This document shows positions 1-64,000 of a stretch of DNA of 64,000 bases, piece by piece (position 1 is the first letter of the stretch; every line of letters begins with the position of its first letter). The translations under genes were made by a program, and so were the position numbers. Under the pieces are notes generated by a model that saw only the letters and a list, made by a program, of their open reading frames with translations, made no database searches and was not told the origin of the DNA. Origin of the DNA: Homalodisca vitripennis (lineage: Eukaryota; Arthropoda; Insecta; Hemiptera; Cicadellidae); the NCBI RefSeq assembly GCF_021130785.1, contig NC_060208.1, forward strand, positions 54,974,501 through 55,038,500. The letters run 5' to 3'.

Positions 1-341
1 TACACTCAAATATTACACTTGCGAAGTTATAAATAAATAGTTTTGCTTTATGTAGGTTAGTTTTCTAAACATTAGTCAAAAGAAGCAAAGAAACGCTGAC
101 GATACTGGAACAAATTTCCAAAAAAATTGTTACTAGCAGTTACCCGCGTCATCTCACGTATTCCCTGCAGTACCATCAGAACATTATAGGCAACCCACAT
201 TAACAAGCATTCCTGAAATAGGCTAAGTTATGATGGTCATTGGGGAATATCCACATCTCCAGAATCACTGTTAAATTATTGAAAAACTATGTAGGCTAAT
301 GGTTGGAGCCGTGAAGTTGCAGAGTGCACTTCCTTCACTTT

Positions 342-733
342 CCTACGAGAATGTGGTTGAGTAGTCAAATGCCTACGTGAATGTGGTTGAATAGTCAAAT
401 ACCTACGAGAATATGGTTGAATAGTCAAATACCTACGAGAATGTGGTTGAATAGTCAAATACCTACGAGAATATGGTTAAATAGTCAAATACCTACGAGA
501 ATGTGGTTGAATAGTCGATTGCCTACGAGAATATAGTTAAACAGTCAAATATCTACGAGAATATGGTTACATAGTCTTGTATACCTACGAGAATATGGTT
601 AAAAAGTCAAATAAGTACGAGAATATGGTTGAATAGTTAAATAACTACGTGAATATAGGTGACTAGTCAAATACCTACGGGAATATGGTTAAATAGTCAA
701 ATATTTACGAGAGTATGGTCGAATTGTCCTTAA
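342..733. repeat. 30-bp minisatellite, about 13 units
   Basis: Thirteen head-to-tail copies of a ~30-bp unit, core CCTACGAGAATATGGTTGAA followed by TAGTCAAATA. Most units differ at 1-5 positions; one near 555-585 is 2 bp longer and the last diverges most. On the complementary strand it reads as a spurious repetitive ORF (276-458). No function is visible; it is ordinary variable-number tandem DNA. Confidence 0.93.
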
Positions 734-1600
734 GATCTAAGTAGTTGCTTACATAACATTTACCAATTGGGGAAGAGAGAAGTTGAGGAACATAACCATG
801 TCTCACTCGGCACGTTTTAAGTAGCACAAGATATTTGTGGAGAATAGAGTATTACAAGTACGATAGAGTATTATAAACTTCAACGTCAGAGACAAGAAAC
901 CCAGAGATCAGAGAGCGCAACTGTTTTTATGTAACCACTAACAAGAAAATTGTTGCAAAGATTTCACGGTATTTGGTTCCGCAGTTTCTGATATTACAGC
1001 ATCTGAACCTAGTAGAAGGTACTACACATTAATTGCTCATGCCTGTGGTGGTATTGTGTGCAAAAGCTAATAATTGTGTGATATCATTATCAGTACAAAT
1101 ATTAAGTATTATTATGGCAAAAGTTCATCATCTTTATTTTTTTTTAATTTGTATACGTTTTGGTAAACTATAAAATTGGTAGATATAATTAGTGTTATTA
1201 CTTATAAACATGTAAAGTTTAGGGCCGTTTTGGTTAATTTTGGTAATTTACTACTTATTTTTTCTTTTCATTAAACTGTTTAAGGTTATTTCATTTCAAA
1301 TGTATAAATTAATATATAAGTAAAATCCCTTTTAGGCCCTTATGTGATGGTGTTATAAAGAAACATGAAGCCAACAATCCAAAACAACTCTTTTCCCCTC
1401 ATTAGATTTCATCAAGAAGGGAATACTCGCGCCAATTCAATTCTGAAGAAACCTCGCTGAAAAATGCACACTGCAAAATTATCGCACATATTTAAACACA
1501 ATAACAAGAACACACACACGTGCGCGCGCGCACATATATATTCTTAATAAAACACTGAAATAAAAATGATTTTCCACCACTGCAACCTTTCTAATCTCTA
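734..1600. other. AT-rich DNA, nothing recognised
   Basis: No supported ORF, RNA gene or transposon end. A short CA/GC dinucleotide run sits near 1510-1535. It separates the minisatellite from the 91-bp repeat array. Confidence 0.5.
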
Positions 1601-1895
1601 TGCTGTTCCTTTCATTTGCTTTGGTGCTTGAGGAGTACAATCTCTTTCTCGTCATCTTACCCGCTGTGAGAAGTGAATAGTCCTCCCCTATGCTGTTCCT
1701 TTCATTTGCTTTGGTGCTTAAGGAGTACAATCTCTTTGCTCGTCATCTTACCCGCTGTGAGAAGTGAATAGTCCTCCCCCATGCTGTTCCTTTCATTTGC
1801 TTTGGTGCTTGAGGAGTACAATCCCTATGCTCATCCTCTTACTCGCTGTGAGATGAGAACAGTCTTCCCCTATGCTGCTCTCCTTATTTTCTCTG
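1601..1895. repeat. 91-bp tandem repeat, three copies plus a partial
   Basis: Units begin TGCTGTTCCTTTCATTTGC at 1601, 1691 and 1782, with a diverged partial unit from 1873, giving spacings of 90, 91 and 91 bp. Copies 1 and 2 are nearly identical; copy 3 has several substitutions. The repeat explains the duplicated peptide of a minus-frame ORF at 1479-1730, so that ORF should not be taken as a gene. Confidence 0.9.
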
Positions 1896-2229
1896 GTGAT
1901 TAAATCCTTTTGCAATCCTTAGGTAATATTCAAATATAAGTGTCATTTTGAAACTTTTATCTTATTCTTTTAATTTACTGCTTGGTGACAGGATGATCAA
2001 TTTTAGATTGGAAAAGACATTGGTGAGTTTGCAAGCAAAATATTATTATTATTATTATTGTTTTATGTTAATGAAATATTTTTACCCTCATCAACATCCA
2101 CTTCCGTATTACTTCTTACCACTTAGATTTTCTGGCTAAGGTTTACTACGTGCCTATTACCGTTGATTTACTACCGCAATACTGACGAATATGCTACTAT
2201 CATACAGTTTTTGGCTGAGCTCAGGTTGT

Positions 2230-2640
2230 TACCACACTAGCACTCTGTACTGTCCACGATAAGATGACACATTCGTCTGTCACACCAGGTGGCGCCGTCG
2301 CTACCACTAATTGTCTGCTGCTGATCACCGACAGACTGTTTCCTTATTACTATCAGAACTTAATTACCTCAGCACGTGTCAACCTATGGAACACTAGAGG
2401 ACGGACTGTTTTAGTTTTCGATGCCACACGTCGGCCTCGATTATCGATATGCGATCGATTATCAGAATCGATCTATGGAAGGTCGAGCCAGGAGGCGAAT
2501 AGCGGCCACTTCCTATTAATTTATAAACATCGCTTAATTGACACCGGTATTTCGAAAATCCCTAATGCATCAAATCCAACGCGCACCGAAGTAGGCGGGA
2601 CGAGGTCATATATTTTCCGGATTCCGATCGGCTAATGTGT
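2230..2640. promoter_or_regulatory. CpG-richer island with a DRE-like motif (tentative)
   Basis: About 400 bp clearly richer in G+C than its surroundings. It contains TATCGATA at 2442-2449, the classical insect DRE/DREF core-promoter element, and further ATCGAT motifs within 30 bp. A 123-codon open frame (2264-2635, +) crosses it, but its translation shows no domain I recognise. The island could be a promoter or 5' non-coding exon of an unseen gene. The motif is seen; the promoter role is inference. Confidence 0.25.
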
Positions 2641-4830
2641 TCTTTAATTATTTTTGCTCAATTAATTACTTGTCGTTACGTGCAGTTCCGAGTACCGCCG
2701 TTCGTTAATCGCCCATAGTTATGTTTTCCTTGTCAACAAAATAATTACCATTTAAAACATGGCTTAAATCTGACTCATATTTGTAATAATAAAGATGTTT
2801 ACTTGAATTGAATCATACGTAAGCATAATGTTATCTTCAAATACGTAGTACGACATTTGAAACCATGAAATATAATTTAACAATATCCGATCTCGGCCCT
2901 CAAGTCCAGAACAGTTGGTGGAAGAGGAGTGACTAAAAGCTGTCCTAAGGGGGTCACTGGGCCACAAGATTGCAAGTTGCGCAAAATTTTCATCAATATT
3001 TAAACGCATTCCGTATTCAGTGATGGGCAAACTGTTTTAAATTATCCGTAACTTTTTAGTTATTCTCAGTAAATTTGAGTCAAATATTAATTATAAGGTA
3101 AAGTCAGTCAGGCCTTTATTTATTCATCATACACGAGAAGTTAGACAGATGGTTTTTTTTCGCCCGAATGGGTGTTGCGTAGATTATCTCTACAGTTACG
3201 CACGAAACACTCAAGCTAAAACACGCGCAATGGCACGAATTAGCCAAACCTCACTCTTGAGCTCCGCCCGCCTCCTCCAAACTGGTTTCATTTATCACAC
3301 TGTTGACGTCAAACCCCTGTACAATCTCTTCTGCTCCGACAGCTAACCGATAATTTGAGTTCCAACATAACTCGCTCTGAATCCTACTTAGCCAGGCCTC
3401 TGGGAACTCAATGTGTTACACAAAAGTGGAGAAAGAATTATGCAACGATTTTCTAACGTTTATGCTTTAAAGCAAATTATGCTTCAAAGAGTATACAGGT
3501 ATTTGTTTAATTTTGGACACCAAATACTGCTATATTTTGAGCCCCTTAATGCTAATAATTCCAGTTAAAGATAGGGTCACCTGCCAGAAGCGTATCTATG
3601 AGGTGATACATCCGTTCCAATAACCAGATAGATAACTCAGGTATATTGATGGAATTGTTATTGAAGGTATAATTGATACGTTGTCGTTTATAGCTGCCAA
3701 ACTTATAATATAGTATAAACAATTTATACTCGTACTATAGTAGTGATTATGTACGAATTTTCTATTATAATTTGCAAAAATGAAATTATGGGTTCACCCC
3801 TAACGCCTTGGGGCTTTATGTACCCCTTTCGTATGATAGTTTCATAGGATGCACACACTCTATAAAGACCTATAATCTTATGGTAACAACAATAATTATT
3901 AATTATATCTGCCCGAGTTTCATTGGGAATTCCAAAAGCGACCCTTGCAAAACCAAGGCGAAAGTGAAGTACTTTAAAGAAAACTAAGAATCTCACTTAA
4001 TAAGGTAGCTCTAGTTTTATCATTTTTCCCAATAAACCAATAAACACCGGTACATCTTACACACTCTGAGTACCAACGGAAGTTGCATCTTCTGATCTCT
4101 GTGACCACAGTAAAAGAACGACAGGCATATCATTACGTGACTTTGTAAGACCTCTTACAGTGCATTAAATTCACAGGTTTAATAGAAAAGATAATATAAT
4201 CTCCAGGACCGTATCTACAAGGGAACAGAGTCCTTGAGCACACACCATTAGATGTATCTACTGTCAACTTTAACTATAATGGAGCAGACCTGGTTATCCT
4301 TGTTCAGCCAGTTTATTGTAAACATCTGAGTAAACTGAGAATAGTGCAATAGTTAATCGACAATTAATCATTTTTATAAAATCCATTATTTACAGTCATT
4401 AGAAATAGTTTTATTTTATGAAATAATTTAATATTTGTAATTCGAATTATTAAGCTAAGCATTATTTATTACGTGTACGTCATTATTATTAGTTCCAATA
4501 CACTTTTTATTTGCTGTAAAAAAACCTTTAAGAATCCTTTAGTTTGTAGAACATTAAGCTGCATTTCTAATGTTTAGTTTAAATGATGATTACGATAGAC
4601 ACCGATATCTGAACAGTCTGTATTTAGGCCTATTTTAATTCCTTTGAGCTGAATGAGAACAATCTGTTCCATTTTTCTTACTAATTTTTTTTATTTAACG
4701 TCGCCGGTTTAAGCAAAAGTAGCTTATTATCTTATATGTTATAGCATTATATTGCCAGGTTACTCTTCAAAATAGTTTGTCCCAACTACAGGTATAAAAT
4801 GTGGTTCATATTGTATACTTTGGTTTTTCC
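2641..4830. other. Non-coding DNA, nothing recognised
   Basis: Scattered short frames (for example 2764-3030 and 3724-3996 on the minus strand) show no domain, splice logic or composition that supports coding. I see no transposon ends here. Confidence 0.45.
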
Positions 4831-4839
4831 GTCCCATTC

Positions 4840-5094
4840 CCTGATCCCGAGCGTTGCTTTAGCATTCTTTCTCACCTTAGGCAGGCAACTTTCGCTCGAG
4901 GAATGAGCCTCTACTAGGTGCTAATTGCAGACTTTTTGCCAGTTGGAGGCAGAGGTGCGTGGCCCGGCAAAGTGCGAGAAACCGCAGCCAAAAAGAGAGG
5001 ACAGAAAAGTCTCGTTGGTGACAGAGCTCACCGCAAACTCGTGCGGCGGCACCGCAACAGAAGGGCGATGGGAGGGGGGCTAGTGTGTGTAAGT
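4840..5094 (+). promoter_or_regulatory. GC-rich island ending in a strong donor; possible 5' non-coding exon
   Basis: A GC-rich block within AT-rich DNA ends in a canonical donor-like sequence, GTGTGT|GTAAGT, near 5094. It could be a promoter with a 5' untranslated exon on the + strand, perhaps of the CD36-family gene whose coding exons start 12 kb downstream. The 70-codon frame crossing it (4918-5130) is arginine/lysine-rich with no known domain, and I do not call it as protein. The linkage to the downstream gene is inference only. Confidence 0.22.
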
Positions 5095-5179
5095 GCAGTG
5101 ATTAGCACTCAATGTAAACTGCAAGACTAAACTACCCGTGTCGTAGTCACGGAACGACGATTAATGATCACGTGGATAG

Positions 5180-7620
5180 GCGCGATTCACATGTTACTTT
5201 ACGAAACATTATCTCAATATACTGTCTCTTCAAATACAAAGGGGACAAATCAAACAAACTTGAATGTGTAAAACCATCATCACCTGTGTCGTATATACCC
5301 TTTCCCTAGTAATAAGCAATTTTATCGTACAAATAAAAACTGCATCTATTTTTTTAAAGGTGTCCAGTCTACAAAATATGTTATACTTAGTCACATTGAT
5401 GTGTTTATAATACAATCCTTACAGTAAAAGTAGATTTTTAATCCCCAAAGTTATTTGCGGATTTTAGATAGACGCAACTCATTCACTAAAGCGTCAAGCA
5501 AGGTGAAAGTTACGAGAGTCCTAGACAGACATGATAACAACTGTGTGATAACATCCACAGTTAGCAATAAAACTTCCTCTATTACGTATTCTAATTATTA
5601 TAAAGTTAACTAATGACAATTAATTAGTGTTTGTTTTATTAAGAGCATATTTTAGACATGAGGTTGCCATACAACATGTTTGGTTTGATTCATGACCCAC
5701 GCGTGTCCTAGATCATAGTTATATATTTGGTTAGTTATGCACCTGAGGCAGATCTCGAAACGTAATGTTACTGATTTTTTTTTTCAACATAACTATGGCA
5801 AATTTCTGAAATATGTTGTCACGTTTACAAAATCCATTGTAAAAACAAAATTCAAACTAAGAATATTACATGTTTTGTAAATTATACAAAGTTGATTACA
5901 AAGAACAAATTACTTAAATGGAGTATTCCATGCCAGTGTAGAAACCATTGAGATTGCTGCTCTTGGAAATTGTATTGAGACTAAAACCACCACACTCTTA
6001 TTCTCCGGGAGATTGACATCTCGCTTCTTCTCAGTGATTGTTTTCTACTTGTCAGCACGAGCGATACGAATCGTGATAACAGACTAATCGGTTCCACCAC
6101 AAACCTGAGGAAGTGAAAGTAAGATAACTGTGGGAATAAACCGCTGGTTTAGGATAAACCCATATTTGCGCTTATTGATTAGGCCTAATTTGTAACTCTT
6201 TTGTATTTAGAATAATAGATGTAATCAAATGGTAAACTCTTAAATTTACATCTATACAATTCAGTTTTCTTTGTATCTCAAGGTTCCCGACAATCTTCTT
6301 ATTTATCACCTTTTTATCTCTTCGAATCGATAAATTAAAGTTAAAATTCACATGTCTTATTCATCAGTTAAAGCAGCTGTTAAACTGAGCAACTTTATAT
6401 TGTTAAGCTTTCAGGTAAATGTAGTAATGAAATAACTGCTCTGAAATATAATATGCTTTTTTCAAAACAACATTATACAACAACAGTATTTAAGTGATAC
6501 ATTTTACAAAGCTGAAGAAAGAGAAAGTGTGCAAGTAGAGTTACACAGAACTGCCTGGTAACGATAAAGCTTTGAAACAAGTCAACGGATATTACACATT
6601 AGTCTAGCCAACGAATGACCAATAATAGTATGGGACATTGTTTGGGATACCTGGTAGTGTAATATACCCTAGGGGAGGCGGAAGAGGGGCGTAGGGAGAT
6701 TCAATGATCATATTTTGCCTCTATCTTAGTAGGGGTTGGTCATACGGAACATTTACACGTATATGAAGTTAAAGCTGATAAACGGGTTTACATTTGTGTT
6801 CTTATAGTTGTTTTCATATGAAATTACCTGTTTTAAATTGTTATTGTTTAAAACAATAACAATTGTTGTTTGTTGTTGTTGTAGATTCTTGTGAAATGAA
6901 AGACTGGAAAGCCCCGATTTAAACATGAAATTTGGATTAATAATTATCCTTTTCTCAGGATCACTCAACTTTAATAAGGCCCACAGTATGGAGTATACAA
7001 ATTCAATATGTAAATTGTTTATCTCGTATGAATTGTTTTTGCCATACATATTTATTAATCATGTCAGTATATTCCAGTATCTTTGAAAAAAAAAAAACAA
7101 CAAGAATTTTTAGAACATAATAAGCTAGTAAAACCGTACAGATTTAATAAAAAGAAAGAAGATAAAAAGAAATATACGAGTAATAAGATCATTTCTTACT
7201 TTACTTTTACGTGAATTATTCTTACGTGGTGGAGGCATTACCACAGAGAACTGTTGGACATTACAATATCGCCGCAGACAAAATTAGAGAAAGGCCGCAT
7301 ACGACTTCCAGATTTTGGACCCCATCGTTTAAGTTTATATTTTTGAATATACATTGTATTACAGCATATTCTATTGCTTTTTAATAAATTATTTGTATTG
7401 TTTCCATAACGAAATTATAATAACAGAGGCTAAATTAGTTTAGACAAGTTTACGTTTAATAAAAAACGTTATTCATTGCGTTAAATTCATGGAAGACTTT
7501 GGCTCTTAGAATCGTAAATAATTACTAGGATTCCTAAACTTAACATCCTAGACAATAACTGCCTTCCCATACGGCCAACAATGAGTCCTGGGGGTGAAGC
7601 GCTGTCAGGGATTGGTCAGG
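5180..7620. other. AT-rich non-coding DNA, nothing recognised
   Basis: No coding exon, RNA or transposon terminus could be supported. Short open frames here are simple-sequence or AT-driven. Confidence 0.45.
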
Positions 7621-7626
7621 AAACAT

Positions 7627-7760
7627 AATAATAATAATAATATTCTTTATTGCCTGAAACAATTACAATATTGCATGGCATGCGTCAACGTAACTATATA
7701 AAGTAAATAAGTATACATCAGAAAAATGATGTTGGTCAAGGTAAATACATACAATGTAAT
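7627..7760 (-). mobile_element. 3' tail of a non-LTR retrotransposon (LINE), minus strand
   Basis: Read on the minus strand, the segment ends in AATAAAGAATATTATTATTATT: a polyadenylation signal followed by an (ATT)n microsatellite tail. Jockey/CR1-type LINEs commonly end this way. No reverse transcriptase is readable upstream, so only the tail of a 5'-truncated insertion is supported. The family is inferred, and the 5' limit is arbitrary. Confidence 0.4.
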
Positions 7761-10700
7761 ACAATTCTTGTATGTATCAGAACCGGGGATTTCGTGGTTG
7801 TTGTAAATTTCAAAAAAAGTTTCAACTTTGAATAAAGTGTTTCTGATTTCTGAATGTTTAAATTGGTTCTATTTCAAATGTGCCAGTAAATATAACACAG
7901 TTGTAAAACACCTCACATATTGTAGGGTCCATTTCGTTTGAAAACTTAAAACTCATCGCGTTTTTTAGCTTCTTCAAGGGTGTTATTTTATTTATATCAT
8001 TAATTTAGATCTTCCTTTTGCTTTGTGTTTTTTTTTTTTTAATTTTGTCATTTACAACTCCTTGATTTATTATCACCAATATATCACTCTGCAACTTACG
8101 TTATGTTTCTCTTCGTCTTTTCAGCTATATTTTCTTAATCAAGTCTAACCTATATAGGCGTTTTTTAGTGTAAATTTTATGTTTTCTTAAATTATTTATA
8201 TATGTCATCAAATATATATAAGTGCATGATTGTTATTGTCTCGAGGAGTTAAATATTTGCCTTCAAAATGTCCTAAATGATTGAATAATAAAATATTAGT
8301 AATAAACAGTATAAAATCTAATAATTTGTGTATAATAAAATGATAGTACGTACGGCAATTAATTATGTATTGGGTTCATATACAATACTAGGTGTATTGC
8401 GTATGGAAGACGCTGTACCTTTTAAAGCCTCCAGAAATCAATATTTTATCCGCGGTTTTACAATGGTAATGTAATACTCATTTTTATTGGATGAAAAAGT
8501 GCCGTAGATACTCTGAAATGGATAAATGAAATGATAGCGCCTTTCACAATTGTCACGGCAAATATTTTACTGGTATGTATTGGTATAGCATAGAATAATC
8601 CACAGGCGCAATGTATAATCATTAGTTAGTTATTAATTTCTTAGTTCTATATACATATATAATTAAATACAATAACAAATTTACAATTTTGGACGAAAAT
8701 AGTCCATTCTTTTCATCACCACTGCAATGAAAATCCAGGCCTTTTCTGTATTTTTAACATACACTTATTGAAAACTACAACGAAAAGATTAAATCTACTT
8801 AACTCAAATTTGTCACTGTACAAAATGAGCAATTTATACAGACATTATGCATGAAATACAGCTGGTTTTAATGCCTAATGACGAAAATGACTATACTTAC
8901 ATAAGTAGAGATTTTCTGAGAGAAGTCCAATACTTTTTATGTAAGGTTTTTTTTTAATTTTTACTAAATAAAAAATTAAGTATTAGCAATTAAAAAGTAA
9001 AAATGTGTATTATTTGTTTTAAGATAGTTAAATTTTTTTAATATTTGAAATCATAAGTTTGATTTTTTGATATGTGATTTATAACATTCTTCGCACCCTC
9101 CATTCTTTTGCCCTTACTAATTCCTTACAGATGGTTCACAATCCAGAGCAAGATATAAAACAGTATAAAGCTAGCACTCCCACCTGACGGTGCAGTAGGC
9201 GGTTGGAAGCACCGGAAATGTTCTCCATTAATAGATAGTGTTTGAACCTACTCAGAATTCAAAACCGAAGTCTTAATTCGTGCGGCAACCAGAAAGATAT
9301 ATCCGGATTTAGATTTTACTACCACCGAACAAAGTCGATAGTTTGAGATCGAGTAATCTGCGACATCGATAGTCAGTCTACCTCCTTGACCCACCAGCTA
9401 ACAGTCAGGACCGGACGTGTTTAGAATTTCTGTTCCGGCTTTGCGTTGTGACCTCGGAGAAAAACCTGCAATTTGGATGTTCGTTGCAGAGGCCAACGTC
9501 ACTCTATCGCGAGGTCGAGCTTTTCGATGTTAATAGCGAAGGAAGACAGTGATGTAGTTATAGGAGTTTATGGGGGTTACGACTCTTTTTTTCCTCTAAG
9601 AGGTCTAGTATTGGAATCCTAAAGTATAATTTAAGAAGAAAATTTGTTGAAAAAAATAATCCACACTAATAACTAACGACCGTTGGTTTTATTGTTCCAT
9701 TGAGCATATGTATAAATGTACGGTGACCTCCTCTCCCCATTATTTTGTTTATCCTGGCTATACTACAGAAGCAAGTGAATTATGAATACCATTCGAGTGA
9801 AACACGAGTCGATGACCAATAAAGAACAAATTGAAAAAAGAATCCTTAGTGATATTACTCAAATTGAAGGTTTAAAACATCTTACAACGAGCATGTCACC
9901 CTATTCGCACATGTCTTTATCAGTAATTCCTCCCTGAACTTACGAAAAACTGCATAAATTCCATCCCTTTGAAAGCGATATGTTACATTAAGATGAACTT
10001 ATATATGCTGAGAGTTTGCAAACAAATTAATAATCTGTCAAAAGATTTTAACAATCATTGAAGAACGCTTACTTTTTATTTAAGTGCACTTTTCTGGCCA
10101 GTTATTAAAACTGTTTCTGATTACTACCAATTTGTTTAGCTACGGATTGGATTGGAATTTTAGAAGACCTGACCAATGATTGGTTTATCGAAGGATACTT
10201 AAACTTAGATCTAAAACTTCTTGACTATGTCTTGCGGGACTTTTTTGTAGTATTTGCAAATTCAACTATGTAACTTCATCACATGTACTGCTGTGTCAAA
10301 TGATCAAAAGTCATATGACAAGATCAATTTCAATTTATTAGAATTTATTTTTTTAATCCATTTTACCTTTCGATCCCAAAATCAACAGGGTTCTTCCTAA
10401 GTCCATCAGGAAAGTACGCAATAAATTCCAAGTCTACATGACCAAGGCTCAGATAGATGGATATATAACAACACGGTGTTAATAAGGTCCTTAATAATCC
10501 ATTATTATTTTATGCCATGTTGTAAGAATCAGTGGTGTGATTTAAATGTTTATTTACGTAAAATGTTTTAACCTTTAGTCTTGTAAGAGGGATTTTAACA
10601 ATATTAAGATTTTTAGTTGAAAGCTGTGGGATACCTTTATCCTCTATAGTGGAGATGTTAAGCTAAACGCTAAAAGTAATAAAACTAAATGTCTTGATAT

Positions 10701-13700
10701 TGCGTACAAAACTTAATACTCAGACTAAGCTTGTTATGCCACTTGTTAAACTCAGTCTCTTCATTTTATTTAGTTTTGATTTTGAAAAAATCAGGTAAAA
10801 CTTTACCAACTCCTCACTTTCAGTAATTCAGAAAAGAATTTCAGATTCAACCGAATGCAATGGTAGAAGCCTTTTTCTCTTTTCTTGAAGTTTTTATGTT
10901 TAATAAATTCAATCAAAACAAGGAAGTTCAATACAAATTAAGTACCAACAAAGTGCGAGTCTGTAATTTTAAGTGGGCTGAAAGTGGATAGGAATTGTTT
11001 ATTTAAAACTGTCCAAAACACTACAAAAACAATATTGTATAACTCCTTTCGTGACGTACATGCCACTTGATTTAACCTTATTTGCTTATGCAAAATTTTA
11101 ATTAAAATATATAAATCATAGGTTTTTTTAAACTTCAAAAACTGGTTTGTTTGTAAAATTATTGCGTGACGGCGATAATAAAAAATTAGCTGCGCGCTTT
11201 GACATCCTTGAGATGTCTATCGATCAGGAACTGTCTTATTTATAGGTTACCTACTGTTATAAAATACCCTTAACGTACAGTTTAGTTACATATATGTTCT
11301 AACATTTAATCGCCAAAGTGTTATTTTCCTGAAATATCTCAATCTCATGCATATAACTTTATTGTGATGTGAATATTACGTAATTCTATTCTTCCGTATC
11401 AAAACAACATATCGGATACCTACTAAATATTATAAGATATATTAATTTTTTATTTAAAAAAAAAGAAAATTAATTATGTAGTTATAATTTGATTAATTAT
11501 TCATAACCTTTTAAAATCTTTGGAACATAAAGTAGTAATCACGTAAGCTGAACACATCGTACTAGAAAATACTCTATTCTTACTGCCCAAGTAGTATTTA
11601 AAGATTTTCCCATAGTTTTTTATTCGCTGTGATTTTTTATTGAAAGCAACATTAATTGGAAGGAATGTAGGAAAGACTGGAAACAAGAGAATCATAGGTT
11701 AAAAGAAGGAGTGCATTTTTTTAAATAGTGATCTTTTCAATCACCAGTATCCAATACGGCGGGTTTTGGACGGATTGGTGACAGCTCAACCCCCGCAGTC
11801 CCGGTCGTATTGTTCCCTCACGAAAACTATTAATCTACTCAGTAGATTTAATAATTTTAAAGGTGCTTCTGTAAGGCTGAGAAACGCCTGACCCAGTTGT
11901 TTGGGTATTTTCACTCATAGGAAGGTTAGGCTTTGGCTCTCCTACATGTCTTCTCTTAAAATCTTCCTTTGCCTTCGTCATTTTGTAAATTATATTATGT
12001 AAAGTAAGTTAAAATACTTCATTTAAACAAACAGAACCCAAACTGAAAGTTTGACAACAATAACAATCTGTTGATATAAAACAGGTGTAAACTAACCATA
12101 TGGCAGTAACCTGAAACCAAAGACCATACTCGGTATATAATATAAAATATATTGTATCCTTTAGTAAGTAAAAAGCAACTTTGCATTCCCGTGACAGACA
12201 AACGCAATCCAACAAGCATGCCATTGGCCTAAAAACTCGAATAATTTCACTTCTTTACACTAACGGGAGTGGTCTTAAATTAAAACTTAACCTTAGAAGA
12301 ATGCAAAACTGTAATCAAACTCGGAAGGTGGTGACTGCTTAACAAACTAATCAGACGAAATGTCTAACGGTTAATTGGTAACAGGACCTCAGTATCAGTA
12401 AAACCTTTAAGTATGTTACTCACCAACTCCCCTGTTATTTTCCTATTTCTAAGTGCTGCCTTACTTTTTGAGATTTGAATTGAATTATATTAAAGTTAAG
12501 TTTGAAATAAATCATAACTCAAAATCATAAATCAAAACATTTTAATGTTATATTTTCAAATGTAATTAAGAATAAGAAATACAACTGTATCAGCATCGTA
12601 ACTCCTAAGTAACCAAGTAAACAAACCAAAGCACTTTGTAATAGCCGTTGTAACATGGAAAATAACAATAGTGGAAGACCGAAAACTCTTGAGAACAAGG
12701 CGAAAACTGCTCCAAATCATAAAAATATGTTGTACGAGGCGAGAGCACACTGAAACACAATCTTCAAATATAATATTCAATATTCAAACATGCAATTCTA
12801 TTGAAAATCAGAAGAGTGACATATTATAATTCCTGATCATTATTCATAAATTCTAAGTATATCATTATAGTTTTCTAATGCGTTGAATAAAGTGCTTCAT
12901 ATTCATATCGTTTTACCCGTTTCCAAATATTGTGAGGTTTCATCGTTTTTGTTGTCCATAACTCCCAAGTAATTTTCTCTTTAATTAAATAATCCGAGTT
13001 TTTGTTCTGTCTGAACCCAGTTAATCTATCACAAACAACTTGCTCTAGTTCTCAGAATTAAATAAAGCATTACACGTATTCACGATTCTCCGCGGTCTCA
13101 TTTGTATAACGAAGGAGTACGACGAGGTGAATCATCTCGCAAATCTCATCGTTACTCCCCAGGGCCTCGCCTTGGTCCCATTCTTCGTCTCGATTACAGT
13201 CGCATAAAGTCGTCAGAAGAATAGCTGATGATGTCGCGATGGCTCATTGTTTATCGTTTTTGCCAATCGCTCGCCGCACTGAGGACCTTCGTACGTAATC
13301 AATGCTTTGATTAGGCCGTAATTGCTGAGTTTTTATAATAGATGTTTTAGAGGACAATTTTATTATGTAACCTTTACTGTATCAGTTTCTTCCGCACGAA
13401 AAAACACAATGCTTGTGAATTATGTTAATAATAAATATTTCAATAGCACACGTAAGTTTCCATATACTTTTTATGTCTGCAGTTGGCTGATAAAGATAGC
13501 CTCTCTGAAGTTGGGCCTGCCGATAGGATTGTTCTCAGCAGAGCGGCGCGGCGCGGCGGCAGCGTGGCACGGTGGCGGTTTCGGATGTTGGTTTAGTCTC
13601 ATGACTACAAGTTTACGTGTCCCTCTGTACATCTGTGCCATGGTCACGTCAGGTGCAACATACGGCACATCCTTTGCGGATAGCTAATTAGTGCAAATAA

Positions 13701-14830
13701 GATTTAGCATGTTTGGGCCTTGCTGGACACAGTCATGAACAGCGCAACACTAACTACATTTTGTTCGGTCATATCGGCGCACTTTTTAACGATACTTGAT
13801 AATTTGACTTTTCCTTATATTCATATGTTATGCAGTTTTTTCTCGAAAAGTCAAATTTTCAACGGAGTAATAACATTCCAGATCCTTTACACAGAACTTC
13901 CCCCTTCGAATTATTTAAATTGTTTTGGTATTTCTTTTGACGATATTATGGGAGTTTTGTGAATGAGTAAAGAATTCTTACTTCATAGATGTAAAAATTT
14001 GACAAACCTCTATTTCTATTCGTATTCCGAAGGTCACAAACAGGTCTTTACTGTACAAAACTTCAAACTTAATGTACCCCTTGCAAGATATAGTACTGTT
14101 CAAAGTATAAAACATCCAATCGCGTTTGTTTATTAACAGGTACGATAGCGCTACCAATTGTGTAACAGTCAGGGTTTGAGGGATTTAGAATTTAGATTTA
14201 GACACAGAATTCATGTTTTCTAATATGAAAACTGTGGTTAAGTGGAAGATAGGATGCTATAGTCCTATGCCTCTAATAAAGTCAAGTGTCATTTAATTTC
14301 AAAATCATTAAGTTAATAATTCGCTACCAGAGGTATTAACTTAAAAATAATTGTAACGCAGTACACTCACAATATATGGCTGCGCCGAATGTTGGAAGTG
14401 CAGCCTCTATGTTTCTTTATGTGGGATTAAAAAATGTTATTATTATTATAAAGTATTTAAGAAAAGTGGAAAGAAATTATATACCTTACATGTGTTGGTT
14501 GCGGTGAACCACTTCGATGAAATCCAATTTGAAGCAAGGAGCATATGACAACTGACACTGGCCCCGGTTATACTGATGTGGCGTTACGTTTCCGAATGGG
14601 AGCTACTTATAACCCCTAATTAAATTATATTCCATCTAAGAGCGCATTTAGTACTCCAATATATTTTATAATGTTGAAGATCTCTAATTATGAGAAGAAC
14701 ATATTTCTGGACAAACAATAGGACGATAGTATACATCCTAGAAATTTGATCGAGAATAATTTTTATCGGATCTGAATTTATCTCTTAGCGTAAAAAGAAT
14801 TTATTTATTTATTTGTCATTGAAGGGTTGA
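7761..14830. other. AT-rich DNA with two GC-richer patches (about 9350-9540 and 13080-13690)
   Basis: No coding exon recognised. Two patches are richer in CpG: about 9350-9540, and 13080-13690, which includes a GCGGCGCGGC run near 13541. They could be regulatory or 5' non-coding sequence of the CD36-family gene downstream, but no splice or promoter motif decides this. The frames at 13322-13687 (+) and 13471-13668 (-) both lie in the second patch and show no known domain. Confidence 0.3.
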
Positions 14831-14831
14831 A

Positions 14832-14989
14832 AGGATAACAGGATTTCGGACATCTGCCATCGTTATATGTTACTAAAAGTATAACACAACATTTCGAGGA
14901 TTTGAATCTACCTATCTGTCGAAGAGGATAGATTTCTTTCGTAACATAACTTATAACGATGGCAATAATGTCCAAAATCCTGTTATCCT
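14832..14989. mobile_element. Palindromic MITE-like element
   Basis: The left arm, from AGGATAACAGGATTT (14832-14873), is the reverse complement, with small gaps, of the right arm (14941-14989), which ends AATCCTGTTATCCT. The arms are about 42-49 bp and the centre about 67 bp. Long imperfect arms around a short non-coding core suggest a foldback or MITE-type element. No clear target-site duplication was identified. Confidence 0.6.
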
Positions 14990-15650
14990 GAATTTATTAT
15001 TTAAACGAACTTATACCTCCACATTTGCCTTTAATATTATTTTACTTGTCTTGTATCAAGTGGAGCCACCAGACAATTCTGGTGTGTAAAATTGAACTAA
15101 TTTTGGAAAAACTAAAAATTGTCTTATAAATCTGGACAACGTAATGGGTGTTTGTGAACGGCGGACCTCGATTCTTTTTTAGAGAGTTAAAATCTAGGAA
15201 AAGGAAAATACTTATAATTATTGTTGTATGGGGAAATTTCAATCCTCTCAAGGTAAAGACGTTACTTTTTAAAACTCGGCAAAACACACGAGTTGTGATC
15301 GATTTGGTTGGCCCCGTCTTATGATATTTTAACGTTCCCTATTATTTTCAATTTATACCTTATTTATCATAGTATCCCATGAGGTTTACAAGATAAAATT
15401 GACATATCACTAGTCAATGTTTTGTGTTGAACAATATTCTTTATACACAAACAACACTCATGAAACAATATAAATTAACAGCCTCCTATAAGCAGACAGC
15501 ACTACATTGCACGTCATGCAGGTGCCCAGTATTTATTTTACTTTTTGCGCTTGTTTAAAAAAATGTTATGTATGTTACCTTGACTTATAAAGCTTTCTTA
15601 CGTTTAAGAACGAGCATTGAGGTTGTTGTACACATTCAACTTCACTACAA

Positions 15651-16575
15651 TCTATATATATATAAAAATGAATGTTTGTATGTTTGTCCTTTATGGAATC
15701 GTGAACTATTGGACCGATCATGATGAAAATTTGTACGTATATGTATTTTTCCACGGAGAAGGTTTATAAGCTATGCCCATCCCTTTCCCGATTCAGGATT
15801 CCGCCCCACTGGTTACAGAAATACCCATAAGAAATGCATTGCAGCAAACATATGTTAACGTCTTTTCAAATTTTTAATCAGCTGTTCTTTGTAAACATAT
15901 ATTACACTTATAGTTTTAAAGCATAGAGTAAGCTTAAGAGAAACGACAAATTTTGTTTAAACTGTTTTTGCAATCACTGTTAAACATAGACTTTACTATC
16001 CAGATAATACAATTCAAATTTGACGTAAAAATTCACCTTTAACTGCAATATTTATTTAATATAAACCATGCTCATGCTTGATCAGAAGAGTAATGCAGAT
16101 ATCATAATTACTATCTTACGTTGGCTACAAATATAAAGAATGTTATAAAATCAACCTTAGTTGTTTTTTTTTGACAGAAGTATGGTTCTCAAAACTCCGT
16201 GTGTACATATTCTCTCGATCGAGACAACAAAGCAAGCTTAATCGTGGCATCGGAGATATAACTAATTTAATCTAAAATTTATTATAGTAAAAAAAAAATT
16301 TACTAAGTAATATAAGGACTTCGGTTCTTAAGATTTGCGTGCGAAGCCGTGGGTAACAGCTAGATAGAGGCAGGAATATGGTACATACCTTCATAATACG
16401 CCCAAGAGGCTCACGATGGAACGACTATCAATTATCTCAGCAATGTTTAGAATGTGATAGAAAAAGAATAAGTGAATATAGTGTACTGTTTTCAACGGGA
16501 AATTGCGTGCGAAGCCGCGGGTAACTTTTGCAAAAAATTATTGAAATGCGCAGCAAAGCGCGCCGGGCCCGCTAG
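15651..16575 (+). mobile_element. Non-autonomous Helitron-like element, chimeric copy
   Basis: It starts TCTATATATATATAAAAATG after an A and ends GCTAG before a T, the TC...CTRR termini and A^T insertion preference of Helitrons. Just before the end is a short hairpin, GCGC-loop-GCGC, about 10 nt from CTAG. It aligns over most of its length with the copy at 55125-55903. Relative to that copy it carries ~185 bp extra (about 16188-16372) that ends in another family tail, GCGTGCGAAGCCGTGGGTAACAGCTAG cut short here as a motif at 16337-16363, which matches the tail of the minus-strand copy at 45517. No protein is encoded. The Helitron assignment is inference from the ends. Confidence 0.65.
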
Positions 16576-16576
16576 T

Positions 16577-17528
16577 GAAAATATAAAATAGGTGGGAAAT
16601 TCTATTGTTGGCATTGTTTTATTAATAATGTGTAAAGGAGATTATGATGAAAACAATTTGCAGTCATAAATTATCTCCAAAATATGTGGAAAAACATTAT
16701 GGGTGACTATAAGACATGCACGATCTAAATCTAAATAACTTAGTTCCAAAATGACAAATTTTTGTCCTTGACTGTGCTGAGGTTCCTTGACTGTTCATTG
16801 TTTGAAGACTAGATCTTAATCCACTACCATCTCGGCAAAATACTATAGCTATTAGTATTTTTTTTTCTCAGTAATATGCCAATATATTCAAAACTAATAC
16901 ACTAAATTATTGGATTATAGTAAAACATTTAATTTTGATTTCTTTTCATTTATGAAATTTAATTGGTTCTATATTCACTTGATCTAATAAATATGCTTTC
17001 AATTCAAATAAAATTCAGAGCTTTTCATTACATCTCGCGAGCGCGCGAAGAAAATACTTTTTTAACAGCAATTATGAGAGGAAGGGTTGCATAAGACCAA
17101 AATCTAAAGTGATTGAAAACGAACATGTTCACGAATAAACATAGTGGGCCATATATAAAAAACCATTTATCCAATTAAATTTGTAAATATCGAATTACGG
17201 ACATTTAGAGCATTATTTGAAATTGATTTAATTTCTTAACAGCATGCAACTTTTATATGAATAAATTAAAAACCATATAGTTTGTTCTTGAAATTAGATA
17301 ATTTGTAAGAAGGCTAATATTCGATATCAAACTCAGACCAAAATAATTAATTGTAAGTACGTAAAATTAGGAGTTTATATAAAGCAAGTACGAAGACTCA
17401 CCGCCCAGCAGTGTGTAAAATCACACTCTTCGGTTATCAGTTGCAGGACAGTAATTCAAATTAGATATCACAGCATGTTTGAAATTCTACGTATCGCAAC
17501 GACCTCTCATGGATCTTGTTGTCCACAG
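16577..17528. other. AT-rich non-coding DNA upstream of the first visible CD36-family exon
   Basis: Apart from a CTCGCGAGCGCGCG palindrome-like motif near 17035, I see nothing. In the receptor gene this is presumably intron. A frame at 17479-17528 is open into the exon, but its translation does not match the family upstream of the acceptor at 17527-17528. Confidence 0.5.
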
Positions 17529-20500
17529 GGAAGACATGGAGAAGATAAACATCCGTTTCCATGACAACGGCACCGTGTCCTTCCAGCACCATAAAATTCT
17601 GGAGTTCGTACCAGAGCTGTCCGTGGACAAGAACCTGAAGATCGTAGTACCGAATATTCCATTATTGGTAAGTATTTTGTTTTTAATTCTTTTCTGTACA
17701 TTTTTAGGTACATTTAATAGAAATCCCTTATTGCAATCATCTCGTGACTGAATTTCAGGAAGAGGTTTTACATTTTCTTCGATCATGGCCACCAGAATCC
17801 AAAACCACAATACAACCGAAGATTTATATAATTTTGTATACATGTTTGAATGTGTATGTAAACCGCTTATGAACACGATAACTGAATGAACGATGAAAGG
17901 TTCAGATTAAGCTCCATTCAGAGGCAGTATTTGCACATAGTTTTAATAAGTTTGTTTGGCAGTTTTAACAAACGAAAAGTTTCAAGATAACGGGCATTCA
18001 CCTTTGTGCATAAGTTGTAACTCAGCTATTCCTCCATATTACATATTTTTAAGTAGTAAGTAATAAAAAACCTAATTGGGCACTATGTGAGCGAAAAAGT
18101 TTTTAAAATTTAATAATGATCTTGATCACATAGTGCCCAATTAGGTATATACTACGTCATCTACAGTCGGCTCTAATTATTACCCGTAAGTATAGTGTGA
18201 TTGGTATAACTACTTTCCACTTTTAAATGGTTGGTTATGGCAGAAAGTTTAACTTTCTTTGATATATTTATGTTGAAAGGTTTCTGTGCGAATCTCCTAT
18301 AAGCAGTTGTTTTTCTATTTGAATTTCAATTTAATAAGCGGCATAAATTAAAATCATTACACAGGAGTATGCCTGTGTGGCAACGAATTTTGAATGTTCT
18401 GTACTTCTATGCTTCATCTATAGCTAAATGTGCTTTTCTTTTAGACGCTGACATCGGGTAGCAATGAACTGAGTCGGTTACTCCAGACTTCACTCTCTGT
18501 CGTGCTGAGGTTCATGGGAGGGATGACTCCCTTCAAGACCGTCTCTGCCGATGAGCTCGTGTTCGGCTATGACGATCCTCTCACATCCCTTGCTAACAGG
18601 TTCTACCCTCGAGGCAAGCGGCCTCCCAGGAAAATGGGCCTATTTCTTGGGGTGAGATATTATCACACGTTTATTTAAATCCATAAGTTGATTTTGCAGG
18701 TACTCTAAAAAAAAAAATACTAACATACATTTATCTTTTTTTCGTGCTTAGGCTACGTCGTCTTTACAAGAAGCCTATGTGTATCAGTAATGTGAACCAC
18801 AACTATTTTATAAAAGCTTAAAATAAGAAAGACTATTAAAAAATTTCCACATTAAAGAATATCATCACTGTCCTTTGTATAATGTGATATGACCACTTAG
18901 TTCATACTTATTAGTTTTCGGTGATATTTATTTATGCTATATTAGAGCTAACGCCAACTATAAAATAGCACTTGTATGCAATCATAACACACTGTGGAAA
19001 AACATATTCTTGAAAAGTTATTGAAAAACAGATCAAGTTCATACACTTGTTGATTTGTTGCCACATGCTTAAGAATAATATAATAACAAATAAATAGGAA
19101 AGGGTATAATACCAAAATGTCCAGTAGTAAATAATTCGACAATAACAATTAACACAATTAGCAATAATAATTAGCAATATAGTATTGCTAAGACGAAAAA
19201 GATAATTATAAAGACTATATAATGTAAGAGTAACAAATGATGTGAACACAATAAACGGACAAAAAAATCAAAAATAACAATTTACTACAAAGTAACCATG
19301 TGAGCTAGGAAAAATAGACTTAGGTAAAAAAATAATTTACATAAGTTCATTTATTGCATAATGTTTTAAATTGTTATGTTTGTGAGATCAGTCGATAAAT
19401 GGAGAGCTTGTAATAATTATTCTATAAATTTGTACAAATATTCATTGTAAACTACATAATTATAAACTTTTATCAAATCATAATTCATGTAAACTTTATG
19501 CTGAACCTTTTGCGGATTGTGAAGGTATTTGCTATTGTTAATCGTATACGATAAACTCAATCCCATATTAAACGAAAACAAAAACATTTGCATAACATAT
19601 AAATATTTAAGTGCATAAGTATGTGGTACAGGAGCTGAGAGCTACTATATTTGTGATTTTTCTGACATATGTTGAAGTCTGTGATTTTCCCTCTTGGTAT
19701 CCAAGAAACCCAGAGCTTCTTCTGGATACGACTATAAGATAGTTTGTAGTTCGGCATAGAAGAGACACAACCCTCCGAAAGATGGTTTTAGGGATCCAAT
19801 GCGTATATGTTAATGTGACGAGATTTTATGACAAGGTAAATAATGAGTCAATTTGCAATTGTAGAGGAACGGCACCTTGGACGATGTGGCAACCATCAAC
19901 ACCGGTCACCGCGGAATGGAATACTTCGGCATTATGGATAAACTGAACGGCATGGACCACCTGCCATACTGGAACGATGCGCCTTGCAACAACATCAACG
20001 CTTCTGAGGGTATGTACCATGTGCAAGAAGGTATCTGTAAAGCAAACTAAGCAGTCTTCATATTAGTATAAAATGTATGACTGTAAATATAGTAAAGGGT
20101 TGCATTAACAATCTATCTTTTCAAGTATAAAAGCGGAAACGCCATTTAAACTACTCAGTACTTTTATCGTGCCGATCTTATAAGTAATGGACTAAACAAA
20201 ATTACTTCAGTATAAACGGTAATATTCTCAAAACCAACATTTGGGAGAGCCAGTAGCCAAACAGTCTAGGGTCTCTGGGTTTGTACCTGAGTTAGAGATA
20301 GCGCAGTTTCAAATTCTGCATGTGACTAAAATACTTTTTATCAGCATTGTCAATCTTGTACTAAACCGATTCTCTCCTTTATTCTATTTGATAATATTGT
20401 CGCAAAGACCAATGGCTTATGAATGCGGAAAGAATAATATTAAAAAGAAAATGGGCATTTCCTTTTTTCTCAAACAAGTAATCTTGTTAAGATGCCATGG

Positions 20501-22004
20501 GTTCTGTTTTCAGGTTCCCTATTTCCTCCACGTGCGGTGACCGGATCTGACGTCGTGAACGTGTACGACAAAGATCTGTGCCGCGTGTGGCCTCTACGTC
20601 ACCGTTATGAGATGTCAGAAGGAGGGATCACCGTTGGCTATTACACACCTGATGATAACATCTTCCGCAACGGAGATGAATATCCCGACAACAAGTGTTA
20701 TTGTCCTGGGAGTGAGGAATGTCCTGTCGACGGTCTTCAGAACATCTCTCCCTGTCAATTTGGTGAGTCTATTTGGAGGTTTACACAGATACCCATGAAG
20801 TAAGAGAGAGAAAAAAATAAAGAGACTCTGTAGGAGTCGATTAAACGATGGTGGTAGTCGAATGAGATTTATGTTTAGATGTATTAAAATAGGTAAAGCA
20901 TAGTGAAGTTGATACAAAATTCTGAAAAACTATATGGACAGACCAAGTGATGCATGTAATTATGCATTAATAGCCTATTCACTAATTAGTTGATGTTATC
21001 TGACATTGCCTCTTAAAAATCATCTTCAAGCAATGTACGTTACAAAAACATTCCTTACGAACCATTCAATCTAGATTTACAAAATTAGAAAGTAAACTGT
21101 CAGCTATGTAAATATTTCCAATACTTCTTCTAAGTAAAAATAATTTATTGCAGATGCTCCAGTGTACCTGTCCTTGCCCCACTTCTACAAAGCAGATCCG
21201 TCTCTTTCGGAACCTTTTGAAGGTCTCAACCCGAGCCAAGAAAAACATGAGACATTCTTCAAGATACAGCCGGTAAGGACAAAAAATAATCAATGAAGAT
21301 AAATTGCATTGCGAATAGAGATTAAAGTAGCCGCGTATGAAAATAATTAATGATGTTGATCTTTAGAGAGATTATTGGCTGAACTTGACTGGACTTTTTC
21401 AGAAACTGGGTGTTACGTTAGAGGCTCGAGTTAGGGTTCAACTGAACCTCAAAGTAGAACATGCAGAAATCCATCCAGTCCGGAATTTTCCTGACATCGT
21501 CTTCCCTATCATGTGGCTAGAAGAGGTAAGAAATTTTACTTTAAATATTGCAAATCTGTAACCAAAATCAGTCTAACCAGTGTTTTTTTCCTTTTAAAAA
21601 TAAAAATTGACATCGATAATGTGATGCAGGGCGTGGCAGAATTGACGCCGGGCATCCACACTTGGGTCTTCATGTCGACGACGTTCGCCGATCACGTAGC
21701 GCCAGTCATACAGTACGGTCTCATAGTCATAGGCTCACTCACTCTGATAGTGGTGTTCGTGCGAGCCTACAAGAATCTCGTGTTCACGGCCGAGAACATC
21801 GAACTGGGCAAGCAGAAGTTGCGGAGAGGCAGCAGTTTCATCGTGAACGGCCAGCATCGGCTGCTGATAATTCGTGATTCGTACCAGGTGCTGCACAACC
21901 TGCGAGAACCTACCCGACCGGACTCTGTGCACTTGCTGGACGGTGAGAATGGCACGGAGATGCAAGAGACATCGTTCAACCCGGACCCCTCGGCGGAGAG
22001 TTAA
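17529..22004 (+). CDS. CD36-family scavenger receptor (class B-like), 3' seven exons
   Basis: Predicted two-pass membrane glycoprotein with a large extracellular loop that binds lipids or lipoprotein ligands. Exons: 17529-17667, 18445-18651, 19865-20009, 20514-20762, 21154-21272, 21403-21525, 21630-22004. All have GT-AG borders, and the phases join to 451 codons plus stop. Family hallmarks in order: REDMEKINIRFHDNGTVSF, NTG...FGIMDKLNGM, LPYW, the FPP motif, a cysteine cluster (NKCYCPGSEECP), PHFYKADPSL, EGLNPSQEKHETFFKIQP, LEARVRVQLN. A C-terminal membrane helix (about VIQYGLIVIGSLTLIVVFV) and a cytoplasmic tail of ~75 residues follow. Family members are about 500 residues, so roughly the first 100, including the N-terminal helix, lie in upstream exon(s) I could not find. 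One intron carries a SINE. Which clade (emp, croquemort, SNMP-like) is undecided. Confidence 0.93.
18071..18145. repeat. Perfect 20-bp inverted repeat in a CD36-gene intron
   Basis: CCTAATTGGGCACTATGTGA at 18071-18090 is repeated exactly in reverse complement at 18126-18145, leaving a 35-nt AT-rich loop. In pre-mRNA it would fold into a 20-bp stem. It lies in the first visible intron (17668-18444). It could be a very small MITE or a hairpin RNA; neither is shown. Confidence 0.85.
20240..20480 (+). mobile_element. Old tRNA-derived SINE copy in a CD36-gene intron
   Basis: It aligns along its length with the better-preserved SINE at 47172-47410. Shared landmarks are CTGAGTTAGAGATA, a decayed B box (GTTTCAAATTCTGC), TTATCAG...TTGT.CT and CAATGGC...AAAGAATAA, ending in a T-rich tail. 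The promoter boxes are eroded and the copy has many substitutions, so it is an old insertion. It sits in the intron between exons 19865-20009 and 20514-20762, on the same strand as the gene. Confidence 0.75.
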
Positions 22005-23893
22005 CCTTCGCTAAGTGTGGCCTGAGGCCTAAAAGCTAGTCCAGCCCGGCTCGTGGCCGGCCTAACGTCCTCTGTGACGGTACACTGACGGTACCGTAGT
22101 AGATATAGATCTGTGATTTTGTTCGTAGCTTAATTCACGGAGTAAATTTCAGGAAGGAATTGTCAACTGAGGACTGTACAAAAATGATCACGTAGATCAG
22201 AAAACTCTGAATTGTTTTAAGGAGTTTCGTTGCATGACACTGATTCACATTTTAAAGACAATTCTGATTTATTTTGCATTCTGTAAGCAGAACACAAACA
22301 AAACCCCTGTAATATCTAAAAAGTAAATCATGTTGCCTGTTAAAAATTGTATTCCTTCCATGATTGCCTTTCATAAACTCACTTAATCATTTTTTACTTG
22401 ATGATAATATAAGGTTAAGAGTTGGGTTTGTGCAAGTTTTGGTTTAGGTTTTTGGACTACCTCCTTGTATGTGTTCTATCATTTTACTTTTCTAAATCTT
22501 CGTGGTCTTAAATTCAATACACATTTCTTCCCAAAGAGAGTAATTTGTGAAGTCTTATAAATTACTAGACTTGTAATTATGACTTATTTATTAGGTAAAA
22601 CTTCCTGATATTTATTCACATAGATACAAGAGCCGTGAGTCCAGGAACCATGACATTGAATCTTGACCAAAGGTCTTGCTCAAGAATCTTCCACTTGCCA
22701 AGTCTGTGAGTGCCTTACTGAGGACCGCTGCCGTCCTATGTTAGAATTAATTAATTTTAATTATGCTACTTAATATTTTCTATCATAAGAGTTTTATACA
22801 AATGATCATTTGTTTTATTGTGTGTGATGAACCGTATATTTTATGCTCTTTATGAGTTATGAAATAGTACAAGACAGTATTAGAAGTAGAATTCAACAAA
22901 GACAGTTTTGGGTAAATTCTACTTTCCGTCAATGGCCAATCATACTTGTTAATTTAATCACATGAATATTTAGTGTATATTTTAACACGATGGAGCAATG
23001 ATTATTATTGATATTTACCATTACAACTTATACATTAGAAAATCATCAAAATACTCCAATAGATAAACATAATTGTATATTATTCTATATGACTATTTTC
23101 CTATGTATTTTATAAAAATACCTGTAATCACATAGATTTTTAATATAAAATACGTATAGCCAGCTGAAGATAGAAGTTGTACTTACACCAATGAACATCC
23201 GTTAGTAATTCCAGTTCAAATATACAATTTATCATGACCTACATGTTACGTTCAAATAGAGTAGTAATTTGGATGGATTCTGTTATTAGTATTCTAATTA
23301 CTACCATAATGGTATTATTATGATTGTCTACTATTTTAAAACCCCAGTGCATTGTGTTAAAATCACTCATTGTCACTTCTAATATACAAATAGTTTAATA
23401 GAAGCACAAGTTTATCCAATGTCAATTTGCCTACCAGGCTGACTAGTACAAGTAAAACTGGAAGGTTTTAAATCAAGTTCTTATTGACTGGGGATTGATA
23501 ACATTATTTATCATTATTTTTATCATCATAATTGTTTTGGGGGGGCACTCTTTTAGAGTAGAGAATTTAAACCAAATGGTGAACCTCTTCTTCCAGTTTG
23601 TTTATGATGAGGGTTCTGAGTGAATTTGTCACTCAACTCAATTTTGAGTATCTTATTATTATGCAATTCTGCGACAATTTCACAATTTCAAACAATAATT
23701 CTCTTGTTAGTTTTCATTCTAAATACAAAAACAACTCACTTTAAAAGTCTGTTATATTAAGATTATGTACTGCTCATTAAAAGACATTATATAAAAATCA
23801 TTTTGTTTACATTATGAAATATACAACTTATTCTCACAAAAACTATTACAGGTAAAAAGATTCTAAATTTATTTCTCATATACACATATAAAG

Positions 23894-23952
<59 letters not shown>

Positions 23953-26900
23953 GTGCAGAACAACTAGTGGCTATACTTTAATATTGTTATAAAATACATT
24001 ATATTTGAACTACTTTTGTAATAACAACACAAATAAGTCAACCTCAAGCACTGTTTACAAGAATAAATGCATAAAAAAATGTTACACAATTAAGGGTCTT
24101 ATTAAAAATAATTTATTTTCGTTTTAAAAATAGATCTATCAATGCATATTTATATTATCCTATAACATTTGATCCATACTGTTGTTTACACAGGAGAAGA
24201 TCTGAATCGCCTATTCTCGTGTCTCATTTATCATACATTTATATACTAGTTCCCATTTCGCTTTTTATGTATGAGCAAATCATCTACAAAAGATTTTCAG
24301 TGCCAAACTGAACTAAAATTATGTTATTAACACAATTACTTTAAGAAAAAAAGAAAAACTGCAAATATACAATACCTAAGTGTTTTAAAACCGTCATGTT
24401 AATATTAATATGTTTATATTGTATTATTACTATCATATATAACTTTCTATATTTTAAAATATTCCGTCCACAATATCTACACCAAATCCAAACATAATCC
24501 AGTCCAAACTTGTCTACTCTCCACTCATAGTTATACAGCACTCAATCTGGTCAGTTGCTCAAGCCAAGCCATCCTAGCGTAGTCTTCCATTGTACTATAC
24601 TATTGTAAATAGTAATGGATAAGTATTATATTCGTACTTTACAAATGCTTCGGTCTTATTATTTATGCCTGCTTCCTACTCCTGTTTTCTACAGTTAAAT
24701 TATTGATAAATCTCAAAACCAAGCCTAGTATTGCATGCTATTTAAAATGTTTGTTTATTAATGCAAAAACCGTAGGTTATGTGGCCAATGACTAATCAGA
24801 ACCTATAAAAGTAAATCTGAAAACTAATCCACATGTTGTATAGTTAGTTGTTGTGTGCTCTTTCATTAAATATGGACTTCTGGCGTTCCTTTTTGATCAA
24901 TCATAAGTACAAACTGATATGCTTGAATTAAATAAATAAATAATAAATAAAAATGCCTTTTTTCTCAGTACATAACTGTTTTTCAAGATAACTTGTGTCA
25001 AATGGTATATGCCTAATAACTACTTAACACCAATAAATAATAATATACCTTACAACACACAAACTATAACAAAGATTACAAAAACAGTTCAAACGCTATA
25101 ACTTAAATATTATTAATCAGTATATAAATGAATACCAAACTGGTAAAGTACCTCTATTTTGTTCTAGTCATCCACTTTTATTTTCCATCTATAGTTATTT
25201 TATAGATTATTAATTATATAACATGAAGAACTCTAAATTACATCCAAGATATACGCTTATATATTTAAGATTTATCATCAAATTCTCATTGATAAATTCC
25301 CTGATGAGAAGCACATTCATGAAAGCCAAAATTCTTCAAAAAGTAATTTTTATAATCCTTACAATGCTAGAAATGTCACGAGAAAAATAAAAATTTTGTG
25401 GATTCCAAAATTGTTACTCCTTGGTTTTTTATTCAACACTTTCACTGTTGAAAGTTATCAAACAAATCTATCACAGGGAATCAGCGAAATCAGGTAATAG
25501 ATCTATCGTAATCAAAGTTTAAATTTGATAGTAATCGCACTTTGGTATACGGTACATCTCATTATATGGAAAGTGTTTTAAAAACAAGTGGTAGACAATT
25601 TTGAATACCTGTAAGGTAGAGGAGCATACAACGATGCTAAATGGAACAAAATGTCATGAAAACTATTATTTTTTTGGTGCCAACTCTCAACCATTCAAGA
25701 AAAACTAATCTTTAAATACAAACAGTTTTAGTTTAATGATAGGTGTAATGAAAGTCATACCTTACCAATTGAATTTTTTAGGTTTTATGACTTTAAATAT
25801 CCTAAATTTGAACTATTTAATTAAATTGGAAATGTGCTGAAAAGTGACAACTGTAACATATTTTTAGAAAGAATACTTCTTTGGAAACCTTGGATAAAAA
25901 TTTAGACTTGCTAACATTTTTAATGAGGTAACAGTAAAAAATATTAAACTATACAACTTCTTCATTTAGGAACCCTGTATACAAAGAACCTTTTTTCAAA
26001 ATGATCAGTAATTAGAGACTGGTTTAAAATGAGGTACGGTTCAACTAACCTTTACATTATTTGAAAAATTTTGGGGTTATTTGTGGATGTTAAAAATTAT
26101 TTTCCCAAATTAATAATATTTTGATTCTTGGTTAAGCCATTATACATAACAGACGGATGGTCTGCATCACCCTCTATGATGTGTGTGTGTGTTAGATTTT
26201 GGGATAAAAAGTTCACTGTTAAGCACATCTCCAAACCTATAGCAAAGCCACCAAATAGGAAATTCAGTCCAAGCTGTTGAGCATCTAGACATATAGTAAC
26301 ATTTGTATTGGGAAACGAGGGGTTGGGGAAGCCAGTAGGCTAGTTTACTAACAACGAATGTCACCAACACCACTGACATTGGCTTGAAGCTACCCAACAA
26401 GACAGTAAAGTGCTTTAAAATTATTTTAAAGGTGTAACATTTGCTTCAAAAAATAAATTGACTCAAACCTTACAATCCGTGCTTGCTGGTCTTAAAAACT
26501 TTTACATTATAATATACAAAAACTAGAAGAAATTTCATGCAGATTTCTTGTAAAAAAACGTTACAATATAGGTACTAATAAGAGAACTATGACAGTTTGA
26601 AGATATAGATCAAAAACAGTTTTTGAGTACAGGTTTTTAATAACGCAACTAATAATTAACTTCACCACATTGATTTGTTGGTCTTATTATACACACATCC
26701 ATTAAATCTTTGCTGTATCTCTTATGGTTTCCAAGATCCCTTCATTTTCAATAAAATTGGGAACACACAGTTTATATACAGTTAGAATACCGAATTATTT
26801 AAAAATAACAACCAATTTATTTATTTTCTTTTGTAGGATCCAATATGAGTAAGTTTTCTTTGAAAGTGTTCGGGTTGTGTTTTAAAAATCATAAAGAAAG

Positions 26901-28640
26901 ATCTTATTTGCAACTACTTCTCTCTTTCAATTCATCCTAATACTCTCAACAATTATTTCAATATGCAGATGGAAAAATTAGAAGTATTCTGCTCGTAGTA
27001 AATTTAAGTGGTATGGAGTTGTGGGATGCCTATGCAGTCTATTCAGGCCTGGGAAAAGTGGTAAATGGATTGATTCTGAAGACAGCATCAAATATTGAAA
27101 TCCATTTAAAGATTAAACTAACCAACTTCTGGAAACATGCTAACCAGTTGGATAATATCTTTATCAACAGTCGGAATAACAGTTCATTTAGTTGTATTAA
27201 TCTTGTTATTAGGTTGACTAAAATCAATCAAATGCCCCTGAGCCTCAATAAAATGGTGGTGTTTACTTTTCTTGTCAAATAAATTCACCATCCTTTTTTA
27301 TGAGATTAGGAGCTGTAAGATTAAGAGAAAGCAAATTGTGTTCGAGTGTGTAAGAGAAAAAGTATCTTAGTGTTCTCAATAATTCCAAGTAGATCTTTGA
27401 ACACATAAGACGTGTTGTATTATAGTCCAGGATACAGCTGAATCTTATGATGTTGATCACCTGATTTTGTAACAAAGAGATCTGTATGATGCTTTATAGA
27501 TCCTTGATACAAATCTATCTCGAGTTTGCCACTATTATCTGACATAGAGACAGAGATTATAAAATATAGCAATCGAGTCTGAAAAGAGATTTCTTTGATC
27601 AATGGTCTTGAAGCTTCCTTAACTACTTCGGGTAGACATCACATTTTTTGTATGAATTTGTGATACAGGACTGTTTTCAAATCTTTTTCAATTGTTTCTT
27701 TAATATAAACAGCATACAAAAATTTTGCCTCATGAAAATTGCAACCCCCCCTCTTCCTTTGGAGATCCTTTCTTTTGTCAGCACTACAAATTGGCCAATT
27801 TTAAATTTGGGACTTCACAACGGTTAATGTTTTTTTTTTATTGAAACTGTTCTCAGTAACTCCAAGTTTGTCTGTCAGTAAGTCACACATAAGTTTTATT
27901 TCTTTCGTTTGTTAGTGGCAAACTGAGAGTTTTGATTAAGCAGCCATATAACGTGATAGATGAATACATTACTTTATCCACCATGCTATTCACATATTTA
28001 AACAATTATTTGCACAAGATTATTACTATTTTTTAGGATTTTACTACAATGTAACTAGTTTAGTTTAAATGAGTATGATGGTATGTTAATCAGATATTCA
28101 TGTGTCCTGTAGTTTTTGTGGATAGGTATTTAACAGATTTTCCAATACTGTTGGAACACCTGACATCCTAAAATGCCAACTCTAATCCATTGTCAGATCT
28201 GCTAGAACAGTTTTTTGCTGTTTTTACTGTTATTAGCCAACATCTACATAGTAGTTGATGAAAACATAAAAAATGTAAAAGTGAATTGAATATTCCGTTA
28301 AAGCTGTAACCTTCACTAAATGTAATACAAATAATTTAAGATTATTTATGTTACGTTTTGCCACTTGAATTTAGATTTGACAAGAATATGCTACCCAAAT
28401 AAATATAATGAAAAAGGTCTAATTTAACACAGAGTGAAAACTTCATTAAAGGTTGTAACAAAACAATCATAAAAGTTCTTTATATTTTGGCATATCCTTG
28501 TATATTTTTAAAACCTGACCTTCTTTCGTCACCAAATATTTGGTAAGGGCAGTTCACAAAAAAAATCCAAGAGAACCAACTATGACAACGCTATCCGATG
28601 ATTTCCAACAAATTTAATGCACTCTTTTGTATAAAATTGT
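22005..28640. other. 3' UTR candidate and AT-rich intergenic DNA
   Basis: The receptor's 3' UTR must begin here, but no single polyadenylation signal stands out; AATAAA motifs occur near 24062 and from about 24927 in strongly AT-rich sequence. A (TA)n microsatellite lies at 23897-23949. No coding exon or transposon protein was recognised. Confidence 0.4.
23897..23949. repeat. (TA)n microsatellite
   Basis: About 26 uninterrupted TA dinucleotides in AT-rich DNA downstream of the CD36-family gene. Confidence 0.95.
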
Positions 28641-29439
28641 TACAGACAGCTTAGGTTTTGCAAGCTGTGTTCCCAATGGGTTCCAAGAATGATCAGTGAC
28701 GTGCACAAAACCAAGAGACTCGGAAGTGATTTGACTTTTCTCACACGGTACAGTGATGATGGTGAGGATTTTTTAAATCAAATTGTCATGTCACACCAGA
28801 ATCCAAACAGCAATTAATGGAGTGGTGACACATCCAGTCCCTGAAGAAACAAAAATTCAAGGCGACAATGTCTGCACAAAAATTCATGTGCACTGTCTTT
28901 TGGGATCAGAAAGGTGTTTTGTTGATTGATTTTCTTCCAAGAGGTGAAACCACTAATGCGGCAAGGTGTTGCGAAACCATAACAAAACTAAGGCGGGAAA
29001 TTCAAAACAAACAGAGAGAAATGCTCAGTAACGGAATTGTGTTGCTCCATGACAATGCTCGTCTTGACAGCTGGTGACACTCAAACATTGGTTTTACAAT
29101 TTCGTTGGGAGCAGTTCGATCACCCACCCTACAGCCCGAACTTGGTACCGTCTGACTACCACGTTCCTGCACATGAAGCGTGAGCTAGGCGGCCAACGCT
29201 ATGAAACCGACGATAAAGTGAAAACTGCCGTGGAGTCATGGCTACATTCATTGGCGGGAACCTTCTACAAAGAGGGTTATAGACAAATTGATCACCCGCT
29301 ATGACAAGTGTTTGAACATTGCTGGAAACTATGTCAAAAAATAGGTTTGGACTTTCATGTATAAATGAAATTGTGTTGAAAAAATATTGTTTTACTTGTT
29401 ATTTTTAATAACCTACTCACTTTCTGAACACGCCTCGTA
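28640..29439 (+). pseudogene. Degenerate mariner transposase, 5'-truncated
   Basis: Remnant of a mariner (DD34D) cut-and-paste transposase. Readable pieces include CSQWVPRM-like and HKTKRLGSDLTFLTRY-like sequence, KFKATMSAQKFMCTVFWDQK, LHDNAR (second aspartate) and, one frame over, PPYSPNLVPSDYH (third aspartate region). The first catalytic block (normally TGDETW) is missing from the expected place, and frameshifts and stops break the frame. The N-terminal DNA-binding part is absent. The 3' end is intact: a terminal-repeat-like sequence ends ACGCCTCG at 29437, followed by TA. Inactive. Confidence 0.88.
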
Positions 29440-32400
29440 CCTTTTTAGCTACTTTGTACTGTCACTCAGTGTTGAGCACTCGTCTGAATCAGGCAAGTCA
29501 GAAAAATTTGAATTGTTCTAAAAAATCTGTTGATATTTTCTTAGAAAGATTTGCAGCTATTTCAGTGAAGTCCACTTGCAAATGGAACATAGATTCATGG
29601 TTACACATCTAAAACCAAATAACATTACATCGAATTTCCAGAGGATCGTGAACCAAAAGAGAAAAAGACTGTTTTTAACTGGAGTTTAGGAGACTATTTT
29701 TTTGAGTATATAAAAAATGGTATTCTTAGAACATTTGGAAAACTGAAAATAAAATTGGAAATAAGATGACCAAAAAGAGTCACTAGAAATGCCCGCTAAA
29801 TCATCCTTTTCAATCACAAAAACATCAGCTTATTCCTCTGGAGTAGTGGCCACAAAGTTGAGACAGGGTTACAATATATTCTAAATCTTCCTTACTCTAA
29901 ATCTGGTTTCCTCAAATGACCACTAATAAGTTTGAATTCCTTCAAACAAGAGTGATATTAGGTAAACAAAATATAAAAATATTTAAAAAAAAAAAACACT
30001 AAACTCTAGTATAACGCTGAAAACTATTAAACTTTAAATTATTAAAATATTTATACGAATTCTAATCTTACAATTTCAATCAATTGTTAATGAGTATTTA
30101 AAGTAAGAAAATGTGTTACCTAATAAACTAATATTTTTAAGAACATAATTTGTTGCTGGCTTGCCCAGTCAGATATCTGAAGTGATCTAAATTTCAATTT
30201 CAAAATCTTAATTGTCTTTTTTTAAGTATGGTACAATAAGAATTAGTAAAATTTTACATAAAGAACAGATAATTCTGTATCACTCAAGAAGGTTTCTCAA
30301 TTAAAACAAGAATTAGATTCAATATCTATTATTTTAATAATATCATATTTTAACATACATGGAACAATATTATTATACATAAATTTATGTAAAAGTTCAA
30401 TGTAAATATTTATATTTTTATACATAATAACAAAATGTTCTATGAATAATGTATCTTAACAAATTACATAATGCTACAACTTCACAATAAAAACTTAATA
30501 ATGTTGTTCCTACCATGAAATCTTTTAACAAACTGTTAAAACATATTATATATTTTGCTTGGTAAAAAATTTATTTGTACAACTTATTGAATAAAAACTC
30601 TTATTTGAAATAAGGAGCTATAAAATATTTTTAAACTTCAACAAATAATAAATTAACATAATGATTTAAAAAATAAAACGAATTTAATTTTAACAATAGC
30701 TTTTGAAAAGAATACAAACAAATTAACAACACACATTGGCAAAATTACTGACCCTTTTCCACGTGAATAACCAAAAGGCGCTTTTTGTATTTTCCACTCT
30801 CAAATTTCAAAGTCCAATACTAAAAATATTATTTCAATTTATCCTCCTTTAATATCAAATTTGTGAACCCACTTTAAAATTGTACTGATGCACAATGTGA
30901 TACCATTTAAGTAATTTTACCAGTCAATAATAAACGAGTTGATAAGATTTGAATTTACACTATAAAGGAATGGAATAAAAACTAATGACACAATAAAGTG
31001 AATTTAAATAATTTCTTAAACTGGAATACTCTATGTGGGGGGTTTCTAGAGATAGTTTATCCTTCAGACTAACAGTGTTACAAACTGCTCTGTGGTGGGT
31101 AAATTTTGACCAGAATGCAAGCATATTTTCAAAAACTCATAAAAAATACTGTTTGTTACACAGTCATTAGTATAATTAAATGAAAGGTACAATTATGAAT
31201 AATACCTTTAGGTGTTAGGTTTCCTTCTTATATGTCATTTTGTTTTTGAAATGTTAACAAAATAAATAGAGCTGTAACTGCCAATGATAAGCAGTTGTCT
31301 AGAAAACTATTAATGACAGGTTCAGCTTAATATCTATTAACTGAAAATGGTTCTCCACAGCGAGGCTGAGGGTAATTGTATAATTAATGTTTTGTCACAG
31401 TATGATCCGGAAGACTGATTTTAGTTATACACTGGCTGCATAATTCTAAGAATTAAAACTAAGATAAATAAAACAAATTGCATGCGTGGCTCCAATGTAT
31501 TTGAGGGAGATGTACAGTATATTTATTGAGCAAAAATAAGTCATGCGGAGACTGTATTACCTCAATATTAGTTAACTGAACCTTGTTTTAAGAAGAAACC
31601 TGGTTTGACTTAGATTTAGAGCAAGATCAACTGTGAACAACAAACAATTTTTAAAAATTGTTTTGTTTTACCAAATTATAGGGAATTCACTCAGTAAATA
31701 TCAAATTTTTCTGAGATGGTCAAACAACCAGTGGTGGACCATTTGGCATATACAACACACACCATATATGGCATATATGGGTGGTGGACCCATATTCAAG
31801 AACAAACTATGAAATTTCAAAAGAAGAATGTCAACTCCAATTAATTAATAATTTATGTTTAGTAGTGGGTATGATTTTGAGGTAATGATTGGCGCAAAAG
31901 AATTTATTCAGGCATAAACAATATCACAAGTTTTGAATACCAATCAAATGTAAAACATGAGACTGAAGGTGAAATTGTTAAAGAGCATTGAAATGAAATT
32001 AATAATCTAGAATCCATACGATAATTGGAAATCAATAATATTTTTTTAATATACCTATTCTTAGTATCCAGCAAACACGTGATTACAATAAAATTCAGAA
32101 TCAATAATCAAATCAAACTTTTAGGAGTTGGAATCAAATGCTTTTTTTGGAATGGGCCCATTCCCAATAAGAACGTAATCAGATAAGACCATACACACTA
32201 TATTGCACAACCAAATACAAAACTATTATAAACACACAACCAATAAACATTCTTTCAAATAAATTCTTAAGAAACAAAATTAATCACAGATCTTTGCAAT
32301 TCGGATAGGTAAAGCTATAGTTCGGCCTAACAAATAAATAGAACTATTCATATATAACATAAATTGGCTGTTCTCAATATACAAATATTTCAACTATTTA

Positions 32401-32640
32401 CAAAAAACATTCAGGTTACTGTAACATCAAAACACCAAAGACTTTGTTGAGTATGTACAATTATGTATAGTTTGTACAAATGTACAAATTTCTGATTTAA
32501 GTGGGTAACTCGGCCTACTTACAGAAAATGTTCAATTCAAGGTACATTTTAACAAGGCATACCTAAAATGTAAATTAATTTTGTTTCGATGAAAATTGTA
32601 AATTTTATAACAATAATAGTATCAATATTTAATGTACCCT
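29440..32640. other. Strongly AT-rich DNA, nothing recognised
   Basis: No ORF, RNA or transposon end could be supported. A short imperfect repeat of GGTGGACC/ATATATGG occurs near 31730-31800. Confidence 0.5.
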
Positions 32641-33163
32641 TTAACCCTCTCCTGGCTAAGAGCCTGACACTACAGTACTAAGCGCTTTTATATGCTTTAT
32701 CATTGGTTCTATATTTTGTGTTGTCATCTGTACAGCAAATTTTAAAGGCTCATGAAATAATTTATTCAGAGAAATATTGCCCTTCTTTAGTGAGCTTTTT
32801 TATGCTACCTCAATGATCATTTTGATGTATAAAATTAATAGAAGGCAGTTTTCCATACAAGTATATTCTGGAGTAACAATAAAAATGGAGTAAAGACAAT
32901 ACTCATTAATTAAGTCTAATTTTGTTCTAATATTAAAAGTTAGACGGGAAAAACTTCTTTGTTACAGCAAAATCCATATTATTATTTTGCTTATTGTACC
33001 TAGTATAATCGTAGAGAACTTAATAGGCTTGGAACAACCAAGACAGTTAATACATTTTTATTATTTAAAAATGTAAAGTGTTCTCTTGTTGTAAAGTGCC
33101 TAGATTAATTTTGCCTAGTATAGTCAGAAGCATGTTGCGGTAATTCAACTGGGGGAGGGTTAA
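32641..33163. mobile_element. Possible TTAA-flanked MITE with imperfect ends
   Basis: A TTAA followed by CCCTCTCCTGG at the left, and CTGGGGGAGGG followed by TTAA at the right, give imperfect terminal inverted repeats about 515 bp apart with TTAA at both edges, the piggyBac-superfamily target site. No protein is encoded. The repeats are short and imperfect, so chance is not excluded. Confidence 0.4.
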
Positions 33164-35360
33164 ACCTTAATATATAATTCTATTGAGTAAAAACTATTAT
33201 TTTCTATATAATAGTAAGAACGTTATTCAGTTATTTTAACAATGATGTGATAAAACATATAACAATTAAAAACAATGATATAATATTCTAAGTAACTATG
33301 TTTACTTTGAGTTATCACAATTGAGGTTTTTAATAACTCATGTGAATTAAGTAAAGTTTGAATTTACAAACAATATTATAATATAAAGCTGTTCTGTCAA
33401 TTCCAATGTTTTTTAGTACAACTCATATTTTTAACTAAAATGTTTTAACACTTTTTGCTAGTATTAAAAGTGTAAATGCTTCGTGTTTTGTACATAAAAC
33501 TGGCACAAAGTGACTACTACTTTCAAATAGAAAACTATTTCCAGTTCTGAAAATGTAACAAGTTTAATAAGATAAGTTTCTCAAAAATATTTACCTGAGA
33601 CACACACAAAACATAATCAATAAAAAGCCTCAATTTAATGCAATGTCTTAAAAAATTACATTCCTGTGTATTCCTGAGCTTTTCTTAGAGAACCATATAA
33701 TACAAACAAGCCAAAAAATATTTAGTTTTCTTGAGTAATTAGAATTGTTATAAACATTTAATTTTCATTCAATAAAAATTCAAAAATCAAACCAAATTAA
33801 TTATAAAACTTTAATTATAAAGCTGGTAATTTTACTTGATTTTTGAAGAATTTGTCACATACATAATATAATGATTTCCTTAGTTTAGAATTAAATGTTT
33901 TAAACAACATAAAATACAAATATGTACCACATCCCAAATTATAATAACTCCACAACACTTTACCTATAAACATTGTAAAATTAAATTTTTGAATTTGTTT
34001 TCAAACATGGGCTGGAGACAGTAAAATGAATTTTTACTGTACACCAAGAGATTCCAACAGTTTGTCACTTACAAAATTCTCTTAACAATTATATTATTTT
34101 GGCAGCACCTTCCTTTCACACAATCTAATTAGACAGTGATCCCAAACATTCTAAATTGTGATGTGAAAATTGAATGATAATTATTGTATAAGATAACCTA
34201 TTGTAATTATTTTTTCTAATAATACATAACGTATGGTTGATTAAAATTATATTTTCCTTATGCCCATTTTTAGGGAGAGAGCCACAAGTTCTTTATGGGC
34301 ATCTTCTGTACACTAAGGACAAAGTAGTATTCATCAGAAAAATACTTGGTTTTTGCCATATTTTTATAAATAAATTTGTTCTGAATCCTTCTTTATTTCA
34401 TAAACAATGTATTATTATGTACAGGACTTATTTTTCTTTCAACTATTGTTTCCAGAATTTTGATCTTCCACATTCAAATTACTTACATATAATATTTTAT
34501 TAATCCTAAAACAAAGTACCATAACTATGTCAGAAACAGAACTGAATTATTGAAAAAAACTAAACTGAACAAATATAAATGTTCATTGCTTAGAATTTGT
34601 TTGTTTTATTCTTGCAAACATTACTTACAATAAATTTACATATATTAGATATGTTAAAGATAATAATATATACAACTCTGGTTCAAAATAAAATATAAAT
34701 AAAATAATTACTTAGCAGAGATTGAAACAAAAATAGATCCAACTGCCTACACAATAAATAATTATGGATAGTAAGAAACTAGTTTTTTATTACTATTAAA
34801 ATAATAATATTAATATTAAAATTATTAACACATATTATAATGATAATGCTCCATGAACATTTTAGTTAAGCAGCTCTTAACAGTTAAATAAACAATATGT
34901 AAAACTAATAACTGGGGAGTCTTACCTAAATAAATAATTTAAGGTAAATATAATTCTGTAAACTTAATTTTTAACCAAACATATTAAAACAAACAAAAAA
35001 TATCCAACAAGATACAATAACTTTATAAAATTTAACTACGTGAGTTTGTGTTTGCACAAACTAAATCTAGTAAAATACTATTAAATATAAACTTAATTAT
35101 TTGAAAGTTCAACTAAGATTTCTCAAAAATAGATAAATATTTAATTTACCATAAAAACAATATAACATTTTTCTTTTTTATAGAAATATATTTAACTCTT
35201 TTATTGGTCTGAAGCACCGGATTATTTATAAACCTAAAAAAATTCTACACCACTACTGGTTTTTATGCTGCGACTGGGAAGACCTGTTACGAACGATTCC
35301 TTACACTAAAATTAAATGGCAGCGCTAGAGAATAGAATGTGCAGCTTTAGCGGAGGCTAG
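33164..35360. other. AT-rich DNA; proximal part is 3' UTR of the zinc-finger gene
   Basis: Downstream (minus strand) of the zinc-finger stop codon. AATAAA on the minus strand at 35199-35204, about 157 nt past the stop, is the nearest polyadenylation candidate. Nothing else recognised. Confidence 0.35.
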
Positions 35361-36391
35361 TCAATAAGTGGCAAGCACTGTGTTGGGCATTGGGACAATA
35401 ACAGGAGGGTGTAGTTGTGGTGGGGGTGGCGGGGGAACCATCACTGATGTGGTGGGAGGAAGCACAGCCATCGTCTCCAGTGACAAGGAGTTCACTGTTT
35501 GTTGTTGTTGTTGTTGCTGCTGTTGTTGTTGCTGTTGTTGTGTGATTGGACAACCGTCATCACCTAAAGGATCGACCTCCTCAATATCGTCCTCATGCAC
35601 CTTCAAATGTTCCACTAGGCTCTCTTTGCTTGCAAAACTCTTATCGCACTGTTCACAGATAAAGGGTGTTCCCGTGTGACTCCTCTTGTGGGATACGAGG
35701 TGACCCTTGCAGGTGAAGTCTTTCGGACACTGGTCACATCGGAAGGGTCTCTCCCCAGTGCCCTTGTTGTGTGAACGCTGGTGGAAGAGTAAGTTCCCCT
35801 TGAGCGGAAAGGATTTGCCGCACTCTGTACACGTGTAGGGACGCTCTCCTGTGTGACACCGCATATGGTTTATCAAGTGCTCCTTTTTGGCGAACGGCTT
35901 GGAGCAGATGTTGCAGTTGTGCTCAGTCTCCCCTGAGTGGACCCGTAAATGACTCGTTAAATGCTCCTTGCGTGTGAACGTCTTGCTGCAGAACTCACAA
36001 CGATGTGGTGACTCGCCTGTGTGTATCCTGATATGATTGGTCAGGTGTTCCTTCCTTGTGAAGAACTTCGAACAGTACGAGCACTTGTGGGGTGATTCTC
36101 CTGGAAGAAAACAGACCTTTCAGTATTTAGCTTTGTTTGAGTTTATTTTCAAGTTTATTAACAGTCAACCATTACAATAAAAATCAATAACAATATCAAT
36201 TACTAAGCATAAAAGATTATAAATATTAAATAAAATATTATGCATGTGACTTTTTAAATATGGAACAACTGTAAATTAAAATGAACCAAACTGCTAATTC
36301 TAAAACAAAACATGAAATTGAAATTTTTAAATTGGACTTTTTTTATTACGAATGGAATAATTGTGACTAGCGGATATTTTTAAACATTAAA

Positions 36392-36447
<56 letters not shown>

Positions 36448-39400
36448 ATTTTATCTACCACTGGCTTTGGTTTATGGTAGGATTAAGGAACTTATGTGAA
36501 AATTACTAATCGTAAGAAAATTTCTAATAATTTTTCTTTCCAGATTTTTACTTTATGTGAATTATTACCAATAATTCTACAGCCCAATCAAGGAACATAA
36601 GATTTTTTATTTACTACTTTCTTAGATTTGATTGTAAAAATTATGTTTGACCCATGACAGTTTAATGATGTACGAGGACTATCCATAAAGTAGATTACGT
36701 TTTGCTCTATAGCCACTAGGGGCGGCTATTTTGATGTCCAGGTGTTTCTCCATTCAGTGGCTATCCAGTCATCCTAGTGAGAGGAATGACACTCATGTTA
36801 TTTTGCAATAGCAGTTTAAAATGTATGACGCAATTAAAAAATCCCACGAGTTGTGAAGTATGGTCGGTAATATGGTTTTTGTTGGCTAAACACAATAAAC
36901 CAATTCAGATTTATCGCCATTTTGTAAAGCTTATAGGAACTGAAGGTGGAGTTTGTCAGTAGTGTATTAGATTTAAAACTGGCTAAACTAATGTGCATTA
37001 TGACAAACGAAGTAAATGGCCAAGCATTGTGACTGATGAAATTGTCTCTAAAGTCAATGAGAAGATTAAAGAAAACCGCTGATTCACATTAACAGAATTC
37101 TCACCTAGTTTTTCTCAAATTTCAAGAAGTTTGCTACATGAAATTGTTACACAAGAGCTACATGAGAAGTTAGGTTAACGTAAATTTTGTACAAGAAGGA
37201 AACCGAAAATTGTAACAGAAACCTATAAAAATCTGCGTATGGCTATTTCAGTGACATTTTTGGAGGTTTACGAAAAAGATGGTAACTTGCTGCTCAATCA
37301 AATCATTACAGGAGACAGGACTTGGGTAAAACACTTGAAATGCAAAATCAAATTACAGTCTATGGAGTGAAAACGCACACACTCCTCTGAAAAAATCAAT
37401 GAAATACATGCTAACATTGTTGGTACATAAGATAATGGGAACTTTTTTTGGGACAGGAAAGGAGTTCTTCTTGTTGATTTCTTAGAATGTAGTATAACCA
37501 TCAATTCTGCTGCGAAATATTGTGAAACCTTGCAAAAGTTACAAAACAAGCTTTGGGGAAATTTAAGTTGGAAAATTTTCTTTTTGCATGACAATGCCTG
37601 GCTATGCATAGCATATCGGATTCGAGAAGTCCTGCATGCTTTTAAGTGGAAGGTGTTTCCACATCTGCCTTAAAGTTCAGACCTTGCACCCAGCGACTAC
37701 CACCTGTTCCCAGCAATGAAGATTCGGCTTGGGGTGCAGCGCTTTGATGTTGACGTGGAACTGCGGGATGGTGTGACTACATGGTAGAAGTCTCAGGTGG
37801 TAGAATGTTATAACGGTGGAATTTCAAAACTAGTTCACCGCTATGATGAACTAAGTGCCTACATTTATATAGGGAAAAAGGTATTTTAACACATTGTGTG
37901 CGGCCGGCCCTCTAGTAGGCCTGACTGTAACTGTTTCTCCCATGTTTCAGTGTAGCTCAGCCACTCGTCCGAGACGGTTGAATCTTTGCCGCATTTTCCA
38001 GTGGTAGTCACATTCCGTTTCGGTTGTTTTTGTTCTTGGTTCCCGCGTTGCGGTCGGCCTGTTCTAGCCCCATTGTGTACTCTAATATTTTTGTGTTTTG
38101 TGTTGTGTTATTATGTAACTGAGGTGATTGTATATATTCTACCGTGTTGTCTGTAGTGTTATACTTATTGCAATGGATTCTGCAGTGCCTAGTACCTCCA
38201 GTCTCAGCACCTTTGTAAGTAGAAATGTTGAAGAGGAACATGACAGTGATGGCTCTGTGGACGAAGTTCAAAGACTTGTTGACGATTCGTCTACTGATTC
38301 TTCATCACATGATAGCGACGATGATGATCAGCATGAAATTGTGGGCCCGACTTGGAGTATTTCCACCGCAGGTATGCGCCAGATTGAATTTCTAAGAAGT
38401 GATACTTTGTTGGTGCCATTCCCGGGTAACGGTACTCCAATGGATTTCTTCAATCTTCTTGTTGACGATATATTTCTCGAAAGAATTTGTCAGTATTCCA
38501 ATTCTTATGCTTTCAACGAAGTTTATGCTAAACCTAACTTGACCCCTCATTCCCGAATTAATGCTTGGAAGGACATTACAGTGCTAGAGCTAAAAATATT
38601 TTTGGGAATTTTGCTGCACACTGGAACAATCAAAATCAACCATCTTCAGCATTATTGGAGAACGGATTATCTTTTTAACTTTAAGTGTTTTAGCACGTTC
38701 ATGTCAAGGGATAGGTTCCTGGTAATTTTGCATTGTTTGCATTTCTGTAGACACAATCCTAATGATAACGACAATGCTATTAAAAAAATCGAATTAGTTA
38801 TAACCTATTTCAACAACAAAATGAGGAGTGTTTATTACCCTCAAAAAGAATTGTCTCTTGACGAGGCAATGGTACTGTGGAGGGGTAGACTACATTTTAG
38901 ACAGAACATAAAGGGCAAGCGACATAAGTATGGTGTCAAACTATACACCCTAACAGAGCACCAGGGTTTTATATTGAGATTTCTTTTATATACAGGAAAA
39001 GCAGACAATGTTGTCTGTGGTGTTGGGCACACCGAAAAAGTGGTTCTCCATCTGTTGAAAGACTACTTGGGAAAGGGACATGCTGTATATATGGACAACT
39101 TTTACAACAGTTACTCCCTAGCCAGCAAATTACTCTCTGAGAAGACCTACTGCACTGGAACATTGCGTGCTGGAAAGAAACATACACCTATGGAGGTGAC
39201 ACAGTTTTCAAAAAAGGTGAAACAATTGTGCAGTACGCAAATGGAGTTATGATAGGCAAGTGGAGAGACAAAAGAAATGTTACGTATATCTCAACTGAAC
39301 ATGAGAACGATTTAGTAGATTTTGTAGACAAACGAGGTCGTGCAAAGAAAAAACCCCTCCCGATTGTCAAGTATAATGCTCACATGAGTGGAGTTGATCG

Positions 39401-42400
39401 CACCGATCAAATGATGGCGTACAACCCATGTGAACGCAAAACCATAAGGTGGTACAAGAAAATATTTATACATGTACTACAAATGATACTTGTAAATGCG
39501 CACAGCCTTCACAACATGAATCAACAAAAAATGTCTCTCTATGACTTCAGATTGGAAGTTATAAAAGGCCTTTTACCTCAACCAACTCACACCATTGAAA
39601 CACCTCTTTAACCCTTTGAGTGCCACGGCATATTTTCCCAAGTCATACGCATAAATTGCCGGAGCATTTCCTTCTGTTTTGCAAGCGTGTGTGGAAAAAA
39701 CTATATTAAAAAAAACTATTCAACCGATTTGAATATTTTTTTTATTTTGTGTGTTATAAAACAAGGTATTTTCCCATATAATATTATAATTTTATTTTTA
39801 TTTACACAAAAAGAATATAGGTTAAAACAAAAAACTAAAAAATGAAAAAAAAAAATAAATTTTAAGTTTGAACTAAAATTTTATTTATACAATTTTTTGT
39901 AGGATTAAGGAACTTATGTGAAAATTACTAATCGTAAGAAAATTTCTAACGTTAAATTGAATTAACGTTCTAAGGTTAACGTAAATTTTGTACAAGAAGG
40001 AAACCGAAAATTGTAACAGAAACCTATAAAAATCTGCGTATGGCTGTTTCAGTGACATTTTTGGAGGTTTACGAAAAAGATGGTAACTTGCTGCTCAATC
40101 AAATCATTACAGGAGACAGGACTTGAGTAAAACACTTGAAATGCAAAATCAAATTACAGTCTATGGAGTGGAAACGCACACACTCCTCTGAAAAAATCAA
40201 TGAAATACATGCTAACATTGTTGGTACATAAGATAATGGGAACTTTTTTTGGGACAGGAAAGGAGTTCTTCTTGTTGATTTCTTAGAATGTAGTATAACC
40301 ATCAATTCTGCTGCGAAATATTGTGAAACCTTGCAAAAGTTACAAAACAAGCTTTGGGGAAATTTAAGTTGGAAAATTTTCTTTTTGCATGACAATGCCT
40401 GGCTATGCATAGCATATCGGATTCGAGAAGTCCTGGATGCTTTTAAGTGGAAGGTGTTTCCACATCTGCCTTAAAGTTCAGACCTTGCACCCAGCGACTA
40501 CCACCTGTTCCCAGCAATGAAGATTCGTGTCACTTTTAAATATATACAATACGATTTTTTACTGTACTAGCCCTCGTATTTTAGTCATTGTGAATCATGT
40601 TACAAGGTAAAAGTTACACAATCTTGGTGTAACAGGTTTCGCTGCGGTTGCATGCAAAACTTTATGTTACAAGCTAATTTCATTCTGATAGTTAGACTAA
40701 ATGTGTTACTATGTCCCTTTTTTAAATTACGAAAGTATGTTTGTTTACAAATTTATTTATTCTGTGATTTTCTCATTGCCATGATTGTTAACCCTAAGAC
40801 CACCATCATTTTTAACCCAAAAACCATTGTAAAAACTACGGTTAGGTAAATCCCATGGAACCATCATCAAACTCAATGTTTATTTTATAAAAATGCTTCA
40901 TGTAAAATTTCAAGTCTACAGGTCAGTTTGTTCACAAAGTAACAAACAAAAAAACAGAAATAAAATTTGTCTATCCCCAAACTGAAATGCTTTGCTAACA
41001 CTGAGTCAATTAGTCCATAAACACTACAAATTACATCAATTTAAACTCAAATTTCAATTATTGATTTGTTTTACTTCAATGATTGTGTATTTCTAGGTCC
41101 TATCAAAAATACTGTGTATGCATTTTAAGATATATTTTACAAATTTCATTGTAATGTTGTTTTTTCTGATACTGGAATATTATTAATTGTCTGTAAATAA
41201 TGTTTCTCTCTCTATTATCCAAATACTATGTCATAAAATCACGTAACTTGTCTTCCACAGCCTCTTATGCCTTCTCTGACAGCTGATAGAACAGAACTAT
41301 GAGCCAATAAACTAGATAGAATCAAACATAGTTTTCATTCTTTCCCCTAGAACCATACACTCAGTTAAAATCTGCATCCGTTTTTCATACTAAGGAACAG
41401 TTGGATAAACAGATTGATTTAAAAGCTAATATTCCAACTTTGTGACTACAACCCCAGAGGATTATACTGTACATAACAATATACTTTCAGAGATCTGAAG
41501 AGCTTTTTATAAGCCAGTACTGAACATTTTTCCCCTTTCCTTCTTAAATTAGTTACCTTATTGGCCTACCAGTTTATAAAACCTTTGAACCGACAATAAG
41601 TAAAATAAATTTGTTACAAATTAGAATTTTGCTTAAAATTCTATTACTTTAGTTCTTGTTTTAGATTCTATGAAATGGAGTTTTTATATCGCCGTCCTAA
41701 ACTAGATTTTAAAAATTGTATAAACTTATGAATTGTTAATGTTAATTTTAATTTGTTTTGAATGCAAAATAAACATTGTTTTGCATTAAATATTTTTACT
41801 AATATAAGTTTTAAGTTACAAATAGTAATAACTTAAAAATAGCTAGTTCATTTGATAATTGATGTGTATTTAAAAATAATTATTTGGCAAAAACTATTTT
41901 ATTTCTTTTGTTTTATTATATTCAATTTTTCTCAAGGGAATATATTAATATTAATTTTGTTATTTTAAGTTATTTCCAAATAATGGATTTATTTGGTTGA
42001 AAAATCATTTTTTTATATTTCTGTCATCACCTTATTAGAAAAACTAAGAAAGAAAAAAACAACCTTTTATTCTCAAAGACGTTTCCAAAAACTATCAAAC
42101 TCATTTGAATTCCACTGAAACAGCTCGAAACCTTCCTCCATCAAGTATTTTGAATTATTCCATTTGTATGAAATAGCTTAACTTGCACCATTCAAAGAAA
42201 TGCTAACACATATTAGTTTTTTAATACAACATAGCTGAAAATTAGTGTATCTTTCTCCAAGATATGTTAATATAAAATAATATATACTCACAAGTACTAC
42301 CACCTTTCTAACTTTGCACTTACATTTAAAACAACCCTTGTAACAACAGACAATGTCACTGTAGCAAAGCTTTACTATTGTTGGAAGAAACAGATGGTTT

Positions 42401-45400
42401 ACTGCATGGTCCACTAACCTGTGTGCTGTCGTATGTGATTTGTGAGGTGTTCTTTTCTCGTGAAACTCTTGGTGCAGTAGGAACACTTGTGAGGTGACTC
42501 TCCTGTATGCTGTCTTACGTGGTTCACCAGGTGATCCTTGCGCGTGAAAGCCTTTGGACAGAACTGACACTGGAATGGTGTCTCCCCCGTGTGTTGTCTT
42601 ACGTGATTCACCAGGTGTTCCTTGTGACAAACACACATCATTATGGTACACATTTCCAAATGTGAGCAGTTCAATCATGTATATCACCAAGAATCCGACA
42701 GACTGTTCTTAAAATAGTGTCGTTGTCTCTATCAATCCGTGAAATAACTCTTGATGGAAAGGTGCCTTTAACCCTTTGAGTGCCAACGTCCGATTTTACC
42801 GGACTTTCGGGAAAAAGTCACTAAAAATTGTAACCTTTAATATTTTCAATTAATATCATATTGAAATGTTTGTGAAGAATCGTTCTTTTCAAAATAAATT
42901 GTTATAGTACACTTCCGGTCAAACTTTAAATTATGAAACTCACATATAAATATTTTCGGTTGCCATAGCTACCAGAAACAATGTGACAATAGTTTCTTAA
43001 AAGTTGTATAACTTATTCATTATTGAAGATAATAATATAAATTTTTCAAGATTTACAGACAATTGCATACACTTTCCAGTGATATGGACTAAGAAAAGGA
43101 TATGAATTTTTTGGTCATAATAATTTGGTTGAAAAATGAAATTAAAAAATATTTTTGAATTTTTTTTTTAGTTAAGTTCATTTTTTGGTATTCCTAAATT
43201 TAGTGTTATGGTAACTTTGTTATTTTATGTTAATTAAACAGAGTTTTCAGAGAAAAATAAAAAAAGAATCATGTTGATAGCTTATTAAATCAACTCGCAT
43301 ATAAACATTTTTGGTTGCCATAGCTACCAGAAACAATGTGACAATAGTTTCTTAAAAGTTGTATAACTTACTCATTATTGAAGATAATAATATAAATTTT
43401 TCAAGAGTTACAGACAATTGCATACACTTTTCAGTGATATGGACTAAGAAAAGGATATGAATTTTTTTGGTCATAATAATTTGGTTGAAAAATGAAATTA
43501 AAAAATATTTTTGAATTTTTTTAGGTATGTCCATTTTTGGTATTCTTAAATTTAGTGTTATGGTAACTTTGTTATTTTATGTTAATTAAACAGAATGTTC
43601 AGAGTAAAATAAAAAAAGAATCATGTTGATAGCTTATTAAATAATCGAACTGTGAATTTTTTACTAAAACCTTGCAAAATGCCTGCAAAAGGGCTGGCAC
43701 TTTTAGGTACACCCACTAGAAAAATACCTGGCACTTTTCAGTATACCCACTCAAAAAATACTTGGCACTCAAAGGGTTAAACTTGGTACATAGGTTCCTT
43801 TTGCCTAAAGAAGAACTCCATTGATTTTGAGGTCAAAAGTTTGAAGATCAGTATTCTGCTTGTCTGTCTGTCCAATAATTCTTGATAGAAAAGTCCTTAC
43901 CTTGAAAATTGATGCATATGTTTGTCTTGATCTAAGGAAGGAAGAACTGCATTGATTTTGGGGCCAAAAGTTTGAAGATCAGTATTCCGTTTGTCTGTCT
44001 GTCCAATAATTCTTGATAGAAAAGTCCTTACCTTGAAAATTGATGCATATGTTTGTCTTGATCTAAGGAAGGAAGAACTGCATTGATTTTGGGGTCAAAA
44101 GGACAAAAGGCTGTCTGTCCATCTGTCTGCCTGCTTGTCCATGCAATAAATCTTTTATTACATTTTGTTGAGTCCTCCAATACTCTATTTATATTTTTGT
44201 ATGTTTATTTTATCACATTTAAATAAGATTCTAAAATTGATAATGCCATATAAGAAAATTTTTATATAAAAAATAGAAGTGAGATACAAGAGTGACTAAG
44301 GGACCTCCACCTCACAAAATTTATAAAGATAAATATAATTATTTAAAATGACATCACGCTACTTTCCGTGGTCGGAAAACCACCTGACATTATTGTATTT
44401 CTACATGTGATATAAACCAATTTTCAGTAATGTCATTTATACTAAATGAAAGCCTAATATCTGTACTCTCGCTTAACTATCTTTGTAATAATTTTAATTC
44501 AGCAGTGATCATGACACAGCTGTTTCAAAAGTAAACATTTTATTGGTTGCTGCATTATCAGATGTGAGAATACCCGACTCAGTCTGAGTTATTCATTATT
44601 TGGTGCACTTGTTTATTGGATGAAATAGCTAGTTTACCAACCAAATACTTCATAAAAACTTATTGTTTTGACAAAAGAAAAAAATATTTATACCAGTAAA
44701 TAATGTACCTTCCGTGTGAAACTCTTGGTGCAGTAGTTACACCGGTGGGGGGACTCGCCTGTGTGTTGTCTCACGTGGTTCAGCAGGTGTTCCTTGCGGG
44801 TGAAAGTCTTTGAGCAAAAATCACATCTGGAACCCATCGTTGATATTCCATATATTTCAGGGTACAGTAGAGTTAGTTTGAGTAACACTAAAGGCTCTCA
44901 ATCAAAAACCTTGCAGCTCCTTTTCAACTTTGAATTATTTAACTCTATTTAAAAACTAATATGTGATTAACCAAAACTTCAAAAACATACATTAATCTGA
45001 ACAAAATCAACAGTATTTCAGGTCTCCCCTGTTACTGTCTTGAAGTAATAGCGTTAGAATTAGGGCCAGTATTATTTTATTAGTATTTAATCATCTTTTA
45101 TCTTTATTAGGATGGATTTCCACACTGCTCAGTTTATTTTATATTGATATCAGATCTAATCAGAGGACCTTGATTTAACAACATTATTTAGTCAGTGAAT
45201 TTTGAGATGGAACCAATTTTTCAAAAAAAAAATATGATTTACCAATACTGACACTGCTAACACAAATCTGAAAAAATAACAAAGAGATAGAGTTTGCAGT
45301 GTTTGTATTATACATATACAATAATTTTCTCACTTATTTTCATGATTAATAAACATATTATTCTCTATTAAAGAAGTTAACACCCCCTCTCAAAACAAAT

Positions 45401-48400
45401 GCCAATTCATAATTTTAGAATTTTATTAATACAGACTCAGTTCCAATTTGTTCTTTACATTCAGTTTTATGACACAAATGTTGTTTTTCTTTAATTAGAA
45501 TTAAATTTATTGTAAACTAGCCGTTACCCGCGGCTTCGCACGCAATCTTTAGAATCAAAGTCTTTATATTACTTAGTAAAAGCACTTATGATGTAATATG
45601 ATGGAGTTCTATGAAAAGTTTAAAACGTAAGTAGGCATACGTCAAGTAGATATTATTTAAGTTCATGGTAAATAATATCAGAGTTTAATTTAATGAATAT
45701 ATCATGTTTTGCACGTGGAAGAGCATTTCTGGTTCAAATTAATTATATTTCCAACGTCACAGCTCAGGCTGCATTGTTACCCCAATCAAGAAAATACAAT
45801 ACACATGTCTAGAAAAATTACTTCGGTCAAAAAGCTTCTATTTCTAGAGTTTGCCTTGACCTGTTGAATAAAAAAGTATACTTACGTATAGGACCAAGAT
45901 CCCTACTACGATTAAAAAGTACTAACTGCAGACCATTTAAATTCACTTACTATATCACAATTCAGCTTGCCGTATTGCCTCGATCAAGATTCAAGATCTT
46001 TATTGGTCTTTAAACATATTCAACAGTGCAATAGACTTCGTCAAGTTACTAAAATATTCTAAACTAAAACTAAAACAAACAATGCAGACTCTACCTACTC
46101 AATCAGCCTACCAGTAAATATATAGATCTATATAATTCATAACAACAATAACCAAACAACCAACAGATCTACATATATAAATTAACAATAATAAATAAAT
46201 AACTATTAAGATGTTTAACATGGATACAATTTTAAAACTCAATAATATTAAAGCTGAATAAATCAGTTTTAACTGAATAAACTAAATAAAACATTGAGAT
46301 ACAAAATTTTAAAAAATATTGTTGTGGTATCAAAATTTAAGAATTCATCAACACAATAAAATATATTAACTTTTAACCAGCACCTCAAAACTGTTTTAAA
46401 TTTGACTAAGGATACAGATCTAGCATAAAGGTAACTTATTAAACAATTTAATTTTCATAAAAAGATGACTGCATTTTGTTTTGGTTAATTTAACTGGTAA
46501 GAGTTGTAACAAATGTTTTGTTCTAGTAGGATAATCATGAATATCCTGCCTAGTTGTAAATGTTTCAAGTTGTTCCTTTACACTTCTAAGACAGTAGAAT
46601 ATGTACATATTAAGAATAGTCATTATTTTTCGTTCCTTAAAAATTGTAACACAGGTCTCTCTTTTTGAAACATTTTTCATATCACATAATGCATTTTTTT
46701 CCATTTTAATACTCTTACTGCATTACTACTGTTCCCCCATAGAGTTATACTATAACAAGTGTGAATGGAAAAATGCATAATAGGAGGCTAGAAGCATATC
46801 CATAATTATACAATGTTACAATTTACTCAAGAGATAGACTACTCTAGATAATTTTTTACACAATTGATCTATGTGATGTTCCCAACTTAATTTGCTGTTA
46901 AGGTATACCCCTAATAGTTTTACAGGTTTACTAACTTCATAATTCCTATTTAAAGTAAACAGTATTTTCTCAGTCTTTTGATAATTTACTACTACGTAGT
47001 TTGTCTCAAACCATTCCATAGCCGATTTTAATGCATGGTTTTCTTCCATAATGAGATTCTCATAATTTTCACTGAAATTAAAGAGTGTGGTGTCATCTGC
47101 ATATAATACTGAGGAACATGGTATATTAAACGAGAAATCATTAACAGCAACAACAAACAAAAGAGGGAAATAAGGAGTGCCGATGGCCGAGCCGAGCGGT
47201 CTAAGTCGTTAGACTTTGGGTCTGAGTTAGAGATAACACAGGTTCAAATCCTGTCTGTGACCAATGCACTTATTATCAGTACTATTGACCTTGTACTGTA
47301 TCGACGCTCCCCCTTATTCTGCTTGATAAGATCCTTGCACAAGCCAGTGGCCTATGAGGACGGACAGAATAAGGCTTAAAAGGGGATCGGCCTCTTCTTT
47401 TTTTTTTAAAAAAAAAGAAAAAGTCCTACCCATTTCCTATGTACTTTCGGTATAAGGGAGAAATCCGTATTAACGTTACGTGACATTCCAAAATAAAAGT
47501 TTTTTGTTATGTTATTAATTTAGTATTAATTTCTCTGTTTTACCATAAGCCACTGTCACAGAAGCCCATCAGTTTAAAGTAACGTATGTAAAAATATTCA
47601 TGACTTAGTTCATTAAGGTTGGTTTTATAACAGTGTTTAAATAATATTATAAAATGCATTAGATGATTTAAATTCATCACTGGTGCAATCTGGAGTACAA
47701 TTTTGATATTAACTTTTTATTTACTATCTTTACTATGTAACTATCTATGTATCTTCACAATACTGATCAAGCACTCTTTACTTAATATTTGATCAAATTT
47801 AATTGTAAACAGATGTTTCAGCCATTTTGTCGACATAAAACTGAAGCTGTGAACAGCTGTTTAGTGCCAGTTTAATTTGGATTATGAAACGTAAAAACTA
47901 CATTTTTTCTGAATTTTAAAATATTCCAACTTTTCTTATATTTTGCTTCATAAAAACCTTCCTCGGATTTCAATGGGACATTTCACAAAAAGAATTAACC
48001 GAATTGGTCCAGCCTTTCTTGAGATTAGCACTTAGCAACACATTTAACGATTCATTTTTATTTATAACATTACATTAAATACAAACACAACAACCAACTA
48101 ACTAGTTTACCAACTTAACTTTCACCAACTAAAAAGAAAAACATTACTAATTATCTCAATACTATCATCTTTTCTCACCAATGAAACTCACCCTACATAT
48201 TATGACTACCAGCACCAATAATTCCCCCAGGAATTGATGCAAAACTGACTAGCAGCCATTACTGCTTGTTACAGAGATGTTGCCACAAAAAATGGGCTCA
48301 AATGTCAGTCTACAAGCCTGCCTGCCAATAGTATTAGAGAACCTTGATTGTAAATTATTTATACTTAAAAAGACCATATAAATATATAATTTTTACATTA

Positions 48401-49792
48401 TTAAATAATAATAAATAAAAGATTTTATCAGATCACAACCCAAAGTGTATTTAATGAAGTATTTCATCAATTGATTGTAATTTTGAAAATCATGTTTGTT
48501 TTTTATAGTAAGACTACATTTTGAAAATAAAATAATGTAACTGAATAAATTTATAGGCTCAACTGTTGACTCGCTGACTTGAAACACAACTTGAAAGTGA
48601 TGTATGTATATTTCTTATAATTAAAATTTAGTTTTTTAATTTTTATATTAAATTTTATACTTTAAGTGTGAAAAGTTATAAGTTACTGATATCGGCACAG
48701 TATACCACCAAACTATACCTGTAGCAGAAAACTTGTTTAAAGTGATACTATTTTGTAACTATTCACATATTTTGCTCTCATTTTTGACTCAATGATTTAT
48801 AAGAAATATCTGAGGATAATTTATGGTGGTGCCAAATGGCTATTAGTGAAGCCTATTATTCGAGAGTATGGAAAAATGTTTTTTTCTCTCCGCACTACAC
48901 CTCAAGAACAAACAGACCTATAGACATGAAATTTTTCATGAACCTTCATTTCTATATATACAACATCAAGTTTGATGATGATACATGTTACTTCATGGGA
49001 TTTGGCTGAGCATTAACAAACATTTTTACTTTGCTTTTTAAGGTAAACATAATGGCAATTAGAAAATTTCAGAGTATATATTTGAAACCAAACTGAGTAC
49101 AATTATACGACATAGTAACACACATAGCGTAACTATCTACCAATAAGACATATCAAGAAAATTTAATTTGTAGATTAAAGTTTGCATGAAAGTTCATTTG
49201 TATTTAACTATCAAAGACAAAAATGGGTTCTATGATGGTACATGGTCATCCAAGGGATTTGGTTTGAGTCATTGAAGACTATCACTTAGTAGACTAACAG
49301 AATTTCTCTTTTGTCTCCCAGGAATATATAAAAACTTTTCTGTATGGTTGTCTGTCAGTCTGTTCACAGGACGTCTCAAGAATGAAATAAGCTATACTAT
49401 ATATTTTGCATGGAACCTCGGCAAAATCTGTTATGCAAAAAATGGTGTGGTTTATTTCTACCTTGTTATGTATGTCATTAATTCAAATAAATATGTAAAA
49501 AAAACATCCAAAGTGTTTAAGTACCTGTGCGGCGTTTCCCCAGTGTGCCACATGATATGGTTGGTGAAATGCTCCTTGCGAGTAAACGCCTTGCTGCACA
49601 CCTCACAACGGAACGGCGTGTCATTCGTGTGGCTGCGCTGGTGGTTAGCCAGATGCTCCTTTCTGGTGTACTTCTTACCGCAGAGCGTGCAAGCATGCGG
49701 CGTCTCGCCTGTGTGCCACAGCACGTGGTTCAGAAAGTGTTCCTTGCGTGTGAACGCTTTCTTACATATATCACAGCGGTTCGGCGTGTCAC
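35361..49792 (-). CDS. crol: crooked legs-like C2H2 zinc-finger factor, 3' half (fingers 6-18)
   Basis: Nuclear DNA-binding factor; fly crol is ecdysone-inducible and acts in metamorphosis, cell adhesion and wing growth (established knowledge). Exons in transcript order: 49792-49525, 44826-44709, 42620-42419, 36100-35361; phases join exactly, giving 442 codons plus stop. They encode 13 fingers of CX2CX12HX3-5H type, joined by TGE-type linkers, with the repeated TRKEH signature. The last exon carries GKSFPLKGNLLFHQRSH, then KGHLVSH, a final finger, an acidic stretch, a glutamine run encoded about 35496-35541, and a proline-rich tail. The first exon opens inside a linker and needs an upstream exon ending in one G. 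The exon ending at 63166 on the + strand supplies exactly that. All four exons are undamaged. Fly crol was compared from memory. Confidence 0.93.
36391..36447. repeat. (AT)n followed by (GT)n microsatellite
   Basis: A compound dinucleotide tract in the last intron of the zinc-finger gene. Confidence 0.92.
36673..37889 (+). pseudogene. Degenerate mariner transposon, copy 1
   Basis: The left end CGAGGACTATCCATAAAGTA follows a TA target site at 36671-36672. Mariner transposase runs through with several stops and frameshifts: an N-terminal HTH region (KHNKPIQIYRHFVKLIG), ITGDRTW (first aspartate block, usually TGDETW), FFWDRKGVLLVDFLE, LHDNAW (second aspartate) and SSDLAPSDYHLF (third). The right end is missing: the coding remnant stops at a TTAA (37886-37889) where a piggyBac element begins. 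A nearly identical partial copy lies at 39974. Inactive; it lies antisense in the zinc-finger gene's last intron. Confidence 0.9.
37886..38172 (+). mobile_element. Left end and leader of a piggyBac-like element
   Basis: TTAA at 37886-37889, the superfamily's obligatory target, is followed by CACATTGTGTGCGGCCGGCC, the probable terminal repeat, and about 280 bp of GC-richer leader. The transposase starts at 38173. No matching right terminal repeat was found downstream, so the element looks right-truncated. Confidence 0.6.
38173..39611 (+). pseudogene. piggyBac-like transposase, frameshifted
   Basis: DDE transposase of the piggyBac superfamily (DDE_Tnp_1_7 type), acting on TTAA sites. I chose ATG 38173 because an acidic Ser/Asp-rich N-terminus of the usual kind follows. 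The acidic residues are all present: LDEAM (D1), MDNFYNSY (D2), and GVDRTDQM (D3 and a fourth D). The frame shifts by -1 at a six-A run (39210-39215), so the two parts give about 480 residues against a usual ~550-600. The C-terminal cysteine-rich RING-like domain is absent: the stop TAA at 39609-39611 coincides with a TTAA that starts a different TTAA element. One indel away from an open frame, so a fairly young insertion. It lies antisense within the zinc-finger gene's last intron. Confidence 0.9.
39612..39898. mobile_element. Left part of a TTAA MITE of the CCCTTTGAGTGCC family
   Basis: It begins TTAA-CCCTTTGAGTGCCA, the same end as the complete element at 42772-43776, followed by AT-rich non-coding DNA. 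The right end is absent; it stops where a duplicated mariner-flank segment begins (39900). It cuts the transposase immediately to its left at its stop codon. Confidence 0.6.
39974..40578 (+). pseudogene. mariner transposon copy 2, internally deleted duplicate
   Basis: 554 bp (39974-40527) match 37173-37726 without gaps; I count four mismatches, about 99% identity. A further 50 bp (39900-39949) match DNA flanking the left side of copy 1 (36478-36527), so this is a duplicated locus, not a fresh transposition. Between these blocks the mariner left half is deleted. After the match, CTAGCCCTCG then TA at 40577-40578 resembles an intact right terminal repeat, which copy 1 lacks. Confidence 0.85.
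40579..42410. other. AT-rich intron DNA, nothing recognised
   Basis: Lies within the last intron (36101-42418) of the zinc-finger gene. No transposon protein or RNA gene recognised. Confidence 0.5.
42768..43780. mobile_element. Complete TTAA-flanked MITE, about 1.0 kb, with internal duplication
   Basis: TTAA (42768-42771), CCCTTTGAGTGCCAA... , ...TTGGCACTCAAAGGG, TTAA (43777-43780): 15-bp perfect terminal inverted repeats with the piggyBac-type target duplication. Inside, 42938-43292 is followed directly by a near-identical second copy, 43293-43644 (unit about 355 bp). Subterminal direct repeats of TACCTGGCACTT type lie at the right. It encodes no protein, so it would have been mobilised by a transposase in trans. 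It lies in the intron between exons 44709-44826 and 42419-42620. Confidence 0.88.
43781..44115. repeat. 131-bp tandem repeat, about 2.5 units, with the MITE inserted in it
   Basis: TGTCTGTCTGTCCAATAATT recurs at 43861 and 43992, 131 bp apart, in nearly identical units. A diverged unit is split by the TTAA element: sequence before 42768 (CTCTTGATGGAAAGGTGCC) and after 43780 (ACTTGGTACATAGGTTCC) match consecutive parts of the unit. Confidence 0.8.
44827..45516. other. AT-rich intron DNA, nothing recognised
   Basis: Within the intron between zinc-finger exons 49525-49792 and 44709-44826. Confidence 0.5.
45986..47165 (-). pseudogene. LINE (Jockey/CR1-type) reverse transcriptase fragment, 5'-truncated
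   Basis: On the minus strand, 47160-46816 encodes the catalytic LYADDTTLFNF block (two aspartates of the reverse transcriptase active site), then NYQKTEKILF, LLGVYLNSKLSWEHHIDQL and a helical stretch. The frame continues beyond with FHSHLSYSITLWGNSS-like sequence and stops. The 3' end reads CAATAAAGATCTTGAATCTTG, a polyadenylation signal plus short tandem tail typical of CR1-like LINEs. The amino-terminal endonuclease is absent. Inactive. Confidence 0.85.
47172..47410 (+). mobile_element. tRNA-derived SINE (tRNA-Leu-like head)
   Basis: The head has a pol III A box (TGGCCGAGCCGAGCGG) and B box (GGTTCAAATCC) 50 bp apart, in a class II tRNA-like arrangement with a long arm. A unique body and an oligo-T/A tail near 47396-47420 follow. 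It is too altered and extended to be a working tRNA. A second, older copy lies at 20240-20480. Confidence 0.82.
48076..49524. other. Intron DNA, nothing firm
   Basis: AT-rich, between the Helitron-like element and the zinc-finger exon at 49525. Two loose repeats of the 'sequence + CTGTCTGTC' type, common at insect repeat ends, occur near 48890-49360, but no element borders could be set. Confidence 0.35.
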
Positions 49793-52379
49793 CTGCGCAT
49801 CACCACAGCGTCAGGCAGCGCGCCGACTCCACACACACTTCAAGGTTACCAGTGGAAACAAAAGTTTGAAGTAATATTTATTATACATCGGTTTAAAAGT
49901 TCTTGATCTTTTAAAAATATTATCGGTTCCATTATGTTTGCAAATAAATTATTTATTTTATCCCTTTTCTCATGTTACCTAAACTTGTCATTCTTTCATT
50001 CCCAATCTTTGCTACTACTTAACTTAGCTATGTTTTGTCTGTTCTACGACGTTACACTAAAATCAAACTTGACTCAATTCCAAACTTTTAGTATTACAAT
50101 CCATATTATATTTATATTAATTTAACTAACTTAATATATGCATAGATAAATTATATTTTATTTTAAAACTTTTTTTAATTATAAATGACTTTAAAGTATA
50201 AAAGTATTGTGGGCATTTGCCATTGTTAAAACTTGTACAGCCATTGTGCACAGTGTGATTTATTTGAAAACTGCTACATGCTATTTGTGCACACTGGCTG
50301 TTGTGCAAATATCGCCAAAGTGTGCTATAAAAACCATCTCGTATATCTTTTACGCTGGTTTTTAATGTTGTTCAAATCCTTCGAAATTCAGCTACATTAT
50401 TCATTACTATATGTACAATACACAGAAAAAATGTTATACACTCCATGGAAGCCATTTACTTTACTGAATTTCTTTGGTTTTACTTCAAATTTGTTTTGTT
50501 GTGGTTATGGTCGATCTCGTTAGTCATGAATTGTTTCATGTTTTACACTGTATTTGGTGCTTGTGTTTGTCAATATATATTGTTACGACTTAAAAATTAG
50601 TAAAAGGAGATCACTACCTGCCAGTGAAGAGACATCGTTCAGTAATCTTGTAGAAAGTGGTGTTGCCGTGAGAGATGACTCGGATCTAAGTGATACGTTT
50701 GTAAACAACATTTATTTGTGATTCAGACTCTGAATCTAATTGTGATTTCAGTGACAATGATTCTGATCCTGGTGATTTAGTTTTATGGTATGACGATACT
50801 CATGTAAGTCCTAATTATGTTGTTTCGGAACAATCTTCTGACGAGAAGGAGACAACCTAGTCAAGAGTAGGTAAGGTTAGGCTTCTTGAAATTTGAGAAT
50901 ATTGTACCGGTTTGGAAAATTCATAATATGTTCTGTATTTTTCAGGGTATGTTCCTACATGTTTTCGGAGCTGTGTAAATGTAATTATTGTACAATAAAA
51001 AAGCATAATTATGGTGGTAGTTTAATATTTGTCTGGTTATTATAATACAAACTACAAAAAAAGTTTCTTTTATTTTAAACTTTGTATATATGATGTAACG
51101 ATTTTTAATTACAAGGAAGGTTTAAATTTTTCTACAGCAAAGTGCTACTTATAAGGAAAAAAAAGACCAAGTTTATCAATTTATTATAGAAAATAATGAA
51201 CCAATGATTTTTAAAGGTAACCTTAAACTACATACTTATATGTTTTGAGTAAAGAATGCCACAAACTAAAGGTACAGAATCTAATCTGGCTTTCAAGGAT
51301 CAAGGAAGTTTTTAGCTATCAGAGAAGTTTTGGAAAAATGTCTACAGGTGTTGAGTACATTAATTTTCTTTGGGTAAAGTTACTGTCTGCTTGGTCACTC
51401 ATTGTAAATAAACTTCTTATAAGTGTACTTTATAATTTCATTAAAATTTTGACAACCCATTAAATTGGATTGGAAAGAGATAGCAATCTATTGTATTCAC
51501 CATTCTTTGTTTGTTTATAATCTTCTAAATGAGGGTCACTTGAGAGGGATTTACATTAAAAATTTTTGAGTTACTCCCAAAATCCCCCATATTTTGAGGA
51601 TACAAAAAAATGTTCAAAATCATGAAATGAAACTTCCTTTCCATATTACCACTATACAAAGTATATCTATTTTTATATACCTTAGAAATAAATAATGGGG
51701 GATGGAGGGGGGTTTCTGACTTTTTATTCAACCTGTATTAATACTTTGCTTATTGTTCATATTTTTTATATTTATGAACGCACATCGTTGCGAGTCTGTT
51801 GTCTCCATCTGTGGGTAACAGTGGATTTGGCAGTATGCATAATGCTAATTGCTAAAAGATATTTTTCCCATACTTGATGTATGATAACTCTTAGATAGTT
51901 AACAAAGTTATCATATTTTTAAAGTAATATTTACCTTGCAGGTCCTATTTGTACGTCTATGTTCGTGCATTTCCACATGTCTGCTGTGTCTATGCACTGA
52001 CATCTATTTCTCAGGGATAAACAAAGAGACAGTCTCTTACCATTTCGTTCTTTACAAATTTTTCAAGCACGCACCTCAGATGTATTTTATTAATTTGCTT
52101 AAATTGTATGGTGAATTGCAGGGGTTTATATTTAATTGGTTGCTTAGCTAAACTGTTTACAAGTTTAATACTTAAGCACCTTATAAATTGCTTAAACGAA
52201 TACGAAATTATAACTGAATTTTAAGTGGAGTTTCAAAGAGATAACATATTTAATTAAGTTTGTATAGCTAATTTGAGGTTTGAAGCTAAAAGAGGTAAGT
52301 AGTGACGTTAAATTGCTTCACAGTTATTGTCTTTGCGTCTGCCTTCGACTACATTTAGAAGAGACTCTGTAATAAAAGG
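49793..52379. other. AT-rich DNA with one acidic ORF remnant (about 50580-50865, +)
   Basis: No exon recognised. Around 50600-50865 two overlapping frames read a Ser/Asp/Glu-rich stretch (DDSDLSDTF, then DSDSESNCDFSDNDSD), like the acidic N-terminus of piggyBac-type transposases. No catalytic region follows, so this is a weak guess. If the crol halves were once contiguous, one inversion breakpoint lies between 49793 and 58688. Confidence 0.3.
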
Positions 52380-53140
52380 TTTATACAATAACAATAACGT
52401 TTCATGGAGTTTCCAACAGTTTTAGCACTAATATGGGTCTTAGACAAGGGTTTATACTTAATCCTATGTTGTTTAGTATATATTTGTAAATGATATTCCG
52501 GAGGTACTAGAGGGTGCCTATCACTTTGACGGTTACAAGGTGAATTTTTTGCTTTACGCAAACGACATAGCAGTTGTAGTGCCCATTGCGACATGTCTAC
52601 AGCACATAATTGAGCTATTGAAAGTATACTGTGAAATAAGGAACTTAGGAATTAATCTGAAAAATAAATACTAAAATTATAGTGTGTAGAAACGGCGGCA
52701 AATAAAATTCTTGATTTTGATCTGGGTGACAAGAGAGTTTATAACAGACAATTATGGAATTGAGGTTGTGCCCTGGGAAATTAAAGCAAGGGTAGAACTT
52801 ATACATTTAAATTATATACCATATAATTTACAGGAAAGTGTTTTTCATTTTGTTGCGAGGTTTCCTATCTTATCGGTATTGATAAAATATTGGTTTGAAA
52901 GATAATCGTAGGTACTAGGAGGGTGCCTATCACTTTGCGTTTACAAGGTGAATTTTTTGCTTTACGCAAAGACATTAGCAGTTGTAGTGCCCATTGGACA
53001 TGTCTACAGCACATAATTGAGCTATTGAAAAGTATAATGTTGAAAAGGAATGTTAGGAATTAATTGAAAAATCTAATACTAAATTTATAGTGTGTAGAAA
53101 CGTCGGCTCAAATAAAATTATTGATTTTGATCTGGGTGAC
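52380..53140 (+). pseudogene. LINE reverse transcriptase fragment, with a second degraded copy
   Basis: The first part, with one frame change, reads GLRQGFILNPMLFSIY, LNDIPEVL, then LLYANDIAVVVP, the reverse-transcriptase motif with D to N at the YADD position. A near-copy of 52505-52732 follows at 52913-53140 but with many single-base insertions and deletions. The two are separated by 180 bp. The second copy runs straight into an A-C15 simple repeat. Confidence 0.75.
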
Positions 53141-53240
53141 CCCCCCCCCCACCCCCCCCCCCCCCCACCCCCCCCCCCCCCCACCCCCCCCCCCCCCCAC
53201 CCCCCCCCCCCCCCACCCCCCCCCCCCCCCACCCCCCCCC
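53141..53240. repeat. Perfect 16-bp (A C15) microsatellite
   Basis: A occurs at 53151, 53167, 53183, 53199, 53215 and 53231, exactly 16 apart, with only C between. On the other strand it is (G15 T)n, a strong quadruplex-former. A related tract, G16 T G5, lies at 54051-54072 in the opposite orientation. Confidence 0.95.
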
Positions 53241-54699
53241 AGAATTGGAATCAATAATAAAATGAAGCCATCCCTTAGAGTTTCTGCTACACTATTAATC
53301 AGGGACATAGAGATGACGTTTTGGGCTAAGTAACTTGGGCGAGTCACTAGGAATTATTGCATGCTAACAGACTAAAGACATATGAAGACCCACAACATTG
53401 ATATCCGTGTGCATTCATAGTTTTATTTAGAAAGGTCAACGAAGTGAGGCAAAACTAGAGTTCTGTCACTAACATCACTCCCTTGACAACCCAGCAGTAA
53501 GTAATTTGACCAAACCGCTATTCAAGTAATACAGGCAAAAGCTGTTTCACAATATCAGTGACACCTGATTCAGCTTCATCCTAACGTTTTTTGGAAGATA
53601 GTTATTCCGTAATATTTTTCCTTGGTTTTCAGTATCAGTTTTGCGAGTGCAGTATTGATGTCGAGATTTAGTACATTAATCTTTGATAGCCTAACTAAAG
53701 TAGCAGTTTGTAACTGTTTAATTTAGTTTTTAACCTGAAATTCCATTAAGCAAATTAATGATGGCACCTAGATGAAAACCCTTCTTACATCCTACTTGCA
53801 TACATTATAATATGGCAAAGGTGGGCAAAACAACATAACAAACAGGGTCCAACACAATACAAACCAAACTTTTTTTAAATAAAAATATTTCTAAATTTTA
53901 AACATATTTTAGTGACAAATTATGAAAAACTTTGTCAAACAAATGTCAATTTACAATGAGGGAAAAATTGTTTTTTTTTTGGGAAATTCGGATTGTGGTG
54001 GGTTTTTTGATACTTAAAATGAAATGTAACTAATGGATTTTGCTAACCAAGGGGGGGGGGGGGGGGTGGGGGATATAAGGCCACAACCGTAAGGCATTTT
54101 TTTGGAAGGTTTAAGTATTAAACATCTTTTAGATTATGCAAATTCTGTTTTGTTGTCCATCAGAGTTAAATTCACTAACTTTTACATTTTAAAAACTAGG
54201 TAAGGTTTTTTAAACAAAAGGTAACATATTTGCATAAGCAAATATATCTATAGGATTAATGATTTCCACTAAAAGACAATTTGAAGAAATTGTTCCATCT
54301 TCAAATTTCGCTATATACTACTCTTACCATCATCGTGTTCTGGTGTCTTCTTTTGATATTTCCCATTTTATGGATTTTTTCTTCACTTGGAAGTAAAATT
54401 GAAGAGACGACCGAGTTTTCTCTCAATCATCCCACAAAGTGTTTTTGAGAGCAATTTAGGAAATGATCCCCAATTTTTCAAGGGCTTTGGACTCTACATC
54501 CCTCCCTTGTCCATTCCTCAATCAGCATCATATTTGTGATGGTGTGTAATTTGGTTTAGTTACTTGCCTGATTTACCGGTGTCTGTACTATAAGCAACTT
54601 CGCCTTTACCACAACAGCAGTTTTGTCTTTATTTTTATTCAAAATCATTTGTTTTGAGGAATTGAACTTACAATAGTGTCAATTGCCTGGATTCTGTTA
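53241..54699. other. Non-coding DNA with a poly-G tract
   Basis: Apart from the G16-T-G5 run at 54051-54072, no feature is supported. Confidence 0.4.
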
Positions 54700-55124
54700 T
54701 ATCTTTTCAGATATACATTTTTTCAAGTATCCCGGTGGAAGAAAATAGTGCCCCACCGTGTGGAAGGTTATTTCGATGCTTGAAATTTGTTCAGCGGCAT
54801 CAGACATTTCGCTAGCATAGGAATAAGAATAATTTTGGCCACCACAACCATCCGAAAAAACACAAGTTTTATTTTTCCATCAAACTTTTCATTTAACAAG
54901 TGATGATAGAGACATGAGGTCATTGAACTGGAGTTTTTTGCAACTGACTCATACCATATGCAGCAGAGGCCATTTTCTTTTGTCAGATTGGTTTTAGAGT
55001 GGCCATTTATAACAGTAAAGTTGTAAAATGAATACTGCCTACTAAAATAAGGTAATTGATCAGGCACTTTAGGCAATAGTAAATTCTTTCGGCAGTCAAA
55101 TGATAAAATTATACACATTGGAAA
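54700..55124 (-). pseudogene. TE-derived DDE-nuclease-like protein fragment
   Basis: The minus-strand frame from 55124 down to about 54840 reads SRQYSFYNFTV and GLCCIWYESVAKNSSSM, the 'YNFxV ... W.E..a.r.s.eI.S' block found in transposon-derived proteins of many insects. After a frameshift it continues DGCGGQNYSYSY, the family's SD.CGGQN motif, and then HTVGHYFLPPGY, like its RGHS.lPPDR block. The Helitron-like element at 55125 has cut its N-terminal side. Family assignment is from remembered motifs. Confidence 0.55.
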
Positions 55125-55903
55125 TCTATATATATAAAAATGAAACTGTTCGTGTGTAACAGCATCAATCACAAAACGGCTGGACGGATTCGCCTAATTT
55201 TTTTTTTAATTTGTTCGTCTTGATCTGTAGAAGGTTATAGGATACTTTTTATCCCTTTCCCGATTCAGGATTCCGCCCCACTGGTTACAGAAATACCGTA
55301 AGAAATGCATGTGCAGCAAACATATGTTATTAAGTGAAAGAGTCTTTTCAAATTTTTAATCAGCTGTTTCTTTGTAAACATATATAATGCGACAAAAAAT
55401 ATATTTATATATAATTTAATTACTACACTTATAGTTTTAAAGCATAGAGTAAGCTTAAGAGAAACGACAAATTTTGTTTAAACTGTTTCTGCAATCACTG
55501 TTAAACATAGACTTTACTATCCAGATAATACAATTCAAATTTGACGTAAAAATTCAACTCTTTAACTGCAAATATTTATTTAATATAAACCTATGCTCAT
55601 GCTTGATCAGAAGAGCAATGCAGATATCATAATTACTATCTTACGTTGGCTACAAATATAAAGAATGTTATAAAATCAAACCTTAGTTGTTTTTTTTGAC
55701 AGAAGTATCAGGAATGTGGTACATAACCTTCATAATGCGCCCAAGAAGCTCACGAAGGAACGACTATCAATTATCTCAGCAATGTTTAGAATGTGATAGA
55801 AAATGAATAAGTGAATATAATGTACTGTTTTCAACGGGAAATTGCGTGCGAAGCCGCGGGAAACTTATTGAAATGCGCAGCGAAAGCGCGCCGGGTCCGC
55901 TAG
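55125..55903 (+). mobile_element. Non-autonomous Helitron-like element
   Basis: It starts TCTATATATATAAAAATGAA after A and ends GGGTCCGCTAG before T, with GCGC-loop-GCGC about 10 nt before CTAG. No inverted terminal repeats, no target duplication and no protein. It is a close relative of 15651-16575, lacking that copy's ~185-bp internal extra segment. Confidence 0.7.
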
Positions 55904-56500
55904 TGTGGGATAATTTAGAAAAGTAATTTATGCAAAATACTTTTAAACAGTTGGCGTTTCCCCAGGACCAGGAGTGAGATTGGTCCCTACAGCATCCTCC
56001 ATTATAAAACAGTACTAGCACACAAAATTTTCATTGCAATCACAGTTAGAAAAGCTAAAGTGTAAGGGCTTTAAACAGTGTTTCAACTTTCCATCCACCC
56101 GGTCAGACTCAAGCAGAATAAATTTTGGTGAAGAGGTAAACACTTGCTGAGCATGCTGGGAAGTCACATGACTGAAAACGAGCGCTCTCATTGGCTGAGA
56201 TGGATGCTGTGGAATTTGAAACTAAAGATGGATAAAACTACGTTGGATCTGGCAGTTTTTGAAACCAAGGCGCATTATCAACATTGTTTTACAGTGGGAT
56301 GTATTGGGTATAGGTACAAAATAATGGTTTATTTGAATTTGGCCTGTTTGAAACTATGAGATAGGATGTATAACTCAATTTGGACAAAAAGTGGATGTGG
56401 CAGGGTTTGATTCTAGGCGCCTCAAACATCAGAGTTCATTAAAACTCATGAAGTGTAAAATTGTGTTAAATTTGTAAATTTTCCACTGTAAGACATGAAA
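55904..56500. other. Non-coding DNA; possible continuation of the split DDE-like fragment
   Basis: Minus-strand sequence near 55960-56020 loosely resembles the fragment left of the Helitron-like element. No border or motif settles it. Confidence 0.25.
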
Positions 56501-56509
56501 ATTTTAATA

Positions 56510-56770
56510 GTTAGATGTTAAGTAGTTTATATCATCAAAGAAAAGAGAAAGAGACGTGGGCCAAGTACAGAACCCTGGGGCATCCCTCGGGTGATAGGTT
56601 CTTCACTTGGAGTACCCCTTGCCAATCCTCTTCAGAGAGCTATGACTTTGAAACTATCCACTTGAAACAGCAATCAGAGATATCCTACTTCTTCAATTTG
56701 ATCAACAAAAGAGTGTGAAACACACCTTTTTCAAAGGCCAATGTTGCAAAAGTCCAATAAAATAGGAGGA
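56510..56770 (-). pseudogene. LINE reverse transcriptase fragment, minus strand
   Basis: On the minus strand, about 56600-56520 reads RGMPQGSVLGPRLFLFF followed by DDINYL, matching the LINE reverse-transcriptase block GVPQGSVLGPLLF...INDL. Upstream, broken by frameshifts, is the AFEKGVFHTLLLIKL-like preceding motif. No catalytic aspartate pair remains. Confidence 0.75.
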
Positions 56771-57960
56771 ATTTTATTAGAGCGTATACATGGAGTTAGT
56801 TGTATTGGAGGTAAAGACAGAGGATTATAGCAAGAACAATCTGAGGCTGGTCAAATTTTTCCAGCCAAAAACAAAAGAGCCATGAACAGATACCGCGTAG
56901 AGAAACCTCTGAGACACAACATTTCTGTACAAGGTAAGCTGAGTGACCAAGTTTGCAACTTCAGAATCCTGTTCTCTGGAGATCTAGTAATTTAAAGTAA
57001 ATATAGAAAATTCTCCAAAAAATTTGCTTTGCTTTTTGGGTTTTAACTCAAGAGTTATTGCATTGTAAATTGAGTTTTAGGGCATTTGCCTGCCGGCTGT
57101 ATTTATGTCAAATGTTATATTAAACCCATTTAAAATTTACAGAATTGAGGTTGTTCAACAGATTTTTTGAGGTTGTAAATAATTTTTTTGGTGTTATAGG
57201 TGTTCATATAGTGTTGAATAAATTACCAAAATGTATTAATTTAATAAATATTCATTTGCCTAAGCTGCCTTTACGATACCGATTCTCACAATTTGATCAC
57301 ATTTTGTTGTGTACAGACATCCACGTTATATAGTATAAGAAACTTGTATGTCTCCACATCAATATTTATTTGGGATCGATTTTTGTTGACTATAAAACAT
57401 CAAAGTCTTGATTATCCAGGCATTAAACTAAACCTCTCCAACTAAAAAGTTGAACTTTAAAGGGGATGAATCATGGTCAGGATTTGCATGGTCCAGCTAT
57501 TCACCACCATATTTTCCACAGGTCACAATAACTAAATGGAATAAAAAAAATAATATAGAATAACATGCCAATAATTTGAGTTAAAAGTATGGGTTCACAC
57601 ACACGGTTTTAGTTTTTGATGAATAAAGATGGAGGATGGAACTTGAGACACCTTTCTAGGAAATAGAAGTGAACTTTTTAGTCACTGTTACAACTTTGCC
57701 CATTTCCCTAAAATGGGATTTTGGAGGGCGGCTCAAAATTTTTAAATGTAAAGACCCATTAAGTGACTCTCACTTGAAAGGTCTTGATAAGAAGAAGAAG
57801 AACATTTCCTTACAAAACTCAAATCTGTTTTGCAGTTATTGCCTCCCTTATCTTATCAGTTTTGAGGAAGTCCAGTATCATGTTCAGTTTTCTGGTTGGA
57901 ATTAATAAAGTTAAGACATGTTTTTGTGATACTTAAAAATATAAACACTCCATTTTCTGA
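56771..57960. other. AT-rich DNA, nothing recognised
   Basis: The upstream coding exon(s) of the zinc-finger gene should lie in this direction if the local orientation is correct, but none is visible. Confidence 0.4.
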
Positions 57961-57964
57961 ATTC

Positions 57965-58270
57965 TGATTTCTGATTAAATGAACAACAGCGTATTATGAT
58001 CCTGATGATCCGAGGCTACAGAGACTGGGCGAGATCTTATGATGAAGTAAGGAATTTATTTAATGACATTTATTCCAATCGAAACCCTATATCTAAATCA
58101 GGAGTTAAAAAAACAATAAAATAGAAAACAAAAAATTCCAAGATACGCGCAGTGTTAAAGATCACCCAAAACCTGGACGACCAAAATCGGCTACAAAGAA
58201 GCATTATCACTTGACGTTTTACAGTGTGTTGTAGAAGATCCTGATGCCTCAACAGGAAATGTTTTCTCAA
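57965..58270 (+). pseudogene. HTH N-terminal fragment of a mariner/Tc-like transposase
   Basis: Readable as LNEQQRIMILMIRGYRDW-like, then RNLFNDIYSNRNPISKSGVKKT, then (frame change) SVKDHPKPGRPKSATKK: the helix-turn-helix module with the 'GRPR' hook of mariner/Tc1-related transposases (DUF4817-type proteins). No catalytic domain follows. Inactive fragment. Confidence 0.65.
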
Positions 58271-58688
58271 ATATTAGGTATATATCAAACATTAGTGAGA
58301 TTTACTGCTGAACATTTGGTGTTCTTTGAATGTTGAGCAGTATATTTTATTCTTATTAGGATAATATTCAAATCTATATAGAATTTTGGAAATTTATTTC
58401 TGTAAGTTGTTATCAACCATCTCGGTTAGATTTTCTCTTAGTTTTTTTAATTATGGTTCTGCCGCAAGCTGTTTTTGTTGAGAAATGTATTTGTTTGGAG
58501 CCTTTTTAATGTTTCATTAACTTCAGCTGGAGTCGGAAAGTGTAAGTATGAGTTGATTAGGTGCCCAATCGATTGGAGATATTATTGTGCTGCAAACCTA
58601 CATTTAATATATTGCTCTCTTAAAATGATTATTATCACTTATTACTAATTTCTAAATGTTGAATAATATATATCTTGATACCTTTCAG

Positions 58689-61600
58689 CCAGTGAATGTG
58701 GATGACCTGAACCAATTGTTGGCGTACCATGAGGTATTCGGGAAGCTACAGGGTGGAGGTGTGGCTGGAGTAGGGGTAGGAGTAGTGGAGGGTGAGAGTA
58801 CTGCTCCACCCCCGCCAAGAGTCCTGAGTCTGACGACAGTCCTGCCTCGCCACCTGGTGCTCATCCCTGCGACCTTTGCGCCAAGGTCTTCCCCTACCGA
58901 TACCAGATGATTGTACATCGACGTTACCACACAGAGAGAAAACCCTTTCAGTGCCAGGTAATTTGTTTCAGATCTATAGCATTCCTCGTAATATGATGGG
59001 AGTCCTATACAAATTTTAAAACGTAAGTAGGCATACATCAGGTAGTTATTATTTAAGTTCATGTTAAATAGTATCAGAGTTTAACTTAATTATTATATCA
59101 TGTTTGACACGTGTAGGAGCATTTCTGGTTCTAATTAATTATATACATAACGTCACAGCTGAATCTACCTTGTCATCCCGACCAAGAAAACACAAATCTC
59201 GCATCATACAGGTCTCGGAAACTTACTTCGGTCAAAAAGCGTATATTTCCAGTCCTTGTCATATATTTTAGGTCTAAGATATTTCCAGTACCAGTAGGGT
59301 TTGCCTTGTTGCTCTGACAAAGAAAAAATATATATACTTACGTAGGACCAAGATGCCTACTTCGGTTAAAAAGTGCCTACTTAAGACCGTTTAAATTCAC
59401 CGTAATGTCACAGTTTAGCTTGCCATATTGCCTCGATCAAAATACTATATAAGTTCGATTATCTAGTTCTCGGAAATCTATTTTGGTCAAAATTGTGTTG
59501 ACATAGTTGAGTTTACCTTGTTGGATGAAGAAAATACACACATAAGTAGGACTGAAAAGCCTATTACGACCTAGGGTGAAGTCCTACCTACTTCTTATGT
59601 ACTTTCGGTATAAGGGGGAAATCCTTATTAAGGTTATGTAACATTCCAAAATAATCGTTATTAAAGTTTTGCGTTACACTTGTTTTTGGGACAGTAGCCA
59701 GGGAAAGAATGAATCGTTGAGGCATATTAGTATTCATTTCTCTGTTTTTCCATAAGCCTTGTTAAAATGTAATATCATAATGTCAAGGAAGCCCACCAGT
59801 TTAAAGTAACTTATGTGAAAACATTCATAACTTTGTTCATTAAGGTTAGTTTTATAACAGTATTTAATGCATTAGATGATTTTAATTCGTCACTGGCGCA
59901 ATCTGGAGTAAAATTTATGTATTAATGTTTTATTTACTATCTGCATTACACTACCGATCAAGCACTGTTTACTTATTATTGATAAAATTTAAATGTAAAC
60001 AGATTTTTCAGAAAGTTTGTCGAACTATAGCTGTCAACAGTTGTTTAATGCCAGTTTTATTTTAATTATGAAACGTAAATTCAAATACAATTTGTTCTGA
60101 ATTTAAAAATATTCCAGGTAACTTTTGTTAACTTTTTCTTCATAAAAACCTTCCTCGGATTTCAATGGACATTTTACAAAAGAATTAACCGAATTGGTCC
60201 AGCCGTTATCGAGATTAGCGCTTACCAACACATTTCGCCATTCATTTTTATTTATAAGAAGATTTCTTTACTAGCATTCCTTTGGTAAGAACGCTTAATA
60301 AAAATGAAACTTTCCTACCTGGCACAATTCAGAAATACATAAATGAGCTTCCCGATGCTGCCAAAGTTCAGTTATAGGACAAAAGGTTTACTGTAAGCGA
60401 CGTGAAATTTTAATGTTAGCGTACAAACAAAAAAAGTCACAATAAAAACCAGTTTTTTTTTTCTTCAAACTCTGATGCAAGGAAAGTAGAACATACAAAA
60501 AGAAGGCATGATAGAATATCTACAGAAAAAACCTGCAATGGTTTGTAGATTATAACAAACATATGGGTGGAATAGATTCATTCGATATGATGCTGTATGC
60601 ATATCTCGATGAAAGAAGAACGTTGAAATATTGGGAAAAGACTGTCTTTAACACATTTTCAAGAATAGTATTGAACTCTTACATTATTTATAAGAAAAAT
60701 AAAATGGACAAAAACCAAGTTCACACTATAAGTTTGTTGTTAACATAATTGACACAGTCATAGATGAGTGGTTTAACGTGCAACCAGAAGCAGGTATAGG
60801 GTCTGGTGGAAATAACTGCAAATCAAGGGATCTTGAGAAAACTACCAGATAAAAAAGTAAAAACCTGTATTGGGTGTGTACCAAGAGTGGAACAGAATAC
60901 TACAAAAAGAAAGGAAAAGATCCGGAATGTTGTGTATGCAATGTGGAGAGGGCTGACTTGAGGTGCAGTTCCCAAACATGTATGCAAAAACATTGTGTGC
61001 CTTTTTTATGCCTGTATATAATGTATGTACTTTTTGGAAAAAATGGAAATAAGTATGAAGCCTATATTTCGGAGGCGAGAAATGAAAGTACATAATATGT
61101 TGTTCACTGACTTTGTTTTAGTATAGTGTAGACTACCAGTAGGACTACAGTAAAATGCTTTTTTTTGATTATGTAAAAACTGTTGTGTAACTATTTTATT
61201 GCTAGGAAAAATTCTAAAATTATTTTTTTCCACATTTATAACATTATTACAAATAAAAAAAATTTGTTTCCATAATATATTTTTTGTATTTAATTTATTA
61301 CAAAAACAACAAAAGTAAAAAAAATTCTTATATACATTTTTCAATTTTTACATGCTGCAAGTATCATCCTCTGCGGTATTCAAAGGGTCAAAACTATTAT
61401 TCTAAATAATACTTTCAGAAATTTGTAATAAAGAAGGAATACCTTCTATCATTAAGGTCTTCTATAATCTACTAAGCATTTCATAATTTGAATTAAAAGT
61501 ACATTTATTTGCTTGTCTTAAGATTAATCACTGTATTTTGAATATTCTCCTAAACAATAATATGCTGTTGCAGGTATGTGTGGACGATCGTTTGAGAACA

Positions 61601-63166
61601 GTGATGAACTAAGTCAGCATGGAAAGAGCTGCCATCAGGAGAACAACTCCATGCTGACCTGTCAGGTCTGTGCTGAGTTAAAAAACAATATTTACCAAGC
61701 TATTTATCACTTGTGTTTTGAATTTGCTTGGAAAATTTACCCAGGATTTGTTGCAAGGTTTAATAATAGTAATAATAGTACAGAATTGCAGTCTTGTAAA
61801 AAACACAAACACCAATTGTACAGTAGTCTAAGATTCAGTTTACAAATTATTCCAATAATTGTGTAGTAACATGTTGATTTAAGCATTTGCAAGCCAGTAA
61901 ACTTAAGAAGCCAAGCAAACTATGTATAAAGAGAATTAATTTAGATTTTTCAATAATAATACAACAACGTATTATTATTAACGATTGATCTTAAAAACAT
62001 TATTAATATTGGATACATAAGTATTTTTCAGACTATTTTAGCGAATTATAACAAGTGATGAAGGTATAAAATGAAAACAATGAAATTATGTGGATGATTA
62101 ATTAGAAATAAAATTATGTGGATGATTAATTAGAAATAAAATTGTGTTGTTATAGACATTAAAGAGATGATACCAGCAGTCATTCTCTTGTATATTGTTG
62201 CACCTGATATAAGTATTTGTTGTTTTAGCATAAATGATCTAGTTCTACTTTGGAACCTTTTGTTACAATACTTTAGCCTAGGCTCAGTTGATTATTTGTT
62301 AGCATGAAAAAAAAATGCCATAACTGAATCAAATGAAAAGTTCAGGTTTTAGCTCAGTTTGATCTCGCAATATTCTATTGCCAGCCAGAAAGTAAAATGT
62401 TGCTAGTCCCAGATGGGACGTCACTAACACTTCTCCCTTATTATAATGTTATATCCTTCCCAGCAGACAACAGAAAACTAGTGTCAGCCTCCTGAGTGAT
62501 AGGCATCAGTACAAAATCTGTTGCTAGATATGCACTATTATAGAACTAATAATTCTTGTCTATGTAGAAATGAAGTTTCAATGCAGAATAAAAATTTTAC
62601 AGATGAAATGAAAATACAAATATAATATGTAAACAATAGTAATAATGTCTGAGAATTTTGTCTTTTGATTCAGGCCAGCTTTTGAGATGCGTTCGTAAAT
62701 AGTTTGAGCAATTCTTATTTTAATTAATGCAGAGATTTAAATATTTATTAAAGACTGAAATATCAGTAAAAAAAGCAGAATTTCAATGAATGAATATTTA
62801 AAATTCTATGATAAACTCATTGTTTGTATCTGAATTTTTATTATTCTAAATTTTATTTGATTTCTTTTAGTACCCATAACAAAAGTAATACAGTAAGTAA
62901 CATGTATGGTAATATCAACCTCCCCTTTGTCTGCAGGTATGTTTCCACGTGTTTGCGAGTGCAGGGAGTCTGGGAGCGGCATGCGCGGCGTCACTGCCTT
63001 GACAAACCATACCAGTGCGCAGTATGTAACAAGGCATTTGGACGTAAAGAGCACTTGGAAAACCATAGCCGCAGCCACTCGGGGGAGACCCCGTACCGCT
63101 GCCAATACTGCGAGAAGAGCTTTAGTCGCAAGGAGCACATGGTCAACCATGTTCGGAAACATACCG
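58689..63166 (+). CDS. crol: crooked legs-like C2H2 zinc-finger factor, 5' half (fingers 1-5), with frame errors
   Basis: Exons 58689-58957, 61574-61665 and 62937-63166. The first encodes VNVDDLNQLLAYHEVFGKL, a crol N-terminal motif, a linker, and finger 1 (CDLCAKVFPYRYQMIVHRRYH). The second holds most of finger 2; the third holds fingers 3-5, ending HMVNHVRKHT plus one G. These are crol fingers 1-5; 6-18 are on the opposite strand at 49792-35361, with matching phase. Frame breaks: about one base short near the C run at 58810-58830, two too many near TATGTGTGG (61576), and one extra G in GGGAG (near 62970). Either this half is decayed, or the consensus is unpolished. Upstream coding exon(s) with the start codon are not visible; the introns hold a Helitron-like and a piggyBac remnant. 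Confidence 0.88.
58980..60266 (-). mobile_element. Helitron-like element, minus strand, 3'-truncated
   Basis: Uninterrupted relative of 45517-48075: 58990-59460 and 59577-60255 align with its two halves. It has the family 5' start (TATAAATAAAAATGAA-like on the minus strand near 60262) but lacks the CTAG end. It begins 22 bp after the splice donor of zinc-finger exon 58689-58957. Confidence 0.6.
60270..61392 (+). pseudogene. Degenerate piggyBac-like transposase, C-terminal part
   Basis: Readable: PGTIQKYINELPDAAK (the GT-R-NR-LP block), HMGGIDSFDMM (third catalytic aspartate and partner), KYWEKTVFNTFSRIVLNSYIIYKKN, then a cysteine-rich stretch, CCVCNVERADLRCSSQTC, corresponding to the C-terminal RING-like domain. 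Stops and frameshifts break it. The right end reads GGTATTCAAAGGGTCAA, a decayed version of GGCACTCAAAGGG-TTAA. It is a different lineage from the element at 37886, older, and lies in a zinc-finger gene intron. Confidence 0.8.
61393..61573. other. Intron sequence before zinc-finger exon 2
   Basis: AT-rich intron ending in the acceptor TGTTGCAG at 61566-61573. No element recognised. Confidence 0.5.
61666..62936. other. Intron sequence, nothing recognised
   Basis: Between zinc-finger exons 61574-61665 and 62937-63166. AT-rich, with a short direct duplication (AAATTATGTGGATGATTAATTAG) near 62085-62135. Confidence 0.45.
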
Positions 63167-63422
63167 GTAGGTCACAGTTAACTTAGTAAATGTTCTTTGT
63201 AGATTGATCTAGAATTATACCCTTAACCCTTTCTACCCCAACAGTCTAGAGCTTGTTTTCTTTTACCAGATCAATTTGTGGGACAAAACTGCATATTTAG
63301 TATGTTAACCCTGAATAAAGTATTTCTTTCATTTCTGAAAAGCTGAAGATATTTATATCTGTCATCAATAAAAAAGAAATTTATGTTTTAAACCATAAAT
63401 CTTTAAATAACTTTGTCGCATT

Positions 63423-63525
63423 TTAACCCTTAACAGCCTAGTGTAGTTTATATGTACATAGTATGTAGAGTATTTATACATATTGTGGTACTTTCACTAA
63501 ACAGTGGTAGGCTGTTAGGGGTTAA
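63423..63525. mobile_element. Small TTAA MITE, 95 bp
   Basis: TTAA-CCCTTAACAGCCTA at the left and TAGGCTGTTAGGGG-TTAA at the right form near-perfect terminal inverted repeats, with TTAA on both edges. It has no coding capacity. The ends differ from the CCCTTTGAGTGCC family, so it would be a distinct piggyBac-type MITE. Confidence 0.7.
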
Positions 63526-64000
63526 GCTAGATAAAATATCAATTGTAATCCCTAAAAGTGTGATGTAGATATGAGACACAGTAGTACATTCAGTAAAATG
63601 TCACATCATTACAAATTAATCTGGTATAAAACAAATATCCAAATAAATTAAGCCACATTTCAATTATACATTACTCCTACTGGTTTCATAATCCACTGGA
63701 ACGAGACATGAACAATGCAACCACCAGGACTACATAATGTCTTTATATAATAATACTTATAATCTAATAAGTACACACTTAATGTAAAAATTGCTGGAAA
63801 TCTATAGCCAGTTGGTATCCTATGTAATTTATTACACATCAGTTGCAGTTTAGAATTGATTTTTCTGTAAATGTTTACTTATTTAACCCTATTGCATGCC
63901 CAGCCCATTTTCCAAAAGTACTACCCAGAAATGCCAAGGGACATTTTCAAGCATAGTTTTGCAAAGCTTTCATCTAAATGTATTAATAACTTTTTTTATT
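63526..64000. other. Window end; possible start of another TTAA element at 63884
   Basis: TTTAACCCTATTGCATGCCC near 63884-63904 looks like a TTAA-CCC left terminus, but its partner would be outside the window. No exon recognised. Confidence 0.25.

Follow-up and report, generated by a model that had tools for sequence, protein, structure and literature searches.

The crooked legs (crol) gene encodes a C2H2 transcription factor, with 18 zinc fingers in Drosophila (PMC10325914). Proteins assembled from exons on opposite strands are known from mod(mdg4) of flies and moths, for which trans-splicing across strands is described in two papers (PMC12692577, PMC4667647). This gene combines common 5' exons with numerous alternative 3' exons that have promoters of their own. 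A survey of eight insect species names mod(mdg4)-like trans-splicing as the only conserved case (PMC4667647).

The window analysed here, a 64,000-nucleotide stretch of the genome of Homalodisca vitripennis, resembles mod(mdg4) in that the exons of one protein lie on opposite strands and carry compatible splice sites (Table 1). It differs from mod(mdg4) by the single set of 3' exons seen within the window and by the tracts at the borders, which we read as filler. An earlier note, made from the sequence alone, had described 18 C2H2 fingers in crol order, with fingers 1-5 on the + strand (58689-63166) and fingers 6-18 on the - strand (49792-35361). Placement of the exons confirms this division.

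Table 1. Exons and border features of the crol locus, in window coordinates
Feature	Position	Strand	Remark
E1: internal motif VNVDDLNQLLAYHEVFGKL and zinc finger 1	58689..58957	+	apparent frame break in the interval between motif and finger, less firm
E2: zinc finger 2	61574..61665	+	frame break close to exon start
E3: zinc fingers 3-5, phase-1 donor	62937..63166	+	frame break within finger 3
E4: zinc fingers 6-8	49525..49792	-	
E5: zinc finger 9 and first half of finger 10	44709..44826	-	
E6: second half of finger 10, then fingers 11 and 12	42419..42620	-	
E7: zinc fingers 13-18, poly-Q tail, stop	35361..36100	-	
Error-rich tandem near-copies, adjoining the filler	52489..53140	+	copies at 52489-52730 and 52898-53140
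16-periodic C15A tract, 100 bases, read as gap filler	53141..53240	+	

The similarity to crol, for example that of Asbolus verrucosus (P0003), extends to the 18 fingers in order, the VNVDDLNQLLAYHEVFGKL motif and the linkers. An optimal one-to-one assignment of the fingers to the 18 fingers of P0003 runs from 1 to 18 with a score of 1886, which bears out the finger order proposed before. The best among 20,000 random finger orders scores 1510, and swapping the two halves gives an assignment score of 1156. The agreement with crol is not due to chance. In single-finger comparisons with P0003, 16 of the 18 fingers find their best match at their own rank, the exceptions being fingers 10 and 18. The CCHH ligands are kept in all 18 fingers in the reading frames chosen. 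The conserved VNVDDLNQLLAYHEVFGKL motif before finger 1 is identical to P0003 at 20/20 positions. This motif had been called N-terminal, but it is internal: 117-439 residues precede it in the 18 database proteins examined, some of which are partial. A match to the SVAKYWVLTNLFPGPIPQ exon of crol also lies elsewhere on the contig. What sets this locus apart from crol is the assembly as written, which distributes the exons over both strands and disrupts their order. A protein search with fingers 6-18 alone, in which 7,918 candidates were scored, returned mostly unrelated zinc-finger proteins among the best 120 of 1,193 matches; none of the matches listed in this and two further searches is near-identical over most of the query, and no transcript of this species was identified among them.

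Both halves appear to be single. Searching the 2.3 Gb assembly with the E3 region (62900-63300, fingers 3-5) gave one match, and the E4 region (fingers 6-8) matched its own place and a 47-base stretch inside E7. No second copy was found for either of these exon regions, one per half; the earlier note had named a complete second copy of either half in normal orientation as one finding that would speak against its reading. A 31-base exon pattern had no match when compared with viral contigs. The ratio of the window branch to the beetle-ant distance is 2.18 (1.19-4.92) for fingers 1-5 and 2.50 (0.79-10.0) for fingers 6-9, so that the relative rate is alike in the + and - halves, with wide intervals. 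Together with the intact ligands (in the chosen frames) and the single match of the E3 region, this rate leads us to reject a paralogue or pseudogene as the source of the + half.

The splice sites of E1-E7 are regular, with GT at 6/6 donors and AG at 7/7 acceptors. The codon begun at the phase-1 end of E3 is completed by E4 to give HTG-DTP. The claim that the gene is broken within a linker holds with respect to phase, but the "break" itself is an ordinary phase-1 intron.

We then turn to the C15A tract between the two halves. A second tract lies at 64586-64685, just beyond the end of the window, and the piece carrying fingers 1-5 (53241-64585, 11,345 bases) thus has a tract of approximately 100 bases on each side. 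Two further tracts occur at 103725-103824 and 160476-160575, in window coordinates extended into the flank. Pattern matching gave lengths of 101, 100, 101 and 101 bases for these four tracts, and the odd end base was assigned to the flank. The base preceding the first tract (53140) is a C that is also found in the first near-copy. No similarity was found among the 500-base flanks of the tracts. Genome-wide, a 64-base C15A pattern has 13,326 forward matches and 0 reverse matches. The control, the same pattern read backwards, has 12,946 forward and 0 reverse matches, as expected from the same tracts; the evidence in these counts therefore comes from the strand bias, rather than from the backwards control. 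Grouped by eye, 100 listed match rows correspond to 41 tracts, 23 with two and 18 with three overlapping matches and none with any other number, as predicted by a fixed length near 100. By a rough estimate, the 13,326 overlapping matches represent some 5,500 tracts.

Given this complete strand bias (13,326 forward against 0 reverse), we reject a natural 16-base minisatellite. Poly(G)-rich DNA is a target of Drosophila Crol (PMC10325914), and on the same counts we reject poly-C as a natural Crol target for these tracts. The C15A tracts are likely gap filler, standing for unsequenced gaps between assembled pieces, and may have been written either by the assembly or by the sequence store. The 16-mer string occurs in 9 papers; of the 5 listed, none concerns genome assembly, judged by title. 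Neither filler nor N was found in C2:54894501-54974500 or in window positions 1-53140, and these stretches did not show where the piece with fingers 6-18 ends on the left.

Misorientation of scaffolds is known in draft genomes. Like such cases, the locus has a small piece with putative gaps on either side, frame breaks and what looks like an error-rich contig end; it differs in that the gaps would be written as C-rich filler instead of N. Frame breaks occur in 3/3 exons on the + strand (those in E2 and E3 being firm, the one in E1 less so) versus 0/4 exons on the - strand, which are open throughout their 1328 nt. If breaks were spread evenly over the coding bases, the chance of finding all three in the + half would be 0.029. 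From its sequence, the region of near-copies looks like an uncorrected contig end. For the near-copy that ends at the filler, the blastn alignment of 249 columns contains 12 mismatches and 12 gap openings, and MAFFT, over a slightly larger stretch of the same copy, places 7 gaps and aligns 290 bases, 64 of them mismatched; the excess of indels therefore depends on the aligner. Two older repeat pairs with one copy inside the piece (58988-60257 vs 45593-48067) show no such excess, so that low accuracy is not uniform over the piece. Comparison of the ends after flipping the piece gave three short matches (43-61 bases, 75-81%), none of them at the ends, and hence no overlap between the ends of neighbouring pieces that would prove the flip. 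The window contains 28 pairs of inverted repeats, and the 25 shown all belong to one AT microsatellite pair. No inverted pair of at least 90 bases is listed in the self-comparison of the window. These two observations speak, for the pairs shown and listed, against an inversion via flanking inverted repeats in the window.

The placement of a putative 5' coding exon (U) adds to the disorder. It is represented by a single match, 26 residues long with 85% identity (E 1e-4), at C2:54821109-54821186 on the + strand. E1 is on the same strand, approximately 212 kb further to the right. A crol exon from the region N-terminal to the motif, the one with MDVRTADGSIVKIS (MDVRTADG), was sought without success. 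With this match as U, the signed order is U(+), E4..E7 with fingers 6-18 (-), E1..E3 with fingers 1-5 (+). A single inversion, as proposed in the earlier note, would indeed join E1-E3 to E4-E7, but since the 5' exon matches on the + strand far to the left, two inversions are needed.

Could such inversions have occurred in the chromosome, cutting crol into halves that are now separate or dead genes? The halves do lie on opposite strands, and decay could account for the frame breaks in each of the three + exons. We consider this very unlikely, because both borders of the + piece are one-strand C15A tracts, without breakpoints inside contiguous sequence, and because the far-left 5' exon match demands two events. 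Furthermore, 5/5 fingers on the + strand have intact zinc ligands in the chosen frames and evolve at a relative rate like that of the - half, within wide intervals, which argues against long decay. Trans-splicing of two opposite-strand RNAs, as at mod(mdg4), appears even less probable, to the point of being barely credible. The donor and acceptor of the two halves are compatible in phase, but any intron of one gene would fit equally well. A mod(mdg4)-like case is conserved in the survey of eight insect species, with some events joining exons from opposite strands (PMC4667647). However, finger 5 runs directly into finger 6 in 13 of the 18 related proteins examined, the DNA between the halves is not contiguous but interrupted by the tract read as filler, and fillers account for the layout without a new mechanism. 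Thus, neither of these two causes offered in the earlier note finds support.

The two halves might also be independent genes, one for a short five-finger protein and one for a 13-finger protein. Four of the 18 related proteins end 1-23 residues past finger 5, at an E3-type exon end (the short five-finger proteins are P0238, P0239, P0240 (Photinus) and P0242), and when E3 is read beyond its donor, a stop follows after no more than a few codons. The short proteins nevertheless look like shortened products of a gene whose full form has all the fingers, and the 13-finger half opens mid-linker behind a splice acceptor, with an in-frame stop and no start codon just upstream. We regard two genes as exceedingly improbable. 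The same is true, with hardly any chance of being correct, for a crol gene that is truly scrambled over both strands, its mRNA rebuilt by opposite-strand trans-splicing with an ancient five-finger form as a stepping stone.

Since a C15A tract with thousands of genomic copies on one strand only lies between the halves, the split likely arose through faulty assembly and does not reflect biology. We are highly confident that it reflects wrong scaffolding of one ordinary crol gene, with exons on separately assembled pieces. The flipped contig preferred in the earlier note gains support from the C15A borders and from the lack of a second copy of the tested exon regions. We infer this misorientation from the sequence instead of seeing it directly: both the order and the orientation in which the pieces were joined are probably wrong, the small piece with fingers 1-5 would be flipped with respect to its neighbour, and these two pieces together would also be flipped with respect to the 5' exon.

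Since the pieces are bordered by filler, the written exon order is unreliable. More generally, one-strand C15A filler probably conceals the gaps of this sequence, so that scans for N miss them. Neither the order nor the orientation of genes is to be trusted across C15A tracts. For the biology of crol, a false lead for strand-crossing trans-splicing is removed; in the animal, one would expect transcription of the gene in a single direction, with splicing in cis.

When the window is scanned for C2H2 motifs and open frames and then read exon by exon, an internal motif and fingers 1–5 fall in three exons on the + strand, and fingers 6–18, a poly-Q tail and the stop in four exons on the − strand. 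This two-strand layout is the one that an earlier note had claimed, with the motif there called N-terminal. Exon ends give introns of 2,616 and 1,271 bases in the + half and of 4,698, 2,088 and 6,318 bases in the − half. Exon E3 ends with the first base of a codon whose other two bases come from E4, so the junction is an ordinary phase-1 intron boundary. The break does fall inside a linker, as the earlier note had it, but it is not a special one.

Features in and around the split gene (window numbering, continued into the right flank; C2, contig numbering, in which the window spans C2:54974501-55038500)
Feature	Position	Strand	Remark
E1	58689-58957	+	
E2	61574-61665	+	
E3	62937-63166	+	
E4	49792-49525	-	
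E5	44826-44709	-	
E6	42620-42419	-	
E7	36100-35361	-	
Candidate 5' exon SVAKYWVLTNLFPGPIPQ	C2:54821109-54821186	+	26 residues, 85%, E 1e-4
C15A tract in window	53141-53240		100 bases; second near-copy runs directly into it
C15A tracts in right flank	64586-64685, 103725-103824, 160476-160575		
Irregular C-rich tracts L007, L014	115210-115330, 191570-191680		about 100 bases each, like altered filler
N run	165501-170500		5,000 bases
G16 run	54051-54066		0.8 kb right of the tract in the window
Near-copies	52489-52730 / 52898-53140		between the halves
Repeat pair	55251-55708 / 15779-16183		6 mismatches, 10 gap openings
Repeat pair, neighbour of preceding	55709-55905 / 16371-16577		8 mismatches, 3 gap openings
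Repeat pair	58988-59443 / 45593-45990		62 mismatches, 8 gap openings
Repeat pair	59579-60257 / 47421-48067		70 mismatches, 14 gap openings
Transposase ORF (Pfam DDE_Tnp_1_7) with its two enclosing repeats	37172-40527		frame broken once, 38128-39611
Fragment reading as reverse transcriptase	46816-47208	-	Pfam RVT_1 match just under cut-off
Apparent reverse transcriptase fragment	52489-53140		judged by eye only

Two direct repeats of 555 bases, 99% identical, enclose the transposase ORF, which we take to be of the piggyBac type.

Judged by protein similarity, the split gene is crol. The full query gave 7,936 scored candidates (those sharing most words), 5,804 of them at E ≤ 0.001. Among the 120 matches listed, P0003, the crol protein of Asbolus verrucosus, is alone in spanning the whole query (100% coverage, 69% identity); the three moth proteins P0001, P0002 and P0004 score at least as high with 84–96% coverage. 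Matches below the top rows are mostly unrelated zinc-finger proteins. With residues 1–170 as query, 33 of 214 candidates reached E ≤ 1e-30. One-to-one assignment to P0003 runs from 1 to 18 in sequence, confirming that the finger order is that of crol, and fingers taken singly match their own rank best in 16 of 18 cases.

Sequence comparison also argues that the two halves are one gene, not two. Finger 5 leads directly into finger 6 in 13 of 18 related proteins examined; four end shortly past finger 5, and P0028 is without that region. Both cysteines and both histidines are kept in 18/18 fingers in the frames chosen. The ratio of the window branch to the beetle–ant distance is 2.18 (95%, 1.19–4.92; 105 finger positions) for fingers 1–5 and 2.50 (0.79–10.0; 84 positions) for fingers 6–9. 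In the assembly (2,304,811,887 bases, 14,901 contigs), the E3 region has a single match and the E4 region matches its own place and 47 bases within E7. Beyond this short match, neither search found a second copy of the exon region tested.

Four database crol proteins of related insects stop 1–23 residues past finger 5, at the exon boundary that corresponds to the split in the window. P0240 is from Photinus pyralis (UniRef); P0238, P0239 and P0242 carry the source label lgn, taken to mean read-archive contigs. They hint at a possible conserved five-finger short form of crol, which could arise if an intron is retained or a different last exon is used. Reading beyond the E3 donor (63166-63186) hits a stop within a few codons.

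All three + exons, and none of the four − exons, contain a frame break relative to the protein family. The breaks in E2 and E3 are firm under canonical splicing; that in E1 is less firm because it sits in unconserved sequence. Given 591 (+) and 1,328 (−) coding bases, evenly spread breaks would show this skew with a chance of 0.029. The near-copies differ by 12 mismatches and 12 gap openings in 249 columns (blastn), or, over a slightly larger stretch aligned by MAFFT, by 64 mismatches in 290 aligned bases with 7 gaps, so how the differences divide into indels and substitutions depends on the aligner. Among the repeat pairs listed, the 12 with both copies left of 45 kb have 0–3 gap openings versus 4–36 mismatches. 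The pairs starting at 58988 and 59579 look ordinary; the excess of gap openings is not uniform. We regard the frame breaks and the near-copies as signs of assembly trouble.

The exons for fingers 1–5 occupy an 11,345-base piece that is flanked on either side by a C15A tract, a 16-periodic C-rich sequence. A 64-base C15A stretch has 13,326 forward and 0 reverse matches in the genome; a control with the pattern read backwards has 12,946 and 0, contained in the same tracts. A natural repeat would occupy both strands, unlike these tracts. Grouped by eye, 100 listed matches fall into 41 tracts, of which 23 contain two matches and 18 contain three, which fits a fixed length near 100; this ratio gives an estimate of roughly 5,500 tracts genome-wide. 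The flanks of the four tracts in the window and its right flank show no mutual resemblance. We read the tracts as gap filler that either the sequence store or a step following scaffolding inserted; a period of 16 bases would suit 2-bit packing in 32-bit words, which is offered as a guess. All eight C or G runs of at least 8 bases in the window lie within 53140-54066. The Crol protein of Drosophila binds DNA rich in poly(G) (PMC10325914); a G16 run near crol exons would be curious, provided that the bases were called correctly.

The motif follows 117–439 residues of N-terminal sequence in the 18 related proteins examined, some of which are partial. Nothing convincing for the N-terminal region beyond E1 was found in C2:54894501-55238400, a range that includes the N run; weak matches (E 0.47 to 4) were taken as chance. 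The Photinus N-terminal region as genome query gave 15 scored candidates, of which E1 and the candidate 5' exon were kept. The next region, in its Asbolus version, gave 8 and found E1 alone, so at least one 5' exon is missing or too diverged. The contig order would thus be 5' exon (+), fingers 6–18 (−), fingers 1–5 (+). The single inversion of the earlier note brings the halves together, yet the 5' exon would still have the wrong strand and lie on the wrong side; with the candidate on the + strand, two inversions are needed. Neither filler nor N occurs in C2:54894501-54974500.

Trans-splicing between strands is possible in principle and has a precedent in mod(mdg4), whose acceptor exons lie partly on the opposite strand (PMC12692577, in excerpt), but nothing at this locus calls for such a mechanism. 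In a survey of eight insect species, no case other than mod(mdg4)-like trans-splicing was conserved (PMC4667647). The likeliest cause of the layout is that the scaffolder flipped the small piece with fingers 1–5 and also misplaced the pair of halves relative to the 5' exon. The C15A tracts, in the window, at L002, L005 and L011 and genome-wide, are probably hidden gaps, invisible to N scans, and the crol gene itself should be ordinary.
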